The position numbers were made by a program, and so were the translations under genes. A DNA stretch of 64,000 nucleotides from an uncultured Dokdonia sp. (GTDB lineage: Bacteria; Bacteroidota; Bacteroidia; Flavobacteriales; Flavobacteriaceae), in assembly GCF_947496725.1 (NCBI RefSeq), contig NZ_CANMDS010000001.1:62001-126000 (forward strand). The letters are read 5' to 3'. Below, piece after piece: positions 1 through 64,000 of this stretch; the stretch's first letter is position 1, and each line of letters begins with the position of its first letter. Below the pieces are notes generated by a model, which saw only the letters and a program-made list of their open reading frames with translations, searched no databases and had not been told where the DNA came from.

Positions 1-1719
1 CAAGGTGCAGATAATGTGTGGCGTTATGATATGAAGCGTAACTACACAAAAAATGTAAAACCACTACCAGCAAAGGGAAGCGCAGATCTACGCTTTAACT
101 GGAACCCTCCTATGGCAACAAGTACACACCAGCCAGATCGCTTTTATATGGGGAGCCAGTTCTTGCACGTGAGTGAAGATATGGGTGACACCTGGAAGGT
201 AATCTCTCCAGATCTTACCACAAACGACCCAAAGAAACAAGAAAAAAACTCTGGCGGACTCTCTGCAGATAACTCGGGAGCAGAAACACACACCACGATA
301 TTTACCATTGCAGAATCACCTATAAATGAAAAAGTTATATGGGTAGGTACAGATGATGGTAATGTGCAAATAACACGCGACGGTGGTGCAAACTGGACTA
401 ATGTAGTTGCAAATGTACCAGGCCTACCGGCAAATACTTGGGTATACCACATAGAAGCTTCTGTACACGGTGCCGGAAGTGCATATGCAGTTTTTGAAGG
501 ACACGCAAGAGGTGATATGAAACCTTATGTGTATAAAACCACAGATTATGGTAAAAGCTGGAAAAGTATCACAACAGATGATATTACAATGTTTGCCCGC
601 AACATTCAAGAAGATTATGAAAATGAAAATTTACTCTTTTTGGGAGCAGAAAACGGTCTATATATTACTGTAGATGGAGGTCTTAATTGGTCAAAATTTA
701 CAAATAACTTTCCAGCAACCGCTGTTCACTTTCTTGATTTACAAAAACAGACTAATGACCTTGTTGCTGGTACTCACGGGCGTGGTGTTATTATCATAGA
801 TGATATAAGTATCTTAAGAGATATAAAGCCAGAAATACTAGACAAGAATGTACACTTTTTTGATACTAAGCCAGGTACAATGGTAGAAGAAGGCGGTTTT
901 GGCGGCGGAAGCACAGAACTAGAGTTTGTAGGCCCTAACCCTGGAAATGCTCTCAAAATCAAATACTATCTAAAGAAGAGACACACCTTTGGTAAAATGA
1001 CGCTTGCCATACAAGATATGGAGGGCAATGAGATAACAACGCTTGCGCCAGGTAAATCAAAAGGAATAAACATTGTCTCTTGGAACTATGCAAGCAAGTC
1101 ACCTAAGCTTGCCGCGGCAAAGACATTTGCCTTTGGAGGGTTTACTCCAGTAAGAGTACAAGCAGGAATGTATAAAGCGGTCCTTAAAAAAGGTAAGGAC
1201 ACGTATGAAACAACCTTTGAAGTAAAGAATGACCCAAAATCATTTATTACAGCACCAGAAAGAAAGGAGCAATATAAAACTTCAAAACAACTTTTTGATA
1301 TTCAAGAAGACCTAGCCTATATGGTGTATCAAACTAACTTGATGGTAAACAGTGCTCAAGATGCCATAGAGGCAAATGCAAAAGCAACAAAGGTTGCACA
1401 ACCACTCATAGATGATCTCAATGAGCTTAAAAACACACTCGTAGTTACAACGGGTGATAACTACGTAGGTACTGCCCCACCACAACTTAGAGAAAAGCTA
1501 AGCACACTGTACAGTGATGTTGCTTCAAACTATGAGGCACCTAGTGCTGCTCAAAAGGAGAATATAAACTTACTACTAGAACGATTTAATACTGCAAAAG
1601 CAGACTTTGAAAAGATTAAATCAAAACGCCTAGTGAAGTTTGAAAAATACTTAGAAAAGCAAGAAATGAAGCCTATTACCTTTGATACTAAAGAAGTCTT
1701 TTTGGATAGCAAAGAGTAA
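1..1719 (+). CDS. C-terminal part of a BNR/Asp-box (sortilin VPS10-like) exported protein, 5' truncated by the window edge
   Basis: The frame is open to base 1 (it reads QGADNVWRYDMK), so the gene starts upstream and about 572 residues are visible. Four Asp-box loops, S/T-x-D-x-G-x-x-W, are seen at SEDMGDTW, TRDGGANW, TTDYGKSW and TVDGGLNW, the hallmark of BNR beta-propellers such as sortilin VPS10 domains and sialidase-like proteins. After the propeller comes a beta-rich segment and then a helical, Lys/Glu-rich C-terminus. Flavobacterial relatives of this kind are around 1000 residues long with a signal peptide and are usually annotated as glycosyl hydrolase, but I see no sialidase catalytic residues, so enzymatic activity is not supported. 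A strong hairpin terminator follows directly. The propeller assignment is firm; the role is unknown, probably periplasmic or outer-membrane linked. Confidence 0.8.
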   Translation, partial: QGADNVWRYDMKRNYTKNVKPLPAKGSADLRFNWNPPMATSTHQPDRFYMGSQFLHVSEDMGDTWKVISPDLTTNDPKKQEKNSGGLSADNSGAETHTTIFTIAESPINEKVIWVGTDDGNVQITRDGGANWTNVVANVPGLPANTWVYHIEASVHGAGSAYAVFEGHARGDMKPYVYKTTDYGKSWKSITTDDITMFARNIQEDYENENLLFLGAENGLYITVDGGLNWSKFTNNFPATAVHFLDLQKQTNDLVAGTHGRGVIIIDDISILRDIKPEILDKNVHFFDTKPGTMVEEGGFGGGSTELEFVGPNPGNALKIKYYLKKRHTFGKMTLAIQDMEGNEITTLAPGKSKGINIVSWNYASKSPKLAAAKTFAFGGFTPVRVQAGMYKAVLKKGKDTYETTFEVKNDPKSFITAPERKEQYKTSKQLFDIQEDLAYMVYQTNLMVNSAQDAIEANAKATKVAQPLIDDLNELKNTLVVTTGDNYVGTAPPQLREKLSTLYSDVASNYEAPSAAQKENINLLLERFNTAKADFEKIKSKRLVKFEKYLEKQEMKPITFDTKEVFLDSKE

Positions 1720-1734
1720 ACAATAATCACTCTT

Positions 1735-1772
1735 AAAAAATCCCGATGTGCAACTGCATATCGGGATTTTTT
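1735..1772. terminator. Bidirectional hairpin terminator between convergent genes
   Basis: A 13-base arm AAAAAATCCCGAT pairs with ATCGGGATTTTTT around a 12-base loop. The A-run on one side and T-run on the other let it serve the Asp-box gene and the convergent aldehyde dehydrogenase. Confidence 0.85.
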
Positions 1773-1780
1773 ATTTTTAC

Positions 1781-1794
1781 GCTTTCGCGAAAGC
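1781..1794. repeat. GCTTTCGCGAAAGC palindrome, intergenic copy
   Basis: Perfect 14-base copy (16 bases with flanking C/G) placed between the terminator at 1735-1772 and the stop codon of the aldehyde dehydrogenase at 1801. Confidence 0.95.
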
Positions 1795-1800
1795 GGATAC

Positions 1801-3156
1801 CTATTTTATATAAACCGTTTTTTTATTTACAAACTCTTGTATACCATCTAGCGATAGCTCCCTACCATAACCTGAAATCTTAGTCCCACCAAAAGGTAAG
1901 TTAGGATTACTCTTAACCATATCATTTACAAATACAGCACCATCGTCAAAAAGTGGTATAAGCTTCTCTATGCGCGCCTTATCTTGAGTAAAAATTGAGA
2001 CTCCTAACCCAAAATCTGACTGGTTTACAAGAACTACAGCTTCCTGATCATTTGTAAAGCGCGTCACTCCTATCACAGGCCCAAAGGTTTCTTCTTTAAA
2101 AATACTCATCTCTGGCGTTACTCCGATAACAATCGTAGGCTCAAAATATGCTTTCTGTCTATGACCTCCTACGAGCACTTTGGCACCAGCATCTACCGTA
2201 GCTTTGAGTTGCTCTTCAAGTTCTATAGCGAGGTCTTCACGTGCCATTACTCCTATGTAGGTATCTTTATCAAGAGGGTTACCAGACTTTAGTTGTGTTA
2301 CCGCTTTCGCGAAAGCGTCCATAAATTTATCATATACCTTATCGTGTAGCAAGAGTCTTTTACCAGCAATACAGCTCTGCCCCGTGTTTTGAAAACGTGC
2401 CTGAACACAAGTGGTCACTGTTTGCTCAAAATCACAATCATCAAAAACCACTAAGGCATTACTGCCTCCTAACTCAAGTACAGATTTCTTAATCTCACTA
2501 GCTGCTGTACTAGCCACGGCAGCACCAGCCGGTTTACTCCCCGTAAGAGTGATTGCCTTTATACGAGCATCACGCACAATATTTTCTATACGGTCACTAC
2601 CCACGGGCATATTTTGAAAAACACCTTTAGGTAAACCTGCTCGCTCAAAAACTCTCTGGATATTCTGGGCGCTTTGCATCACATTACTTGCGTGCTTAAG
2701 TACTCCTATATTACCCGCCATAAGCGCAGGCGCTATGAATCTAAAAACCTGCCAGAAAGGATAGTTCCAAGGCATTACGGCTAGCACAACTCCTATAGGC
2801 TCATAACGTACATAACTTTTTGTAGCGTCTGTTTCTATTGTTTTTGGTGCGAGGTGATCTGGAGCATTATCTGCATAGTATCTACATACCCAAGCACATT
2901 TTTCAACCTCGGCGATGGCTTGAGATATAGGCTTACCCATCTCAAGCGTCATTGTTTTTGCATACTCCTCCTTATTTTTCTCTAGCTCTAGTGCGACATT
3001 ATGTAAATTTTCTGCTCGTTCTGTAAAGCTTGTGGTACGCCATTGTAAAAAAGTCTCTTGCGCAAGTGAAAGTGTATCTTCTATCTCATTTAGATTAAAA
3101 GCCTTAATTGTTGCAACTTCTTCGTTATTATATGGGTTTGTTGAGGTAATATTCAT
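1801..3156 (-). CDS. NAD(P)-dependent aldehyde dehydrogenase, succinate-semialdehyde dehydrogenase type
   Basis: Aldehyde dehydrogenase superfamily protein of 451 residues, the usual length of the short succinate-semialdehyde dehydrogenase (Sad/GabD-like) group that oxidises semialdehydes to acids in the cytoplasm. The cofactor-binding stretch MPWNYPFWQ lies near residue 128, the general base Glu in ELGGSNALVV near 228 and the catalytic Cys in GQSCIAGKR near 261; the C-terminal GGTKISGYGRE motif is intact. The start at 3156 gives the normal N-terminus (MNITSTNPYNNEEV). It carries a copy of the GCTTTCGCGAAAGC repeat read as DAFAKAV in a surface-type helix. The substrate is inferred from family similarity only; no neighbouring GABA genes support it. 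Confidence 0.85.
   Translation of the reverse strand: MNITSTNPYNNEEVATIKAFNLNEIEDTLSLAQETFLQWRTTSFTERAENLHNVALELEKNKEEYAKTMTLEMGKPISQAIAEVEKCAWVCRYYADNAPDHLAPKTIETDATKSYVRYEPIGVVLAVMPWNYPFWQVFRFIAPALMAGNIGVLKHASNVMQSAQNIQRVFERAGLPKGVFQNMPVGSDRIENIVRDARIKAITLTGSKPAGAAVASTAASEIKKSVLELGGSNALVVFDDCDFEQTVTTCVQARFQNTGQSCIAGKRLLLHDKVYDKFMDAFAKAVTQLKSGNPLDKDTYIGVMAREDLAIELEEQLKATVDAGAKVLVGGHRQKAYFEPTIVIGVTPEMSIFKEETFGPVIGVTRFTNDQEAVVLVNQSDFGLGVSIFTQDKARIEKLIPLFDDGAVFVNDMVKSNPNLPFGGTKISGYGRELSLDGIQEFVNKKTVYIK
2303..2316. repeat. GCTTTCGCGAAAGC palindrome inside the aldehyde dehydrogenase gene
   Basis: Perfect copy, translated AFAKA on the minus strand (DAFAKAV), about 280 residues into the protein. 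Confidence 0.95.
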
Positions 3157-3318
3157 AGCCTATTTTTTTATAAAGTTACATAGCCCATAAGGGTTGAGCA
3201 TTATGGTTAAGAGCATTTTAACGGTAAGTAGGTAAAAGGTCTTAACAAAATGTGAATTGGTTTTGTTTTAAGAAAGTTTGCAAAGCTGAGACGTAATTTT
3301 AGAAAACCATCTAAATTT

Positions 3319-4221
3319 ATGAATATAACCCAACAAACTGAAACCACTACGATACCTGAAGCATTTAAAAATGCAGCAGATAATTTTATAGAGCAGTTAC
3401 CGCAAATTACAACAGGAATCCTCATAATAGTTATAGGAGTTCTTATAGCGGGCTGGATAGGTCGTTTTGCAAGAAAGAGAATTTCTGAAAGAACCGATGA
3501 CCCTTTAATGAGCAAATTTTTGGGCACCGCTATTAAGTATCTTGTAATAGTAATTACTATAATGCTGGCCTTGAGAGCAGCCGGACTAGGTGGTGTAGCA
3601 ACTGGAATACTTACTGCTGCTGGTGCAAGTGCTGTAGTACTAGGGTTTGCATTTAAGGATATAGGAGAAAACTTTATTGCAGGTATCATACTTGCTTTTA
3701 ATAGGCCCTTTGATGTAGATGATACGGTAATGGTTGGGTCTAACATTGGAAAAGTAAAGACGCTTGATTTAAGGTATACAAAGCTCAAAACTTTTGACGG
3801 TAAAGATGTTTATATCCCAAACAGTGATGTACTCACAGAGCCCGTAACAAATTATACAGAAGATGGTTTTTACAGATGGGATTTTGTAATAGGTATCGCT
3901 TATGAAGATAATATAGAAGGTGCAAAGGAAACGGTACTAAGGGCTCTTGAAGATGAGCCAAATGTAATAAATGATGATGTACACGAAAATTTTGTCATAG
4001 AAGACGAGCTAGCTACCAGCACTGTAAACTTAAAAGTTTTCTTTTGGGTAGATACTAAGGACTTTAGAAAACAAGCTATGATTACAAAGGGTAATGTGGT
4101 ACGCAAAGTAAAAGAAGCATTAGAAGATAATGGGTATTATATGCCTGCAGATATACAAGAAATTAAGCTATATGGTGGAGTAAAAGAATTTCCACTTAGC
4201 TTTAATAAGAATACTAATTAA
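3319..4221 (+). CDS. mscS: MscS-family small-conductance mechanosensitive channel
   Basis: A 300-residue inner-membrane channel that opens on membrane tension to release solutes during hypo-osmotic shock. The N-terminus has transmembrane segments at about 33-52 and 72-92 followed by the Gly/Ala-rich pore helix (GGVATGILTAAGASAVVLGFA, about 97-117), then the conserved FKDIGENFIAG and FNRPFDVDD stretches and the beta domain (IPNSDVLTEPVTNYT). Length and layout match the classic three-helix MscS of Escherichia coli (286 residues). The stop is 16 bases before the HPF gene, so the two are probably co-transcribed, a sensible pairing for stress survival. The first transmembrane helix typical of MscS is weak near the N-terminus. 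Confidence 0.9.
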   Translation: MNITQQTETTTIPEAFKNAADNFIEQLPQITTGILIIVIGVLIAGWIGRFARKRISERTDDPLMSKFLGTAIKYLVIVITIMLALRAAGLGGVATGILTAAGASAVVLGFAFKDIGENFIAGIILAFNRPFDVDDTVMVGSNIGKVKTLDLRYTKLKTFDGKDVYIPNSDVLTEPVTNYTEDGFYRWDFVIGIAYEDNIEGAKETVLRALEDEPNVINDDVHENFVIEDELATSTVNLKVFFWVDTKDFRKQAMITKGNVVRKVKEALEDNGYYMPADIQEIKLYGGVKEFPLSFNKNTN

Positions 4222-4237
4222 ATTAAAACAGATAACT

Positions 4238-4543
4238 ATGGAAATAATATTTGAATATCACGACGTAACTGCAAGTGCAGAGTTAGAAGCTTTCGCGAAA
4301 GCGCAATTAGAAAAACTTGCAGATAAATATCAATTTATACACAGAGCAGATGTATTTTTTAAACTAGAAAATACGTCAAGTGATGAGACAGGAAAAATCT
4401 CTGGTGTGCGCATAAGTATGCCTGGCCCAAGATTATTTGCCGAACATAGCTCTGACGACTTTTACCCTTCTTTAAAACAAGCTATTAAAGAAGTAGAAGT
4501 ACAGTTGAGAAAAAAGAAAGAAAAAATGCAAGAACATCATTAA
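4238..4543 (+). CDS. hpf: Ribosome hibernation-promoting factor, short form (HPF / sigma-54 modulation family)
   Basis: A 101-residue protein of the HPF/YfiA (ribosomal S30AE) family, which binds the decoding region of the 30S subunit in stationary phase and shuts down translation. The length fits the short form, without the C-terminal dimerisation domain of long HPF. Family features visible are the opening IIFEYHDVTASAELEAF, a central beta sheet with VFFKLE and the basic C-terminal helix (VEVQLRKKKEKM). The repeat palindrome codes for AFAKAQ in the first helix. It sits 16 bases after mscS and 11 bases before the next gene, forming a likely three-gene operon. Confidence 0.88.
   Translation: MEIIFEYHDVTASAELEAFAKAQLEKLADKYQFIHRADVFFKLENTSSDETGKISGVRISMPGPRLFAEHSSDDFYPSLKQAIKEVEVQLRKKKEKMQEHH
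4289..4302. repeat. GCTTTCGCGAAAGC palindrome inside hpf
   Basis: Perfect copy read as AFAKA (EAFAKAQ) in the first helix of HPF. Confidence 0.95.
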
Positions 4544-4554
4544 AAATCAAAAGT

Positions 4555-5016
4555 ATGCCAACCGATATGACACTAGCAATAGATAATAACGAGCTCATTG
4601 TGATTTACTCACAAGAGTCAAGTATAGGAAAACAAGTAATAGGCTATGCAAAAAGCAGCGAAGCTAAAGTAAATCTGATTAACATATCAGAAGCTGGACT
4701 TACAGGCACGCAGTGGAGTGAGGTGGCAGATATGCTTGGAGCAAGTATAGACGAACTTATATCAAAAAATCATCCAGATGTAGATAATTTTGCAAAAGAT
4801 GCTACTTTAAGTGATGATGATTGGATTCACTTTATACAGAATAATAGTAACGCTATACAGAAGCCTATACTTATAAAAGGTACTAAGGCTATCCAGATAG
4901 AAACCCCTTCTGAAGCATTGCGATTTATAGGGGTAGATTCGGCTGGGTTAGAAAAGCACCCTGTAGGTGATGAGCCAGAAATAACATCTAATACTGATGA
5001 TGAACAACAAGTATAA
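4555..5016 (+). CDS. ArsC/Spx-like thioredoxin-fold protein lacking the redox cysteines
   Basis: A 153-residue protein that follows the ArsC (arsenate reductase) fold: an N-terminal beta strand ending in YSQESSIG where true ArsC has NPRCTKSR, a helix with the SEVADMLGASIDELI pattern, and the ILIKGTKAIQIETPSEALRF stretch that matches the strand-turn-helix near the C-terminus of ArsC. There is no cysteine anywhere in the protein, so it cannot reduce arsenate by the usual chemistry. A canonical arsC lies at 24817-25164 for comparison. The acidic tail (DEPEITSNTDDEQQV) is extra. It lies 11 bases after hpf and ends before a terminator, so it is the last gene of the mscS-hpf unit. ATG at 4567 is an alternative start. 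A regulatory or binding role is inference. Confidence 0.7.
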   Translation: MPTDMTLAIDNNELIVIYSQESSIGKQVIGYAKSSEAKVNLINISEAGLTGTQWSEVADMLGASIDELISKNHPDVDNFAKDATLSDDDWIHFIQNNSNAIQKPILIKGTKAIQIETPSEALRFIGVDSAGLEKHPVGDEPEITSNTDDEQQV

Positions 5017-5036
5017 AATGTAAATTTCATCTCATA

Positions 5037-5072
5037 AAAAAAGGAGCCACTTTAATAAAGTGGCTCCTTTTT
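5037..5072. terminator. Bidirectional hairpin terminator
   Basis: AAAAGGAGCCACTTT pairs with AAGTGGCTCCTTTTT around a loop of about 4 bases, lying between the ArsC-like gene and the convergent nitroreductase. Both sides have an A/T run, so it can serve both. Confidence 0.9.
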
Positions 5073-5089
5073 GTTACAATAGCTTAAAA

Positions 5090-5686
5090 CTATTTCTCAA
5101 AAAGTTCCCCATTAAAATCTCCATTAAAAGTAAAAGAATGTTGAGATTTTCTTGATCTTAATTTTGTCTCTTCTTTTTGAAGGTCATCAGATAGTTTATC
5201 TAAGTCACCTCCATAATAACCTATAGCCGTTGCTGTAGCAATATGATAATTATCTGGCAAAGAAAACTCTTGCATTGCTTTCTTATAATTTACTCCTGCC
5301 ATCTGGTGCAGAGCTATGCCTAATTGCTGTGCTTGAAGCGAGACATTACCCATAAATAATCCCAAGTCGTGTAAGGCGTGAAAATTATCTTTACCATCTG
5401 GAGTAGTCTTTTTATAACCTCCTAATATAATAGCTTGTGCATTACTTGCCCACGACTGGTTAAACTCATCAAGACAAGAAAATATACGGTCATAAGCGTC
5501 TGTCCCTTTAACACCCCATATGATAACCCAGGGCTGGTGATTATTAGAACTTGGTGCCCACCTTCCCGCTTCAAATAGTACTCTTAGCTGTTCTTCAGAA
5601 ATGGCTTCTGTTCCAAAAACTCTTGGACTCCATCTATTCTCTATAAGTGGATTAATCATATACTCTGTTGTAGTTTCCTTTTTCAT
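5090..5686 (-). CDS. Nitroreductase family flavoprotein
   Basis: A 198-residue FMN-dependent oxidoreductase of the nitroreductase superfamily. The FMN-binding signature is RWSPRVFGTEAIS near residue 18 and RWAPSSNNHQPWV near 42-54, with a Gly-rich ATAIGYYGGD segment near the C-terminus. Such enzymes reduce nitroaromatics, quinones or enals with NAD(P)H; the physiological substrate cannot be told. Two Met codons are possible (5686 and nine codons later, MINPLIENRW); the longer one is kept here but the shorter one is closer to family N-termini. Transcribed alone, convergent with the mscS operon and divergent from ompA. Confidence 0.85.
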   Translation of the reverse strand: MKKETTTEYMINPLIENRWSPRVFGTEAISEEQLRVLFEAGRWAPSSNNHQPWVIIWGVKGTDAYDRIFSCLDEFNQSWASNAQAIILGGYKKTTPDGKDNFHALHDLGLFMGNVSLQAQQLGIALHQMAGVNYKKAMQEFSLPDNYHIATATAIGYYGGDLDKLSDDLQKEETKLRSRKSQHSFTFNGDFNGELFEK

Positions 5687-5958
5687 ATTCTTTTTTTATA
5701 AAAGTATTTTTATAGCACTAAATGGAGCGGTTTATTAATAATAATTAACGCGTGTTCCCTCGGTATTTTAACTATTCTTTATAATATGTGAAATTATGTG
5801 TCATATTTGTAAATACTAGTACAAATTTATGACGGTATTTTAGCCAATTATCTACGTGTTAAGAATATGGTAAATCTGAGTTAATAAATGCGAATAACCT
5901 TGTTTAAGCAGTTTTTAAGATTAATTTTGCGGCTGAATTTGAACTAACAATAACATTT
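5687..5958. other. Divergent intergenic region upstream of the OmpA gene
   Basis: 272 AT-rich bases between the divergent nitroreductase and ompA genes. Apart from the ompA promoter at 5900-5929 I see no open frame, hairpin or repeat. Confidence 0.6.
5900..5929 (+). promoter_or_regulatory. Bacteroidota-type promoter for the OmpA gene
   Basis: TTG at 5900-5902, 19-base spacer, TAATTTTG at 5922-5929, matching the TTG-19-TAnnTTTG consensus of the Bacteroidota primary sigma factor. The predicted start site leaves a leader of roughly 20 bases before ATG at 5959. Confidence 0.7.
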
Positions 5959-7251
5959 ATGAAAAAGATTACACTTGCTATAATCGCATTAGTAGGAATG
6001 CAATTAGCAACAAATGCACAAGAAAGTACTGAGACTATGTCTACTGACTTTAACAAGTGGTCTGTAGAACTTACAGGAGGGGTTAACAAGCCAGTACGTC
6101 CATTTTCTGGATCGTACTCAAACACTCCATCACTTTATACCGTAACAGGTGGCGCACGCTATATGTTTAACGAGAAAGTAGGTCTTAAAGGAGGTATTGC
6201 TTACAATAGTTTTGAAAATAACGACAATGCGAGTGAATTTAACACTGCACTTTACAACTTCTCTTTAGAAGGAGTAATTAACGCTGGTAACATTCTTGGT
6301 TTTAGAGAGTGGACTAACACTTTTAACGTACTTGTGCACGGTGGTATGGGATATTCTGCATTAACTACAGATGCTCCTGCTGTTGAGAGAGATTTTGGAG
6401 AGGCAGATCAGATGCTTAGCTTTATGGTGGGTGTAACTCCACAAGTAAGAATATCTAATAGAATTTCTTTAGTAGCAGATCTTACTGCAGTAGGTAATGT
6501 ACGCCAGGATTTAACTTTTGATGGACGCCAAGCTGGTGGAACAAGAGGTTTTGATGGTTTTTATGTAAACGCAACAGCAGGTATAAACATATACTTAGGA
6601 AAAGCTGAGAAGCACGCAGACTGGTACTCAAGTAAAAACGTTGCTGAGGAGCAAATCGCAGACTTACAGAACCGTCTAGCTAAAGTGGAGACTGATCTTA
6701 TAGATACAGATCAAGATGGTGTTGCAGATTACTTAGATCGTGAGCCTAACACAATTTCTGGTGTAGCAGTAAATACTAAAGGTGTTGCAGTAGATAAAAA
6801 CAAAAACGGAGTGCCAGACGAATTAGAGTCTACACTAGATAATCGTTATGCTAAGAAGGGTGATATCCCTACTTCTACTCCAGCTATCGCTTCAGGAGAT
6901 GACGTAATCAAAAAATTAATCGAAGATGGATACGTAAACGTATACTTCCAGTTTAATAGCACTAAGCCTGAAACTTACAGCCTTGAGTCTATCAACTACC
7001 TTATTAAGTATATGACTGAGAACTCTGGTGCATCTGCTCAACTAGTAGGCTATGCAGATGAGATTGGAAACCCATCTACTAATCAACGTCTTTCTGAGAG
7101 AAGAGCTCAAAAAGTAAAAGACATTATGGTAGCAGCAGGAATCTCTGCTAGCCGTCTTACAGCTACTGGAAACGGTGAAGATGCTTCTGTAGATAAAAAC
7201 TCTGCTCCTGCTCGTCAGTTAGTAAGAAGAGTAACTTTTAAACTTAACTAA
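5959..7251 (+). CDS. OmpA-family outer-membrane protein with TSP3-like calcium-binding linker
   Basis: A 430-residue outer-membrane protein. Residues 1-20 (MKKITLAIIALVG..TNA) are a signal peptide, 30-220 an eight-strand OmpA-like barrel, about 225-290 a linker with a heptad-like stretch (IADLQNRLAKVETDL) and aspartate-rich calcium-type repeats (DTDQDGVADYLD, DKNKNGVPDELE), and 320-430 an OmpA C-terminal peptidoglycan-binding domain (VNVYFQFNSTKPE, then NQRLSERRAQKV and the RRVTF ending). It fits the most abundant porin class of flavobacteria and ties the outer membrane to the cell wall. A near-consensus promoter upstream and a strong hairpin downstream indicate a single-gene, highly expressed unit. 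Codon use (AAC, CTT, GTA) looks optimised. Confidence 0.92.
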   Translation: MKKITLAIIALVGMQLATNAQESTETMSTDFNKWSVELTGGVNKPVRPFSGSYSNTPSLYTVTGGARYMFNEKVGLKGGIAYNSFENNDNASEFNTALYNFSLEGVINAGNILGFREWTNTFNVLVHGGMGYSALTTDAPAVERDFGEADQMLSFMVGVTPQVRISNRISLVADLTAVGNVRQDLTFDGRQAGGTRGFDGFYVNATAGINIYLGKAEKHADWYSSKNVAEEQIADLQNRLAKVETDLIDTDQDGVADYLDREPNTISGVAVNTKGVAVDKNKNGVPDELESTLDNRYAKKGDIPTSTPAIASGDDVIKKLIEDGYVNVYFQFNSTKPETYSLESINYLIKYMTENSGASAQLVGYADEIGNPSTNQRLSERRAQKVKDIMVAAGISASRLTATGNGEDASVDKNSAPARQLVRRVTFKLN

Positions 7252-7280
7252 TCAATTATAGATTACTTTAAGTGTTAATT

Positions 7281-7311
7281 GCAAAGCCTCCGATTTTTTC
7301 GGGGGCTTTGC
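7281..7311 (+). terminator. Hairpin terminator after ompA
   Basis: GCAAAGCCTCCGA pairs with TCGGGGGCTTTGC (one G-T pair) around a T-rich loop. The T-run after the stem is poor, so termination may need help; the stem itself is strong. Confidence 0.75.
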
Positions 7312-7343
7312 TCGTTAATAAGGTGTTGAGAAGTATTAGGTAC

Positions 7344-7357
7344 GCTTTCGCGAAAGC
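7344..7357. repeat. GCTTTCGCGAAAGC palindrome, intergenic copy
   Basis: Perfect copy 33 bases downstream of the ompA hairpin and 40 bases before the start of the next gene. Confidence 0.95.
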
Positions 7358-7396
7358 GCAAAACGTTTACCTAACTTTAAAGAAAACACAGGAGTT

Positions 7397-7819
7397 ATGA
7401 ATGATAGACCTAATGATATTAAGAGAATACGTCCAGAAATTCCAAAAGCACGTATTAACGATCAAATGAGTGATGAGGAGCGATTTCAAAACACAACACT
7501 AAGACCCGTTGTAAAACTGCAAAACCCTCTTCTTATTGAGATGTTTAGAAACTATATCACAAAAAGAAAAAATGTGTTCTACAACCTATCTCTCGAAAAA
7601 CGTCTTACTTATATCGAAAACGCAGTTAATAAGGATATGAAATTCCGTAACAGCCTTAAGGGAATGATAATAGGCCAGTTTACTGTAGAGGAGTATCTCA
7701 TCTATATACAAAACTCATCTGCTCTTAATAAAAGAATGGCAAATCTCTTAAGAGAACGCCTCATAAGCCAAGTGCAACTCTTTGATAACCCAAATGAAGT
7801 ACTTATTAAAGCTAGTTAA
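7397..7819 (+). CDS. Conserved flavobacterial protein of unknown function
   Basis: A 140-residue soluble, mainly helical protein with a disordered, basic N-terminal 35 residues (RPNDIKRIRPEIPKAR) and a conserved-looking core (FRNYITKRKNVFYNLSLEK, then FRNSLKGMIIGQFT near residues 92-105). Close flavobacterial homologues are sometimes labelled glyoxalase by automatic transfer, but none of the metal ligands or the beta-alpha-beta-beta-beta pattern of glyoxalase is present, so I do not adopt that name. It overlaps the following small gene by one base (TAATG), suggesting translational coupling. Confidence 0.75.
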   Translation: MNDRPNDIKRIRPEIPKARINDQMSDEERFQNTTLRPVVKLQNPLLIEMFRNYITKRKNVFYNLSLEKRLTYIENAVNKDMKFRNSLKGMIIGQFTVEEYLIYIQNSSALNKRMANLLRERLISQVQLFDNPNEVLIKAS

Positions 7820-7977
7820 TGCAAATACCTACAGACATACCAAAACCGCAAAATAATAGCCCTATAGACCCCTCATCACCTCTAGAGCTCATTATCTTTA
7901 TTGTGTTACCCATACTACTTATTGTAGTGTACTTTGTAAACAGAAAACGTGTGAGGGATAAAAGGAAAAAGAAGTAA
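7819..7977 (+). CDS. Small single-pass membrane protein (52 residues)
   Basis: ATG at 7819 shares its A with the stop codon of the previous gene. The frame gives 52 residues: a Pro/Asn-rich N-terminus (MQIPTDIPKPQNNSP), one hydrophobic helix (about 24-40, LIIFIVLPILLIVVYFV) and a strongly basic tail (NRKRVRDKRKKKK-like), the layout of an inner-membrane micropeptide with the tail in the cytoplasm. Similar small proteins in flavobacteria have been mislabelled adenylosuccinate synthetase, which is impossible at this size. Ends one base before the stop codon of the convergent DUF2461 gene. The start coupling supports real expression. Confidence 0.7.
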   Translation: MQIPTDIPKPQNNSPIDPSSPLELIIFIVLPILLIVVYFVNRKRVRDKRKKK

Positions 7978-7978
7978 T

Positions 7979-8662
7979 TTATAATATGGACTCGCCATTG
8001 AGATCTGTTGTGAGCACGTCACTCATATAATCAAAGTATGGTCGTAATAGTTTATAATGAGATACAACCGTCTCACTAAAATCACTTTGCATTACTTCCC
8101 TATCTGTATACTCCCTGCGCACCACAAAGCTTTTGAGTTTTATAAGGTCAATGTTTGGATCATTCTTATCAAAATCTCGTGGGGCAGTTTTTACAGCATT
8201 TGTGGTTTCAAATCCATTAGGAAACGCTTTCGCGAAAGCGGAATCATTAAGTATATCCCTTATCTCACTAGCATCAAGATGAAATTCTGTGCGTATGCGC
8301 TTTAAATCTGCAGTTTCTGGATTAAAGAAACCACCGGCTATAACAGATTTGTCTCCCGGTTCAATACGAAGATAATAACCGCCACGCCTGTGCGCTCCTG
8401 CCCTACTAAAACTTGCAGACCTATGCACATTATAAGGCGTCTTGTCCTTACTAAATCGTATATCACGATTGATACGAAAGATTTTGAGTTTCTCTATTTC
8501 ATCGGTTTCATTAAGTCCCGCTTTAATAGTAGCATAGAGGTCTTTCAAAACCTTCTCACTATCTTGATATCTAGATTTGTGGTCTGCCATCCACTCACGT
8601 GTATTATTCTTTTTAAGATCTTTAAGAAATGCGAGGGAAGCCCTAGGTACAGCTGTAATCAT
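7979..8662 (-). CDS. DUF2461 family protein (TIGR02453)
   Basis: A 227-residue cytoplasmic protein of unknown function. Family landmarks seen are LAFLKDLKKNNTREWM near residues 10-25, FRINRDIRFSKDKTPYN around 62-78, GGYYLRIEPGDK near 95-106 and GGFFNP near 111. These Arg/Lys/Trp-rich motifs are the DUF2461 signature. The repeat palindrome codes for SAFAKAFPNG in the middle. Its 3' end is one base from that of the convergent small membrane protein gene, leaving no room for a terminator between them. Confidence 0.85.
   Translation of the reverse strand: MITAVPRASLAFLKDLKKNNTREWMADHKSRYQDSEKVLKDLYATIKAGLNETDEIEKLKIFRINRDIRFSKDKTPYNVHRSASFSRAGAHRRGGYYLRIEPGDKSVIAGGFFNPETADLKRIRTEFHLDASEIRDILNDSAFAKAFPNGFETTNAVKTAPRDFDKNDPNIDLIKLKSFVVRREYTDREVMQSDFSETVVSHYKLLRPYFDYMSDVLTTDLNGESIL
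8226..8239. repeat. GCTTTCGCGAAAGC palindrome inside the DUF2461 gene
   Basis: Perfect copy read as AFAKA (DSAFAKAFP) on the minus strand. Confidence 0.95.
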
Positions 8663-8700
8663 ATAATGTCTTTAGGTTGTCTAAGTTACTTATATAAATA

Positions 8701-8733
8701 AAAATAGCCACCACAAAATGTGGTGGCTATTTC
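8701..8733 (-). terminator. Hairpin terminator after the DJ-1/PfpI gene
   Basis: AAATAGCCACCACA pairs with TGTGGTGGCTATTT around AAA; read on the minus strand it is followed by a T-rich tract. It lies between the DJ-1/PfpI gene and the DUF2461 start. Confidence 0.85.
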
Positions 8734-8758
8734 AATCATCAATCAAATCAAACTTGAA

Positions 8759-9307
8759 TTACGCGTGTTGTAATTCGTGCTTTCCTTCATTTACTTCTTC
8801 AATGAGCTTAGCATTAAAAGCTTCTAGATCTCCAGGGTTACGACTTGTTACGAGCGCCTCATCTACTACTACTTCTTTATCTACCCATAATGCTCCCGCA
8901 TTTTTAAGGTCGGTCTTAATACTGTTAAACGATGTCATTGTTCTCCCATTTACTACATCTGCCTCGATGAGTAATTGCGGTGCGTGGCATATTGCTGCTA
9001 CTGGTTTGCTTTGCTTAAAAAAGTCTCTAATAAATATAAGCGCGTCATCATTACGTCTTAATTTATCTGGGTTAATAACTCCTCCAGGTAGCATTAGTGC
9101 ATTATAATCTTTTGCACTTACGTTATCTACTGTGTCTGTTACATCATACTCACCAGACCAGTTACCGTCTGCCCATCCTTTTATTGTTCCTGTTTTTTCA
9201 CTTATTATATCTACGGTGAAGCCTTCATTTTTCATCGCCTCAAGTGGTGATTTTAATTCACTCTCTTCAAATCCGTCTGTTGCTAATATTGCTACTCTCT
9301 TTGTCAT
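8759..9307 (-). CDS. DJ-1/PfpI family protein (type 1 glutamine amidotransferase-like)
   Basis: A 182-residue protein with the DJ-1/PfpI fold: VAILATDGFEESEL at the N-terminus carries the acidic elbow residue, and PVAAICHAPQLLIEA around residue 105 holds the nucleophile Cys followed by His. This matches PfpI/YhbO-type proteins, proposed to act as proteases, hydratases or deglycases protecting against reactive aldehydes; the exact reaction in this group is disputed. A promoter -7 element (CAAAGATA on the plus strand, 9346-9353) lies 39 bases upstream, and a hairpin terminator follows, so it is a single-gene unit. Confidence 0.88.
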   Translation of the reverse strand: MTKRVAILATDGFEESELKSPLEAMKNEGFTVDIISEKTGTIKGWADGNWSGEYDVTDTVDNVSAKDYNALMLPGGVINPDKLRRNDDALIFIRDFFKQSKPVAAICHAPQLLIEADVVNGRTMTSFNSIKTDLKNAGALWVDKEVVVDEALVTSRNPGDLEAFNAKLIEEVNEGKHELQHA

Positions 9308-9345
9308 AATCTTTCTTCTTTTTAGTTAAACAATTAATTATGAAA

Positions 9346-9353
9346 CAAAGATA
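9346..9353 (-). promoter_or_regulatory. Promoter -7 element for the DJ-1/PfpI gene
   Basis: TATCTTTG on the minus strand, a full match to TAnnTTTG. No clear TTG is seen 19 bases upstream, so only the -7 box is claimed. Confidence 0.4.
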
Positions 9354-9448
9354 CTGGGAGGCTCTTACCCTCGCCGTTAAAGAGATGATAAGATAAACTG
9401 GCTCAGGGTTAAACCTTTATTAAATGACTCGTAAAGCTGTTAAGAATG

Positions 9449-10228
9449 TTAAATCTGGACGTCCTGCAACAATAAACCGCTCGCCTGTGCAATGCGTGTG
9501 AGCTTAATATCATTACTAGCATCTAGTGTCTTTTTAAAAAACTCAAGATCAATATTGCCTTGTCCTAGATCAAAAAGAGCACCCATCATAAGACGTATCT
9601 GGTGGCGTTTAAAACCTTTACCGCTTACGCGAAAAGCATAACTCTCCTCCGGAAAGAAGCTAGCGGTATACAGATCATTAATCTCAATTGTAGATGATAG
9701 GACGTGACCAATAGTTTTAGTCTGAGGATTAGGCTTATAAGCATACGATCTAAAATCGTGCTCACCCTCAAAAAGACTTGCAGCCTCTTTCATAAGTTCT
9801 AGATCGAGCTCACCCGCTATATTAATCATATAAGGTGCGGCAAATGGATGATTCTTTTCTCCATAAGAAAAGAGATACACATATTCCTTTGCGATGGGAG
9901 CATCCATCACATTAAATTTTTTATCTACCTGAGTAATTTCAAGACAGCGTATGTCTTGCGGTAAGTTATCATTAAGTAACGTAAGAAAACCTTCTTCTGG
10001 TAGTGGGCTATCATTTAAAAACAACTCAACATAAGCCACATTTGCAGAGACCTTTGCATCTGTTCTGCCAGAAGCTAATAGTTTAAAATTTTTGCGATCT
10101 AGCACATAGGCAAAGGTACGCTCCATCATACGCTCTACAGTGAGAACATCTGGCTGCTTCTGCCAGCCGTGGTATCTAAAACCTAAGTATTGAATCTTTA
10201 AAAGATAGTAGTATCGCTTATCAAACAT
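9449..10228 (-). CDS. truA: Divergent TruA-type tRNA pseudouridine synthase
   Basis: A 259-residue protein of the TruA family, which converts uridines 38-40 of the tRNA anticodon arm to pseudouridine. The N-terminal strand (YYLLKIQYLGFRYHGWQKQP) and the catalytic Asp loop (ASGRTDAKVSANV, near residue 55) are present, as are the second-domain HDFRSYA and the KGFKRHQIRLMMGAL motif. Normal TruA has RTDAGVHA in the catalytic loop; here GVHA is KVSA, so this is a divergent paralogue. Bacteroidota often have a second, canonical TruA, and the target of this one may differ. The catalytic Asp itself is kept. Transcribed alone, divergent from the next gene. Confidence 0.75.
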   Translation of the reverse strand: MFDKRYYYLLKIQYLGFRYHGWQKQPDVLTVERMMERTFAYVLDRKNFKLLASGRTDAKVSANVAYVELFLNDSPLPEEGFLTLLNDNLPQDIRCLEITQVDKKFNVMDAPIAKEYVYLFSYGEKNHPFAAPYMINIAGELDLELMKEAASLFEGEHDFRSYAYKPNPQTKTIGHVLSSTIEINDLYTASFFPEESYAFRVSGKGFKRHQIRLMMGALFDLGQGNIDLEFFKKTLDASNDIKLTRIAQASGLLLQDVQI

Positions 10229-10317
10229 CTTTCAAAAATAGTTGCCTCATTTTAATTTTAGATTGATAATTAAAAAATAATTGTAAATTAAAACTCAAAT
10301 AACTTAAACCAATTATT

Positions 10318-10752
10318 ATGACGACTACACAAAAACCTTCTACACTTTTCTGGATTATTGGTATTGTGCTCCTCCTCTGGAATTTAATGGGTGCTAGTGC
10401 CTTTATAGTAGACAACTTCTTTACAGATATGATTGCAAGCGCTTATAATGAAGAGCAAATGGCTGCTATAAACGCAACGCCATTATGGTCTAAGATACTA
10501 TATGGTATCTCAACCTTAGGTGGTCTCCTTGCTGCCATATTGTTACTAGCTAGAAAAATAGGTGCTGTGCGCGTTTATGCAATATCACTTATTGCAATTA
10601 TTATACATACGGTATATAATATAGGTTTTGCAAATGCGATGGAACTCTTTGGTGTGGGAGCTGGCCTTATATTCCCTCTTATTATAATACTCCTCGCTAT
10701 TTTTGAATACTGGTGGAGTAAATATTGTGCGTCAAAAGGATGGCTCAACTAA
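10318..10752 (+). CDS. Four-helix inner-membrane protein of unknown function
   Basis: A 144-residue protein with four predicted membrane helices, at about 10-32, 59-82, 86-106 and 110-132. Between helices one and two a soluble loop (NNFFTDMIASAYNEEQMAAI) is rich in acidic and small residues. A Trp/Tyr-rich C-terminus (FEYWWSKYCAS) follows. Homologues in flavobacteria are sometimes labelled sugar transporter, but nothing visible supports transport. A hairpin terminator directly follows, so it is a monocistronic unit. Confidence 0.75.
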   Translation: MTTTQKPSTLFWIIGIVLLLWNLMGASAFIVDNFFTDMIASAYNEEQMAAINATPLWSKILYGISTLGGLLAAILLLARKIGAVRVYAISLIAIIIHTVYNIGFANAMELFGVGAGLIFPLIIILLAIFEYWWSKYCASKGWLN

Positions 10753-10771
10753 GTAAAAAAATGTAACGTTC

Positions 10772-10805
10772 AAAAGGCTACTTTATATACAGAGTAGCTT
10801 TTTTT
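10772..10805 (+). terminator. Hairpin terminator
   Basis: AAAAGGCTACT pairs with AGTAGCTTTTT (one mismatch) around a 10-base loop and runs into seven T residues. Confidence 0.8.
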
Positions 10806-10835
10806 ATGTAGCATTACAATGACTACTTTTAGACT

Positions 10836-11639
10836 ATGAAACAAATTGAAGGTTTTCTCAATACACCACCACTATGGACGGGCACGCAATTCTCCCTTAC
10901 TCAATTTGAAATACCACCTATAGACCTATCGACATTCATTGCTACTACTATACCACCTCATTTAAGATTAGGCCACCAGGTAGAATATATCTTCAAACAA
11001 CTACTAGATCATTCTGAAAGATATACCGTGCTGGCTCACAACATCCAGATTAAAAGAAAAAAAATAACACTAGGTGAACTTGATTTTGTGGTAGAAGACC
11101 GCTTTCGCGAAAGCGTAAAAATACACATTGAGCTTACCTATAAATTCTACATTATAGACACTGCAGTTACTAGCCCCATACACCAACTTATGGGACCCAA
11201 CCGAAAAGATCACTTCTACCTAAAAATGCAAAAAACAAGAGATAGGCAACTACCTCTTGCCTACTCTGCAGAAGGACTTGAGGCACTACAGTCTATAAAT
11301 GTTAACCCACAACAACTAGAACAACGCACACTTTTTATGGGTCAACTTTTTACGCCATTTAATAAAAACGTAATACTCCCAGAGGAAATAGATCCTCGCG
11401 CCATAATAGGTTACTGGATACAACTAGATAGCTTTTGCACCGCACGCTTTCTAGATTATAGATACTATATAACGACCAAGCCAGAATGGTTGCACAAGCC
11501 ACATACTGAAGTAAACTGGCTCAATCACAAAGAGGCACTAGTTATTATAAAAGAAAAACATACACTCAAGAGAGCACCGCTTGTATGGATACAAAAAGAT
11601 GACTCCACAGTTGATAAAGCCTTTGTAGTATGGTGGTAA
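10836..11639 (+). CDS. DUF1853 family protein, PD-(D/E)XK nuclease-like
   Basis: A 267-residue protein of the DUF1853 family. The recognisable pieces are LRLGHQVEYIFKQLL (about 46-60), the stretch ITLGELDFVVEDR near 88-100, and HIELTYKFYI near 110, which is followed by a HQLMGPNRKDHFYLKM segment. The spaced Glu-Asp then Glu-x-x-x-Lys pattern resembles the active site of PD-(D/E)XK nucleases, but this is inference and no activity is established. The repeat palindrome encodes DRFRESV exactly between the two halves of that pattern. A terminator precedes it, so it has its own promoter; the LytTR gene follows 60 bases later. Confidence 0.75.
   Translation: MKQIEGFLNTPPLWTGTQFSLTQFEIPPIDLSTFIATTIPPHLRLGHQVEYIFKQLLDHSERYTVLAHNIQIKRKKITLGELDFVVEDRFRESVKIHIELTYKFYIIDTAVTSPIHQLMGPNRKDHFYLKMQKTRDRQLPLAYSAEGLEALQSINVNPQQLEQRTLFMGQLFTPFNKNVILPEEIDPRAIIGYWIQLDSFCTARFLDYRYYITTKPEWLHKPHTEVNWLNHKEALVIIKEKHTLKRAPLVWIQKDDSTVDKAFVVWW
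11101..11114. repeat. GCTTTCGCGAAAGC palindrome inside the DUF1853 gene
   Basis: Perfect copy translated FRES (DRFRESVK), lying between the GELDF and HIELTYK motifs. Confidence 0.95.
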
Positions 11640-11699
11640 AATTTACAGGACACTTGACTGGTAATGATGTACTTCATAAATTGAAGCAAAATTAAAGTC

Positions 11700-12494
11700 T
11701 TGCAAAAATATCCATTTGACCAAAAATTTAGTAGCTATCTATTTACTGCACTAGGGCTGGCTATTTGGGTATTTGCATTTCTCTTTCTCACAGAACCGCT
11801 TGATGTAAATCAATTTAAAACAAGCGAAAAACTCATTTATCTCCCGCTATATGGTATGCTTGCCGCGATATGTTATCTAGGTATTTATCCTATGCAAAAG
11901 CGTCTCTACAGGCATAAAAATAAACAATGGACACTATTAAGCGAGCTGCTGTTTTTCTCAATGTTTATAACGATTACATTTATCGTGATGCGGTGCTTTT
12001 ACCTATATGTTGTGGTTTTTAATGAGCCTAACCCATACTCTCTAGGCTATTACTTTACCTCAATATTTTTACCAGCCGTACTAGTCATATTTCCTATAGT
12101 AGCTATCGCTAGATATGCCTTAGGTAAGTATGCAAGTAAGAAGGTAGAAAATTCTAAACTTTTTATATCTGGTGATGGTAATTATGAGGGTATAAGACTT
12201 CTAGAGTCTGATTTGATCTTACTAGAAGCATCAGATAATTATGTGGAAGTCCATTATCAAAGCCAAGGTGTTTTAAAAAAACAACTGGTACGTGCTAGGT
12301 TATCACGACTAGAAAAAGAACATACGCAACTACTACGCACACATAGATCATATCTCATAAACAGAGCCCACTTCACCTCTCTAAAAACACAAAATAACAA
12401 GCTAGGAGTTATACTTACACACGATATTTTTGTTCCAGTTTCAAAAACCTATATCTCACAGGTAAAAGAGGCGTTTAGTTTCGCCACAAACTAA
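11700..12494 (+). CDS. Membrane-anchored LytTR-type transcription regulator
   Basis: A 264-residue protein with four transmembrane helices in the N-terminal half (about 13-32, 45-62, 80-108 and 117-140) and a LytTR DNA-binding domain in the C-terminal 100 residues. LytTR hallmarks are ILLEASDNYVEVHY, RARLSRLEKE, LLRTHRSYLINR and the final VPVSKTYISQV. This is a one-component membrane regulator with no receiver domain and no visible partner kinase. The start is TTG at 11700; an in-frame stop at 11682 rules out a longer form and the next Met falls within the second helix. Separated by 60 bases from DUF1853 and by a 100-base gap from the protease gene. Targets are unknown. Confidence 0.8.
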   Translation: MQKYPFDQKFSSYLFTALGLAIWVFAFLFLTEPLDVNQFKTSEKLIYLPLYGMLAAICYLGIYPMQKRLYRHKNKQWTLLSELLFFSMFITITFIVMRCFYLYVVVFNEPNPYSLGYYFTSIFLPAVLVIFPIVAIARYALGKYASKKVENSKLFISGDGNYEGIRLLESDLILLEASDNYVEVHYQSQGVLKKQLVRARLSRLEKEHTQLLRTHRSYLINRAHFTSLKTQNNKLGVILTHDIFVPVSKTYISQVKEAFSFATN

Positions 12495-12547
12495 GGGTAT
12501 TTCGCCCCAAGACCTATTATATAAAGAGATTTAAACATATTCAAGTT

Positions 12548-12555
12548 TAGATTTG
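12548..12555 (+). promoter_or_regulatory. Candidate promoter -7 element for the S41-like gene
   Basis: TAGATTTG, a full match to TAnnTTTG, 40 bases before ATG at 12596. No TTG at the right spacing upstream was found. Confidence 0.35.
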
Positions 12556-12595
12556 TTGCATCAAATAATTGTTCAACTTCTTTAAATAATGCGTT

Positions 12596-13846
12596 ATGAA
12601 AATCTCAATTTCCTACTTTCTTTTATTATTCTTTGTCTTTTTTGCTTTCGCGAAAGCGCAATCACAACAAACCTGTAATTGTAAAGATGAGCTTGTTTTT
12701 ATAGATTCTCACATTACAGAAATGACTTCTTTTAAAAAGCAAATGAAAGGAGACCTCAAAGAAGCCTATGAGCAAACTTTAAACGAATTAAGTAAAGAAC
12801 TAACAACGAGTATGCCTATTGCAGAGTGCTATAGAACTCTTAATATATTACTCTCTCAAGTAAAGGATAAACACGCACATATCAAACATATAAAACCGAG
12901 TATACTTGCTAGCACCTTACTAACAGATAAAGATATAAACCAATACCGTAAGAGTAAATCGTTTGCAAATCATCCTAAGTATGATGAATCGCTCACTTCT
13001 CTTGAAAAGGAGCTTAAAAAAGTACCGTACAGAAGTGTAGAAGGCGTTTACCAGAAGGAAGGTGTATTTACCATAGGTGTTGTAAAGAATGGAAACCTTT
13101 ATAGCGGTGTGGTACTCGCCTCACAATCGCCTTTATGGATACCTGGTCAAATTGCTTACACAATTATTCCCATTGGAGAGGTTATGTATGATGTTATGAC
13201 TAGTGATATACCGGGAGGAACACTGAGATTTATAAGGGCTTTATACTTACACAATGGTACACTATGGCATCTCAAAAAAGAAAATACAAGTCCATATGCG
13301 GCGGTGAGCAAAGAAAGCGGAAATTGGTATTTTAAACAAATCTCACCTAATACACAGTACCTATATATGGGCTCGTTTTCTAATAGTGAAGAAAATGTAG
13401 CAGCTTTTACTTCATTTTACAACTCACATAAATCAAAAATTACGGCTCAAAACATAATTATAGATTTACGCAACAATGGAGGTGGTAACTCAAAATATTC
13501 TGATCCATTTTATAAAATACTTAAAAAGAGTAAAGCAAATGTCTATGTCATTACCAACTTCTGGTCTGCCAGTAATAGCGAGCAATTTACCCTCAAATTA
13601 AAGAGTTTAAAAAACACAACTCACTTAGGTATGCGCACCTATGGTGCGATAGCTTATGGATCTAATTATGGTAAGCTCTTAGAAAGCCCCTCTGGTCTAT
13701 TTGCCATTTACCCCACAGATATGAACTTTCATAAATATATAGATTATGAATATGTAGGGATACAACCAGACATTGTACTAGATTATAATGAAGATTGGAT
13801 TAAGCAAACGCTAGATTATATTAAAAAACAAGATGCTGAATATTGA
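12596..13846 (+). CDS. Exported S41-family peptidase-like protein
   Basis: A 416-residue exported protein. Residues 1-22 are a signal peptide (hydrophobic run FLLLFFVFFAFA) whose end AFAKA|QSQQ is coded by the repeat palindrome. Near residue 289 is IIIDLRNNGGGNS, the S41 (C-terminal processing protease/tricorn) signature, and near 325 is ITNFWSASNSEQF, corresponding to the catalytic Ser segment T-x-S-A-S-E of S41. No PDZ domain is seen. It may cleave envelope or periplasmic proteins; the substrate is unknown. It is flanked by the LytTR gene and a bidirectional terminator, and may be regulated by it. Confidence 0.8.
   Translation: MKISISYFLLLFFVFFAFAKAQSQQTCNCKDELVFIDSHITEMTSFKKQMKGDLKEAYEQTLNELSKELTTSMPIAECYRTLNILLSQVKDKHAHIKHIKPSILASTLLTDKDINQYRKSKSFANHPKYDESLTSLEKELKKVPYRSVEGVYQKEGVFTIGVVKNGNLYSGVVLASQSPLWIPGQIAYTIIPIGEVMYDVMTSDIPGGTLRFIRALYLHNGTLWHLKKENTSPYAAVSKESGNWYFKQISPNTQYLYMGSFSNSEENVAAFTSFYNSHKSKITAQNIIIDLRNNGGGNSKYSDPFYKILKKSKANVYVITNFWSASNSEQFTLKLKSLKNTTHLGMRTYGAIAYGSNYGKLLESPSGLFAIYPTDMNFHKYIDYEYVGIQPDIVLDYNEDWIKQTLDYIKKQDAEY
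12644..12657. repeat. GCTTTCGCGAAAGC palindrome in the S41 signal peptide
   Basis: Perfect copy read as AFAKA, forming the Ala-x-Ala end of the signal peptide. A second case is in the M1 peptidase at 49886-49899. Confidence 0.95.
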
Positions 13847-13880
13847 GAAAATCCTTTTTAAAGAACACACATTCTAATCC

Positions 13881-13916
13881 AAAAAAAAGCATCAATAATA
13901 ATTGATGCTTTTTTTT
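13881..13916. terminator. Bidirectional hairpin terminator
   Basis: AAAAAAAAGCATCAAT pairs perfectly with ATTGATGCTTTTTTTT around AATA, between two convergent genes. Confidence 0.92.
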
Positions 13917-13938
13917 CAAGATTAAACTATATAGAATC

Positions 13939-14814
13939 TTAGAGGGCTTTCTTATCTACAAGATAGCCAGCGATTTCCTTATATAATTTTGATTTATTTT
14001 CTTCTTTGAGCCACGTATGTTTTATTCTACCTAGTTTCCACTTATATCTATGTACTCTTAGCTCTGTAAAACCAAGCTCTGCTGTTGCTACTCTCCCGCC
14101 CTTATTATTATAGAAGAAAACAATAGGATCTCCTGTTTTACCTGGTTTTTGACCTGGTTGAGAAGTGAGTGCTTGTTTAAAACGAGTGATCATTTTACCT
14201 ATAACAACATCACCTTGTTTAATATCATATGTATCTAATATATAGTTGTTATTAGAAATCATATTAATATATGGTATAGTCTCTCTAGAGCTATTTTTAA
14301 AAACTAGATATGGCTTAGCGGTCATATCTCTTTCTTCTATAAAATCAAGATCGTTCATTTCCTCAAGTTCTTGATTATACATCGCTGTAATCTCAAGAGG
14401 AATTTCTGGTACAGTTTCATAATAAGATTGTGCAGCTTGTTTATTAAGAGAGCCATCTTTATTGAGAATTCCTTTTTCTATAAAATAAGGAACGACTTTC
14501 TTTCTAGTCTGAGAGTATTCATTCTTTATATCTAGACCAGCAACTATGTTAAGCGATGGTATAGTAACTTCATTATAAGCATAAACTTCTTCCTCTCCCT
14601 CTATTGGTGAGTGCAAGGTTTCATACTTATAGATGACTAGAGGGTTTCCATCTACATCAGAGTAAGTAAAAAGTTTATTTTTTAAAGAATCCTTTGTTTT
14701 GACAATAGTTCCTACAAGAACTTTATCAATGTAGACATCATCTTTTTTTACTTTAACTTTTTGAGCTGTTAGTAATACTGGAAATAATACAAAAGCTAGA
14801 ATGATTTTTTTCAT
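13939..14814 (-). CDS. Exported protein of unknown function
   Basis: A 291-residue protein with a signal peptide (MKKIILAFVLFPVLLTAQ) and then a mature Lys/Tyr/Asp-rich beta-type chain. Visible landmarks are DVYIDKVLVGTIVKTKDSL near 25-43, a stretch LDTYDIKQGDVVIGKM near 193-208 and a basic C-terminus with KWKLGRIKHTWLKEE. I do not recognise the family. It shares a terminator with the convergent S41 gene and lies 54 bases downstream of hisIE, so it may be read through from it, although it looks unrelated to histidine synthesis. Confidence 0.7.
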   Translation of the reverse strand: MKKIILAFVLFPVLLTAQKVKVKKDDVYIDKVLVGTIVKTKDSLKNKLFTYSDVDGNPLVIYKYETLHSPIEGEEEVYAYNEVTIPSLNIVAGLDIKNEYSQTRKKVVPYFIEKGILNKDGSLNKQAAQSYYETVPEIPLEITAMYNQELEEMNDLDFIEERDMTAKPYLVFKNSSRETIPYINMISNNNYILDTYDIKQGDVVIGKMITRFKQALTSQPGQKPGKTGDPIVFFYNNKGGRVATAELGFTELRVHRYKWKLGRIKHTWLKEENKSKLYKEIAGYLVDKKAL

Positions 14815-14868
14815 TTAAATGATTTAGGTTTTAAGCCCTAAATGTAATAAATTACTTACAATCTATGC

Positions 14869-15468
14869 TTATTTATGTCGAGCAATAAGTGTTTTTTCTA
14901 TATCACGCAGGTGAAACCCTTTTGCCTGTAATAAAACCATATAGTGAAACAATAAATCTGCGCTTTCATTAAGGAATAGATGATCGTTATCATCTTTTGC
15001 TTCAATAACCACCTCTACAGCCTCTTCTCCTACTTTTTGAGCTACTTTATTAATCCCACTTCTAAAGAGTGACGCAACATAAGAGTCTGCAGTATCTTTA
15101 GTATTCCAGCGATCTTCTATTATTTCTTCTAGATGTGATAAAAAGCCAAAGTTTGTTTTGTTACTATTACCCCAGCAGGTATCTGTCCCTTTATGACAAG
15201 TAGGCCCTTGAGGAGTCACTTGTACTAGCAAAGTATCATTATCACAATCTACCTCAATAGTTTCTAAATGTAAATAGTTTTTTGTCTCTTCTCCCTTAGT
15301 CCATAGTCTACCTTTAGAACGGCTAAAGAAAGTTACCTTTTTTGAAGCAAGTGTTTTCTCATAGGCTTCAAGATTCATAAAGCCTAGCATTAAAACATTT
15401 TTGGTTCTTATGTCTTGTATTATTGCTGGAACAAGACCATTCTCATACTTATCAAAATCTATTCTCAT
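14869..15468 (-). CDS. hisIE: Bifunctional phosphoribosyl-AMP cyclohydrolase / phosphoribosyl-ATP pyrophosphatase
   Basis: A 199-residue two-domain enzyme for steps two and three of histidine synthesis. The N-terminal HisI half has LMLGFMNLEAYEKTL (about 26-40), SRSKGRLWTKGE and the zinc/metal residues in VDCDNDTLL and GPTCHKGTDTCW. The C-terminal HisE half begins near 108 (LEEIIEDRW) with KVGEEAVEVVIEA and ESADLLFHYMVLL. Length equals that of fused HisIE in other bacteria. It follows hisF by 22 bases on the same strand, so the two are cotranscribed. Confidence 0.95.
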   Translation of the reverse strand: MRIDFDKYENGLVPAIIQDIRTKNVLMLGFMNLEAYEKTLASKKVTFFSRSKGRLWTKGEETKNYLHLETIEVDCDNDTLLVQVTPQGPTCHKGTDTCWGNSNKTNFGFLSHLEEIIEDRWNTKDTADSYVASLFRSGINKVAQKVGEEAVEVVIEAKDDNDHLFLNESADLLFHYMVLLQAKGFHLRDIEKTLIARHK

Positions 15469-15490
15469 TACTTGTAATATCTAGTAAAAG

Positions 15491-16246
15491 TTATAATCTC
15501 ATCGCAATACCTTGCGTGGTTAACTCTTGTTTTAAATCTGTTATTTCTATTTCCTTAAAGTGAAAAACACTTGCTGCAAGAGCTGCATCTGCCTTACCCT
15601 CTGTAAAAGCATCTGCAAAGTGTTGCATATTTCCAGCTCCACCACTTGCAATTATTGGGATATTTAGACTTTCAGAAAGTCTAGCTAGTGCCTCGTTTGC
15701 AAAACCATCTTTTGTACCATCATTGTCCATAGAAGTAAAAAGGATCTCACCAGCACCTCGCTCTTCTACTTCTTTTGCCCAGTCAAAGAGATTATGCTCT
15801 GTAGGTACTTTACCTCCCACTAAATGTACAATCCACTCTCCTTCTATATACTTTGCATCTATAGCGACAACAATACATTGTGAGCCAAATTTTGCTACAA
15901 GCTCATTTATGAGTTCTGGTCTTTTTACAGCACTAGAGTTTATAGAAACTTTATCTGCACCATTTTGTAATAAGATATCTACATCTTCTACAGAAGATAT
16001 TCCTCCGCCTACTGTAAATGGTATGTTTACCTGTGAAGCAACTCTTAATACTAGATCTGCAAGGGTCTTACGACGTTCTTCTGTTGCAGATATATCTAAA
16101 AAAACTAGCTCATCTGCTCCTGTATTAGAGTATAGCTTTGCTAGCTCCACTGGATCTCCAGCATCACGCAAGTTTACAAAGTTAGTTCCTTTTACGGTTC
16201 TACCATTTTTAATATCGAGACAAGGGATAATTCTTTTTGTAATCAC
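15491..16246 (-). CDS. hisF: Imidazole glycerol phosphate synthase, cyclase subunit HisF
   Basis: A 251-residue TIM-barrel subunit that, with the amidotransferase HisH, forms imidazole glycerol phosphate and AICAR. The catalytic Asp residues are in [10 protein letters not shown] near residue 11 and [10 protein letters not shown] near 130; [11 protein letters not shown] and [13 protein letters not shown] are the phosphate loops. I chose GTG at 16246: [13 protein letters not shown] is the normal family start, whereas the longer frame from ATG at 16291 adds 15 unusual residues and begins upstream of the promoter element at 16279-16286. HisH, HisA and the other his genes are not present in this window, so the locus is split. 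Confidence 0.92.
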
Positions 16247-16278
16247 GTGGCGCGTATAAAAGATTAGTTTTAAGGATG

Positions 16279-16286
16279 CAAATTTA
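16279..16286 (-). promoter_or_regulatory. Candidate promoter -7 element for hisF-hisIE
   Basis: TAAATTTG on the minus strand, 33 bases upstream of the GTG start. A TTG lies 24 bases upstream, a little too far, so the call rests on the -7 box. Confidence 0.45.
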
Positions 16287-16461
16287 TACAAAAGTGCCGC
16301 TACTACCCCACAAAATGAAAACTGCTTTTCTTAAAGACTGCCAAAATATAACTCACATTCATAAACTCCTATTAAAACTGTGGTAATGTGCTGTTAAGTA
16401 GCAAAGCTTCACTCCGCCAATCAATTACTTTTATATTCCAAATAATAAAAACAATTAAGTT

Positions 16462-16659
16462 ATGATTAAGATTATAGGAGTAATAGCGCTTGTTGCAGGA
16501 GCTATAATGCTAGTGCTCGGAGTTATGGGGATCTTTGGAAGTTTAAGTACTGGTATGAGTCCGTGGGCATTTACAATACTTGGTGTAATATTTTTCTTTG
16601 CGGGCATCTCATTGCTTAAACATAGAAAAGATACAGATGCAATTGCATCTGATAAATAA
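16462..16659 (+). CDS. Small two-helix membrane protein
   Basis: A 65-residue protein with two hydrophobic segments, at about 2-27 (Gly/Ala/Val-rich) and 35-53, and a hydrophilic tail with KHRKDTDAIA. No known motif. It lies 46 bases before the VOC-domain gene and may be cotranscribed with it. Confidence 0.7.
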   Translation: MIKIIGVIALVAGAIMLVLGVMGIFGSLSTGMSPWAFTILGVIFFFAGISLLKHRKDTDAIASDK

Positions 16660-16704
16660 ATAACCTAAAAAAATGGTGTAAATTAGTACTTCAAAACATC
16701 AATT

Positions 16705-17121
16705 ATGACAGTACGACCATTTCATCTTGCTATTCCCGTAGATGACGTTGAGAAAGCAAGAGTTTTTTATAGAGATATTTTAAATCTACCTGAAGGCCGC
16801 AGCAGCGACCACTGGGTAGATTTTAACTTTTTTGGACACCAGCTAGTGATTCATTACAAGGAAAAATCTACTGTAGATGAAGTGCATAATGAAGTAGATG
16901 GTAAAGCGGTCCCTGTCCCTCACTTTGGAGTTGTACTCGCTTGGGAAGATTTTGAAGCATTTGCCGAAAAAATAGCACCACACGTAGATTTTGTAATAGA
17001 ACCTTATGTACGCTTTAAAGGTCTAACTGGAGAGCAAACTACAATGTTCTTTTATGACCCTTGTGGTAACGCGCTTGAGTTTAAAGCCTTTAGAAACGAC
17101 TCTCAAATATTTGCCAAATAA
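16705..17121 (+). CDS. VOC (glyoxalase/bleomycin-resistance) family protein
   Basis: A 138-residue metal-dependent VOC-fold protein. The paired beta-alpha-beta-beta-beta modules show HLAIPVDDVEKARVFYRDIL at the N-terminus, VPHFGVVLAW in the middle and FFYDPCGNALEFKAF near the C-terminus. The two His (HLAIPV, VPHFGV) and the Glu in NALEF are the usual metal ligands, so it is a functional site. Substrate unknown; the family includes glyoxalases, dioxygenases and resistance proteins. It is 4 bases upstream of the AI-2E gene. Confidence 0.85.
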   Translation: MTVRPFHLAIPVDDVEKARVFYRDILNLPEGRSSDHWVDFNFFGHQLVIHYKEKSTVDEVHNEVDGKAVPVPHFGVVLAWEDFEAFAEKIAPHVDFVIEPYVRFKGLTGEQTTMFFYDPCGNALEFKAFRNDSQIFAK

Positions 17122-17124
17122 TAT

Positions 17125-18162
17125 ATGCAAACACTCAAACCTAACCTTTTACGACAATTCTTTATCATCTTTTTAATCATTCTATTTGGGTGGTTAATAT
17201 TTAAGGAGATGGCAACCTATCTATCAGGTATACTAGGTGCGATTACACTCTTTGTTTTACTACGTAAATGGCAAGAATATCTGGTAAAAAAAAGAAAATG
17301 GAACTCTAGCGTTTCCGCTTGCGTTCTTATGGCAGGGTCATTTCTTGTAATACTAGTACCTATTGCTGGACTTGTATTAATGCTCACCTCAAAAATTAGT
17401 AAAGCGGTAGAAAATAGTGGCAAAGTCATAAACATTGTAAAAACAGAAATGGCAGATATAGAGTCTCGCTTTGGTCTCGATATCGCAAGCTCCATAGACA
17501 CCAGTTCTGTAACAGACTGGATAAGTAGTAACCTTCAAGGGCTAGCCGGTGGGACCTTTAATGTATTTATCGCCATAGGTCTTATGTATTTTATGCTGTA
17601 CTATATGCTTACTAATAGAAGGACTTTTAGAGAGTCTATGCTCGAGTATATACCCCTAAGTGAGAAAAACTTAAAACTCATAGGTAAAGATAGCCAGGAG
17701 CTTGTAAAGTCAAATGCCATAGGTATACCACTAGTAGCATTACTACAGGGACTTGTGGCACTTATAGGCTTTTTAATACTTGGCGTAGAAGATCCCTTTT
17801 TCTGGTTTGCAATTGTCACCGTTGGCTCTATGATACCATTTGTAGGTACCGCCTTAGGTATCGTACCAGTGTGCATCATTCTATACGCTGCTGGTGACAT
17901 CTGGCAAGCCATCGTGATGATTATCTATGGTACGGTCGTAGTGGGCTCTACAGATAATCTTTTTAGACTTGTGATTCAAAAGCGACTGGCAGACGTTCAC
18001 CCACTTATTACCATTATAGGGGTTATTGTAGGGGTACCTTTATTTGGATTTATAGGTCTCATTTTTGGACCTATTGTAGTGAGTATTTTTCTACTTATTG
18101 TAAAAATTTACAAACAAGAATATGGTAAAGAAAAACCTTCAGAACAAGAAGAGGTACTCTAA
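17125..18162 (+). CDS. AI-2E (AI-2 exporter/DUF20) family membrane transporter
   Basis: A 345-residue inner-membrane protein of the AI-2E/YdiK/PerM family, with about eight transmembrane segments: paired helices near 10-50, one near 60-85, a soluble region at 90-135, helices near 140-165 and the conserved late block at 200-330 with VGSMIPFVGTALGIVPVC and LADVHPLITIIGVIVG. These last two motifs are diagnostic. Substrates across the family range from AI-2 to sodium/proton exchange, so the substrate here is unknown. It starts 4 bases after the VOC gene, suggesting co-transcription. Confidence 0.88.
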   Translation: MQTLKPNLLRQFFIIFLIILFGWLIFKEMATYLSGILGAITLFVLLRKWQEYLVKKRKWNSSVSACVLMAGSFLVILVPIAGLVLMLTSKISKAVENSGKVINIVKTEMADIESRFGLDIASSIDTSSVTDWISSNLQGLAGGTFNVFIAIGLMYFMLYYMLTNRRTFRESMLEYIPLSEKNLKLIGKDSQELVKSNAIGIPLVALLQGLVALIGFLILGVEDPFFWFAIVTVGSMIPFVGTALGIVPVCIILYAAGDIWQAIVMIIYGTVVVGSTDNLFRLVIQKRLADVHPLITIIGVIVGVPLFGFIGLIFGPIVVSIFLLIVKIYKQEYGKEKPSEQEEVL

Positions 18163-18184
18163 GTATCTGATTCTATAAGGTTAC

Positions 18185-18198
18185 GCTTTCGCGAAAGC
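18185..18198. repeat. GCTTTCGCGAAAGC palindrome, intergenic copy
   Basis: Perfect copy 22 bases after the AI-2E gene and about 70 bases before ppgK. Confidence 0.95.
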
Positions 18199-18266
18199 GG
18201 ACTCACCCACCCTACTTCTATATTATTCAAAAATTCCTATCTTTCGCCACACAAAAACCATCATAG

Positions 18267-19010
18267 ATGAAGATATTAGGTATCGACATAGGCGGAACGG
18301 GAATAAAAGGTGTCCCTGTAGATCTGGAAACAGAAGAGTACATAGGTGAACGTTTTAGAATAGAAACCCCGCGCCCTGCAAAACCTAAGGCTGTAGCAGA
18401 TTGTGTACAGCAACTCGTAGATCACTTTAACTGGACAGGACCTATAGGAATAGGCTTTCCTACCGTTATCGTAGATGGTAAAGCTATGGCATATGGTAAT
18501 ATGCACAAGAGCTGGATGGGTGTACAGATAGATGAACTTTTTTCTAAAAAAACTGGTTTACCTTGCTCTGTTATAAACGATGCAGATGCCGCAAGCCTCG
18601 CCGAAGTTAGATACGGAGCCGGAAAAGATTTAAAAGGTCTGGTTGCTGTGATTACAGTAGGCACAGGTATAGGCTCTGGACTTTGCTATAACGGTAAACT
18701 CATCCCAAATTTTGAATTTGGTCGTATTCCATATAAGAAAAAGCCTATTGAAAAGTATGCCGCAAACTCTGTAAGAAAGGAAGAAAAACTCACTTTTAAA
18801 GAGTGGGCAGAGCGCTTTAATTTCTTTCTTAAAAATGTAGAGTTAATATGTACACCTAACCATTACATAATAGGTGGTGGTATAAGTAAACATATGGCAG
18901 AATTTGAAAGATATCTTACCACAGATATTCCTATTGTTGCGGCAAAAACTAAGAATCACGCTGGCATTATAGGAGCTGCTTGCGGCTATCTAGATAAACT
19001 AGAACGCTAG
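18267..19010 (+). CDS. ppgK: ROK-family polyphosphate glucokinase
   Basis: A 247-residue kinase of the ROK fold that phosphorylates glucose with polyphosphate (or ATP) as donor. Visible are the phosphate-binding LGIDIGGTGIKGVPVD at the N-terminus, the PPGK-typical KSWMG after a GFPT loop (about 66-90), the catalytic-Asp segment VINDADAASLAEVRYGAGK near 106-124 and VGTGIGSGL, then IIGGGISKH near 212. The zinc-binding Cys cluster of many ROK repressors is absent, as expected for PpgK. It is read alone between two intergenic gaps. The donor is inferred from family motifs and not proven here. Confidence 0.85.
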   Translation: MKILGIDIGGTGIKGVPVDLETEEYIGERFRIETPRPAKPKAVADCVQQLVDHFNWTGPIGIGFPTVIVDGKAMAYGNMHKSWMGVQIDELFSKKTGLPCSVINDADAASLAEVRYGAGKDLKGLVAVITVGTGIGSGLCYNGKLIPNFEFGRIPYKKKPIEKYAANSVRKEEKLTFKEWAERFNFFLKNVELICTPNHYIIGGGISKHMAEFERYLTTDIPIVAAKTKNHAGIIGAACGYLDKLER

Positions 19011-19122
19011 TCTTGTGTTCATACCCAATACAACTCCATATTTTAGTTAACAATTGTTACGTGCAGGCGTTACTTCTTTTGCTTATTTTTAGAGTCTAAC
19101 AACTTAAAAAATAGCTTATAGA

Positions 19123-21642
19123 ATGCGCTTATTACTCGTACTTACTACCCTAGTATTAAGTAGCATATCTACACTCGCACAAAGCGGAAAGGTAGATATG
19201 GATTACTATTTACCTACAGATGTCACTTACAATCCAAATATCCCTACACCAGAAAGTGTTTTAGGCTACACACCTGGAGAGTGGCACGTAAGTCACGACA
19301 AGTTATCAGAATATATGCGCACGCTTGCAGCAGCAAGTGATCGTATGACTATAGAAAGTCGAGGGACTACCTTTGAGGGAAGGCCTATTTTATTACTAAC
19401 GGTCACCTCACCTAGTAATCACTCCAATATTGAAAACATACGTAAAGAACACGTAAAACTGGTAGAAGATGGCAGTGCTAGCTTGAGCACAAGCAGTATG
19501 CCTATTGTAGTATACCAAGGGATGTCTATACACGGTAATGAACCTTCTGGCGCAAATGCAGGACTCATAGCTGCATACTATCTCGCTGCCGCTCAAGGAC
19601 CTAAAATAGATGCACTACTAGATAATACCATTATACTTTTTGACCCATCATTTAATCCAGATGGTTTACAGCGTTTTGCTTACTGGGCAAATACAAATAA
19701 GAGTATAAACGTAAATGCAGACCCTCAAGACCGCGAGTATGACGAGGTCTGGCCAGGTGGTCGTACTAACCACTACTGGTTTGATATGAATAGAGACTGG
19801 CTTCCAGTACAACTACCAGAGTCAAGAGCGCGTATTAAGACATTTCATAACTGGTATCCTAACATTCTTACAGACCATCACGAGATGGGATCTAACAGTA
19901 GCTTTTTCTTTCAGCCAGGTATACAATCTCGTACACACCCACTCACACCTGCGCTTAACCAAGAACTCACAAAGCAAATAGGAAACTACCACGCGGCAGC
20001 ACTAGATAAAATAGGTAGCTTTTACTATACAGAAGAGAGTTTTGATGATTTTTACTACGGTAAAGGATCTACCTTTCCAGACATTAATGGTGGTATAGGT
20101 ATTCTCTTTGAGCAAGGAAGTAGCCGTGGCCACGCTCAAGAAACAGAAAACGGTTTACTTGAGTTTCCGTTTACGATACGCAACCAGTTTACAGCTATAT
20201 TATCTACCCTTGAGGCTGCACAAGGTATGCGCAAGCAATTACTAGACTATCAACGTGACTTTTTTAAGAACGCTCGAGGCGAAAAAGGAAGTGGCGCATA
20301 TGCCTTTGGTAGTGAGAAAGATGCAGGTAGCGCATATCACCTAGCAGAGGTGCTTAAAAGACATCAAATAAAAGTACACGAGGTAGCACAAGACTTCTCG
20401 CAAGATGGAGCAAACTTTAAAAAAGGAATGAGCTACATCGTCCCAAAAAACCAAAGACAGAGCCGCCTCATCAAAGCGATGTTTGAAAAGCGTACTACCT
20501 TTCAAGATAGTTTGTTTTATGATATAAGTGCTTGGTCTTTTCCACTCTCTTTTGGTGTAGATTTTACAGAAAATGCATCTTTAAGCAAAGCTGGCAACGA
20601 GATACAAGATTTAAAAAGAAAACCTACCCCAGCTGTAGGTACTAGTACCTATGCATACCTTATGGAGTGGCACGATTACTACACCCCTAAGGCGCTCAAC
20701 ACCATACTTAATAAAGGCATAAGAGCAAAGGTGGGTATGCAAAAATTTAGCGTAGAAGGTATCTCTTATGACTATGGTACCATTATGATACCTGTGCAAA
20801 ATCAATCGCTTAATAAGCAAGAACTAGCGAGTTTTATAAACGAAGTGGTACAAGATGCAAACGTAACCATCAAGGCAGTAAGTACTGGCCTCACAGAAGG
20901 TATAGATCTTGGTAGTAACCAGTTTAGAGCATTAGAGCCTGCTCGCGTGGCAATGATAGTAGGTGAAGGTATCAACCCGTATGATGCGGGAGAGATGTGG
21001 CACCTATTTGACACACGTTACAATATGCGTATCACAAAAATTGATACTAAAGATTTAGGTCGCGCAGACTTGTCTAGATATACAGATATTATATTACCTA
21101 ATTTATGGGGTAATGCCATAAATAAAGGCAACACAGATAAGATAAAACAATGGGTGCGATCTGGTGGAACTCTTATAGGTTATAAAAACGTAGCAAACTG
21201 GTTTGAAAGAAATAAGATGCTAGACATAGATTTTGTAAAAACTAAAAACCCTGCAAAAAACGTGAGCTTTGAGCAACGTAGAGATTTTACAGGAGCACAA
21301 GTAATAGGAGGTGCAATTTTTGAAGCAAAGCAAGATCGCTCACACCCTATTAACTTTGGATATACGGGTGATAAAGTATCTCTTTTTAGAAACACTACGC
21401 TATTTATAAAAGCAGACTCTACAAGCTACAAGAACCCTATACAGTATACTAAGTCACCGCTACAAGCTGGTTACATCTCTAAGATTAATCTTAAGGCTAT
21501 CCCAGAGACAAGACCTTTTGTACATCAGAGTGCGGGTCGTGGTGAGGTTATCTTATTTACAGATAACACAAACTTTAGAGCGTTCTGGTATGGAACTAAC
21601 AAACTGCTTATGAACGCTATCTTCTTCGGGAGCGAGATGTAA
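19123..21642 (+). CDS. Exported M14-family zinc carboxypeptidase-like protein
   Basis: An 839-residue exported metallopeptidase. Signal peptide at 1-19 (MRLLLVLTTLVLSSISTLAQ). The zinc site of M14 is at GMSIHGNEPSGANA (H-x-x-E, near 138-141), DPSFNPDGLQRFAY follows, and the third His is in TDHHEMGSNSS near 254. After about residue 380 there is a long extension with a Rossmann-like block AMIVGEGINPYDAGEMW and then IILPNLWG (about 610-665), similar to a glutamine-amidotransferase-like domain often fused to flavobacterial M14 enzymes. Probably degrades peptides in the periplasm or outside the cell. The catalytic Glu is likely in LLEFPFTIRNQ-type or nearby sequence; I cannot place it with certainty. 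Confidence 0.85.
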   Translation: MRLLLVLTTLVLSSISTLAQSGKVDMDYYLPTDVTYNPNIPTPESVLGYTPGEWHVSHDKLSEYMRTLAAASDRMTIESRGTTFEGRPILLLTVTSPSNHSNIENIRKEHVKLVEDGSASLSTSSMPIVVYQGMSIHGNEPSGANAGLIAAYYLAAAQGPKIDALLDNTIILFDPSFNPDGLQRFAYWANTNKSINVNADPQDREYDEVWPGGRTNHYWFDMNRDWLPVQLPESRARIKTFHNWYPNILTDHHEMGSNSSFFFQPGIQSRTHPLTPALNQELTKQIGNYHAAALDKIGSFYYTEESFDDFYYGKGSTFPDINGGIGILFEQGSSRGHAQETENGLLEFPFTIRNQFTAILSTLEAAQGMRKQLLDYQRDFFKNARGEKGSGAYAFGSEKDAGSAYHLAEVLKRHQIKVHEVAQDFSQDGANFKKGMSYIVPKNQRQSRLIKAMFEKRTTFQDSLFYDISAWSFPLSFGVDFTENASLSKAGNEIQDLKRKPTPAVGTSTYAYLMEWHDYYTPKALNTILNKGIRAKVGMQKFSVEGISYDYGTIMIPVQNQSLNKQELASFINEVVQDANVTIKAVSTGLTEGIDLGSNQFRALEPARVAMIVGEGINPYDAGEMWHLFDTRYNMRITKIDTKDLGRADLSRYTDIILPNLWGNAINKGNTDKIKQWVRSGGTLIGYKNVANWFERNKMLDIDFVKTKNPAKNVSFEQRRDFTGAQVIGGAIFEAKQDRSHPINFGYTGDKVSLFRNTTLFIKADSTSYKNPIQYTKSPLQAGYISKINLKAIPETRPFVHQSAGRGEVILFTDNTNFRAFWYGTNKLLMNAIFFGSEM

Positions 21643-21672
21643 TATTTATTTAAAAAAACTCAATTTCAGATA

Positions 21673-21933
21673 ATGAAAATAGATTATTCAACAAAAACCA
21701 CGGCACAACTGCTCTCTAACTTAAATATGATTAAGGTGCTCATTGTTGCTCTACTCATCATCTTATCATTTCTTATAGGTATATCTATTTATGGTATGCT
21801 CACAAAGGACGATAATGCCACATTTATAGCAACCCTAGCGGTAGGCTTATGCTGTTCGGCAACATTACCTATGCAGTTTATGTCTAAAAAAGCAATCAAG
21901 GCAGAATTAATAAAGAGAGAAGAGACATTATAA
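21673..21933 (+). CDS. Small two-helix membrane protein
   Basis: An 86-residue protein with two membrane segments, about 20-43 and 52-70, and a basic C-terminus (KKAIKAELIKREE). A Cys-Cys pair (GLCCSATL) lies in the second helix, which probably explains why relatives were named redox-active disulfide protein, but there is no C-x-x-C motif, so no redox role is claimed. It begins 30 bases after the M14 gene and may share its transcript. Confidence 0.7.
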   Translation: MKIDYSTKTTAQLLSNLNMIKVLIVALLIILSFLIGISIYGMLTKDDNATFIATLAVGLCCSATLPMQFMSKKAIKAELIKREETL

Positions 21934-21948
21934 ATAGAAACGTATTAC

Positions 21949-21962
21949 GCTTTCGCGAAAGC
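21949..21962. repeat. GCTTTCGCGAAAGC palindrome, intergenic copy
   Basis: Perfect copy within the 20-base palindrome TACGCTTTCGCGAAAGCGTA (21946-21965), just after the small membrane protein gene. Confidence 0.95.
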
Positions 21963-21989
21963 GTACTCAACTCAATTATTTTTATAACT

Positions 21990-22130
21990 TTACACCACAT
22001 TATGAATGTAGTCACAACATATAAACTTACCTCGTGCACACTGCTGCGCCAGACTTGATATGTTGTCACTATATGATTATAAGAAGTAACGATATTAAAG
22101 AGTCCGGCCACCACGCTGGACTCTTTATAT
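21990..22130 (+). ncRNA. Candidate structured leader RNA upstream of the MFS transporter
   Basis: The gap between 21963 and 22173 has no open frame but shows two nested inverted repeats: ACAACATAT (22014-22022) with ATATGTTGT (22058-22066), and a terminator-like hairpin TAAAGAGTCC (22096-22105) with GGACTCTTTA (22118-22127). A structured region followed by a terminator-like stem in front of an exporter gene is the layout of a ligand-sensing leader or a small RNA. I do not recognise a known riboswitch class, and this rests on visual pairing only. Confidence 0.35.
22096..22127. terminator. Terminator-like hairpin before the MFS gene
   Basis: TAAAGAGTCC pairs with GGACTCTTTA around a 12-base loop. 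It either ends an upstream transcript or acts as an attenuator in the MFS leader; the trailing T-run is short. Confidence 0.55.
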
Positions 22131-22173
22131 TTATGGGCAAGCGTAGGTCTTAACAAGCTAACCAACCAACTGT

Positions 22174-23382
22174 ATGAAAACACTACTGCGCAATTACCTT
22201 AAAACCTTTGATGGCCTATCAAGAGAGATCTGGTGGCTGTCACTCATCACGCTCATTAATAGATCTGGGGCGATGGTTATCCCGTTCTTGTCTATTTACC
22301 TCAATAAGAGTTTACACTTTAGCTTACAAGACGTCGCCTGGATAATGACTTCGTACGGTCTAGGTTCTTTTGCTGGTGCTTGGATAGGCGGTAAACTAAG
22401 TGATGTAATAGGGTATTATAAAGTCATCTTATTAAGCCTGTTACTCACTGGTATTAACTTTTTATGGGTAATGCACGTAGAGAGTTTCTGGATGATGTGT
22501 ATTTCATTTTTTGTTCTTATTGCAGTGGCAGATATGGGACGCCCTGCTTTTTTTGTAGCACTAAGCGCCTACTCAAAACCAGAAAATAAAACGCGGTCAT
22601 TAACACTCATTAGGCTCGCAATTAATCTAGGGTTTTCTGTGGGACCAGCTATAGGTGGTTTTCTTATAGCACTCGCTGGCTATAAGACATTGTTTTATGT
22701 AGACGGCATCACCTGCTTGCTTGCGGGTGTACTTATGATGCAAGTACTCAACCCTAAAAAGACTAAAGAGTTAGATAAAGAAGTAGTTGTTCAGAATCCT
22801 GTAAAACCTCTTAAGGATACGCCTTATGTATTATTCTTAATAGCACTTGCGCTTTTTGGGATCATATTTGTACAATATTTTTCTACTGTACCGCTTTATT
22901 ACAAGGATGCCTATAAACTTGATGAAGACGCCATAGGTCTCATACTAGCGCTTAATGGCGCACTCATTGTTGTGTTTGAAATGCCACTCATAGCCTGGAT
23001 GGAAAAAAAAGAACTTACTAATGTGCAAAGCACCATTGTAGGTTTGCTTATGACGGGCGCAAGTTTTCTATTACTGCTGTGGGAGACTTGGGTAGGTGTT
23101 GTTGTGATAGGTATGGTAATCGCAACCTTTGGAGAGATGATTTCCTTCCCTTTTAGCAACAAATTTGCGTTAGACAGATCTAAGCTAGGGAGACAAGGAG
23201 CATATATGGGTGTTTACAGTATGTCATTTTCTGTAGCTCATATTTTTGGTCACAACAGCGGGATGCAAATTACTGCATATTATGGCTTTCAGACCACTTG
23301 GATATTTTTAATAGGGCTCACACTTATTGCCTGGCTCCTACTCTACATTGTAAAGAGAATGCTTGCCAAAGAAACCCTATGA
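22174..23382 (+). CDS. MFS transporter
   Basis: A 402-residue major facilitator protein with about 12 transmembrane helices. Motif A-like sequence GGKLSDVIGYYKV lies between helices 2 and 3 (near 72-84), the proline/glycine-rich VGPAIGGF motif is near helix 5, and a hydrophilic loop rich in Lys (LNPKKTKELDKE) separates the two six-helix halves. The general appearance matches drug-exporter-like DHA1 families such as MdtH, but the substrate cannot be inferred. It is separated from the previous gene by 240 bases holding a candidate structured leader and is followed by the DJ-1-like lipoprotein. Confidence 0.85.
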   Translation: MKTLLRNYLKTFDGLSREIWWLSLITLINRSGAMVIPFLSIYLNKSLHFSLQDVAWIMTSYGLGSFAGAWIGGKLSDVIGYYKVILLSLLLTGINFLWVMHVESFWMMCISFFVLIAVADMGRPAFFVALSAYSKPENKTRSLTLIRLAINLGFSVGPAIGGFLIALAGYKTLFYVDGITCLLAGVLMMQVLNPKKTKELDKEVVVQNPVKPLKDTPYVLFLIALALFGIIFVQYFSTVPLYYKDAYKLDEDAIGLILALNGALIVVFEMPLIAWMEKKELTNVQSTIVGLLMTGASFLLLLWETWVGVVVIGMVIATFGEMISFPFSNKFALDRSKLGRQGAYMGVYSMSFSVAHIFGHNSGMQITAYYGFQTTWIFLIGLTLIAWLLLYIVKRMLAKETL

Positions 23383-23416
23383 GAACTCGTATCTTTATCA
23401 TTATAAAGAGAACCTA

Positions 23417-24172
23417 ATGAAATACTATATACTACTACTTACAACGCTTATATTAATAGGTTGCAATACAGAACCTAAAACTATAGAACAGCCCGCTGTT
23501 ACTAATGAGGTTGATAACGCTTTCGCGAAAGCAAAACCAGTACTAGACTCAACGCGTTACAACGTAGCCTTCTTAATTATGGATGGCACTTTTAACACAG
23601 AGCTTACGGCACCTTTTGACATTTTTCAGCATACTATTTATCGAGAGAATATAAAAGCGATGAATGTTTTTACAGTAGCAAATACCCTACAACCCGTGCG
23701 TACCTTTGAGGGGATATATCTCCTACCAGACTTTGACTATACAAGCGAAGACCTACCTAAAATAGATATACTAGTTGTACCAAGTGCAGAGCATCACCTA
23801 GATACAGATCTGGAGGATGAAGCGCTCATTAACTTTGTAAAAAAAGTAGATAAAGAAGCTATGTATGTAACCTCACATTGCGATGGTGCTTTTGTACTAG
23901 CAAAGGCAGGTTTACTAGACAACAGTGTCTCAACAACCTTCCCGAGTGACATCGATAAGATGCGTGAGACGTTTCCTAATCTTGATATTAGAAAAGATGT
24001 ATTATTTGTGCACGATGGGAAGTATATCACCTCTGCTGGAGGTGCTAAAAGTTTTGAAGCCGCTCTCTATCTCACCGAACTTCTTTACGGCGCAGAAATT
24101 GCAAGATCACTAGCTGGAGGATTAGTGATAGACTGGAAACTAGATGATGTACCGCACCTCATAACAAAGTAA
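23417..24172 (+). CDS. DJ-1/PfpI-like lipoprotein
   Basis: A 251-residue lipoprotein with a DJ-1/PfpI (glutamine amidotransferase-like) domain. ATG at 23417 is chosen because it gives a lipoprotein signal, MKYYILLLTTLILIGC, whose Cys starts the mature protein; the longer frame from 23363 overlaps the MFS gene and would bury this signal. The domain follows from about residue 50 (YNVAFLIMDGTFN) with ILVVPSAEHH, then VTSHCDGAFVLAKAG containing the candidate nucleophile Cys near 158, and SAGGAKSFEAALYL. Similar domains precede AraC regulators in other bacteria. The repeat palindrome encodes NAFAKAKP just after the lipid anchor. Function at the envelope is unknown. Confidence 0.8.
   Translation: MKYYILLLTTLILIGCNTEPKTIEQPAVTNEVDNAFAKAKPVLDSTRYNVAFLIMDGTFNTELTAPFDIFQHTIYRENIKAMNVFTVANTLQPVRTFEGIYLLPDFDYTSEDLPKIDILVVPSAEHHLDTDLEDEALINFVKKVDKEAMYVTSHCDGAFVLAKAGLLDNSVSTTFPSDIDKMRETFPNLDIRKDVLFVHDGKYITSAGGAKSFEAALYLTELLYGAEIARSLAGGLVIDWKLDDVPHLITK
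23519..23532. repeat. GCTTTCGCGAAAGC palindrome inside the DJ-1 lipoprotein gene
   Basis: Perfect copy read as AFAKA (NAFAKAKP) in the linker between lipid anchor and DJ-1 domain. Confidence 0.95.
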
Positions 24173-24176
24173 TAAT

Positions 24177-24809
24177 ATGGAAAATTCAAAAATCACTACC
24201 GTCATATTTGACTTAGGAGGCGTTCTCATAGACTGGAGCCCCGAGTATGTATATCTCAAAGAATTTAGAGGCGATCGAGAGAAAATGGACTGGTTTTTAG
24301 AACACGTTTGTGCTTGGGACTGGAATGTAAATCAAGATGCAGGCTATCCATTAGAAAAAGCAACCCAAGAGCGCATAGCGATGTTTCCAGAATATGAAGA
24401 GCTCATAAAAATGTATTACGGTCGCTGGGAGGAGATGCTCGGTTTTACACACCTAGACACGCTCAAAATATTAAAAGAACTAGTAGATAATCCGGACTAT
24501 AGAGTGCTAGCATTAACAAACTGGAGCGGAGAAACCTTTCCTGTTGCGCTAGAAAAGTTTCCTTGGCTGCAGTGGTTTGAAGGAATTCTAGTCTCTGGTG
24601 ATGAAGGTACACGCAAACCTTTTAAAGAAATTTATGACCTTATGCTAGACAGGTATAATATTAATCCTGCAGAGGCTGTTTTTATAGATGACAGTCTTAA
24701 CAATGTTGAGGGCTGTAAACGCTCTGGCATAGCCGGAATTCATTTTAAAAATGCAAAAACACTAGCTGTACAACTTAGAACACAAGGTGTACACGTAACT
24801 TTACAATAA
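24177..24809 (+). CDS. HAD-superfamily hydrolase (haloacid dehalogenase/phosphatase type)
   Basis: A 210-residue HAD family hydrolase. Motif I is VIFDLGGVLIDWSP (nucleophile Asp near residue 11; the second Asp of DxD is replaced by Gly, as in the FDLGGV group), motif II ALTNWSGE near 110, motif III GDEGTRKPFKEIYD with Lys near 145 and motif IV VFIDDSLNNVEGC near 165-175. The cap is a four-helix bundle, subfamily IA. Likely a sugar-phosphate or nucleotide phosphatase. It starts 4 bases after the DJ-1 lipoprotein and ends 7 bases before arsC, so the three appear to be one operon. Confidence 0.85.
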   Translation: MENSKITTVIFDLGGVLIDWSPEYVYLKEFRGDREKMDWFLEHVCAWDWNVNQDAGYPLEKATQERIAMFPEYEELIKMYYGRWEEMLGFTHLDTLKILKELVDNPDYRVLALTNWSGETFPVALEKFPWLQWFEGILVSGDEGTRKPFKEIYDLMLDRYNINPAEAVFIDDSLNNVEGCKRSGIAGIHFKNAKTLAVQLRTQGVHVTLQ

Positions 24810-24816
24810 TTATATA

Positions 24817-25164
24817 ATGATTAAAATATATCACAATCCTCGTTGTACAAAAAGTAGACAAGGTCTTGCTGTCGTAGAGGCATCTGGAAAAGAATTTGAA
24901 GTAATCAAGTATCTTGATACTTCTCTTAGTACAGAGGAACTTAATGAGATTATAAACATACTTGATATTGAACCCATAGAGCTTGTTAGAAAAAATGAAG
25001 CCATCTGGAAAAGTGATTATAAAGGAAAAGACCTCACAGATGCTCAAATAGTGGCTGCGATGAGTAAAAATCCAAAATTAATTGAGCGTCCCATTGTAAT
25101 TCTCGATAAAAATGGCGTTATTGGTAGACCAACAGAGTTAATTAATGAACTCTTAGAGAAATAA
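24817..25164 (+). CDS. arsC: Arsenate reductase (ArsC, glutaredoxin-dependent type)
   Basis: A 115-residue ArsC: IYHNPRCTKSRQGL carries the catalytic Cys (residue 10) and Arg environment, then the strand-helix fold, and the conserved ERPIVI-type stretch with Arg near 90. It reduces arsenate to arsenite using reduced glutaredoxin; some flavobacterial members act as Spx-like or YffB proteins, so arsenic function is likely but not certain, as no arsenite efflux gene is nearby. It sits 7 bases after the HAD gene. Compare the Cys-less relative at 4555. Confidence 0.85.
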   Translation: MIKIYHNPRCTKSRQGLAVVEASGKEFEVIKYLDTSLSTEELNEIINILDIEPIELVRKNEAIWKSDYKGKDLTDAQIVAAMSKNPKLIERPIVILDKNGVIGRPTELINELLEK

Positions 25165-25186
25165 ATAACTACAATTTTAAGACATT

Positions 25187-25519
25187 ATGAAATCAATAGT
25201 CACTCTAGCCATCGTTGCTTTTCTTGGTATGACAACCGTACAAGCACAAAAAGTTGCAAATGCGCCAGTACAAAAAGAACAAGTAAGCCAGATTGATATG
25301 CTTGCTCAAAAATTAAACCTTACAGCAGAGCAAAAGGCAAATGTTGCAAAGACTCTTACAGGTTTTAAAGCTACAGAAGATAGACTTAAAGCTAGTAATA
25401 TGAATGCGACAGACAAGCAAGCAGCACTAGACAAAGTGGCAAGTCGTAAAAACGGAAACTTAAAGACATACCTCACAGATGAGCAGTATGCTATGTATGT
25501 GAAGCTTACACAACTTTAA
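25187..25519 (+). CDS. Small exported helical protein (Spy/CpxP-like pattern)
   Basis: A 110-residue protein with a signal peptide (MKSIVTLAIVAFLGMTTVQAQ) and a helical, Lys/Gln-rich mature part holding two LT-x-x-Q-like motifs (LNLTAEQKAN and YLTDEQYAMY), a pattern seen in the periplasmic chaperone family Spy/CpxP. Similarity is weak, so function is inferred only. It is followed by two terminators (one for each strand). Confidence 0.65.
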   Translation: MKSIVTLAIVAFLGMTTVQAQKVANAPVQKEQVSQIDMLAQKLNLTAEQKANVAKTLTGFKATEDRLKASNMNATDKQAALDKVASRKNGNLKTYLTDEQYAMYVKLTQL

Positions 25520-25538
25520 GAATAAAACAACATAATTT

Positions 25539-25574
25539 AAAAGACCAAACTTAATTCAGTTTGGTCTTTTTTTA
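25539..25574 (+). terminator. Hairpin terminator
   Basis: AAAGACCAAACT pairs with AGTTTGGTCTTT with a T-run of seven, after the Spy-like gene. Confidence 0.9.
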
Positions 25575-25618
25575 TGTAATAATTCTAATACGTAGCATAT
25601 CAAGATAATCTACCTAAC

Positions 25619-25650
25619 AAAAAAAGCCACTCGTACGAGTGGCTTTTTTA
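25619..25650. terminator. Terminator for the ferredoxin gene
   Basis: AAAAAGCCACTCGT pairs perfectly with ACGAGTGGCTTTTT, a 28-base palindrome (25621-25648) with A/T runs on both sides, 22 bases beyond the ferredoxin stop. Confidence 0.85.
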
Positions 25651-25669
25651 TTATAAGTATCATAATACT

Positions 25670-26023
25670 CTATGCATCTTTATGCATAAAGGCTTGCTTT
25701 GCAAGTAAAACTTCATCTGTCTCTACGTGATCATCATCAGGTACACAGCAATCTACTGGACATACGGCAGCACACTGTGGCTCTTCGTGAAAACCTTTAC
25801 ACTCAGTACACTTATCTGGTATGATATAGTAAATCTCATCGCTCACTGGCTCTTGCGCCTCGTTTGCATCTACTTCCTTACCGTTAGGTAGTACTACATT
25901 TCCTTCCAGATCTGTACCATCTGCATAGCGCCAGTCATCTGCTCCTTCATATATTGCCGTATTAGGACATTCTGGCTCGCAGGCACCGCAGTTTATACAT
26001 TCGTCTGTTATGATAATTGCCAT
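25670..26023 (-). CDS. Two-cluster 4Fe-4S ferredoxin
   Basis: A 117-residue ferredoxin. Cluster ligands are C-x2-C-x2-C-x3-C in [12 protein letters not shown] near residues 8-19 and a second set with a spacer insertion, [19 protein letters not shown] (about 74-92), followed by PVDCCVPDD. Insertions between the ligands make it the long, Alvin-type (Azotobacter-like) class. The start at 26023 ([12 protein letters not shown]) is favoured over the longer frame from 26068, which would begin inside the promoter. It is divergent from the acyl-CoA reductase gene with a 62-base gap that holds both promoters, suggesting paired regulation. Electron partner unknown. Confidence 0.92.
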
Positions 26024-26046
26024 AGGTTTCTTTTTGGGTAACTTTG
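26017..26046 (+). promoter_or_regulatory. Promoter for the acyl-CoA reductase-like gene
   Basis: TTG at 26017-26019, 19-base spacer, TAACTTTG at 26039-26046: exact fit to the Bacteroidota consensus, 40 bases before ATG at 26086. Confidence 0.7.
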
Positions 26047-26048
26047 CA

Positions 26049-26080
26049 CAAAAATAATGCCTAGCCATCGATTTGCCAAA
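26049..26080 (-). promoter_or_regulatory. Promoter for the ferredoxin gene
   Basis: On the minus strand TTTG (26077-26080), 20-base spacer, TATTTTTG (26049-26056). It nearly abuts the plus-strand promoter, so the two are back to back. Confidence 0.65.
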
Positions 26081-26085
26081 ACACT

Positions 26086-27171
26086 ATGACGCTTCAACAA
26101 AGAATTAACGCTTTTAGTAAACTCGGGACTTTCTTGAGTCAGTTTTCACGCACTAATATTGCTCAAAAAGAGGGAGTTGCACACAATGACCTATTTTTTG
26201 ACGGAATGAAACATCAGTTTAAACTCGCGCGAGAAAACAATGGGTGGTTTACGCAAGAAAATATTCTTTTTGCACTTGAGGGATGGGCAGCACTCCTTAC
26301 CGAAGAAAAACTTAGCGAGTGGATGAGCGGTTATAATGACGCTTTCGCGAAAGCGCAATCCCAAAAAACCTTTGCTATCATTATGGCAGGTAATATACCG
26401 CTAGTAGGTTTTCACGACTTTTTATGTGTACTTATTGCAGGTCAAAAAGTTGCAATAAAACAATCTTCAAACGATAAGCACCTACTACCCTACCTAGCCA
26501 AATATCTGGAATATGTAGCACCAGACTTTAAAGGTCGTATCTCATTTACAGAAGAAAAACTACCTGCACACGATGCTGTGATTGCTACGGGAAGTGATAA
26601 TACGGCAAGATATTTTGAATATTACTTTGGTAAGAAGCCTAACATTATAAGAAAAAACAGAAACTCTGTGGCCATACTTACGGGTGATGAGAGTGAAGAG
26701 CAACTTAAAGCGCTAGGTGAAGATATATTTAGATACTACGGTCTAGGCTGTCGCAATGTTTCTAAATTACTGGTGCCAGAAGGGTATAACTTTGATGCAT
26801 TTTTTAAAGCTATCTACTCGTGGAGCGATGTAATGAATGACGCAAAGTATGCAAACAACTATGACTATAATAAGGCAGTATACCTTATGAGTCTTTTTGA
26901 CCTACTAGAAAATGGGTTTTTAATGCTTAAGGAAGATGAAAGTTACGGCTCTCCTATTGCAACGTTATTTTATGAAAAATATGAGTCAAAAGAATCTCTT
27001 GATTTAAAACTTTCTCAAGATGCAGATAAAATACAGTGCATTGTAGGTGATGATAAAAATCTACAAGGTTTTACATCACTTATACCATTTGGAAAGACTC
27101 AAAAACCGAATCTTCAAGATTATGCTGATGGAGTTGATACTATTGCATTTTTAGTATCGATTTTGCCATAA
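26086..27171 (+). CDS. LuxC-like acyl-CoA reductase (aldehyde-dehydrogenase superfamily)
   Basis: A 361-residue member of the acyl-CoA reductase family (LuxC-related). Features are the nucleotide-binding segment IIMAGNIPLVGFHDFLCVLIAG (about 99-120, in part KTFAIIMAGNIPLVG), TGSDNTARYFEYYFG near 168-182 and the candidate catalytic Cys in GLGCRNVSKLLVPEG near 222. No lux genes lie nearby, so this is not evidence for bioluminescence; such proteins are common in flavobacteria and always adjacent to ferredoxin and serC. The repeat palindrome codes for NDAFAKAQS at residues 84-92. It starts a probable unit ending before serC, 67 bases downstream. Confidence 0.75.
   Translation: MTLQQRINAFSKLGTFLSQFSRTNIAQKEGVAHNDLFFDGMKHQFKLARENNGWFTQENILFALEGWAALLTEEKLSEWMSGYNDAFAKAQSQKTFAIIMAGNIPLVGFHDFLCVLIAGQKVAIKQSSNDKHLLPYLAKYLEYVAPDFKGRISFTEEKLPAHDAVIATGSDNTARYFEYYFGKKPNIIRKNRNSVAILTGDESEEQLKALGEDIFRYYGLGCRNVSKLLVPEGYNFDAFFKAIYSWSDVMNDAKYANNYDYNKAVYLMSLFDLLENGFLMLKEDESYGSPIATLFYEKYESKESLDLKLSQDADKIQCIVGDDKNLQGFTSLIPFGKTQKPNLQDYADGVDTIAFLVSILP
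26341..26354. repeat. GCTTTCGCGAAAGC palindrome inside the acyl-CoA reductase gene
   Basis: Perfect copy read as AFAKA (DAFAKAQS). Confidence 0.95.
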
Positions 27172-27238
27172 TTTTATCATTTTATCTATAATATTCTATG
27201 TGGTTTTGAGCATCTTTGCATTTCAAAATTAGCATAAA

Positions 27239-28303
27239 ATGAAGAAGCACAACTTTAGCGCAGGACCTTGTATTTTACCTCAAGATGTTTTTAAAGAAGC
27301 ATCACAAGCCATATTAGATTTTAACGATTCTGGTTTATCCATACTGGAGATTTCTCACAGAAGTAAAGACTTTGTAGATGTAATGGATGAGGCTAGGCAA
27401 CTGGCTTTAGAGCTACTAGGCCTAGAAGGTAAAGGGTATAAAGCCCTCTTCCTACAAGGAGGTGCAAGTACACAATTCTTAATGACTGCATATAACTTAT
27501 TGCAATCTAAGGCTGGTTATATAAATACCGGTACTTGGAGTGATAAAGCAATAAAGGAAGCTAAGCTTTTTGGGGAGATTGTAGAGGTTGCATCTAGTAA
27601 AGAAGCAAACTTTAATTACATACCTAAAGGATACTCAATTCCAGAAGGACTAGATTATTTACACCTTACAAGTAACAATACCATCTTCGGAACACAGATA
27701 AAGGATTTTCCTGAAGTAGACTGTCCTCTTATATGTGATATGAGTAGTGACATCTTCTCTAGAGAGATAGATTTTGGACAATTTGATCTTATCTACGCAG
27801 GTGCTCAAAAAAATATGGGACCAGCAGGAACAACACTTGTTGTTATACGGGAGGATATCTTAGGTAAAGTGACACGTCAAATACCTTCTATGCTCAATTA
27901 TGAAACGCATATAAGCAAAGGAAGTATGTTTAACACACCTGCAGTCTATGCAGTATATGTCTCTATGCTTACAATGAGATGGCTTAAAAACCTAGGAGGT
28001 GTAAAAGCTATTGAGGAGATTAATGATCGCAAAGCAACCTTACTCTATAGTGAGATTGAGCTTAACCCATTATTTAAAGGATTTGCTGCCAAAGAAGATA
28101 GATCTACAATGAATGCTACTTTCTCACTAACAGATGGAGATCTTAAAGATGCCTTTGATACAATGTGGAAAGAAGCCGGTATAAACGGTCTTAATGGACA
28201 CAGAAGTGTAGGAGGCTACAGAGCATCTATGTATAACGCACTCTCTATGGATAGCGTAGGTGTCCTAGTAGACGTGATGAGCGAGCTAGAAAGAAAAGCA
28301 TAA
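27239..28303 (+). CDS. serC: Phosphoserine aminotransferase
   Basis: A 354-residue PLP-dependent enzyme that converts 3-phosphohydroxypyruvate to 3-phosphoserine. The start NFSAGPCILPQDVF is the SerC signature; LFLQGGASTQF binds phosphate, and the PLP lysine is in YAGAQKNMGPAG near residue 190. It precedes serA by 30 bases, so the two enzymes of serine synthesis form one operon. Confidence 0.97.
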   Translation: MKKHNFSAGPCILPQDVFKEASQAILDFNDSGLSILEISHRSKDFVDVMDEARQLALELLGLEGKGYKALFLQGGASTQFLMTAYNLLQSKAGYINTGTWSDKAIKEAKLFGEIVEVASSKEANFNYIPKGYSIPEGLDYLHLTSNNTIFGTQIKDFPEVDCPLICDMSSDIFSREIDFGQFDLIYAGAQKNMGPAGTTLVVIREDILGKVTRQIPSMLNYETHISKGSMFNTPAVYAVYVSMLTMRWLKNLGGVKAIEEINDRKATLLYSEIELNPLFKGFAAKEDRSTMNATFSLTDGDLKDAFDTMWKEAGINGLNGHRSVGGYRASMYNALSMDSVGVLVDVMSELERKA

Positions 28304-28333
28304 TTAAAAAAAACGCATACAACACTATATACT

Positions 28334-29284
28334 ATGAAAGTATTAGCAAACGACGGAATATCACAAACAGGAGTTGACGCGCTTACCGCAGGAGGCTTTG
28401 AAGTAATTACTACAAACGTAGCTCAAGATCAACTTGAGAACTACATTAACACAAATGAAATAGATGTTATACTTGTGCGTAGTGCAACCACAGTGCGTAA
28501 AGAGTTAATAGACGCTTGCCCATCTATAAAAGTTATAGGCCGTGGTGGTGTAGGTATGGATAACATTGATGTACAATATGCACGTGATAAAGGACTTCAC
28601 GTGATCAATACACCAGCAGCATCTTCGGCATCTGTTGCAGAGCTTGTTTTTGCTCACCTTTACAATGGTGTACGTTTTCTGTTTGACTCAAACCGAAATA
28701 TGCCTCTAGATGGTGATACAAAATTTAAAGGTTTAAAGAAAGCTTACGCGAAAGGAACCGAACTTCGTGGTAAAACTCTTGGTGTTATCGGTTTTGGACG
28801 TATAGGTCAAGAGACTGCAAAAATTGCATTAGGTGTAGGGATGAAAGTAATCTTTCACGATCCATTTACAGAAGAGGCTACTGTTGAAGTTCCATTCTTT
28901 GATGGACAGTCAGTTTCATTTACAATAAAATCTTCTTCAAAGGAAGAGGTATTAAAATCTGCAGATTTTGTGACTCTTCACGTTCCTGCACAAAAAGACT
29001 ATGTAATAGGTAAGCCAGAGTTTGAGCTTATGAAAGATGGCGCAGCAATTGTAAATGCTGCTCGTGGTGGAGTTATTGATGAAGTAGCTCTTATCGCAGC
29101 TTTAGACAGTGGTAAATTATCATTTGCAGGTTTAGACGTTTTTGAGAATGAACCTACTCCAGCGGTACAAGTACTTATGAATCCTAAAGTAAGCCTTACA
29201 CCACACATAGGTGCGGCAACTGGTGGAGCTCAAGATCGCATAGGTACAGAGCTAGCAGACCAGATTATGAGTATTTTAAAATAA
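28334..29284 (+). CDS. serA: D-3-phosphoglycerate dehydrogenase (short form)
   Basis: A 316-residue NAD-dependent dehydrogenase that starts serine synthesis. It has the N-terminal substrate domain (VRSATTVRKEL, GRGGVGMDNID), the Rossmann GVIGFGRIGQETA near 149-161, and the Arg-Glu-His triad in NAARGGVIDEVAL, FENEP and TPHIGAAT. It lacks the C-terminal ACT domain of longer forms, so serine feedback inhibition is unlikely to use that route. It carries a decayed relative of the repeat motif (AYAKG). A terminator follows. Confidence 0.95.
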   Translation: MKVLANDGISQTGVDALTAGGFEVITTNVAQDQLENYINTNEIDVILVRSATTVRKELIDACPSIKVIGRGGVGMDNIDVQYARDKGLHVINTPAASSASVAELVFAHLYNGVRFLFDSNRNMPLDGDTKFKGLKKAYAKGTELRGKTLGVIGFGRIGQETAKIALGVGMKVIFHDPFTEEATVEVPFFDGQSVSFTIKSSSKEEVLKSADFVTLHVPAQKDYVIGKPEFELMKDGAAIVNAARGGVIDEVALIAALDSGKLSFAGLDVFENEPTPAVQVLMNPKVSLTPHIGAATGGAQDRIGTELADQIMSILK

Positions 29285-29349
29285 TGCAGCGAGATCAAAC
29301 ATTTGATTTCTAACTTAACATTATTTGCCTTTTATCGATAATATTAATC

Positions 29350-29372
29350 AAAACACCCTCTTGGGTGTTTTT
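29350..29372 (+). terminator. Hairpin terminator after serA
   Basis: AAAACACCC pairs with GGGTGTTTT around TCTT, with an 8-base T-run. Confidence 0.9.
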
Positions 29373-29443
29373 TTTATACTTGTTTGTAAAACCAGTTATA
29401 TTAATTCGTAAATTGAAATCTCATAATTAAAACTAAAAATAAT

Positions 29444-30079
29444 ATGTCAGGATTACTAGATCTACTTAATGGACCAATAGGAAAAACACTTATACAAGGA
29501 GCTAGCGCAAAAGCTGGACAATCTGAAGGAGATACTGCAAACGTATTAAGTATGGCTTTGCCAGTACTTATGGGTGCAATGAAAAAAAATGTACAAACTC
29601 CAGAAGGTGCTGCTGGATTAATGGGAGCTTTAAGTGGAAAACATAGTGGTGGTATTCTTGACCAACTAGGAGACCTTATGGGTAATGGAGGACCTAGTGA
29701 TGACGTATTACAAGATGGTGCAGGTATTCTAGGTCACCTACTAGGTGGTAACCAGCCACAAGTAGAAAACGCATTAAGTAGCAAAACAGGTGTGGATGCT
29801 GGATCTATCGCACAAATACTTAAAGTTGCTGCCCCAGTACTTATGGGTGTGTTAGGAAAACAAACACAGCAAAATAACGTAAGCGATGGTAGTGGTATGA
29901 ATGCACTTCTAGGAAGTATGCTAGGAGGACAACCAAAAGAAAACCAAAGCCTTATAACAACACTACTAGACTCAGATGGAGATGGAAGCATCCTTGATGA
30001 TGTAGCTGGTATGGTATTAGGAAGCAGTAAAGGAAAAGGTGGTATAGGTGGATTACTGGGTGGTCTTTTTGGAAAATAA
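29444..30079 (+). CDS. DUF937 family protein
   Basis: A 211-residue Gly-rich helical protein of the DUF937 family. Two similar blocks repeat: VLSMALPVLMGAMKKN (about 31-46) and ILKVAAPVLMGVLGKQ (about 125-140), each followed by Gly/Asp-rich linkers; Gly stretches close the C-terminus (GIGGLLGGLFGK). It is probably cytoplasmic. Function unknown. A terminator follows, so it is transcribed alone. Confidence 0.8.
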   Translation: MSGLLDLLNGPIGKTLIQGASAKAGQSEGDTANVLSMALPVLMGAMKKNVQTPEGAAGLMGALSGKHSGGILDQLGDLMGNGGPSDDVLQDGAGILGHLLGGNQPQVENALSSKTGVDAGSIAQILKVAAPVLMGVLGKQTQQNNVSDGSGMNALLGSMLGGQPKENQSLITTLLDSDGDGSILDDVAGMVLGSSKGKGGIGGLLGGLFGK

Positions 30080-30106
30080 GACACAAACTACTTTTCAATA
30101 TATTAC

Positions 30107-30134
30107 AAAGGGTACCACACGGTACCCTTTTTTT
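30107..30134 (+). terminator. Hairpin terminator after the DUF937 gene
   Basis: AAAGGGTACC pairs with GGTACCCTTT around ACAC, followed by a T-run. Confidence 0.9.
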
Positions 30135-30281
30135 AGTTACCTCATTGTAAAGGCCCTTTTACTCAATGGTACTTTAAGACTGTGCAATCTATGAGTAGTT
30201 TTATGGTGTACAATTAGTCAAGGCGTTAAGAACTTACTAATTACAACATAGATTATATGTAAAACCATTAACTTTAATATT

Positions 30282-30689
30282 ATGAAAAATCTTTTCTACA
30301 CTTTATTACTCGCCGGAATTATAATAGGTTGTGCTAGCACGACAAAAACACAAGACATTACAAATAGCTCAGAAGCTATGTCTGACACCGTGCGCATCGC
30401 AAACGACAGTCTTGAATACGAAATTATAATCATAGAACCAGGCTTTAATCAATGGCTAGTTACACAACCACAAAGAGGTTATTATGAACAGTTCTGGCTA
30501 GAGAACAGAAACATATTTTATGTCACAGAGTATAACAACCGTGTGATAAACACCATCCAGTATGACCCAAATCTTTACTTACAACAAATAGACTACCAGC
30601 GTGGAGTAGATTATGGATATGAAGTAAACTATCTTTTATATAACTGGTTTGAATATTTTCAACAACGTAACAATCAGAAACTGCGATAA
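30282..30689 (+). CDS. Flavobacterial lipoprotein (DUF6146-like)
   Basis: A 135-residue lipoprotein; signal MKNLFYTLLLAGIIIGC with the lipobox Cys at 17. The mature part has EYEIIIIEPGFNQWLV, then a Tyr/Asn-rich tail (YYEQFWLENRNIFYVTEYN, WFEYFQQRNNQ). It resembles the flavobacterial DUF6146 family. Function unknown. It begins a run of plus-strand envelope genes; 18 bases separate it from the next gene. Confidence 0.75.
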   Translation: MKNLFYTLLLAGIIIGCASTTKTQDITNSSEAMSDTVRIANDSLEYEIIIIEPGFNQWLVTQPQRGYYEQFWLENRNIFYVTEYNNRVINTIQYDPNLYLQQIDYQRGVDYGYEVNYLLYNWFEYFQQRNNQKLR

Positions 30690-30707
30690 TCGTATTTTTG
30701 CAGCGCT

Positions 30708-31226
30708 ATGGAAAAATTCAAATCGCGCTGGGAAATCACAAAAGACTGGCAATTTATTCACGTTATACTGGGATTAATTGCCACTTTCATTTCGGCATTT
30801 TTGCTTGCAAAGGCTATTATTTCAAAATTTATAGAAGCAACTTCTACTACGTATCTAGTACTTCTTGTACTAGGAACACTTCTTCTCTCCTATCTCATCA
30901 TTAAAATCACCCTGTGGTTATTTGCAAAATTATATGATAGATGGGGAGTAACATATCGCTGGGAACTTATTGCAATATTTCTTGCTTTTGCCGTAACTGG
31001 CTCAACAGCAGGCAGGTTATCAAATCCGTTAATGGATTTGATAGGCTTAGGAAGAGATGTCACAAGCGGCTGGATCTATTGGCCTGTTAGAATCTTGTTA
31101 ATTTTTCCTATTTATCAAGTGCTTTTAGTGATATTTGGTTGGTTATTTGGTCAGTATACATTCTTTAAGGCATTTGCTACAAAGATGGTTTCGAGAATGG
31201 GATTAGGCTTTATATTCTCAAAGTAG
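30708..31226 (+). CDS. Membrane protein with internal duplication (DUF6787-like)
   Basis: A 172-residue protein with about four transmembrane helices. The same motif occurs twice: FKSRWEITKDWQFI at the start and YDRWGVTYRWELI near 77-90, each followed by a hydrophobic helix, so the gene looks like a duplicated small unit. The second copy with AVTGSTAGRLSNPL resembles the flavobacterial DUF6787 family. Role unknown; relatives sometimes carry a lipoprotein-transferase label that I do not see support for. Its stop is 3 bases before the next gene. Confidence 0.75.
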   Translation: MEKFKSRWEITKDWQFIHVILGLIATFISAFLLAKAIISKFIEATSTTYLVLLVLGTLLLSYLIIKITLWLFAKLYDRWGVTYRWELIAIFLAFAVTGSTAGRLSNPLMDLIGLGRDVTSGWIYWPVRILLIFPIYQVLLVIFGWLFGQYTFFKAFATKMVSRMGLGFIFSK

Positions 31227-31229
31227 ATT

Positions 31230-31562
31230 TTGAAAGAACATAAATTACATACTTTTTATCGCGCAGCTGCATTACTTGTAATGTTTGCATTTATGCTGCC
31301 TGCGATTGTTTCTTTCATTCATAGTACAGAAAATCACACTCATTACGACACCTGTTCCTTTGGTAATAAAACTCACGTACACGAGAAGAGCCTTGATTGT
31401 GATCTAGGCGATCTTCATATTGTTAAAGTAGGAGTTTACGCTTTCGCGAAAGCGTATAAAACAATCACATTACCCAACTTAAAGGAAGTAGATGTTTTAC
31501 CTAAAACATTTTACAAAAACATTGTCCTAAGTTCCTCAGACCGTGGACCACCGTTTTGTTAA
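31230..31562 (+). CDS. His-rich exported protein upstream of a TonB receptor
   Basis: A 110-residue protein starting at TTG (31230), the only start possible after the in-frame stop at 31224. One hydrophobic segment (about 11-30, AAALLVMFAFMLPAIVSF) leads to a His/Cys-rich stretch with motifs HSTENHTHYDTC, THVHEK, SLDCDLGDLH, then a C-terminal SSDRGPPFC. Such metal-ligand-like clusters in a small exported protein directly before a TonB receptor suggest a metal chaperone or sensor, but this is inference. The repeat palindrome codes for VYAFAKAYK. It is 38 bases upstream of the receptor gene. Confidence 0.65.
   Translation: MKEHKLHTFYRAAALLVMFAFMLPAIVSFIHSTENHTHYDTCSFGNKTHVHEKSLDCDLGDLHIVKVGVYAFAKAYKTITLPNLKEVDVLPKTFYKNIVLSSSDRGPPFC
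31440..31453. repeat. GCTTTCGCGAAAGC palindrome inside the His-rich protein gene
   Basis: Perfect copy read as AFAKA (VYAFAKAYK); part of the palindrome TACGCTTTCGCGAAAGCGTA. Confidence 0.95.
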
Positions 31563-31600
31563 GCATTGAATAACATTCAATAATTCGCAAAACAAATTTT

Positions 31601-33997
31601 ATGAAATTTTATTTATGGCTTAGCATTGCCTTGCTGAGCATTACGGCTACAGCACAAGAGTGCTCGTACACTTTATCTGGATACATTATAGATTTACACG
31701 ATAATGAAGTGCTTCAAGAAGCAACCATTATTATAGTAGGTTCTGAGCGATCTGTGACAACAGATGCTCAAGGAAAATATGTGATTACAGATCTTTGTGA
31801 GGACCAGTATACACTACAGGTATCTCATCCTGCGTGTGAGACACAGCTTGTAAAAGTAACTGTAAGCGGTAATACAACTCGTACTATTAATATGGAGCAT
31901 CACCTAGAGTCTCTAGGCGATGTAGAGGTTGTTGCACACGCTCATAAAAGTAAAAGCCGTACAGCAACAGAAAGTGTGGTAGACCACAACCTCTTAGAAA
32001 ATAACAGCGCAGCATCACTAGGTGATGCGCTTAAAAACCTAAGTGGTGTTACCTCATTAAACACGGGTAACTCTGTTGTAAAGCCTGTGATACAGGGACT
32101 ACACTCTAGTAGAGTAGTACTTATTACAGAAGGTACGAGATTACAAGATCAAGAATGGGGTGTAGAACACGCACCTAATATAGATGTAAATGCGGCTGGT
32201 GAAGTCACAGTTATTAAAGGAGCAGCAGGATTGCAATATGGTGGTGATGCTATAGGAGGCACCATTATCATAGAGCCAGAGCGGGTACCTGTAAAGGATA
32301 CCCTTTTTGGAAGAACAATTATAACCGGAGCGACCAATGGTCGTGGAGGTTCTCTGACTACTTCTTTAATAAAATCATATAATAACGGCTGGTATGGAGG
32401 CATAAATGGAACTTTAAAACGCTTTGGGGATTTTGAAGCGCCAGATTATGTACTAAGTAACACAGCTCTGTATGAGAGAGACCTTTCTGTACGTATAGGA
32501 GTTAATAAATATCGTTACGGTGTAGAGGCTAGCTACTCGATTTTTGACAAAGAATCTGGTATTTTACGCTCATCGCACGTAGGTAATGCTGCAGACCTCT
32601 CGGTTGCTATAAACAGCCAAGAGCCCTTTGTAGTGGAGCCATTTACGTATGATATTAATGCCCCTAGACAGGAAGTAAAACATCAGATTGCAAAACTAAA
32701 GTCATTTTATCGCTTTGATAACTTTGGGAAGTTAAGTGCTCAGGTAGATTACCAGCGCAATAACAGACTAGAGTTTGACATACGTCGCGATAGCGATGAC
32801 TTAAGACCATCTATTGATCTACAACTTGAAACTATAGGAGGAAAAATAGATTTTGACTACACGGCAGATAATACCATTACCGCAAAGGTGGGTATTTCTG
32901 GAAGGTACCAAGATCACTTTCCCGACCCCGTTACCGGAGTGAGGAGACTAATACCAGATTACCAAGGTTATGATTTTGGTATTTATGCGTTAGGTTCTAA
33001 AGACTTTGGAAAGTGGACTATAGAGGCAGGTGCAAGATATGATTACAACCGCATCAATGCAGAGAAGTTTTACATCACTAGCCTTTGGGAAGCCAGGGAA
33101 TATGATGTAAACTTTGCTCAATTTGTAGTTGAAGAATTTGAAAATCAAATATTTGTAAAACCAGAATTTGAGTATCACAATTTTTCGGCTACTGCAGGAG
33201 CCTCTTATGAGGTAAATGATGCGACTACGGTTTCCTTAAACTATGCAATGGCATCACGCTCGCCTAATGTATCAGAATTATTTTCTGATGGATTACACCA
33301 GAGTGCTGCCCGTCTAGAGCTAGGTGACCTAAGTTTTAATCAAGAAGTCGCAAATAAAATTTCATTAAATTTTACAAGATCTACAGACACTTGGAGTTTT
33401 ACTATTGCTCCGTTTGCAAACTTTATAAAGGATTTTATCCTTATAGAGCCTACAGGCGTACAGCAAACCTTAAGAGGTAGTTTTCCTGTATGGGAGTATA
33501 GACAGACACAAGCTAGACTGTTAGGTTTTGACATAGATAACAACGTTCAAGTAACAGATCGTTTTGAATTTTCTAACCAGTTTTCACTGGTAAAAGGAAA
33601 GGATGTAACCTTTGACAGAGCTTTAATTAATGTGCCTTCGGCAAGTACGCGTAACAGTGTTACGTATACAATGCCGTCTGTAAATAACTTGAAGCTGTCA
33701 CTTGAGAGTAACTATGTATTTCGTCAAAATGAGTTTCCAGACACAAACTTTGACGTTTTTCTACCTGAGACTAACACAACAGAGTTAGTAGATATAAGCA
33801 CACCTCCCGATGCGTATCATCTTCTCAACTTTAGAAGCTCTATTGATTTTGCAATAAATGATAAGAGCAATCTTAACGTAGGTCTTATGGTAAACAATCT
33901 ATTTGACACCTCTTACAGGGAGTACTTAAATCGCCAGCGCTATTTTGCAGACGATCTAGGTAGAAATGTTTTATTACAACTTAAAATTAATTATTAA
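31601..33997 (+). CDS. TonB-dependent outer-membrane receptor, metal type
   Basis: A 798-residue outer-membrane receptor that takes ligands across the membrane using TonB energy. Signal peptide at 1-19 (MKFYLWLSIALLSITATAQ), a carboxypeptidase-like regulatory domain at about 22-100 (GYIIDLHDNEVLQ to EHHLESLGDVEV), a plug at about 115-230 (GDALKNLSGVTSL, then GAAGLQYGGDAIGGTI) and a 22-strand barrel ending ...NVLLQLKINY. HHLESLGDVEVVAHAHKSK around 97-112 is rich in His. The upstream His-rich protein and downstream lipoprotein suggest a zinc or copper receptor like ZnuD, but the ligand is inference. Confidence 0.9.
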   Translation: MKFYLWLSIALLSITATAQECSYTLSGYIIDLHDNEVLQEATIIIVGSERSVTTDAQGKYVITDLCEDQYTLQVSHPACETQLVKVTVSGNTTRTINMEHHLESLGDVEVVAHAHKSKSRTATESVVDHNLLENNSAASLGDALKNLSGVTSLNTGNSVVKPVIQGLHSSRVVLITEGTRLQDQEWGVEHAPNIDVNAAGEVTVIKGAAGLQYGGDAIGGTIIIEPERVPVKDTLFGRTIITGATNGRGGSLTTSLIKSYNNGWYGGINGTLKRFGDFEAPDYVLSNTALYERDLSVRIGVNKYRYGVEASYSIFDKESGILRSSHVGNAADLSVAINSQEPFVVEPFTYDINAPRQEVKHQIAKLKSFYRFDNFGKLSAQVDYQRNNRLEFDIRRDSDDLRPSIDLQLETIGGKIDFDYTADNTITAKVGISGRYQDHFPDPVTGVRRLIPDYQGYDFGIYALGSKDFGKWTIEAGARYDYNRINAEKFYITSLWEAREYDVNFAQFVVEEFENQIFVKPEFEYHNFSATAGASYEVNDATTVSLNYAMASRSPNVSELFSDGLHQSAARLELGDLSFNQEVANKISLNFTRSTDTWSFTIAPFANFIKDFILIEPTGVQQTLRGSFPVWEYRQTQARLLGFDIDNNVQVTDRFEFSNQFSLVKGKDVTFDRALINVPSASTRNSVTYTMPSVNNLKLSLESNYVFRQNEFPDTNFDVFLPETNTTELVDISTPPDAYHLLNFRSSIDFAINDKSNLNVGLMVNNLFDTSYREYLNRQRYFADDLGRNVLLQLKINY

Positions 33998-34003
33998 AAT
34001 CAC

Positions 34004-34017
34004 GCTTTCGCGAAAGC
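34004..34017. repeat. GCTTTCGCGAAAGC palindrome, intergenic copy
   Basis: Perfect copy 6 bases after the TonB receptor stop and 17 bases before the lipoprotein start. Confidence 0.95.
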
Positions 34018-34034
34018 GTAATAACACACAAACA

Positions 34035-34595
34035 ATGAAAAACTTTAGAAATTACACACTTATCGCCCTTACTGCCATTAGCCTTGCAGCTTGTTCTAGT
34101 GATGATGATGGAGATATTCCAGAAATAATCAATGAAGAAGAGGTAATAACAACCTTAAATCTTACACTACAGTCTGGCGCAGAAACGATTGTTCTTACAT
34201 CACAAGATCTTGATGGAGATGGTCCTAACGCACCTACAATTACAGTCTCTGGCAACTTAGATGTAAGCACTGTTTATAACGGTACTGTAGAGTTTCTTAA
34301 CGAAACAGAAAGCCCAGCAGAAGATATTACCGAAGAGGTAGAAGAAGAGGCAGATGAGCACCAAGTATTTTATACTCCAAGTGCAGGAGTAGATGCAGCG
34401 ATTGCATACGGTAACTTTGATAGTGATAATAACCCACTTGGTACTGTGGTAACACTTACTACCGGAGCAACTGCTGGTACAGGTACACTTACAGTTACCC
34501 TACGTCACGAGCCTACTAAGCCTAACGATGGAACGTTAAGTGATGCTGGTGGAGAAACAGATATTCAAGTTACTTTTCCTGTTACTGTTGAGTAA
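34035..34595 (+). CDS. Exported acidic lipoprotein next to the TonB receptor
   Basis: A 186-residue lipoprotein; ATG at 34035 gives MKNFRNYTLIALTAISLAAC, with the lipid-bearing Cys in LAACSS and acidic DDDGDIPE following, the flavobacterial export-to-surface pattern. The mature part is rich in Thr, Val and Asp, with SQDLDGDGPNAPTITVSG and an acidic segment EDITEEVEEEADEHQV, possibly a metal-binding one. The longer frame from 33966 crosses the repeat palindrome and lacks the lipobox at the N-terminus. Relatives are sometimes named type 1 periplasmic binding fold protein, though the sequence is too short for that. It probably works with the TonB receptor 37 bases upstream. Confidence 0.78.
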   Translation: MKNFRNYTLIALTAISLAACSSDDDGDIPEIINEEEVITTLNLTLQSGAETIVLTSQDLDGDGPNAPTITVSGNLDVSTVYNGTVEFLNETESPAEDITEEVEEEADEHQVFYTPSAGVDAAIAYGNFDSDNNPLGTVVTLTTGATAGTGTLTVTLRHEPTKPNDGTLSDAGGETDIQVTFPVTVE

Positions 34596-34620
34596 TGTAA
34601 AGTAAGTATACTTTTAATAA

Positions 34621-34655
34621 TAAAAGGGATAGCGCTAGTGCGCTATCCCTTTTAT
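34621..34655. terminator. Bidirectional hairpin terminator
   Basis: AAAAGGGATAGCGC pairs with GCGCTATCCCTTTT around TAGT; it lies between the lipoprotein and the convergent nnrD/E gene. Confidence 0.92.
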
Positions 34656-34673
34656 TATTTTATGATGTATGTC

Positions 34674-36224
34674 CTACTGTTGTGGTGGTGCCTGTGCTCC
34701 TTCTTGTTCTGGTTTTTCAAAAAGACTCATTACTGCTCTTCCTAAAAACTCTGTCACATCACCTGCTATCAGACCTTCTATTCCATATTGATTTACAGCA
34801 ACATCTGCTGCTAGACCGTGAAAGTATACTCCCATCATCGCTGCCTCCATAGGGTGGTATCCTTGTGCTAGATGCCCTGTAATAACTCCTGTAAGCACAT
34901 CTCCTGTTCCTGCTGTAGATAGACCTGGATTACCTGTAGTGTTAATATAAAGCTGCATATCATACACTGTGATCGTATGTGCTCCTTTAATAACTATGAT
35001 AACATTGTGATTTTTTGCAAACTTTGCTGTTTTCTCTAGCTTATCAAAATCATCATCCCACTTCCCTACTAGTCTTTCTAACTCTCCTGGATGAGGTGTA
35101 AAAATTGATAATGGTGGTACCTGCTTCATAAGTGCAGGTCGTTTTGCTATTATATTTATAGCATCTGCATCAATAACTAAGGGTGCTTTTTGTGATTTTA
35201 AGAACGACTCCATTGCAGCAACAGTTTTCTCATCTGTTCCCATACCTGGGCCTATAGCAATAGCATTTGCCTCTGTCTGAAAATCTATTTCTTCAAAAAC
35301 TTTTCCATTAAAATTATCTGTCTCTACCATTACTTCTGGAAGTGCAGTTTGTAATATAGGCACTCCTATTTGTGGTATATAAGCCGTTACAAGGCCACTT
35401 CCCGCTCTTAACGCTGCCTTACTGGCAAGCTGTACTGCCCCCATTTTACCAAAACTTCCACCTATAATTAAACTATGCCCAAACATTCCTTTATGAGTAT
35501 ACTGCGAGCGACCTTTATACATTTGCTGTATTTCAGGTTTACTTATAAGCTTCACATCTGTAGGTGTGGTTGCTAGATACTCTGGGTCTAGACCTATATC
35601 AATAGTATCCCACATATTTATATACTTCCCTGTTTCTGGTAAAAAGAAAGCAAGCTTAGGAGACATAAAACTTAGTACAAAGGTAGAGTGCACAACAATA
35701 TCATCCTTATCGAGACCTCTATCTCCATACATACCAGATGGTATATCTATAGATAAGGTATAGGCTTTAGACTCATTAATTTTTACAAAGAGTGCTTTTA
35801 CCCAATCTTCTGGACATCTATTGAGTCCTATTCCAAAAATTCCATCTACCACAATATCTTGCGGACTTATCTCTGGGAAGTTTTCTACTCCCTTAATAAT
35901 TTCTGGCCATTTTTTTACCTCATTTTTAAGAGCCTCATATGCCTTTAAAAAATCTGTAGATCGTTTATCACTACAATCTACTATGTACGTATCTACGTTA
36001 TAGCCATTTTTAAGTAGCAACCTTGCTATAACTAAGGCATCTCCTCCATTATTACCTATACCACAAAAGACTTTTATAGGTACTGGTTGTCCTTGCAATC
36101 GTTTATGCATCCACTCATATACGTAACCGCCTGCACGTTCCATTAGGTTATAAGAAGGAATTCCCTCCTTCTCTATCGTTGCCTTATCTGCTTCATATAT
36201 TTGCTTAGGACTAAAAATCTTCAT
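34674..36224 (-). CDS. nnr: Bifunctional NAD(P)H-hydrate repair enzyme (epimerase and dehydratase)
   Basis: A 516-residue two-domain repair enzyme for damaged NAD(P)H hydrates. The N-terminal YjeF_N epimerase domain (1-220) has GIGNNGGDALVIARLLL near 60-76 and DGIFGIG near 134. The C-terminal ribokinase-like dehydratase domain has GGSFGKMGAVQLASKA near 250, IGPGMGTDEKTV near 318, TPHPGELERLVG near 377 and the GTGDVLTGVITGHLAQG motif near 437-453. Normal length for the fused form. A 419-base gap separates it from the divergent thr leader. Housekeeping function. Confidence 0.93.
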   Translation of the reverse strand: MKIFSPKQIYEADKATIEKEGIPSYNLMERAGGYVYEWMHKRLQGQPVPIKVFCGIGNNGGDALVIARLLLKNGYNVDTYIVDCSDKRSTDFLKAYEALKNEVKKWPEIIKGVENFPEISPQDIVVDGIFGIGLNRCPEDWVKALFVKINESKAYTLSIDIPSGMYGDRGLDKDDIVVHSTFVLSFMSPKLAFFLPETGKYINMWDTIDIGLDPEYLATTPTDVKLISKPEIQQMYKGRSQYTHKGMFGHSLIIGGSFGKMGAVQLASKAALRAGSGLVTAYIPQIGVPILQTALPEVMVETDNFNGKVFEEIDFQTEANAIAIGPGMGTDEKTVAAMESFLKSQKAPLVIDADAINIIAKRPALMKQVPPLSIFTPHPGELERLVGKWDDDFDKLEKTAKFAKNHNVIIVIKGAHTITVYDMQLYINTTGNPGLSTAGTGDVLTGVITGHLAQGYHPMEAAMMGVYFHGLAADVAVNQYGIEGLIAGDVTEFLGRAVMSLFEKPEQEGAQAPPQQ

Positions 36225-36458
36225 AAGTATAGGTGTTAGTGAGTTTCTTTACTCACAATCATTAATATTAACAAGTCTATTATTGAAACAATGACAAGAT
36301 GCTTAATCTATCACTAAATAGTTGTAAAAATCCTTTAGAAATTATCACATCTATAATAAAGTAGAGATAGCTTATGGTTATTTATGATATCCGTAAAACT
36401 AATATCGCATCATTGCTCGTTTAGGTAAAAGTAATACATTTACTTCATCACAAACAAG
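36225..36458. other. Divergent intergenic region holding the thr promoter
   Basis: AT-rich region between divergent nnrD/E and the threonine leader. Near its end TTG (36414-36416), 18-base spacer and TACATTTA (36435-36442) resemble a promoter, with one mismatch in the -7 box. I see no gene or repeat in the rest. Confidence 0.4.
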
Positions 36459-36536
36459 ATGAACGAAGCACAAAACATAGCTACTTTTTACACTACCATT
36501 ATTACTAATGGTACTATTACCCCTATGGGGTATTAA
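36459..36536 (+). CDS. thrL: Threonine leader peptide (thrL-like), 25 residues
   Basis: A 25-codon frame, ATG at 36459 to TAA at 36534. Residues 7-21 read IATFYTTIITNGTIT: six Thr and four Ile in fifteen positions, against a random expectation of roughly two in total. Starting MNEAQN and ending PMGY, it lies 109 bases upstream of thrA, with the hairpin TACCCC (36518-36523) and GGGGTA (36527-36532) overlapping its last codons. This is the design of the enterobacterial thr leader, where ribosome stalling at Thr/Ile codons controls transcription. Regulation by this peptide is inference; the sequence pattern is direct. Confidence 0.75.
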   Translation: MNEAQNIATFYTTIITNGTITPMGY

Positions 36537-36580
36537 TCTATATATCGTTTATCATATATTCCAGTTTCTTGGAATACTCT
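36510..36580 (+). promoter_or_regulatory. Alternative hairpins in the thr leader
   Basis: GGTA-ctat-TACC (36510-36521) and TACCCC-tat-GGGGTA (36518-36532) overlap and exclude each other; TATTCCA (36557-36563) pairs with TGGAATA (36570-36576). This gives a switchable structure around the leader stop codon. No U-run follows the stems, so an intrinsic terminator is not evident. Confidence 0.45.
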
Positions 36581-36645
36581 TCACACACACAATTTAATAG
36601 TAATCATCACTCTTTAGCCTTATAAGGAGGACAAAGCATTTACAT

Positions 36646-39081
36646 ATGCGTGTATTAAAATTTGGAGGCACTTCTGTAGGAAGTGTAGAAAACATAGAAA
36701 AAACAATTGCCATCGTGGCAAACCAGGCAGCTACAAGTCCTGTTGCTGTAGTGGTATCTGCCCTAGGTGGTGTTACAGACTTGCTACTTAAAGCCGGAGC
36801 ACTAGCAGCGAGAAAAGAAGAGAGCTATAAAGATATTTTTAAAGAAATCTCTCAAAAGCATTTGTCATTTACTGAGATGCTTACTGGTGGTAACCAAGAG
36901 GCTCTCAAAGCGATTACTTTACAAATGTCACACCTAGAGGACTTACTTAAAGGTATCTATCTCATAAATGAACTCTCTCCAAAAACCTTAGATAAACTAG
37001 CCGCTTATGGCGAACTTACAAGTAGCTACATCATAGCCGCTGCGTTTGAGCATAAAAGTATAGAGGCAAATCTCAAAGATAGCAGAGAGCTTATTATAAC
37101 AGATGCAAACCACACAAAGGCGAGTGTGCTTTATGAGGTTACAAACCAAAACATCACTACTCATTTTGCAGAAAAGAAAGCACAAATCACTGTTCTAGGC
37201 GGATTTATCGCACGTACAGAGGCAGGTGACACAAGCACACTAGGTCGTGGAGGATCAGACTTTACTGCAGCAATTATAGCAGCAGCCCTAGATGTAGAGC
37301 AACTAGAAATCTGGACAGATGTAAGCGGTATGTTTTCGGCAAATCCAAAGCTGGTAAAACAGGCAAAACCCATACAAGAAATCTCGTACCACGAGGCTAT
37401 GGAGTTATCACATTTTGGGGCAAAAGTACTCTACCCTCCTACTATTGTACCCGTATTGAGTAAAAACATACCTATCTATATTAAAAATACAATGGCTCCA
37501 GAAGAGCCCGGTACACGTATAGGTAATCAAGACATCGCACACCACAACCCGATTAAAGGAATATCACACATAAGTGATGTAGCTTTATTAACTCTTGAGG
37601 GAGCAGGTATGGTAGGAATATCTGGTATCTCAAAACGTCTGTTTGAGGTACTATCGCAACAGCAAGTTAATATCATACTCATCACTCAAGCTTCTAGTGA
37701 GCACAGTATCTGTATAGGTGTGATGGAGGCAGATGCCTTACGTGCAAAAACAGCGATAGAAACAGAGTTTGCTTACGAACTATCTTTGCATAAAATTGAC
37801 CCGGTAATTGTTGAGACGTCTCTAGCAATTATCGCGCTTGTGGGTGAATCTATGAAAAGTCATCAAGGCATCTCAGGAAAAATGTTTTCTACCCTAGGTA
37901 GAAACAACGTAAACATACGCGCCATTGCACAAGGAGCAAGTGAGAAAAACATCTCTGCCGTAATTGCCGAGAAAGATGTAAAAAAAGCCTTAAACAGTTT
38001 GCACGAAGTGTTTTTTGAAGGTAACCGTAAGCAAATAAACCTATTTATAACGGGTGTAGGTAACGTAGGTGCAAAGCTTCTTGAGCAAATTAACAATCAA
38101 AAGCAATACCTTAAAGAGCACCTCAACCTCAACATAAGAGTGCTAGGACTTTCTAACAGTCGCAAGATGCTCGTATCGCAAGATCCTATAGATCTCAATA
38201 ACTGGGAAGCACAACTAGATGGAGGAGAAAAAGCAGATATTTTACACTTTCGCGAAAGCGTAATAAACCTCAACCAGCGCAACTCAGTTTTTGTAGACAT
38301 CACCGCAAATGAACCTGTGGCAATGGCATATGAGGAATACTTAAGAAATAGCATTGCCGTGGTTGCTTGTAACAAAATAGCCGCCGCAGGTAAGCAAGAG
38401 TATTATGCAAATCTCAAAAGACTTAGCCGCAAGTACAACGCTCCATTTAAGTTTGAGACTAATGTGGGCGCAGGACTGCCTATAATAGACACCTTACAAA
38501 ACCTTATTGCCTCTGGTGATAGAATTACTAAGGTGCAGGCTGTACTCTCGGGAAGCTTAAACTTTGTTTTTAACAACTTTAAAAGTGGTGGTAGCTTTTA
38601 TGATGTGGTACAACAAGCCAAAGAAGAAGGTTATACAGAGCCAGACCCACGTATAGATTTAAGCGGTGTAGATGTAGCACGTAAAATTCTTATACTAGCT
38701 AGAGAAAGCGGTCTTGAGCTAGAGCTAGAAGATATTGTAAACGCACCTTTTTTAACCAAAAACAATCTCGAAAGCACAGACGTTCCTCACTTCTTTGAAA
38801 CACTTAAAGAAGATGCAGCACACTTTGAAAAACTAGTTGCCGATGCTACAGCAGCAGGCAAACGCCTTAAGTATGTAGCCCAGCTAGATAATGGTAAAGC
38901 AAGTGTAGGCTTACAGTCTGTAGGTCCAGACAGTCCATTTTACAACCTCGAGGGGTCAGATAATATTGTACTTTTTTACACAGCACGTTATCCAGAGCAA
39001 CCGCTTATTGTAAAAGGTGCAGGTGCAGGAGGAGATGTTACTGCCAGCGGACTCTTCAGCGATATCATAAGACTTAGATAA
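36646..39081 (+). CDS. thrA: Bifunctional aspartate kinase / homoserine dehydrogenase
   Basis: An 811-residue fused enzyme (E. coli ThrA has 820). The N-terminal aspartate kinase has VLKFGGTSVGSVEN, then TLGRGGSDFTAA near 200 and the two ACT domains (about 310-460). The homoserine dehydrogenase half starts near 465 with NLFITGVGNVGAKLLEQ and contains FETNVGAGLPIIDTL, LSGSLNFVFNNF and GAGGDVTASGLFSDI. A Shine-Dalgarno-like AAGGAGG sits 20 bases before the start, unusual for this genome, but its spacing is too wide to assign with confidence. It is 7 bases upstream of thrB and is preceded by the Thr/Ile-rich leader. Threonine feedback through the ACT domains is usual for the family. Confidence 0.95.
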   Translation: MRVLKFGGTSVGSVENIEKTIAIVANQAATSPVAVVVSALGGVTDLLLKAGALAARKEESYKDIFKEISQKHLSFTEMLTGGNQEALKAITLQMSHLEDLLKGIYLINELSPKTLDKLAAYGELTSSYIIAAAFEHKSIEANLKDSRELIITDANHTKASVLYEVTNQNITTHFAEKKAQITVLGGFIARTEAGDTSTLGRGGSDFTAAIIAAALDVEQLEIWTDVSGMFSANPKLVKQAKPIQEISYHEAMELSHFGAKVLYPPTIVPVLSKNIPIYIKNTMAPEEPGTRIGNQDIAHHNPIKGISHISDVALLTLEGAGMVGISGISKRLFEVLSQQQVNIILITQASSEHSICIGVMEADALRAKTAIETEFAYELSLHKIDPVIVETSLAIIALVGESMKSHQGISGKMFSTLGRNNVNIRAIAQGASEKNISAVIAEKDVKKALNSLHEVFFEGNRKQINLFITGVGNVGAKLLEQINNQKQYLKEHLNLNIRVLGLSNSRKMLVSQDPIDLNNWEAQLDGGEKADILHFRESVINLNQRNSVFVDITANEPVAMAYEEYLRNSIAVVACNKIAAAGKQEYYANLKRLSRKYNAPFKFETNVGAGLPIIDTLQNLIASGDRITKVQAVLSGSLNFVFNNFKSGGSFYDVVQQAKEEGYTEPDPRIDLSGVDVARKILILARESGLELELEDIVNAPFLTKNNLESTDVPHFFETLKEDAAHFEKLVADATAAGKRLKYVAQLDNGKASVGLQSVGPDSPFYNLEGSDNIVLFYTARYPEQPLIVKGAGAGGDVTASGLFSDIIRLR
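38245..38260. repeat. Near-copy of the palindrome inside thrA
   Basis: The core CTTTCGCGAAAG (38247-38258) is intact but the first base of the 14-mer is A, not G. It is read FRES (HFRESVI) in the homoserine dehydrogenase part. Confidence 0.85.
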
Positions 39082-39088
39082 TTTTAAT

Positions 39089-40045
39089 ATGTCTCAACAA
39101 ACACATAAAGAAAGCTCTAAAACTCGTGATGAGGTACGCATTTTTTGCCCCGCAACTGTTGCAAACGTAAACTGCGGTTTTGATTCGCTAGGTTTTGCCC
39201 TTGAGGGCATAGGTGATGAGATGGTGTTTAAAAAAACTATCAGTAAGGGCGTTACTATCACAAAAATTACGGGTGATGATTTACCTATGGAGGCGCATAA
39301 TAATGTAGCCGGCGTGGCAGGTAATGCAATGCTAGAAGCCATACAAGCAGATTTTGGCGTAGCTATAGAAATTCATAAAAAAATACGATGTGGTTCTGGT
39401 ATAGGCAGCAGCAGTGCAAGCGCGGCTGGTGCTGTTTACGGCATTAATCAATTACTTGATGAGCCATTATCTAATCTTGAACTCACTCGCTATGCAATGA
39501 AGGGTGAAGCACTTGCAAGTGGTAATGAACACGCAGATAATGTGGCTCCTTGTATTTATGGAGGTACAACGCTGGTTACCGGCTACTCTCCTCTTAAAAT
39601 TATAGCGCTCCCACCTATGGAAACGGTATACGTAGGTATACTACACCCGCATATAACTATAAAAACCAAAGAAGCAAGGGAGATTTTACCCAAAACGGTA
39701 CCTCTTACAGATGCCATTAAGCAATCGCAACATCTAGCCGGTTTTGTCGCTTCACTATATGAATGGGATAAAGAACTTTTTACAGAGAGTATACAAGATG
39801 TGCTTGTAGAGCCCCACCGCAAGCAATTGATTCCGCATTTTGATGAGATACGCACTATTTCTAAAGAGAACCAATGCATTGCCTTTGGCATATCTGGTAG
39901 TGGGCCTAGTATGTTTTGTCTCGCTTTCGCGAAAGCGCATATAGACTCATATCTAGCTAAGAGTGTAGCCTTGTATCAAGAAAACAGTCTCCAAGTAGAC
40001 AGCTACTCCAGCCGAATTTCTGGCACGGGTTGCCATATCATATAA
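39089..40045 (+). CDS. thrB: Homoserine kinase
   Basis: A 318-residue GHMP kinase that phosphorylates homoserine before threonine synthase. RIFCPATVANVNCGFDSLGF is the N-terminal family motif, IRCGSGIGSSSASAAGAVYG the ATP-binding loop (near 101-120) and ISGSGPSMFCLAFAKA the third motif, where the repeat palindrome codes for AFAKA. It starts 7 bases after thrA. The usual third gene, thrC, is not found next to it: a terminator and a convergent amidohydrolase follow. Confidence 0.95.
   Translation: MSQQTHKESSKTRDEVRIFCPATVANVNCGFDSLGFALEGIGDEMVFKKTISKGVTITKITGDDLPMEAHNNVAGVAGNAMLEAIQADFGVAIEIHKKIRCGSGIGSSSASAAGAVYGINQLLDEPLSNLELTRYAMKGEALASGNEHADNVAPCIYGGTTLVTGYSPLKIIALPPMETVYVGILHPHITIKTKEAREILPKTVPLTDAIKQSQHLAGFVASLYEWDKELFTESIQDVLVEPHRKQLIPHFDEIRTISKENQCIAFGISGSGPSMFCLAFAKAHIDSYLAKSVALYQENSLQVDSYSSRISGTGCHII
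39923..39936. repeat. GCTTTCGCGAAAGC palindrome inside thrB
   Basis: Perfect copy read as AFAKA (LAFAKAHI), just after the SGSGPS motif. Confidence 0.95.
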
Positions 40046-40052
40046 TACAATA

Positions 40053-40083
40053 AAAAATGCCGAGCAATTGCCCGGCATTTTTC
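40053..40083. terminator. Hairpin terminator between thrB and the amidohydrolases
   Basis: AAAAATGCCG pairs with CGGCATTTTT around a GC-AATT-GC interior, with A/T runs on both sides. Confidence 0.9.
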
Positions 40084-40109
40084 TTTGGTTGGATTGTGAA
40101 GGTAATTAA

Positions 40110-41399
40110 TTATTCATTCTGACCATACTTCTCTGCATATCGCTTTGCAAGCTTAGTCTGGTGTGATTCTAAACTAATATCACGACCTTGTATAAAGGCT
40201 CTAGATAGATTGTTACCTCTCATATCTAACGCATTGCCATCACTTATAAAAAGTGTCGCATCTTTACCAGGCGCTAGCGTACCAGTTGTAGAAGCTATCC
40301 CCATAATCTTAGCAGGATTTAAAGTTATCATTTTAAGCGCGTCTTCATCGCTTAACCCAAATTGTGTTACTTGACCTGCATAAAATGGCAGGTTACGCAC
40401 TTGCCAGTACTCTGCATCATAGCCTAAGGCTACAGTGACACCTGCATCTGTAAGTAACTTTGGTAATTTATAAGGTAGGTCATAATCGTGATCTTCCATA
40501 GATGGTAGTCCTTGTACACGTTGTAGTATCACAGGTATGTTTGCCTTAGCTAGTTCTTCTGCTACTTTATAAGATTGATATCCTCCTACAAGCACTACAT
40601 TAGTAAGTTGCATCTCTTTGGCAAATGCTATCACATCAAGAATTTGCTTTTGGTCATTTGCACTTATATATACTTTTTGAGTACCGTTAAAGACATTCTT
40701 CATCGCATCAAAAGGTAAGTTTTTAGTTCCCTTAGCTTTACTGTAAGCTCTTGAGTTGTTAAAAAACACTTTAATCTTATTTATATCCTCTTTATACGAC
40801 TTGTTAGGCTTATAACCAGGCTCCTCACCTAGCCACCATCTACCGCGACGCATTGTACGAGGCCAGTCCATAAAGATACCTTCATCTGTTTTATAAGCTG
40901 CATCTTCCCAGTTCCAAGCATCTAGCTGCACTACAGAAGAGGCTCCAGAGATGGTTCCTCCTACAGGTCTAATTTGTGCCATAAGCACTCCGTTAGGACG
41001 CATAGACTCTACAACCTTAGACTCTGCATTATAAGCAATGATACCACGTACGTGTGGGATCATCTCTCCTATCTCATCATCATCATTAGATTGTCTTACT
41101 GCGCCTACCTCTACAAGGCCTAGCGTTGTATTTGTTGCTATAAAACCTGGGTATACGTGTTTACCTGTGGCATTTATCACTGTTCCCTTTGTGGCGCTAC
41201 CACCACTTTGAATTGTAGATATTTTACCATTTTCAAAAACGATAGTGGCATTATCTATTACGGTCCCATCACCTACGTGCGCTGTAGCTCCCGTTATTGT
41301 ATAAGCAGTTGCTTGAGCTGGTGCAGGTGTTTGTTGTGCATTTGTTGTTGCTCCTAAAAGGAAAACAACGGCTACTAGTAATTGTTGTAGTGTTTTCAT
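40110..41399 (-). CDS. Amidohydrolase-like exported protein lacking the metal-binding HxH
   Basis: A 429-residue exported protein. ATG at 41399 begins the signal peptide (MKTLQQLLVAVVFLLGATTNAQ); the longer frame from 41426 overlaps the previous gene's stop. The TIM-barrel amidohydrolase fold is evident from YTITGATAHVGDG, KHVYPGFIATNTTLGL, VTVALGYDAEYW and LKMITLNPAKIMGI with LAPGKDATL at the C-terminus. The HxH metal motif expected after YPGFI is ATNTT, so the typical active site is missing. It probably pairs with the larger protein directly upstream, 1 base away. Function not known. Confidence 0.8.
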   Translation of the reverse strand: MKTLQQLLVAVVFLLGATTNAQQTPAPAQATAYTITGATAHVGDGTVIDNATIVFENGKISTIQSGGSATKGTVINATGKHVYPGFIATNTTLGLVEVGAVRQSNDDDEIGEMIPHVRGIIAYNAESKVVESMRPNGVLMAQIRPVGGTISGASSVVQLDAWNWEDAAYKTDEGIFMDWPRTMRRGRWWLGEEPGYKPNKSYKEDINKIKVFFNNSRAYSKAKGTKNLPFDAMKNVFNGTQKVYISANDQKQILDVIAFAKEMQLTNVVLVGGYQSYKVAEELAKANIPVILQRVQGLPSMEDHDYDLPYKLPKLLTDAGVTVALGYDAEYWQVRNLPFYAGQVTQFGLSDEDALKMITLNPAKIMGIASTTGTLAPGKDATLFISDGNALDMRGNNLSRAFIQGRDISLESHQTKLAKRYAEKYGQNE

Positions 41400-41400
41400 C

Positions 41401-44361
41401 TTAGTAAATTGTTTGTTCTGTATCACAATGCATACGTTGTTTTTCTTTCTTTCTTGCCGGTTGTGTTTTTAAGCCTTTGTTCTTTTCTGCAAGCATCATT
41501 GCAGTAAGTTGTGCTTTTTCTTTTTGTACCGTTGCGCGTAGTTCCTTATCCTTTTCTATATCAAAGAATACTTTTCCTTCTATTATAGTTTTCTCTGCTC
41601 TAGCTTTTATACTAAGTGGGTGATCTGACCATATAACGACATCTCCATCCTTACCAGGTTTAAGACTTCCTGCACGATCATCCATATGTAAAAGCTTTGC
41701 TGGATTTAATGTGACCATTTTCCAAGCGTCCTCTTCTTCAATACCTCCGTACTTATAGATTTTTGCAGCTTCTTGATTAAGACGTCTCGACATCTCCCCA
41801 TCATCTGAGTTAATAGCTACTGTAACTCCTGCTCTGTGCATAATAGCAGCATTATAAGGAATCGCATCGTTTACCTCATATTTATAAGCCCACCAGTCTG
41901 AGAAGGTAGATCCTCCTACGCCGTGTTCTGCCATTTTATCTGCAACCTTATAACCTTCTAGTATGTGTGTAAAGGTGTTTACATTAAAACCAAACTGCTC
42001 TGCCACCTTCATTGTCATATTGATCTCGCTCTGTACATATGAGTGACAAGAGATAAGACGCTCCATATTAAGAATGTCAACTATAGTTTCCATTTCCTCA
42101 TCTACACGATACGGTTGTCCACTATTCTTCTTTGCCTCATATTCTTTACCTCTTGTAAAGTAGTCTACAAAAACCTGCTCTACTCCCATCCTTGTTTGAG
42201 GAAATCTTGAGTAGCTATTCCAGTTTGCTTGTTTTACGTTTTCACCTAAGGCAAACTTGATAAACTTCTTGTCCTTAATTACCATTTCATCTATAGGTGC
42301 TCCCCATTTAAGCTTCATCACTGCGCTCTGTCCACCTATTGGGTTTGCAGATCCGTGTAGTAACTGGATGGCCGTTACTCCACCAGCTAGGTTACGATAA
42401 ATATCAGAATCATCTGGATTAACCACATCACTCATACGCACCTCTGCTGTAGAGTTATGACCAGACTCGTTTATTGCAAAAGCAGCAATATGCGAGTGCT
42501 CATCTATGATACCAGAAGTAACGTGCTTACCTGTACCATCTACTACCATCGCTCCTCGCGCTGATAGATTTTTTCCAACTGCACTTATTTTTCCATCTTT
42601 TATTAAGACATCTGCATTCTCAAGAATACCCTCTGTCTCATTTGTCCAGACTGTTGCGTTTGTAATTAAAATATCTTGTTGCTTAGGACGTGTCTCATAA
42701 CCAAAAGCCATATTAGGATATGTAAGTGGCATAACATCTAGGGCTTTATCACCACCTTTTTTATCATCCTTAGCTTCACTTGCCTCTAAAGCTGTCTTTC
42801 TAGAGGTAAAGTTCTTTTCTGTTCCATCTGCAAGAATTGCTTTACCATTAAGACCATTTGCATCTGCTCTAGCAACGAGTCTTATAAACTTACCTTCGGC
42901 TTCTTTAAAAGTAACTGTAGCCCAGTCTTGTTTATAAGCAAACTCGCTCTTTACTTCTTCTCCTCCTTTTTTAAGAGTTCCTTTTGCCTTTTCGGTTGAG
43001 TTTTTTACTTCTAGATTATAAGTCGCACCGTTAAGGTTAATTGCATAGTTGCCATCTATGTTTACTGTAGTCATATCTTTAACTACATTTTTATTACCCT
43101 GAATCCAGTGCTCAAATAATTTTGTGTCTTTTTCAAACACCTCTCCAGAAGTAATCATAAAGTTTGCCCACGCTCCATTTTTAAGAACACCTATCTCACC
43201 GCTCTTACCTACCATTTGCGCTGGTATCGTAGTAAGTGCTTCTAGCGCACGCTCTTTAGAAAGACCATAGGTAATGGCCTTCATAAGGTGCTTTTTAAAA
43301 TCCTTTGGTGATTTATGTTTAAATGTAGTTAGTGCAAATGTCACTCCAGCATCTTGTAATGCTTTAGGGTTTGTAGGCGCTTGGTTCCAGTGTTTCATAT
43401 CAGACAGCGCTACATATTCGGCTGCATATGGATCTTCCATATCATAAGCGTCTGGAAATTTAAGTGGCAAGATCATTTTACGATTCATTGCTTGCACCTC
43501 ACCTATACGCTTATACTCGTCTCCGCCTGCAACTATTACGTAGTCTATCCCAAATTGATCTCCTAGCTTATCTATACGTAAGTCGTCATAAAGCCCATCA
43601 CCTTCAAAAAATTGCGGTAAGGTTTTATTTCGCGTAAGCGCTTCAAGAGACATATCTTTTGTATCTACATTTCCTTTCTCATACCAGTCTAGGTCGTGTT
43701 GTACTTGACGTAGTAAGGCTGTAGCTCCCATTTTTGAAGAAGGGTATGCTTGTCGAGAAGTAACGCTCTTGTCAAAAGAAAAATATTGAGCGAGACGCTC
43801 CTCCATCACTCGGTTTGCCGTATTACCATCATTGTTAAGAGCAATAAGTGCTCCCGTACCACGAGCGATACCATCGTGTTGTAAGGTTGCTACTACGCCA
43901 AAACCTGCGTTTATATATTCGGTAGCCTTCTTTTTATCATACTCAAAGTCGTCATAGCCATTTTGTTCTGAGAGAATATGATCGTTCCAGTATCCTCCTT
44001 CTCTTGAGTTATCATATTGAGAAGCACGACCAGAACCTCCAGCCCTCTTAGGCTTTGCAATACCAAAGTTTGTATAGATATCTACAAAAGATGGATAGAT
44101 GTGCTTACCACCTAGATCAACCACAACAGCATTTGCCGGGTACTTAGATGACTTACCTACAGACACCACTCTACCATTTTGTACCACTAGGGTACCTTTC
44201 TTAATGGTTTCGCTTGGTGAACTGTGTATTGTGGCGTTTGTAAACACCGTGTAGTTTTCATTTTTGGACTTAACTCCAGCATTTGCCGGAAAGTAATCTT
44301 GCGCATACATTGTAAATGAGCAAGTTACCAGCCCTAAGACAAGTAGTTTTTTAAAGAACAT
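41401..44361 (-). CDS. Tandem amidohydrolase-like exported protein, only the C-terminal module with a metal site
   Basis: A 986-residue exported protein with a signal peptide (MFFKKLLVLGLVTCSFTMYAQ) and two amidohydrolase-like modules. The N-terminal module (about 30-440) has FTNATIHSSPSETIKKG and HIYPSFVDIYTNFGIA where HxH would be, so it is degenerate, yet keeps the terminal LEALTTIPAQMVG. The C-terminal module (about 565-960) keeps IIDEHSHIAAFA, CHSYVQSEI, FTHILEGYKVAD and NSDDGEMSRR, consistent with a metal site. A spacer at 440-560 is beta-rich. Related to imidazolonepropionase-like hydrolases. It is transcribed with the gene at 40110. Confidence 0.85.
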   Translation of the reverse strand: MFFKKLLVLGLVTCSFTMYAQDYFPANAGVKSKNENYTVFTNATIHSSPSETIKKGTLVVQNGRVVSVGKSSKYPANAVVVDLGGKHIYPSFVDIYTNFGIAKPKRAGGSGRASQYDNSREGGYWNDHILSEQNGYDDFEYDKKKATEYINAGFGVVATLQHDGIARGTGALIALNNDGNTANRVMEERLAQYFSFDKSVTSRQAYPSSKMGATALLRQVQHDLDWYEKGNVDTKDMSLEALTRNKTLPQFFEGDGLYDDLRIDKLGDQFGIDYVIVAGGDEYKRIGEVQAMNRKMILPLKFPDAYDMEDPYAAEYVALSDMKHWNQAPTNPKALQDAGVTFALTTFKHKSPKDFKKHLMKAITYGLSKERALEALTTIPAQMVGKSGEIGVLKNGAWANFMITSGEVFEKDTKLFEHWIQGNKNVVKDMTTVNIDGNYAINLNGATYNLEVKNSTEKAKGTLKKGGEEVKSEFAYKQDWATVTFKEAEGKFIRLVARADANGLNGKAILADGTEKNFTSRKTALEASEAKDDKKGGDKALDVMPLTYPNMAFGYETRPKQQDILITNATVWTNETEGILENADVLIKDGKISAVGKNLSARGAMVVDGTGKHVTSGIIDEHSHIAAFAINESGHNSTAEVRMSDVVNPDDSDIYRNLAGGVTAIQLLHGSANPIGGQSAVMKLKWGAPIDEMVIKDKKFIKFALGENVKQANWNSYSRFPQTRMGVEQVFVDYFTRGKEYEAKKNSGQPYRVDEEMETIVDILNMERLISCHSYVQSEINMTMKVAEQFGFNVNTFTHILEGYKVADKMAEHGVGGSTFSDWWAYKYEVNDAIPYNAAIMHRAGVTVAINSDDGEMSRRLNQEAAKIYKYGGIEEEDAWKMVTLNPAKLLHMDDRAGSLKPGKDGDVVIWSDHPLSIKARAEKTIIEGKVFFDIEKDKELRATVQKEKAQLTAMMLAEKNKGLKTQPARKKEKQRMHCDTEQTIY

Positions 44362-44450
44362 ATTTAGATTGTAAATTATTTAGTTCTTAAAGATAACTAC
44401 CTTGTTAAGCAAGCGTTAAGGTTTAATAAATATTTAAGAGACTTTTAACA

Positions 44451-45527
44451 TCAAAAAGTCTCTGGGAACTGCTTGTCATAGTTCACCAGTAATGCAACCA
44501 TATAACTGTAACTTTCTAAACCACCCGGCTGGTTATTTGCCTTAAGGTAGTTACTATAAAAGAGATCAAATAAGGGCTCAAGCGGGTTATCCATCTCATC
44601 CCAAAAATCTCTAGACATTTGATATTGGGCAAGTATACCAGGATGTACCTTACTTTTTAATAAATCGCCTAGCTCTTTGTCTCGGCGGTACACATCATTT
44701 AAACAATACCTAAGTGCAAAAATACTTCCCGAGTATTGAAAATGTATGTCCTCATTATTAAGCGTAGCCATAACTGCCATAAAGTTTGCTTCATTTTCTT
44801 TTGCAAACCCTAGCTGGTGGGCTTGCTCGTGACAAGATATAACAGGCCACCTGTGAGCGGGTACCATCCCATTTATTTGCGCCTCATTTGTGATGGGGTT
44901 GAGATAACCACTATATCCCATTACAGATAATGGATATCGCAATAATGAGTTTTTTATACTTTTAGGAGGGTATTGCAAGGAAGGAAACTTCTGTTGTAAA
45001 GCTTCATAGCCGTTGAGGGTTTGATTAAATATTTCCGCTTTCGCGAAAGCGTAATCAACCACCGCACTATCATTTACGGCAAGTGTCGTGTGTAATCTAT
45101 TGCTATTATTAAGAAGTTTTTCTGTAAGTGATACAAGCTCTTGTGTGGTATACTCATTATCTATTGACAAGGATTTGTGTAGTGGTAAGCGGTAATAATT
45201 CATCCCCCAAAGCAGGTGAAAAGCAAAATATACAATAGAAAGCATCGCAAGGGTACGTAGTAAGAACGACTTGATGGTCTTAAATCTATTTCTTACCAAG
45301 ATTACAATCTCACGTACCGCAAGCACGATTAAAACCGCATACATAATATCTCCAAAGGAAAACGGTAACCACCCAAAAGCATATCTAAAACCTTTTGAAA
45401 TCACAGGGTATATCCCATTACTGTACCACTGCTCTACAGCTTGTGGATATAAAGCTAGCAGTCGTACAACGAGCATTTGTACAAATAATAGTAATCCAAT
45501 TATGAGCGTTATGCGATTCTTTTTCAA
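44451..45527 (-). CDS. DUF3810 family membrane metallopeptidase-like protein
   Basis: A 358-residue protein with two or three N-terminal transmembrane segments (about 5-28, 50-75 and 90-112) and a soluble C-terminal domain. HEQAHQLGFAKENEANFMAV near 234-253 is an H-E-x-x-H zinc motif with a downstream Glu, the gluzincin pattern, so a metallopeptidase activity is plausible. The repeat palindrome encodes DYAFAKAEIF. It lies between the amidohydrolase pair and the glutamate-synthase-like gene and is transcribed alone from its own start. Confidence 0.8.
   Translation of the reverse strand: MKKNRITLIIGLLLFVQMLVVRLLALYPQAVEQWYSNGIYPVISKGFRYAFGWLPFSFGDIMYAVLIVLAVREIVILVRNRFKTIKSFLLRTLAMLSIVYFAFHLLWGMNYYRLPLHKSLSIDNEYTTQELVSLTEKLLNNSNRLHTTLAVNDSAVVDYAFAKAEIFNQTLNGYEALQQKFPSLQYPPKSIKNSLLRYPLSVMGYSGYLNPITNEAQINGMVPAHRWPVISCHEQAHQLGFAKENEANFMAVMATLNNEDIHFQYSGSIFALRYCLNDVYRRDKELGDLLKSKVHPGILAQYQMSRDFWDEMDNPLEPLFDLFYSNYLKANNQPGGLESYSYMVALLVNYDKQFPETF
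45047..45060. repeat. GCTTTCGCGAAAGC palindrome inside the DUF3810 gene
   Basis: Perfect copy read as AFAKA (DYAFAKAEI). Confidence 0.95.
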
Positions 45528-45638
45528 GCGATATGATTTAAATTACGACACAATTTACAATGTGTGTTTAACAAAGTTGACTTAAAAATTACAATTCAAA
45601 TTGTTTCTAGTCGTATTTTAGTAAAAAAATTATAGTTA

Positions 45639-47240
45639 ATGGATTCTATTTTATCGTTCTTAGGTGCTATTTCTTGGTGGATGTGGCTCATACTCGTTGT
45701 ACTACTTGTAGCTATTTATGACACCTTTATACAGAAGAAGCATATCATTTTAAAAAACTTCCCTGTAGTAGGCCACTTTAGATATATGTTAGAAAGTATA
45801 GGTCCAGAGCTACGCCAGTATATTGTGGCAAATAATCGTGAGGAACTACCCTTTAACCGTATAGAACGCGGGTGGATTTATGCCTCCGCAAAAAATGAAA
45901 ATAACTACGAAGGTTTCGGTACAGACCGTGATATTAACCAGTCTCATTACATTTTTATAAACAATGCGATGATGCCTTACAAGGTAGAAAAGGATCATCC
46001 CAATGCAAAAGATCCATACTTCCTAGCGTGTGCAAAAGTAATGGGCGCAGGAAGAAGAGCCCGTCCTTACAGACCTGGCTCTATTATAAATGTGAGTGCA
46101 ATGAGTTTTGGTAGTCTTTCGGCAAAAGCTATAGAGTCTCTTAATCGAGGTTGTGCAAAGGCTTATGCATATCATAATACTGGTGAGGGTGGACTGTCGC
46201 CATATCACAAAAAAGGCGGTGATGTTGTCTTTCACTTTGGTACAGGCTATTTTGGAGTGAGAAGTGAAGAAGGTGGTTTCTCAATGCCTAAAATGAAGAA
46301 ACTAGTTTCAGAAAATCCGCAGGTGCGTGCCATAGAGGTAAAACTCTCTCAAGGTGCAAAACCAGGAAAAGGAGGCGTTTTACCAGGATCTAAAATCACA
46401 AAAGAGATTGCAGAGATACGCGGGGTAAAACAAGGCGAAGACGTTTTATCACCTCCTAATCATAAAGCATTCTCAAACGTACCAGAACTAATAGATTTTG
46501 TAGAAGATATCGCTGCAGAGACTGGATTACCAGTAGGTATTAAAGCTGCAATAGGTAAACTAGATGCTTGGAGAGAGCTTGCTCAAATTATGGCAAGCAC
46601 TGGCAAGGGACCAGACTTTATCACTGTAGACGGTGGTGAAGGTGGTACGGGAGCTGCACCACCTAGTTTTGCAGACCACGTGGCACTGCCTTGGGTATAT
46701 GGTTTTTCTGATATTTATAAGATTTTTAAAGAATATAAACTCACAGATCGTGTCGTTTTTATAGGTTCTGGTAAGCTAGGCTTCCCAGCAAAGGCTGCAA
46801 TGGCATTTGCTATGGGCGTAGATTGTATAAACGTAGCACGCGAGGCAATGCTTGCTGTGGGTTGTATACAAGCTAAGGTATGTCACAACAACACCTGTCC
46901 TACTGGCGTTGCTACACAAAACAAGTGGCTGCAGCGTGGTATTAACATAGAAGATAAAGCAGAGCGCACACACTACTACTTTAAAAACTTTAAAAAGGAA
47001 TTACTAGAGATTACTCGTGCCTGTGGTTATGAGCACCCAGCCCAACTCACAATGGATGATGTAGATATCAACCTAGGTGATAAAAACTTAACACAAACCC
47101 TAGCAGATGTTTATGGTTACAATAAAGTAGCTGTTCCTTTTAAAAGTACAAAAGCACTTATGAAGTGTCCAGACCTAGGTGGAAACTACAATAAAAAAGA
47201 AGTAGCCAAAGAAATAGATATGGATGACGTGCGTTATTAA
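45639..47240 (+). CDS. FMN-binding glutamate synthase-like protein with an N-terminal membrane segment
   Basis: A 533-residue protein of the GltS FMN-dependent family with one hydrophobic helix at the N-terminus (about 8-30, WWMWLILVVLLVAIYDTFI), so it is probably anchored in the membrane. FMN/iron-sulfur features are GEGGLSPYHKKGGD near 178-192, TVDGGEGGTGAAPPSF near 328-343 and the Fe-S Cys set GCIQAKVCHNNTCPTG near 407-422. It lacks the amidotransferase domain of the classic enzyme, so it likely works with an unknown electron donor or ammonia. It is the only gene of its unit with an upstream 111-base gap. Confidence 0.85.
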   Translation: MDSILSFLGAISWWMWLILVVLLVAIYDTFIQKKHIILKNFPVVGHFRYMLESIGPELRQYIVANNREELPFNRIERGWIYASAKNENNYEGFGTDRDINQSHYIFINNAMMPYKVEKDHPNAKDPYFLACAKVMGAGRRARPYRPGSIINVSAMSFGSLSAKAIESLNRGCAKAYAYHNTGEGGLSPYHKKGGDVVFHFGTGYFGVRSEEGGFSMPKMKKLVSENPQVRAIEVKLSQGAKPGKGGVLPGSKITKEIAEIRGVKQGEDVLSPPNHKAFSNVPELIDFVEDIAAETGLPVGIKAAIGKLDAWRELAQIMASTGKGPDFITVDGGEGGTGAAPPSFADHVALPWVYGFSDIYKIFKEYKLTDRVVFIGSGKLGFPAKAAMAFAMGVDCINVAREAMLAVGCIQAKVCHNNTCPTGVATQNKWLQRGINIEDKAERTHYYFKNFKKELLEITRACGYEHPAQLTMDDVDINLGDKNLTQTLADVYGYNKVAVPFKSTKALMKCPDLGGNYNKKEVAKEIDMDDVRY

Positions 47241-47319
47241 CGTCTCTCTATAAATTGTACATACTAAAAATAGTATACCCTAGTTATAAAGATAACCAGC
47301 TTTAAACCCAATACAACCA

Positions 47320-47838
47320 ATGACTCAAGACCTAACAAACCTTGCTTTTAACCTTCTTCCAGCCATAGTTGTAGCGCTACTAGCCTACTACTTCTTTAAC
47401 CAGTTTACAAAAGAACAAGAAGGGCGTCGTCGTTTTTTATTACATAAGGACAATCAGGCAAACGCGCTACCACAAAAACTACAAGCCTACGAGCGTCTTA
47501 CACTATTTTTAGAGCGTATCTCTCCTGGCAAACTAGTTACACGTGTAAAACCGTATAATGATGATCCTAACGATTATGAAGCCTTGTTATTACGCACGAT
47601 TAATGAAGAGTTTGAGCATAACTTATCACAACAAATCTATGTTACTCAAGAATGTTGGAACGTGGTACGCACTTCAAAAAGTAGTACCGCTGCCATCATA
47701 CGTAAAACCAATATGAGTAATAAAGTAGAAACAAGCGACCAACTGCGTGAGACCTTACTGCGCGACCTTATGGACAATGTATCACCTAGCGAGACAGCCC
47801 TACAATTTATAAAGCAAGAGGTACGTGAGATAATTTAA
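47320..47838 (+). CDS. Single-pass membrane protein of unknown function
   Basis: A 172-residue protein with one N-terminal membrane helix (about 10-27, FNLLPAIVVALLAYYFF) and a soluble, helical, Arg/Glu-rich part with LPQKLQAYERLTLFLERISP near 50-69 and LLRDLMDNVSPSETALQF near 146-163. I do not recognise the family; flavobacterial relatives exist (DUF7935-like). It is 79 bases downstream of the glutamate-synthase-like gene. Its stop codon is immediately adjacent to that of the convergent M1 gene. Confidence 0.7.
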   Translation: MTQDLTNLAFNLLPAIVVALLAYYFFNQFTKEQEGRRRFLLHKDNQANALPQKLQAYERLTLFLERISPGKLVTRVKPYNDDPNDYEALLLRTINEEFEHNLSQQIYVTQECWNVVRTSKSSTAAIIRKTNMSNKVETSDQLRETLLRDLMDNVSPSETALQFIKQEVREII

Positions 47839-49935
47839 TTATAGTACTTCTATTCGTTTGAGATAAGCTATTTCCTTTTCGGTAAGATAGCTGGCAAGCT
47901 CTTTTACAACAGCAAGATTTTTAGGGTTTTTAAGCTGCTCTTTGAGTAGTTTTCTTGCGCTTTCGCGAAAGCGCCATACGTGATGCACACTCGCCTCTAC
48001 AAGTGATTGTAAGCTTTCCTTTTCAAAAGAGTCTAGCTGGCGCAGGTAGTTAAAGGCGTTTTGTCGCAACTGGTAAGCTTGTTCTGGTTGTGTGTAGCTT
48101 ATGAGTTCTTGATATCGCCCAAAAGATTGTGACGGCTTATACTCTGGTGTTGCAAGTGATAGTGCAAGCCACAAGGTACGTAAGTTCCCGTCTTGAAACC
48201 CAAACTGCTCATCCATCATATCAAGCACCTTGCGTTGCGATGCAGGATCATTGCGCTGCTGGTGGTACACCCATAATTTAATCATTGCCTGCTCGCGGGT
48301 AACATAGCTATCATCTTTAAGCAACTTGTAAAAATCTGTAGCAAGTGATTGGGGTACATTTTCTAGCGATGTAGCTACAGCCTGACGTATAAAGACGTTA
48401 TCAGAACTTATAGCTTGTTTAAACACAGGCAGTGTCGCGTTTATAGATTCTTGAGCCGCTTGGTATATCGCCTCTTGCCCTAGGTAGTCGTTACCAGAGG
48501 CTACAGCATCCATAAGTTGTGTAAACTTATTTGATAACGGAGCTTCTCTACCTGACTGTAATCTAAAGTACTGTTGCATAAATTTGCTCTTTTTAAGCGA
48601 CTGTAAGGCATCTTCTGCTTGAAAAGCCGACTGGTATAGCCAGTTCTTCTTAAAGTCTGTGAGATCTACGGTAGCTAGCGCCTCAACCTCAATCATAAAT
48701 TCTTCTGTAGTTACATTTTTATATGCATACTTTTTAAGATAATTCTGCACAGCGAGATCAAAGGTGTTTACCCCTACTCGCTCTCGTAATATGTGTATTG
48801 CCCAAGCACCTTTTTGATAGTAGGTAAGACTACTTCCTCCAGAAGCAACAAGCTTTTGCCCCTTGCCTTGATCGCTTAAAGCTCGTAACTGCTCTGCAGT
48901 TTCAAAGAGTTTAAAGTAAAAATAGTCCTCTCCAAAGATCTCTCGTTCGGCGAGAAGTGCATAGTAGGTAGCAAATCCCTCTTGTAGCCAGTGGTGCTCA
49001 CTTTTAGTCTCTGTCACAAGATCTCCAAACCACTGGTGTGCAAGCTCGTGTGCATTTACATTTACATAATTACGATCTGTAAAGCCTATTGCATCTACCA
49101 TAAAATCGTCAGAAAAGATGGTGCAACTCGCATTCTCCATACCTGCATACAAGAAGTCTTTTACAGGTACTTGCTTATACACCTTAAAAGGAAACGGCAC
49201 GCCTACTTTACGTTCTAAAAAGTCAAAAACCTCCTTGGAGTATCTGTAAGTAGCTTCTACCTGCAAAGAGTCTTCTGGATAATAGTAATACTCTAAAGGT
49301 ACACCAGACGAAGCCGTAGCTGTTTTTACATCATAATTTCCCACCACAAGCGCCACCAGATAGCTTGCTATAGGCTTTTCCATATCAAATTCTGAAATTA
49401 GCACGTTATAATCCTTTAATGTTTTTGCAGCTACGCCATTTGCAACAACTGTATGCCTATTGTGTCCCGTCACCTTAAGATCAAATATGATTTTATCATT
49501 CATATCATCTATACTAGGCAACCAGTGTGAGGTATACTTACCTTGACCTTGCGTCCAGAACTGCTCACTCCCGTTATTATTTACAAAATATGCGGCCTGT
49601 GTAGGCTGCACTGAGTAGTCAAAAGTGGCTTTATAGGTCACCCCAGCCTTAAACGTCCCATTAAAGACTATGGTGGTATCTGTTGCACTTATGGCAAATG
49701 TGGGTGTTTTATCTACGAGCTGCATCGCCTTTCCATCCATCACAACTTGATTTACGTCTTGTAATGCGGTAAAGGTTGTAGTAACTTTTCCTAAAACAGA
49801 ATTTGTGTCAAAATCAAGCGATAAGGAAGCGGTAACTTGCTTAAAATCTATGGTTTTGGTTTGAGTAGATATTTCTTGGGTATACGCTTTCGCGAAAGCG
49901 GACAACGATATAATAGCGAGCAATAGGTATTTCAT
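47839..49935 (-). CDS. M1-family aminopeptidase
   Basis: A 698-residue exported aminopeptidase. ATG at 49935 begins the signal peptide MKYLLLAIISLSAFAKA, whose end is coded by the repeat palindrome; the longer frame from 50046 crosses the recG start region and has a non-signal N-terminus. M1 features are FLYAGMENASC (substrate-binding G-x-M-E-N) near residue 268 and HELAHQWFGDLVTE with zinc ligands near 293-297. The C-terminal part is helical HEAT-like. A second repeat copy near the C-terminus encodes WRFRESARK. It is convergent with the gene at 47320 (adjacent stops) and divergent from recG. Confidence 0.9.
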   Translation of the reverse strand: MKYLLLAIISLSAFAKAYTQEISTQTKTIDFKQVTASLSLDFDTNSVLGKVTTTFTALQDVNQVVMDGKAMQLVDKTPTFAISATDTTIVFNGTFKAGVTYKATFDYSVQPTQAAYFVNNNGSEQFWTQGQGKYTSHWLPSIDDMNDKIIFDLKVTGHNRHTVVANGVAAKTLKDYNVLISEFDMEKPIASYLVALVVGNYDVKTATASSGVPLEYYYYPEDSLQVEATYRYSKEVFDFLERKVGVPFPFKVYKQVPVKDFLYAGMENASCTIFSDDFMVDAIGFTDRNYVNVNAHELAHQWFGDLVTETKSEHHWLQEGFATYYALLAEREIFGEDYFYFKLFETAEQLRALSDQGKGQKLVASGGSSLTYYQKGAWAIHILRERVGVNTFDLAVQNYLKKYAYKNVTTEEFMIEVEALATVDLTDFKKNWLYQSAFQAEDALQSLKKSKFMQQYFRLQSGREAPLSNKFTQLMDAVASGNDYLGQEAIYQAAQESINATLPVFKQAISSDNVFIRQAVATSLENVPQSLATDFYKLLKDDSYVTREQAMIKLWVYHQQRNDPASQRKVLDMMDEQFGFQDGNLRTLWLALSLATPEYKPSQSFGRYQELISYTQPEQAYQLRQNAFNYLRQLDSFEKESLQSLVEASVHHVWRFRESARKLLKEQLKNPKNLAVVKELASYLTEKEIAYLKRIEVL
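47959..47972. repeat. GCTTTCGCGAAAGC palindrome, C-terminal M1 copy
   Basis: Perfect copy read as FRES (WRFRESARK). The same gene holds another copy at 49886-49899. Confidence 0.95.
49886..49899. repeat. GCTTTCGCGAAAGC palindrome in the M1 signal peptide
   Basis: Perfect copy read as AFAKA at the end of the signal peptide (SLSAFAKAYTQ), parallel to the S41 gene copy. Confidence 0.95.
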
Positions 49936-50017
49936 ATACTCAAAATAACAACTTTTGAGCCAGTATCTTTTATACAGGCATTCGAAAATTTGAGTTAAAG
50001 GCTTATTTTTACTTTTA

Positions 50018-52120
50018 ATGAATCCCACATTTTTACAAACTCCCATAGATTACCTTAAAGGCGTAGGTCCTAACAGAGCAGACTTATTGCGTTCTGAGCT
50101 GGGTATACACACCTTTCAGGACCTAATGCATCTTTTCCCGCACAGGTATATTGATAAAACGCGTTATTATAAAATAAGCGAGCTTGAGCGTAGCAATGCA
50201 GAGGTGCAGATTATAGGGAAGTTTACCAGTATGAAGATGATAGAGGGTAAAGGTCGCAGGCTTGTGGCAACCTTTAGAGATGATGGTGGGCAGATGGAGC
50301 TAGTATGGTTTAGAGGTCATAAATGGATCAAGGAGGGTATCAAGATGAATACGCCTTATGTAATTTTTGGAAAATGTAATTATTACAACGGTAAATTCTC
50401 GATGCCACATCCAGAGATGGAACTGCTTTCTGAGCACGAAAAAAGTATACGATCTGCAATGCAACCCGTGTACCCATCTACCGAAAAATTATCTAATCGT
50501 GGCATCACAAATAAGGTGGTAAATGGAGTGATGCAAACCCTCTTTATGGAGGCAAAAAATCACCTCTTTGAGAGCCTCTCAAAACCCCTTGTTACAGAGC
50601 TCAAATTAATGCCAAAAAGAGAGGCACTTTTAAACGTTCATTTTCCGCAATCTCAAGAGCATCTTGCACGTGCTCAATACCGATTAAAATTTGAAGAATT
50701 TTTTTATATCCAGCTACAACTTGCCTTTAAAAATGTAAACCATAAGACCAAAATAAAGGGGTACCCCTTTGAGAAAGTTGGTCCCATTTTTACAGAGTTT
50801 TATAATGACCATTTACCATTTGAGTTGACTGGTGCACAAAAACGTGTTCTTAAAGAAATACGTCACGACCTAGGTACAAATGCACAAATGAACAGGCTTT
50901 TACAGGGAGATGTGGGTTCTGGCAAGACCATAGTAGCGCTTATGTCAATGTTAATGGCACTTGACAACGGTTTTCAGGCTTGTTTAATGGCACCTACTGC
51001 CATCCTGGCAGTGCAACACTATCAAAGATTGTTAGAATTATGTAAAGAACTGAATACCAGTATTTCATTACTTCAAGGTTCAACCAAAGCTTCAGAACGT
51101 AAAATCATACACGAGCAACTAGAAAATGGTGAGCTAGACATCCTTATAGGTACACACGCTCTACTAGAAGACAAGGTAAAATTTAAGAATCTTGGGCTCG
51201 CAGTGATAGATGAGCAACACCGTTTTGGGGTAAAGCAACGCAGCAAGTTATGGCACAAAAATGAGTACCCACCACACGTACTTGTGATGACCGCCACCCC
51301 TATCCCCCGCACCCTGGCGATGACTGTTTATGGTGATCTAGATGTGAGTGTAATTGACGAGTTACCACCAGGCAGAAAAGCCATAAAAACGGTGCATAGA
51401 TATGACGCAAATAGACTCAAAGTTTTTAAGTTTATTAGGGACGAAATTGCCCTAGGTAGACAAGTCTATATTGTGTACCCATTAATACAAGAATCTGAGG
51501 CGATGGATTACAAAGATTTGATGGATGGCTACGAGAGTATTTCTCGCGAATTTCCGATGCCAGAATATCAGATTTCTATCGTGCACGGAAAGATGAAACC
51601 AGACGATAAAGAGATTGAAATGAATCGCTTTATAAAAGGTGAAACTCAAATTATGGTCGCCACAACCGTAATAGAAGTTGGCGTAAATGTTCCTAACGCT
51701 TCTGTGATGATTATTGAGAGTGCAGAGCGTTTTGGGTTAAGCCAGTTACACCAGCTGCGTGGTCGTGTAGGTCGAGGTGCAGAGCAAAGCTATTGCATCC
51801 TTATGACCAGTCACAAACTCTCTAGCGATAGTAAAGTGCGCCTAGAGACAATGACACGCACTAATGATGGCTTTGAAATAGCAGAGGTAGATCTCAAGCT
51901 GCGAGGCCCAGGCGACATTACAGGAACCCAGCAAAGTGGCGCGCTCAACCTTAAAATAGCAGATATTATACGTGACAATGACATTCTAAAGGTAGCCAGA
52001 AGCTATGCTTGGCAACTGGTAAAAGACGATCCTAAGTTTGAGAAAGAAGAAAACCAGATCATACGCTTTATGTATGCCCAGATGATGAAGTTTAAAAATA
52101 TCTGGAGTTATATCTCTTAA
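50018..52120 (+). CDS. recG: ATP-dependent DNA helicase RecG
   Basis: A 700-residue helicase that reverses stalled replication forks and processes Holliday junctions. The N-terminal wedge domain has YLKGVGPNRADLL and DLMHLFPHRYIDKTRYY. Helicase motifs are GDVGSGKT (Walker A, near 297), VIDEQHRFGVKQR (Walker B, near 396), MTATPIPRTLAMT (III), TTVIEVGVNVPNA (V) and QLRGRVGRG (VI). The length is normal. It is divergent from the M1 gene with an 82-base gap and ends before the DUF4377-like lipoprotein gene. Confidence 0.96.
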   Translation: MNPTFLQTPIDYLKGVGPNRADLLRSELGIHTFQDLMHLFPHRYIDKTRYYKISELERSNAEVQIIGKFTSMKMIEGKGRRLVATFRDDGGQMELVWFRGHKWIKEGIKMNTPYVIFGKCNYYNGKFSMPHPEMELLSEHEKSIRSAMQPVYPSTEKLSNRGITNKVVNGVMQTLFMEAKNHLFESLSKPLVTELKLMPKREALLNVHFPQSQEHLARAQYRLKFEEFFYIQLQLAFKNVNHKTKIKGYPFEKVGPIFTEFYNDHLPFELTGAQKRVLKEIRHDLGTNAQMNRLLQGDVGSGKTIVALMSMLMALDNGFQACLMAPTAILAVQHYQRLLELCKELNTSISLLQGSTKASERKIIHEQLENGELDILIGTHALLEDKVKFKNLGLAVIDEQHRFGVKQRSKLWHKNEYPPHVLVMTATPIPRTLAMTVYGDLDVSVIDELPPGRKAIKTVHRYDANRLKVFKFIRDEIALGRQVYIVYPLIQESEAMDYKDLMDGYESISREFPMPEYQISIVHGKMKPDDKEIEMNRFIKGETQIMVATTVIEVGVNVPNASVMIIESAERFGLSQLHQLRGRVGRGAEQSYCILMTSHKLSSDSKVRLETMTRTNDGFEIAEVDLKLRGPGDITGTQQSGALNLKIADIIRDNDILKVARSYAWQLVKDDPKFEKEENQIIRFMYAQMMKFKNIWSYIS

Positions 52121-52200
52121 TTGTCCAAACATAACAATCGCTTAACACACTGTAGCGCAACCTTATGCTCATCACTTCATCTTAATTAAAAGATATCCTT

Positions 52201-52791
52201 ATGAACATTAGATTCACCCTTACGCTTTACACAATAATCGCAATATTACTGGTAAGCTGCTCTACAGATGACAGCGTTAACACAGAAGAAGACAATCGTA
52301 TTTTTATAAATAACACTACACTAGAGTATAAACATTACAAAATTACCGCTACTGCTCTTGATAACGGACTCTTTAATCTAGTGCGTCCTGAAGATGAAGA
52401 AGACTTTTTTATACTTTACGGAGGCGTAAATGGCTTCATACCAGAATTAGGCACAAATTATACGATAGCTGTGGCAAAATATTCAGTTCCAAACCCGCCT
52501 GCAGATGCAGGTAGCACAGAGTATGACTTTTTAAGGATTATTGAGCAATCTGAAGGGTCTACAACAGAAACTTTTGACCTAAGATTGATTACTCAATACA
52601 GCGATGTACAAGATACTTTTATCACATCAGACAGCAGTAGTAATTATGCACTACTTAATGATATAGCTATAGATTGTAATACCGTATGCGAGCAGCTTGA
52701 ACCTACACTAAATGAATTTGAAACCCTTTATGGTACCTTCTCAAGAAACAGCGATAATAGTTACAAGCTGCTAGACACTTATATACAGTAG
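52201..52791 (+). CDS. Exported lipoprotein, DUF4377-like
   Basis: A 196-residue lipoprotein; signal MNIRFTLTLYTIIAILLVSC with Cys at 20, then acidic STDDSVNTEEDN, the surface-export pattern. The mature part holds FILYGGVNGFIPELGTNYTIAVAKYS-like sequence, in which GFIPELGTNYTIAV and PNPPADAGSTEY resemble DUF4377, a domain in heat-shock and META-like lipoproteins. The family call is tentative. It contains two Cys near 160 (CNTVCEQ). Located 80 bases after recG. Function unknown. Confidence 0.65.
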   Translation: MNIRFTLTLYTIIAILLVSCSTDDSVNTEEDNRIFINNTTLEYKHYKITATALDNGLFNLVRPEDEEDFFILYGGVNGFIPELGTNYTIAVAKYSVPNPPADAGSTEYDFLRIIEQSEGSTTETFDLRLITQYSDVQDTFITSDSSSNYALLNDIAIDCNTVCEQLEPTLNEFETLYGTFSRNSDNSYKLLDTYIQ

Positions 52792-53042
52792 CTTAGCCGT
52801 CACAGCACTCCAGGCATACTGTTTCTAGGCACACACCACTATATCACACCTCAAACTTTAATAAACACCTACCTCTTTTCCAGTCAAACGATTATCTTAC
52901 AACTCAGTAACAACAACTTTAAAAAAGACGTGACAATCACTTTATTAAGTTAAGTACAAAATATGCGATTATAAGTAGTAAAATGGGGATATATACGCTT
53001 TCGCGAAAGCGTAAAAAACTACACAGATACTCTCTCTTCTCC
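52792..53042. other. Intergenic region before pheT
   Basis: AT-rich region with no credible gene. It contains a perfect copy of the palindrome at 52997-53010 and ends at the pheT promoter. No leader peptide rich in Phe was seen. Confidence 0.6.
52997..53010. repeat. GCTTTCGCGAAAGC palindrome, intergenic copy
   Basis: Perfect copy within TACGCTTTCGCGAAAGCGTA (52994-53013), 33 bases upstream of the pheT -33 box. Confidence 0.95.
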
Positions 53043-53073
53043 TTTGCCTACTTGCTTACTTATCCTATATTTG
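53043..53073 (+). promoter_or_regulatory. Promoter for pheT
   Basis: TTTG at 53043-53046, 19-base spacer, TATATTTG at 53066-53073: the best consensus match in the window. It lies 24 bases before ATG 53098 and excludes the longer frame that starts inside it. Confidence 0.8.
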
Positions 53074-53097
53074 CCTACTTCAAAAAGCTCCATTTTT

Positions 53098-55524
53098 ATG
53101 AAAATTTCTTACAACTGGTTAAAGCAGTTTATTGATATAGATTGGGATGCCGAAAAAACTGGCGAACTCCTAACAGACCTAGGTCTAGAGATAGAAGGTA
53201 TAGATACTTACCAAAGTGTAAAAGGCGGTCTAGAAGGGATTGTAATAGGTCACGTGCTCACCTGCGAGCAACACAGCAATGCAGACAAGCTTAAAGTAAC
53301 TACGGTAGACATAGGTGCTGAGGCTCCTGTACAGATAGTGTGTGGCGCGCCAAATGTAGCTGCAGGTCAAAAAGTACCAGTCGCAACTATAGGCACTACG
53401 CTATACACAGAAGAAGGTGAAGCGTGGAAAATTAAGAAAGGAAAAATACGTGGTGAGGAATCTCACGGTATGATCTGTGCAGAAGATGAGCTAGGCCTAG
53501 GTAAGAGTCACGACGGTATTATGATACTAGACGAGGCACTTGTACCAGGAACACCAGCTGCTCAAGTTTTTGAAATAGAAAATGATCAAGTTTTTGAAAT
53601 AGGCCTTACGCCTAACCGTGCAGATGCTATGAGTCACTGGGGTGTTGCCCGTGATCTTAAAGCTGGATTGTTACAGAAAGAGATAAACAAAGGACTTATC
53701 ACTCCATCTACCTCTTCTTTTAAAATAGAAAAGCGTGTACACAAAATAGATGTAGATGTACTAGACTCAGAAAAAGCACCACGCTACGCGGGAGTTGTGA
53801 TAAGCGGTCTTAAAGTAGAAGACTCGCCAGAGTGGTTACAACACAGGCTTAAAGCTATAGGCCTCTCGCCTATTAATAATATTGTAGATGCGACTAATTA
53901 TGTACTTCACGAGCTAGGGCAGCCGCTACACGCCTTTGACCTTAGTAAAATCACTGGAGAAAAGATTGAAGTACGCACACTAGAAGCTGGAACAAAGTTT
54001 ACGACACTAGATGGTGTAGAACGTGAACTACACGAAGATGATCTTATGATCTGTGATGCAGAGAAACCTATGTGTATTGCTGGAGTTTTTGGCGGTTTAC
54101 ATAGTGGCGTTTCAGAAAATACAAATGCCATCTTTTTAGAAAGCGCTTACTTTAACCCTGTGGCTGTGCGTAAAACAGCAAAGCGCCACGGGCTTAATAC
54201 AGACGCATCTTTTCGTTTTGAGAGAGGTATAGATCCTAATATTACTGAGTATGCACTTACAAGAGCTGCTATACTTATTATGGAGATTGCCGGTGGAGAG
54301 ATTACAAGCGAGATAGTAGATATCTACCCTAAAAAGATAGAAGACCAGCAGGTGTTCTTAAACTTTGATAATACTACAAAACTTATAGGCCAAGAATTAC
54401 CTCGTGAGGTGATTAAAGAAATTTTAATGTCACTAGATATTAAAATTAACAATGTGACAGAAAGCGGGATAGGTATGACCATACCAGCTTTTAGAAATGA
54501 TGTAACTAGAGAGGCAGATGTTATAGAAGAGATACTACGTGTATACGGTTATAACAACATCTCTTTTGGCAACAAGCTTAATGCTACCGTATCATCTACC
54601 TCAAAATTTGATGATCACAGAGTAAGTGATGTAGTGGGTAATCAACTCGCGGCACAAGGCTTCTATGAGATGATGGCAAACAGCCTTACCACTCCAGCCT
54701 ATACAACACTTTCTGAAAATCTTAAAGATGCATACAATGTAGAGATGCTTAACCCGCTAGGTAAAGAACTTAGTGTAATGAGACAGTCTATGCTGTTTTC
54801 TGGACTTGAAGCAATCTCGTACAATGTAAATCGCCGTCGTAGTGATATAAAGCTCTTTGAGTTTGGAAAAACGTATCACAATTACCCAGGTGAGCGCAAG
54901 GAAGATAAGCACCTTGCATTATTTGTAACAGGTAATCGCAACAGTGAGTCGTGGACGGGTACTAGCACTCCTACTAACTTCTTTTACTTAAAAGGTGTTG
55001 TGACATCAGTACTAGAAAAACTTAATATTACCAGAGTACGTCCTTCGAGTGTGAAAAATGATTTATTTTCTGAAGCTGTAGGTTTATCTCTTGGAAAACA
55101 AGAAGTGGTAACCTACGGTATTGTAAAGAAAAGTGTTTTAAAGAAATTTGACATTTCTCAAGACGTATACTTTGCAGATTTTAACTGGGACGCGATTTTA
55201 GAGATTGCTGCTCGTAATAAAGTACGCTTTAAAGATATTCCAAAGTATCCATCTGTGCGCAGAGACTTTGCCTTATTACTTGACACAAAGGTCCAGTTTG
55301 AAGAGGTTGCAACGCTTGCAAAACAAACGGAAAAGCAATTACTCAAAGAAGTAAACCTTTTTGATGTATATGAAGGTAAAAACTTGCCAGAAGGAAAGAA
55401 AAGTTATGCTGTGAGTTTCTTATTACAAGATGAAAACAAAACACTTACAGATAAGAATATTGACAAAGTGATGAATAAACTGCAACAACGTTTTGAAAAA
55501 GAACTAGGAGCAACGCTTAGATAA
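53098..55524 (+). CDS. pheT: Phenylalanine-tRNA ligase beta subunit
   Basis: An 808-residue tRNA synthetase beta subunit that pairs with PheS to charge tRNA-Phe. Features are MKISYNWLKQFIDID, a tRNA-binding OB-domain (IVIGHVLTCEQHSNADKLKV, near 41-60), B3/B4 editing domain with SPINNIVDATNYVLHELGQP near 258-277, the B5 motif DVTREADVIEEILRVYGYNNI near 460, and the C-terminal ferredoxin-fold anticodon-binding domain ending KELGATLR. ATG at 53098 is required because the -33 to -7 promoter occupies 53043-53073. PheS is not in the window, so pheT is separated from pheS here. Confidence 0.95.
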   Translation: MKISYNWLKQFIDIDWDAEKTGELLTDLGLEIEGIDTYQSVKGGLEGIVIGHVLTCEQHSNADKLKVTTVDIGAEAPVQIVCGAPNVAAGQKVPVATIGTTLYTEEGEAWKIKKGKIRGEESHGMICAEDELGLGKSHDGIMILDEALVPGTPAAQVFEIENDQVFEIGLTPNRADAMSHWGVARDLKAGLLQKEINKGLITPSTSSFKIEKRVHKIDVDVLDSEKAPRYAGVVISGLKVEDSPEWLQHRLKAIGLSPINNIVDATNYVLHELGQPLHAFDLSKITGEKIEVRTLEAGTKFTTLDGVERELHEDDLMICDAEKPMCIAGVFGGLHSGVSENTNAIFLESAYFNPVAVRKTAKRHGLNTDASFRFERGIDPNITEYALTRAAILIMEIAGGEITSEIVDIYPKKIEDQQVFLNFDNTTKLIGQELPREVIKEILMSLDIKINNVTESGIGMTIPAFRNDVTREADVIEEILRVYGYNNISFGNKLNATVSSTSKFDDHRVSDVVGNQLAAQGFYEMMANSLTTPAYTTLSENLKDAYNVEMLNPLGKELSVMRQSMLFSGLEAISYNVNRRRSDIKLFEFGKTYHNYPGERKEDKHLALFVTGNRNSESWTGTSTPTNFFYLKGVVTSVLEKLNITRVRPSSVKNDLFSEAVGLSLGKQEVVTYGIVKKSVLKKFDISQDVYFADFNWDAILEIAARNKVRFKDIPKYPSVRRDFALLLDTKVQFEEVATLAKQTEKQLLKEVNLFDVYEGKNLPEGKKSYAVSFLLQDENKTLTDKNIDKVMNKLQQRFEKELGATLR

Positions 55525-55544
55525 TCATTTTAACAAATTACTTT

Positions 55545-55580
55545 AAGCCCCAAATTTTCAAGAAAATTTGGGGCTTTTTT
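55545..55580 (+). terminator. Hairpin terminator after pheT
   Basis: AAGCCCCAAATTTTC pairs with GAAAATTTGGGGCTT (15 pairs) around 2-3 bases, with a six-base T-run. Confidence 0.92.
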
Positions 55581-55691
55581 ATTGTCTACAATCGAGGCAT
55601 CTTACAATTAGATAAGCACAACTTACTGCTCTTAAGACCTTAACATATTTGTTTAATAGTTTCAATAATTTTATACAGTATGACTGTTGCA

Positions 55692-55722
55692 TTGACATTG
55701 CGGCTTTTGTATTGTATATTTA
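55692..55722 (+). promoter_or_regulatory. Candidate promoter for the membrane protein gene
   Basis: TTG at 55692-55694, 20-base spacer, TATATTTA at 55715-55722 (one mismatch). It supports the ATG at 55737 over the earlier in-frame ATG at 55680. Confidence 0.45.
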
Positions 55723-55736
55723 GTAGAAAAAAAGAG

Positions 55737-56459
55737 ATGCTATTAACCAGAACAAACATTCACAACAAATTATTACGTGAGCGCAGCAAGAGTGAGCAAG
55801 AGCAAGATATTCTGGCTCAAGTAGAAGCTATTTTTACACAAGACCGCTTTCGCGAAAGCGGAATCTTAAAAACCCTTAATAGTCCTTCTGGCTCAGGTTA
55901 CAATGAGTTTAACATAGACCTACTGGCTGCCGAAAATATATTCCACATTAAACAAATAGAAAAGATTTGTATAGATTACAGACTTCGTTTTCTAGACACA
56001 AAGTACTTTAAAGGTAAATATCCACAGCAAGCGCTAGACAATATTAAATATCTTGAAAACACGCACAATACAGAGCTAGATGGTTTTAAAATCATAGCTC
56101 CGTCAAAAATGTTTGTACTAGAAAAAGCAGACGACCCTTTACTTTTTGCCCCTATGGGTAATGGCTATTACTACCTCATACATAAATGGGGAAATGACCT
56201 TAACCCCTTTAGAAAGCAGTGGGCTTGGTCTTTTAAATCTTTTGAAAACCTTATCGTAACCACACTTTTAATAAGCCTAATAGCCACTATGCTTATACCA
56301 GATGGTCTTTTTACAAAGAATCAAGATTTAAGTCAAGATGTTATGGTCTTTTTCTTTATGTTTAAGTCCATCGCAGCGATTGTGTTATTTTATGCCTTTG
56401 CACTAGGTAAAAATTTCAACAAAGCGATATGGAATAGCACTTACGATAAAACAAGATAA
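55737..56459 (+). CDS. Membrane protein of unknown function
   Basis: A 240-residue protein. The start at ATG 55737 (MLLTRTNIHNKLLRERS) is preferred to ATG 55680 because a promoter-like element lies between them. The first 160 residues are soluble with a helical N-terminus; two hydrophobic helices near 167-190 (LIVTTLLISLIATMLIP) and 202-222 (MVFFFMFKSIAAIVLFYAF) make a C-terminal hairpin. The repeat palindrome encodes DRFRESGIL near residues 39-47. No recognised family. It is 4 bases upstream of the DUF2007 gene, which also has two C-terminal helices. Confidence 0.72.
   Translation: MLLTRTNIHNKLLRERSKSEQEQDILAQVEAIFTQDRFRESGILKTLNSPSGSGYNEFNIDLLAAENIFHIKQIEKICIDYRLRFLDTKYFKGKYPQQALDNIKYLENTHNTELDGFKIIAPSKMFVLEKADDPLLFAPMGNGYYYLIHKWGNDLNPFRKQWAWSFKSFENLIVTTLLISLIATMLIPDGLFTKNQDLSQDVMVFFFMFKSIAAIVLFYAFALGKNFNKAIWNSTYDKTR
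55846..55859. repeat. GCTTTCGCGAAAGC palindrome inside the membrane protein gene
   Basis: Perfect copy read as FRES (DRFRESGIL). Confidence 0.95.
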
Positions 56460-56463
56460 CTAT

Positions 56464-56982
56464 ATGAGTATACTACCAGATTCCCGTTATGAGAAGATCC
56501 ACACTGGATCTGCCATTGAGACAAAACGTTTACAGATCATTCTAGAAGAACAAGGAATCCCTAGTATACTGAGAGATGATAATGAGAGTGCAAAGCTAGC
56601 TGGTTATGCACTGGGCTCTCCAGATCAATCAAGACTACTGGTTGACAAGGAACATCTAGTAAAAGCAAAACACGTCGTAGCAGCGACCCTAGAGGATTTT
56701 AAAACTAATGCCCTTACAGATGATGAGCTTAACTCGCTCTCACAAGAAGAATCGCAAAGTGAACCTCTAAAAACGATCTCTAAAAGTACTACAGAAAAGA
56801 AAAAGCCAGGAGTATCTCCTGGCCGTCTTATCTTTTATGTACTCTTCTTATTATACTCCTTATGGCGTTTATCACCTTTATTAAGAGGTGAGGAATTACC
56901 ATTACTTCGCATTATAATAAGCGGCGCGTTAAGCATATTCTGTATTTATATGCTCATCTCTTACTTCACTAATAAAAAGTAA
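56464..56982 (+). CDS. DUF2007-type protein with C-terminal membrane helices
   Basis: A 172-residue protein. The N-terminal DUF2007 (putative signal transducing) domain is seen in YEKIHTGSAIETKRLQIILEEQGIP (use IHTGSAIETKRLQIILEEQ, about 12-30) and RLLVDKEHLVKAKHVV near 57-72. A Ser/Gln/Lys linker (NSLSQEESQSEPLKT) leads to two hydrophobic helices near 122-165. Function unknown; the domain probably senses or binds something in the cytoplasm. It starts 4 bases after the preceding gene and is convergent with the ABC-F gene 9 bases later. Confidence 0.78.
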   Translation: MSILPDSRYEKIHTGSAIETKRLQIILEEQGIPSILRDDNESAKLAGYALGSPDQSRLLVDKEHLVKAKHVVAATLEDFKTNALTDDELNSLSQEESQSEPLKTISKSTTEKKKPGVSPGRLIFYVLFLLYSLWRLSPLLRGEELPLLRIIISGALSIFCIYMLISYFTNKK

Positions 56983-56991
56983 GGGAGTAGC

Positions 56992-58623
<1,632 letters not shown>

Positions 58624-58633
58624 TTAGAGCCTG

Positions 58634-58641
58634 CAAAAATA
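58634..58641 (-). promoter_or_regulatory. Candidate promoter -7 element for the ABC-F gene
   Basis: TATTTTTG on the minus strand, 23 bases before the ABC-F start; the -33 box was not found at proper spacing. Confidence 0.35.
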
Positions 58642-58723
58642 CCCATAATTAAAGAAATTTTAAACATAAGTATAGTTAAATGCTTTTAACGTGGCTTTAA
58701 CAACTTCAATACACCTTTAAACT

Positions 58724-58763
58724 TATTTTTGAGAACAATGCGCTATGCTTGCTTTTCAAGCAT
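58724..58763 (+). promoter_or_regulatory. Promoter -7 element and leader hairpin of the thioredoxin-fold lipoprotein gene
   Basis: TATTTTTG at 58724-58731 is a consensus -7 box. Downstream, ATGCTTG (58745-58751) pairs with CAAGCAT (58757-58763) around CTTTT, within the predicted leader before ATG 58779. Confidence 0.4.
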
Positions 58764-58778
58764 AAATTAATACCCTAT

Positions 58779-60191
58779 ATGAAATATCACATCGCCCTTC
58801 TCTCGTTACTTGTAGTATGTACAAGCAGTTGCATCTCTGAAGACAAAGACAAGGCAGACGGAACCTACATAGGCGGTGAGATTATTAACCCTGTACAGAG
58901 CTATGTGCTTTTGCGCAAAGGTGAAAACGTTACAGATAGTATACCCCTAGATAGACGTAATAGATTTTTACATAAACTAGAAAATTTTGAAAGCGGCCTT
59001 TACCGCTTTGAGCACGGAGAACACCAGATTGTTCATATAGAGGAAGGTGACAGTATACTATTGCGTGTTAATACAAAAGAGTTTGATGAGTCTTTAAGCT
59101 TCTCTGGCTACGGTTCAGAAAAAAGTACTTTTCTTATAGATATGTACTTGCACTGGGAGTCTGAAAACAACAACATAAAAAGAAAGTATCAGAAAAATCC
59201 TCAAAACTTTCAAAAGACATTAGACTCAATGTCTATTATACATCAAGAAGAATTAAGCGATTTCTTAAATAATCCCGAAGCCACCTACTCAGATGATTTT
59301 ATAGATATTGCCCGAGCGGTTTCAAAACTGGATAACTATCAACGCAAGGAGCTTTACCCCTTTGCTCATTATGGGAAAGATAAACTTAACTTCATTAAAA
59401 CACTGCCAGGTGACTTTTACCGCTTTCGCGAAAGCGTAGATATAAATAATCCTAACCTTGATGAGTTATACGGTTTTAGAAGATATCTGGGATCATACAT
59501 AAACCATCTAAGTTTTTTAAGATATGGTGACCAGTCTAAGTACGACCGTATGTCTTACGTGCATAATCACCACCAGATTGCTGTTATAGATAGTATTATT
59601 ACAAATGAGCCGCTCAAGGAAAGACTTCTCAACCAGATGGCACGTATTTTTATTGCAAACAGCAATAACTCTCAAGAGGTTGCCACCCTGTTTGATGAGA
59701 TAAAGGCCGTTTCTTCATCTCAAGAAACCATTGAAAACATAGATGCATTGTACTCTAACAATGAGAGTATGCAGGCCGGAAACACGATACCAGATGTTCT
59801 TATTGTAGATACTAACCTTGCAATGAGCACACTATCAAGCCGTATTACAAAGCCTACTGTGCTATACTTCTGGTCTTACTCGAGAAAGTCACATATGAAC
59901 AACTCGCACCAAAAAGCAAAAGATTTACAAAGGAAATACCCAGAGTTTAACTTTATAGCGATTAATGTAAATAAAGAACAAGATAAGTGGATACGTCATC
60001 TAGATAACAAGAATTACAACTCCCTTATGGAATACCAACTTGCAAAGCCTGCTCTGGGCAGAAAGCAACTAGTGCTCAATGATATTAACAAGACAATAGT
60101 GCTAGATAAAAAAGGTGTGATTCTTAATAGCCACGCAAACATACACAGCTCAAAATTTGAGAATGAGCTCCTTGCCTATTTAAATCAATAG
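58779..60191 (+). CDS. Exported lipoprotein with a thioredoxin-like C-terminal domain lacking CxxC
   Basis: A 470-residue lipoprotein. ATG at 58779 gives the signal MKYHIALLSLLVVCTSSC, Cys near 18, followed by ISEDKDKAD. The middle is a helical domain of about 300 residues of DUF4369-like type; residues from about 335 form a TlpA/thioredoxin fold (DVLIVDTNLAMSTLSSRITKP, then VLYFWSYSRKSHMNNSHQKA) in which the redox C-x-x-C is replaced by YSRKSH, so disulfide chemistry is unlikely. The repeat palindrome encodes YRFRESVDI. Transcribed alone between the ABC-F gene and a terminator. Function unknown. Confidence 0.75.
   Translation: MKYHIALLSLLVVCTSSCISEDKDKADGTYIGGEIINPVQSYVLLRKGENVTDSIPLDRRNRFLHKLENFESGLYRFEHGEHQIVHIEEGDSILLRVNTKEFDESLSFSGYGSEKSTFLIDMYLHWESENNNIKRKYQKNPQNFQKTLDSMSIIHQEELSDFLNNPEATYSDDFIDIARAVSKLDNYQRKELYPFAHYGKDKLNFIKTLPGDFYRFRESVDINNPNLDELYGFRRYLGSYINHLSFLRYGDQSKYDRMSYVHNHHQIAVIDSIITNEPLKERLLNQMARIFIANSNNSQEVATLFDEIKAVSSSQETIENIDALYSNNESMQAGNTIPDVLIVDTNLAMSTLSSRITKPTVLYFWSYSRKSHMNNSHQKAKDLQRKYPEFNFIAINVNKEQDKWIRHLDNKNYNSLMEYQLAKPALGRKQLVLNDINKTIVLDKKGVILNSHANIHSSKFENELLAYLNQ
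59422..59435. repeat. GCTTTCGCGAAAGC palindrome inside the thioredoxin-fold lipoprotein gene
   Basis: Perfect copy read as FRES (YRFRESVDI). Confidence 0.95.
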
Positions 60192-60208
60192 ACCACATAT
60201 AATCACAT

Positions 60209-60238
60209 AAAAAAGCCTCCTTAATAAGGAGGCTTTTT
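60209..60238. terminator. Bidirectional hairpin terminator
   Basis: AAAAAAGCCTCCTTA pairs with TAAGGAGGCTTTTTT around a 1-2 base turn, between the lipoprotein and the transaldolase gene. Confidence 0.92.
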
Positions 60239-60260
60239 TATGCTTAGTATTTGATGAGGA

Positions 60261-60917
60261 TTATTTGTTACCCTTCTCATAGTCTGCTAGAAACTTAGCA
60301 AGACCACTATCTGTAAGCGGGTGTCTTAATAATCCCTCTATAGAAGATAAAGGACCTGTCATAACATCTGCCCCTATTTTTGCACAATCTATTACGTGCA
60401 TTGTGTGCCTTACTGAGGCTGCTAGAATTTGTGTGTCAAACATATAGTTATCATATATGTGACGTATCTCTGTAATAAGGTTAAGTCCATCTGTAGAGAT
60501 ATCATCTAGTCTCCCTATAAATGGAGATACATATGTTGCACCAGCCTTTGCAGCAAGTAATGCTTGCCCGCAAGAAAACACGAGTGTACAGTTAGTACGT
60601 ATCCCTTTATCAGAAAAATATTTTATAGCCTTTATACCATCCTTGATCATAGGCACCTTTACGACAATTTGCTCGTGTAATGCAGCAAGTTCCTCCCCTT
60701 CTTTAATCATCTCATCATACGTAGTAGAGATTACCTCTGCACTCACATCTCCTGTAGCAATAGCACAGATATCCTTATAGTGTTGTAAGATATTCTCACG
60801 GCCTGTGATACCTTCTTTTGCCATAAGTGATGGGTTTGTAGTTACCCCGTCAAGAACACCAAGGTCTTGCGCTTCTCTAATCTGGTCTAAGTTTGCGGTG
60901 TCTATAAAAAATTTCAT
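60261..60917 (-). CDS. Transaldolase / fructose-6-phosphate aldolase family enzyme
   Basis: A 218-residue short transaldolase family enzyme (TIM barrel). [16 protein letters not shown] is the family start, [12 protein letters not shown] the first motif, VVKVPM near residue 86 carries the Schiff-base Lys, and [15 protein letters not shown] lies near 130. The short transaldolase and the fructose-6-phosphate aldolase share this layout, and the sequence does not tell them apart. It moves a three-carbon unit between sugars in the pentose phosphate pathway if a transaldolase. It has a -7 promoter element at 60943-60950. Confidence 0.92.
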
Positions 60918-60942
60918 AGGTTTTTCTTTTGTTGATTATACA

Positions 60943-60950
60943 CAAATGTA
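60943..60950 (-). promoter_or_regulatory. Promoter -7 element for the transaldolase gene
   Basis: TACATTTG on the minus strand, 26 bases before the start; no clear -33 box at 19 bases. Confidence 0.4.
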
Positions 60951-60998
60951 GCTAAAAGTGATAAGTCGTTTCCCTTACAAGGATTAATTGTTTGTTAA

Positions 60999-61802
60999 CT
61001 ACAAGCCGTAATGGTTGAGCAACAGTTTTTCATACCAAGTATCTGGCAGCATACGCTTAAGTGCTATACTAAAACGTTGCATAAAGAACCCAACTCGATA
61101 ATGCACTTTTGGATTTTTTGATTCCATAACGCGTTTTATGACTTTTGCCATAATAGCGGTGTCCATTCCTTTATCTACGTGCTCATCCATAAGAGCTAGC
61201 GTGTTCTTATAGTTATCTTTATAAGGTGAGTTATCTAGTACGGGGGCGTGATATCTACCTGCAGCAATATTGGTTGCAAAATCTCCTGGTGCAACGGTAG
61301 TCATCTTCACATTAAACTCTTTAAGTTCCATACGGTATGCCTCTGTAGTGATACCTAGTGCACCTTTTGTAGCTGAGTAAATACCACGATACGGTAACCC
61401 CATATATCCAGCTATAGATGTAATATTTATAACCATACCAGAGCGCTGTGCTCGCATAGTAGGTAATACTGCTTTAATCACTTCTAGCGCGCCAAAGTAA
61501 TTTGTTTCAAAAACACGTCTCGTCTCTGTATCTGGAGTTTCTTCAAGAGGTCCGGTTATACCCATACCTGCATTATTTATAAGGTAGTCTATTTTACCTT
61601 CGGCTTTGAGAAGTGTGGCTACTGCTGCCATTATGGTTTCTGGCTTTGTTACATCAAGTGCGAGCATATGTACACCATTTTCTACACTATTTTTAGGATT
61701 ACGGCTTGTACCATAGACGGTGTATGAATGATTTACTAAAAACTGCGCGATGGCTTGCCCTATACCAGAAGAGGCACCGGTGATTAAAACTACTTTTGAC
61801 AT
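60999..61802 (-). CDS. Short-chain dehydrogenase/reductase
   Basis: A 267-residue SDR of the classical group. NAD(P) binding VVLITGASSGIGQAIA at 4-19, the NNAG motif in YLINNAGMGITG near 87, catalytic Ser in INITSIAG near 134 and the Tyr-x-x-x-Lys in YSATKGAL near 147. The substrate is unknown; the C-terminal tail ending RMLPDTWYEKLLLNHYGL is unusual. A -7 promoter element (CAAAGATA on the plus strand, 61822-61829) lies 20 bases upstream. It is followed by the transaldolase gene 81 bases away. Confidence 0.9.
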   Translation of the reverse strand: MSKVVLITGASSGIGQAIAQFLVNHSYTVYGTSRNPKNSVENGVHMLALDVTKPETIMAAVATLLKAEGKIDYLINNAGMGITGPLEETPDTETRRVFETNYFGALEVIKAVLPTMRAQRSGMVINITSIAGYMGLPYRGIYSATKGALGITTEAYRMELKEFNVKMTTVAPGDFATNIAAGRYHAPVLDNSPYKDNYKNTLALMDEHVDKGMDTAIMAKVIKRVMESKNPKVHYRVGFFMQRFSIALKRMLPDTWYEKLLLNHYGL

Positions 61803-61821
61803 ATGTTATTTTAGAGTGGGG

Positions 61822-61829
61822 CAAAGATA
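61822..61829 (-). promoter_or_regulatory. Promoter -7 element for the SDR gene
   Basis: TATCTTTG on the minus strand, 20 bases from the start codon, a full match to TAnnTTTG; no -33 box found at the expected distance. Confidence 0.4.
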
Positions 61830-61897
61830 AGAAGATATGACCTTTACAGATACCTTCGTTTCAAATTACTAAGGAAGAGTTGATGTGTTGTTATTAC

Positions 61898-61911
61898 GCT
61901 TTCGCGAAAGC
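61898..61911. repeat. GCTTTCGCGAAAGC palindrome, intergenic copy
   Basis: Perfect copy in a longer palindrome TTACGC..GCGTAA (22 bases), abutting the terminator of the thioredoxin gene. Confidence 0.95.
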
Positions 61912-61914
61912 GTA

Positions 61915-61946
61915 AAAAAAAGCGCCCAATTACTTGAACGCTTTTG
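61915..61946 (-). terminator. Hairpin terminator after the thioredoxin gene
   Basis: AAAAGCG pairs with CGCTTTT around 14 bases; read on the minus strand it is followed by an 8-base T-run. Confidence 0.7.
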
Positions 61947-61968
61947 AAATAATTTCTTTGAACCGTTA

Positions 61969-62412
61969 TTATAAGCGACGTGCTTTATCAAAAAACGCGT
62001 AGTACGGTGCTGTATCTCGTAGCATACTGTATCCAGACACTTCGTCTTTTCTTCTTCCGTTTGCATCTAGTAGTAGTACGGTAGGGAAAGACTTGTCTCT
62101 ATTATACTCGTCTTGCAGCTTCATATTTTTCTTTTTCTGCTCTGGTGTGATGATATCTTCTCTAAAAGGGATATCTATCTCTAGTAGCACAAAGTCGTCT
62201 GCCTGCTGGATAAATTTATCTGTTTGCCAAAGATCTTTTTTAAGCATTTTGCACGGGCCACACCAGTCACTACCTGTAAAATACATTAAGATAGGCTTAC
62301 CTTGACGCTGTGCTACTTTCTTTGCTTTATCAAAATCTGTGTACCATTTTGCCTGCTGCGCTTGCATAGTCGCTGCCGAAATGAGTAGTAAAAAGACGAT
62401 GAATTTTTTCAT
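61969..62412 (-). CDS. Exported thioredoxin-family protein
   Basis: A 147-residue protein with a signal peptide (MKKFIVFLLLISAATMQAQQ) and a thioredoxin-like domain with the redox centre SDWCGPCKMLKKDLW near 48-62, then FPTVLLLDANGRR near 108-120. The active Cys pair is intact. Located in the periplasm, likely reducing or isomerising disulfides; the partner is unknown. It is transcribed alone, with a promoter-like element 20 bases upstream. Confidence 0.88.
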   Translation of the reverse strand: MKKFIVFLLLISAATMQAQQAKWYTDFDKAKKVAQRQGKPILMYFTGSDWCGPCKMLKKDLWQTDKFIQQADDFVLLEIDIPFREDIITPEQKKKNMKLQDEYNRDKSFPTVLLLDANGRRKDEVSGYSMLRDTAPYYAFFDKARRL

Positions 62413-62434
62413 TATAATTGTTTTAGGGCTATTG

Positions 62435-62463
62435 CAAATTTAAAAACTTCTAGAAATAAACAA
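62435..62463 (-). promoter_or_regulatory. Promoter for the thioredoxin-like gene
   Basis: Minus-strand TTG (62461-62463), 18-base spacer, TAAATTTG (62435-62442), close to consensus. Confidence 0.5.
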
Positions 62464-62508
62464 CAATCTTGCCACAAAATTGTAATTGCCTACAATTTAC
62501 AAAACTTA

Positions 62509-63141
62509 CTATAATTCTAAAACTGCATTTGCAATAGGTTTTCTCACCTTCTTTAAGGAAGAAAACATATCATCTTCTGCCCTATGACCTACAGGCATAA
62601 CCAGTACTGGTTGTATACCGTGTTTATCTAGGTTAAGGGCCTCGCTGTAACCTTCTGGAGAAAAACCTTCCATAGGGCAGGCGTCTATCTCTTCTAACGC
62701 ACAAACGGTAAGTAAATTACCCATAGCGAGATATGCTTGCTTTGTCGCCCAGAGATGATTATCTGCAACACTTACGTTTTTAAAATGGTCTAATAGATAA
62801 TCTTTAAAAGGTTTTAGAACCTCGTCTGGTGTGTTGCGTATAGCCTTAACGTTATTAAAGTAATCTTCTACATAGATACCATCTACGTTTTTTTCTATAC
62901 AAAATACAAGTACGTGAGAAGCATCTGCCACCTGTTGCTGGTTCATTGTTACAGGTACTAAAGCCTCTTGCTGCTTTTTATCACTTATAATTACAAGTCG
63001 CACGGGCTGTAACCCAAAACTTGTGGCCGTAAGATTAAAGGCATTTTTTAAAATATCTATTTGAGCGGTAGAGAGCATACGCTTGTTATCAAACTTTTTA
63101 GTCGCATACCTCCATTTTAAAGCTTCTATTACTTGTAGCAT
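62509..63141 (-). CDS. Nitroreductase family NAD(P)H-dependent oxidoreductase
   Basis: A 210-residue FMN-binding nitroreductase of the NfsB-like type. MLQVIEALKWRYATKKFDNKRML is the typical start (in short, LKWRYATKKFDN), followed by LTATSFGLQPVRLVIISDK near 38-56 and EEIDACPMEGFSPEGY near 150. ATG at 63141 is chosen because the family starts there and a -7 element sits at 63163-63170, inside the region the longer frame (from 63177) would code. It is divergent from the thioesterase gene. Substrate unknown. Confidence 0.85.
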   Translation of the reverse strand: MLQVIEALKWRYATKKFDNKRMLSTAQIDILKNAFNLTATSFGLQPVRLVIISDKKQQEALVPVTMNQQQVADASHVLVFCIEKNVDGIYVEDYFNNVKAIRNTPDEVLKPFKDYLLDHFKNVSVADNHLWATKQAYLAMGNLLTVCALEEIDACPMEGFSPEGYSEALNLDKHGIQPVLVMPVGHRAEDDMFSSLKKVRKPIANAVLEL

Positions 63142-63162
63142 TTGTTCTGTTTTTAGACCTTG

Positions 63163-63170
63163 CAAAGATA
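63163..63170 (-). promoter_or_regulatory. Promoter -7 element for the nitroreductase gene
   Basis: TATCTTTG on the minus strand, 22 bases before ATG 63141. It supports the shorter N-terminus. Confidence 0.4.
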
Positions 63171-63231
63171 CAGACACAAGGCTGCATATCTAGTATGTTA
63201 TGCAGTAAGAATTACTAAGTCACATCTACCT

Positions 63232-63627
63232 ATGCTTACAGTACAACAACGTATTAAAGAAAGTGAGACACGCATTTTTAAAGCGGTTTTTCCTAATACG
63301 ACTAATCATTATGATACCCTTTTTGGGGGTACCGCATTACATATGATGGATGAGGCTGCTTTTATATGTGCAACACGTTTTAGCCGTAAGAAAGTAGTAA
63401 CTATATCTACAGATAAAATAGATTTTACAAAGGCAATTCCAGAAGGTACCATTGTAGAACTTATTGCTCGGGTGGAAACTGTGGGCAATACAAGCTGTGT
63501 GGTACGCGTTGAGATTTACAAAGAAGATATGTATAGCTATGATCGCGAGCTAGCCGTGGCGGGTAAATTTACCTTTGTCGCTATAAATGATGACAAGAAA
63601 CCTATTAATATTATTGATAAGGCCTAG
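63232..63627 (+). CDS. Acyl-CoA thioesterase (YciA-like hotdog fold)
   Basis: A 131-residue hotdog-fold thioesterase. ATG at 63232 (MLTVQQRIKESETRIFKAVF) is taken over the longer frame from 63160, which overlaps the divergent promoter. Landmarks are FPNTTNHYDTLFGGTALHMMDEAA near 18-41 (core NHYDTLFGGTALHMMDEAA), the catalytic Asp in MDEAA, and VTISTDKIDFTKAIPEG near 59. Hydrolyses acyl-CoAs in the cytoplasm; the preferred chain length is unknown. Its TAG stop overlaps the GTG start of the next gene. Confidence 0.88.
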   Translation: MLTVQQRIKESETRIFKAVFPNTTNHYDTLFGGTALHMMDEAAFICATRFSRKKVVTISTDKIDFTKAIPEGTIVELIARVETVGNTSCVVRVEIYKEDMYSYDRELAVAGKFTFVAINDDKKPINIIDKA

Positions 63628-64000
63628 TGAGAAAAATTATTAAGAAAATAACCATCCTACTTTTTGCTTTTTTGGCACTCCTTGCCTGTGGGATATTTAT
63701 ACTCTCTGGCCACGTTAAATCTAGCACTAAAGATCAAACTTATAATAACATTACCGAGGTACCTCAAGCTTATACAGTTATTGTACTAGGTGCTAGTGTG
63801 CGATCTAACGGTGATCTATCTACTATGCTAGAAGATAGGGTCTCGAGCGCGCTCTCCCTTTATCGCGCGGGTAAAGTGTCTAGATTTTTACTCTCTGGAG
63901 ATAATGGTACAAAATCTTATAATGAGCCTAAGGCTATGCAACAGTACCTTATTAACCAAGGAGTGCCAGAAGAAGATATATTTTTAGATTACGCAGGTTT
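63627..64000 (+). CDS. SanA/YdcF-type (DUF218) membrane protein, N-terminal part
   Basis: The frame starts at GTG 63627, which shares its G with the TAG stop of the thioesterase, and is open to the window end (about 124 codons). An N-terminal helix (ILLFAFLALLACGIFILSG) anchors it, and then TVIVLGASVRSNGDLSTMLEDRV (motif VIVLGASVRSNGDLS) and RFLLSGDNGTKSYNEP match the DUF218 family, which includes SanA and YdcF, linked to envelope integrity and vancomycin resistance at high temperature. The C-terminus lies beyond the window. Translational coupling supports the operon. Confidence 0.78.
   Translation, partial: MRKIIKKITILLFAFLALLACGIFILSGHVKSSTKDQTYNNITEVPQAYTVIVLGASVRSNGDLSTMLEDRVSSALSLYRAGKVSRFLLSGDNGTKSYNEPKAMQQYLINQGVPEEDIFLDYAG

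What the first reader, a model, noticed from the sequence alone, without database searches (positions are those of the whole stretch)
1781..61911. Dispersed perfect palindrome GCTTTCGCGAAAGC, 21 exact copies plus one near-copy
The 14-mer occurs at 1781, 2303, 4289, 7344, 8226, 11101, 12644, 18185, 21949, 23519, 26341, 31440, 34004, 39923, 45047, 47959, 49886, 52997, 55846, 59422 and 61898; 38247 keeps the 12-base core. At equal base frequencies 64,000/4^14 is about 0.0002 expected copies. Eighteen of the 21 extend to the 16-base palindrome CGCTTTCGCGAAAGCG, and five of those to 18 bases or more. The spacing is irregular but averages 2.9 kb. It resembles HIP1 of cyanobacteria in behaviour but not in sequence. 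Possible roles: target of a methylase or nucleoid-organising protein, a DNA-uptake or repair signal, or a selfish repeat. I know of no named element of this sequence.
Basis: partly seen in the sequence, partly recalled or inferred. Interest (0 to 1): 0.88.

Follow-up and report, generated by a model that had tools for sequence, protein, structure and literature searches.

The report
Evenly spaced self-mark palindrome in Dokdonia
A 14-letter DNA palindrome sits about every 3.5 thousand letters along the chromosome of the marine bacterium Dokdonia and is kept almost unchanged while the surrounding DNA drifts, which suggests that it is read genome-wide, perhaps as a tag by which these bacteria recognise their own kind's DNA.

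Summary
The window holds 21 exact GCTTTCGCGAAAGC; the whole genome holds 905, the reversed control 0. Named relatives place the genus as Dokdonia. Among 397 sampled genomes of the family three genera are rich (408-905 copies); the others have 19 or fewer. Leeuwenhoekiella, the nearest named genus, has none in 179 kb. Spacing is far more even than random (CV 0.46 against 0.99). The 14-mer is nearly frozen: 90 of 92 sites kept between genomes 94% identical. Sites change by substitution, favour non-coding DNA (41 of 99 in 8.7%), and carry mirror-image C-poor, G/T-rich flanks of about 25 bp. The anatomy resembles DNA-uptake sequences more than HIP1. Best guess (0.45): a palindromic self-DNA uptake mark kept by biased exchange. 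Main rival (0.3): sites of an unknown chromosome-organising dimer. The reader protein was not found, and two tests of the uptake idea were neutral. Separately, CATG is nearly absent from this genome.

The parts
1781..1794 (.). palindrome copy, intergenic (16-bp palindrome)
2303..2316 (.). copy in aldehyde dehydrogenase gene 1801-3156(-), peptide AFAKA; exact in 8 of 8 Dokdonia genomes aligned there
4289..4302 (.). copy in ribosome-hibernation (S30AE) gene, AFAKA; exact in 6 of 8 aligned genomes, other codons in G403 and G206
7344..7357 (.). copy, intergenic
8226..8239 (.). copy in CDS 7979-8662(-), AFAKA
11101..11114 (.). copy in CDS 10836-11639, RFRES
12644..12657 (.). copy near the start of an S41 peptidase gene, AFAKA
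18185..18198 (.). copy, intergenic; exact in 6 of 6 aligned Dokdonia genomes, in four of them with strongly diverged flanks
21949..21962 (.). copy, intergenic (20-bp palindrome)
23519..23532 (.). copy in CDS 23363-24172, AFAKA (14 bp only)
26341..26354 (.). copy in CDS 26086-27171, AFAKA
31440..31453 (.). copy in ORF 31230-31562, AFAKA; also present in G206
34004..34017 (.). copy in the 5' part of ORF 33966-34595, or just upstream of the gene if it starts later
38246..38259 (.). near-copy (one substitution) in the aspartokinase-homoserine dehydrogenase (thrA) gene 36646-39081; exact in 6 of 7 named Dokdonia loci, absent from 8 of 8 Leeuwenhoekiella loci
39923..39936 (.). copy in CDS 39089-40045, AFAKA
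45037..45050 (.). copy in CDS 44451-45527(-), AFAKA (the finding's coordinate 45047 is wrong)
47959..47972 (.). copy in M1 peptidase gene 47839-50046(-), RFRES
49886..49899 (.). second copy in the same M1 peptidase gene, AFAKA
52997..53010 (.). copy, intergenic (20-bp palindrome)
55846..55859 (.). copy in CDS 55680-56459, RFRES
59422..59435 (.). copy in CDS 58749-60191, RFRES
61898..61911 (.). copy, intergenic (22-bp palindrome, the longest)
61873..61936 (.). one site shown with its flanks: about 25 bp on each side are C-poor and G/T-rich reading 5' to 3' towards the palindrome on either strand; a property of the set as a whole, not of single positions or of every site

Best explanation
GCTTTCGCGAAAGC (usually CGCTTTCGCGAAAGCG) is the recognition site of a symmetric DNA-binding protein and marks chromosomal DNA as 'own'. 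The most likely use is selective DNA uptake: cells preferentially take in, and recombine, fragments that carry the mark. A chance mutation that completes the word is then spread through the population, a mutation that breaks it is replaced, and a second word close to a first adds little. This yields an even lattice at roughly fragment-length spacing, placed where it costs least. Shown: the lattice, its evenness, its near-total conservation, its turnover by substitution, its preference for non-coding DNA, the mirror-symmetric flanks, recent exchange of tracts between Dokdonia species (0.6-9 kb as detected), and the presence of homologues (by domain and gene order) of transformation genes known from Riemerella anatipestifer. 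Inferred: that a dimer reads the word, that Dokdonia is competent, and that uptake is biased by this word.
For: 905 copies genome-wide; rich in 3 of 237 sampled genera. Spacing CV 0.46 in 326 kb of this genome (random 0.99, lowest of 5000 simulations 0.71), 0.46 in 260 kb of G397, 0.43 in 300 kb of G242, of another genus. 90 of 92 scorable sites kept each way at 94.0% identity over 307,574 aligned bases (0.94^14 = 0.42 expected by chance); 2 changes in 1,344 motif positions against 3-4% in the four adjoining bases and 6-8% beyond. All four differences from G397 are single substitutions. 41 of 99 sites are intergenic in 8.7% of the sequence. Origin by point mutation and a steep drop between exact and one-mismatch copies are published marks of uptake sequences (PMC1939737, passages). 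Interspecies import: in G400, stretches over 93% identical to G000 hold 2 CATG in 30.5 kb against 144 in 61.9 kb elsewhere, i.e. they came from a CATG-poor Dokdonia. The DUF5689 protein and its outer-membrane partner, essential for transformation in R. anatipestifer (PMC8459023: abstract, passages, section 19), have homologues in all 14 genomes examined of the three rich genera.
Against: The uptake genes are as common in motif-poor genera (DUF5689 in 32 of 34 genomes; barrel in 77 of 80), and the barrel of the third rich genus (G190) is not especially like that of G242 (47% identity), so no receptor variant was seen to track the motif. Imported tracts do not carry a site more often than random tracts (5 of 9; 5.1 expected). 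No uptake sequence that I can recall is a palindrome. The one search for competence in Dokdonia showed none (12 of 1,569 listings seen). Exact to one-mismatch ratios are very sharp in two Dokdonia genomes (99:3; 214:9) but less so elsewhere (G400 73:11, G242 83:13, G190 50:15), and G400 is less even (CV 0.70 in 360 kb). A phage contig whose host I did not identify also carries three sites 3-4 kb apart (L177).
Confidence: 0.45

Rival explanations
1. A lattice of binding sites for an unknown homodimeric chromosome-organising or segregation protein; each site is under direct selection because the protein needs an anchor every few kilobases.
For: Perfect two-fold symmetry, little tolerance of change, even spacing, sites in every part of the chromosome sampled (3-9 in each of 20 stretches of 20 kb of G397), extreme conservation, occurrence in all four gene arrangements between genes (13, 10, 9 and 9 sites).
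Against: No candidate protein. The only ParB of this genome is accompanied by ordinary parS words, two or three in each of 34 genomes. Leeuwenhoekiella manages without the lattice. First-look seed counts suggest that a 5.5 Mb Dokdonia genome has hardly more sites than this 3.3 Mb one (a proxy only), which a chromosome-wide structural need would not predict.
Confidence: 0.3
2. A two-way Chi-like signal: a helicase-nuclease (AddAB/RecBCD type) stops degrading at the word from either side and loads RecA on the G/T-rich strand beside it.
For: G/T-rich strand on the 5' side of the word in both directions; RecA's preference for GT-rich DNA is recalled, not tested; an AddA-like helicase is in 80 of 80 genomes; even spacing suits such a role.
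Against: Known Chi words are short and not palindromic (recalled). Recombination breakpoints are no nearer to sites than chance (18 breakpoints, median 706 bp against 868 bp, p = 0.81; low power). The helicase is equally present where the word is absent.
Confidence: 0.1
3. A HIP1-like word kept or created by an orphan methylase and mismatch repair.
For: Highly iterated palindrome; for HIP1 such a model has been proposed (PMC4390886, passages).
Against: PF01555 over the cut-off in none of 10 Dokdonia genomes; PF00145 in 4 of 10 and absent from this genome, G242 and G190. Other methylase families were not searched. 41 of 99 sites are intergenic and the sharp unit is 14 bp.
Confidence: 0.07
4. 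A hairpin acting in RNA (terminator, processing site) or a miniature repeat that copies itself.
For: Self-complementary; 41 of 99 intergenic.
Against: Found in coding DNA in all three frames and between divergent genes (10 of 41 intergenic sites); changes by substitution in place; flanks unrelated; no Rfam match in the window.
Confidence: 0.05

Closest known systems
DNA uptake sequences (USS of Pasteurellaceae, DUS of Neisseriaceae)
   Same: Hundreds of copies, enrichment in non-coding DNA, turnover by point substitution, steep drop from exact to one-mismatch copies, biased flanks, taxonomically limited.
   Different: Palindrome of 14-16 bp (known ones are not palindromic and are shorter; recalled); Bacteroidota; uptake bias not shown.
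HIP1 (GCGATCGC) of cyanobacteria
   Same: Highly iterated perfect palindrome, genome-wide, function debated.
   Different: Different and longer sequence; no shared methylase in the two families tested; strong preference for non-coding DNA; mirror-symmetric flank bias.
parS / Noc-type sites
   Same: Palindrome with TTTC...GAAA halves.
   Different: Two base pairs less between the halves (recalled consensus); hundreds instead of a few sites; parS words are kept separately.
Chi sites of RecBCD/AddAB
   Same: Over-represented, widely spread, possibly self-marking.
   Different: Chi is asymmetric and short (recalled); breakpoints here show no link to sites.

Membership tests
DNA uptake sequence (USS/DUS) | strong genome-wide excess of one word | tested here: met
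   905 against 0 for the control
DNA uptake sequence (USS/DUS) | cells prefer DNA that carries the word | not testable with these tools
   needs a competition assay
DNA uptake sequence (USS/DUS) | competence genes present | tested here: inconclusive
   DUF5689 and barrel homologues in all 14 genomes examined of the rich genera, but also in most poor ones; matched by domain and gene order, not against Riemerella sequences; ComEC, DprA and ComF were not searched
DNA uptake sequence (USS/DUS) | receptor variant tracks the word | tested here: inconclusive
   barrel similarity to G242 does not single out the rich genera
DNA uptake sequence (USS/DUS) | turnover by point mutation, in tolerant places | tested here: met
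   4 of 4 differences from G397 and 4 of 8 from G400 are single substitutions; 41 of 99 intergenic; thrA site
HIP1 | word GCGATCGC | tested here: not met
   word is GCTTTCGCGAAAGC
HIP1-like with orphan methylase | conserved methylase in word-rich genomes | tested here: inconclusive
   PF01555 and PF00145 are not shared; other methylase families not searched
parS / Noc | ParB-family reader with changed specificity or a second copy | tested here: not met
   one ParB in this genome; two or three parS-type words in each of 34 genomes
Chi site | recombination joints near sites | tested here: inconclusive
   no association among 18 breakpoints, low power

The most novel reading that the evidence does not exclude
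A palindromic, dimer-read self-DNA mark in Bacteroidota: the first two-fold symmetric uptake signal, working with the distinct flavobacterial uptake machinery, that has tiled whole chromosomes at a set spacing in three separate genera.
Probability: 0.35. Interest if true: 0.9.

Novelty: new variant of a known kind. Interest (0 to 1): 0.8.

Why it matters
Whole-chromosome words with a testable function are rare, and the role of HIP1 is still debated. This one is longer and sharper, sits in small-genome marine bacteria, and has a closely related word-free genus as a natural control. It occurs in a family (as the cited papers classify it) whose DNA-uptake machinery is new and whose self-preference, shown in Riemerella columbina (PMC7965970 section 16), has no established signal. 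If it is an uptake mark, it would explain exchange among Dokdonia species and give a handle for their genetics; if it is a nucleoid lattice, it would reveal an unknown chromosome-organising protein.

Tried and rejected
Methylase reader: PF01555 and PF00145 searched in 34 genomes, not shared by word-rich ones. ParB/Noc reader: one ParB in this genome, parS-type words in all 34 genomes. Insertion or copying element: where the alignment is clear, sites differ by substitutions and not by inserted blocks; three of the eight G000-G400 differences lie in poor alignment and cannot be judged. RNA element: no Rfam hit in the window. Half-site avoidance: CTTTCG and TTTCGC looked depleted outside the word, but their rank among hexamers was unremarkable in G000 (316 and 469 of 2071), so it was dropped; in G242 both are low (84 and 79 of 2035). 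Receptor swap: the barrel of G242 searched in 80 genomes, with AddA as a control, did not single out word-rich genera. Chi-like joints and site-bearing imports: no excess. Distance of one-mismatch copies from exact ones: they sit like members of the lattice (31 copies), which does not separate the models. Not used because they join separate stretches: the spacing CV of 0.90 printed for G190 and of 0.72 for G397a. Literature: core of the word 0 papers; shorter words 199 papers, of which the 20 listed titles and abstract starts were seen; other searches.

The family and order scans are even draws from larger groups, so further rich genera may exist.
Full report
WHAT IS THERE. The window is bases 62001-126000 of contig 1 of a 3.29 Mb genome. 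It holds 21 exact copies of GCTTTCGCGAAAGC and one near-copy; one listed coordinate is off by ten (45037, not 45047). The genome holds 905 exact copies and none of the word read backwards. Named records place the genus: the closest relative of the window's aspartokinase-homoserine dehydrogenase (thrA; Pfam) is from a Dokdonia metagenome genome, 98% identical. In 446 kb of this genome the 12-base core occurs 136 times against 0.02 expected from dinucleotides.

WHERE ELSE. Of 397 genomes drawn evenly from the same family (237 genera), 80 hold at least one copy. Six are rich: two of Dokdonia (905 and 857), three of genus g11 (578, 664, 609) and one of genus g191 (408); the others have 0 to 19. 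In 395 genomes of the order, the 16-base form is abundant only in the three of those rich genomes that this draw included (711, 630, 495); the next highest is 12, and outside the family three genomes have one copy each. Around thrA, 7 Dokdonia loci carry 31 copies in 115 kb, while 40 loci of other genera carry none; among these are 8 of Leeuwenhoekiella (179 kb), the nearest named genus by this protein (71-72% identity).

Small clusters occur in otherwise poor genera. I read 16 stretches from 10 such genomes. Of the 31 site-bearing ORFs there, 14 were scanned: 7 match efflux, metal-ATPase or Fur families, the others are a kinase, a mannosyltransferase, pirin and the like. Repeated identical spacing in several genera suggests DNA received from word-rich donors. 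In these stretches exact to one-mismatch copies are 36:10, against 214:9 in Dokdonia G397. That suggests decay where the system is missing, although the stretches were picked for having exact copies.

ANATOMY. The invariant unit is 14 bp, mostly with C before and G after (87 and 93 of 99). In 326 kb there are 99 exact copies, 3 with one mismatch and 12 with two. On both sides, reading 5' to 3' towards the word, about 25 bp are poor in C and rich in G and T: C is 19-20% far away and 5% at positions -10 to -5 (268 half-sites). This also holds in strictly intergenic sites (104 half-sites), in G242, and more weakly in G190. Beyond the four adjoining bases the flanks are not conserved base by base; only their composition is biased.

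SPACING AND PLACE. Mean spacing is 3.2 kb with CV 0.46 (random 0.99 +- 0.10; none of 5000 simulations below 0.71); the variance/mean of counts per 20 kb is 0.13. G397 shows 0.46 and G242 0.43; G400 is less even, 0.70; G190 could not be judged from separate stretches. No part of the G397 chromosome sampled lacks sites (3-9 per 20 kb in 20 stretches). 41 of 99 sites are intergenic in the 8.7% that a simple ORF model leaves non-coding; within genes the frame that reads AFAKA is favoured (33 of 58); 56 genes have one site and one gene has two.

CONSTRAINT AND ORIGIN. Against G397 (94.0% identical), 90 of 92 scorable sites are exact in each direction, four more at block edges being set aside; all four differences are single substitutions. 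Inside the word 2 of 1,344 positions differ, against 6-8% beyond the adjoining four bases. Against G400 (83% over 93 kb), 22 of 29 G000 sites and 22 of 23 G400 sites are kept; of the eight differences four are single substitutions, one has three, and three lie in poor alignment. Between species about 75% identical, the intergenic site 18185 stands exact in diverged flanks. In thrA, 6 of 7 Dokdonia loci have the exact word where Leeuwenhoekiella has similar but ordinary codons.

MECHANISM. Two-fold symmetry of a 14-bp word with little tolerance points to a dimeric reader of double-stranded DNA (inference). Ordinary candidates were tested: methylases of PF01555 and PF00145 are not shared, and the single ParB has its own parS words. 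What is left is a self-mark for uptake or exchange, or a chromosome-organising lattice.

I favour the mark. Its preference for cheap places, its turnover by substitution, its even spread and its steep mismatch profile are those of uptake sequences (first, second and last point: PMC1939737, passages; evenness of known uptake sequences is recalled). R. anatipestifer has a distinct uptake machinery (PMC8459023; abstract, passages and section 19). Genes with the same domain (DUF5689), next to an outer-membrane protein gene, are found in Dokdonia, g11 and g191; I did not compare them with the Riemerella sequences. R. columbina prefers its own DNA, and the published k-mer table stops at 10 bases and lists only A-rich or T-rich words (PMC7965970 section 16). 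Dokdonia species do exchange DNA: G400 holds tracts 95-98% identical to G000 in a background of about 65-90%, and these nearly lack CATG as G000 does (2 in 30.5 kb against 144 in 61.9 kb), which also gives the direction of transfer.

AGAINST. The uptake genes are as common in word-poor genera, and no receptor variant was seen to follow the word. Imported tracts do not carry a site more often than chance (5 of 9 against 5.1) and their ends are not near sites. No uptake sequence known to me is a palindrome. A chromosomal reader remains a strong rival.

KNOWN OR NEW. The 12-base core of the word was in none of 5.39 million open papers, and further searches showed no description (listings only, and capped). 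By kind it lies between HIP1 and uptake sequences, and it is a new variant of that kind.

A SECOND FINDING ON THE WAY. CATG is all but missing: 0 in the window (206 expected), 4 in 326 kb (1033 expected), 23 in 730 kb of G397 (2300 expected); G400, G399, G402 and G403 have it. It is independent of the palindrome, since loci of those genomes carry the palindrome too.

Noticed in passing
window 1-64000 and G000 C1:1-326000: The tetranucleotide CATG is absent from the window (206 expected) and nearly absent from the genome sampled (4 in 326 kb, 2 in a further 120 kb), likewise in stretches of G397, G404 and G206, but not in Dokdonia G400, G399, G402, G403. It looks like extreme restriction-type avoidance in a genome without PF01555 or PF00145 methylases.
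   Followed up: partly
G242 (genus g11), 400 kb: Hexamers holding ACCCG/CGGGT (ACCCGG, CACCCG, CGGGTA, ACCCGT) are almost absent in this genome, a second word avoidance; other g11 genomes were not looked at.
   Followed up: no
34 flavobacterial genomes, e.g. G000:C2:420614 and 422523: Every genome examined has two or three parS-type words, with a pair about 1.9-2.1 kb apart: a conserved two-site centromere layout.
   Followed up: no
L021-L036 (motif-poor genera): Gene islands in word-poor flavobacterial genera, half of the scanned site-bearing ORFs being efflux, metal-ATPase or Fur genes, carry clusters of the word, as if from word-rich donors; a pair of sites 933 bp apart in one outer-membrane efflux gene recurs in four genera.
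   Followed up: partly
L177 (IMGVR_UViG_2617271332_000001): A phage contig with S49-peptidase, amidase and depolymerase-like genes carries three exact words 3-4 kb apart; its host was not identified.
   Followed up: partly
G000, G397, G242, G190 outside the 14-mer: The inner hexamer TCGCGA is over-represented outside the full word in word-rich genomes (1.5-1.8 times expected; 1.16 in Leeuwenhoekiella, 0.74 in others), possibly decayed or nascent sites.
   Followed up: no
G000 C1:7550-96800 against G400: Sharp mosaic of 95-98% tracts (0.6-9.2 kb as detected) in a much more diverged background: recent imports into G400 from a CATG-poor Dokdonia lineage.
   Followed up: yes
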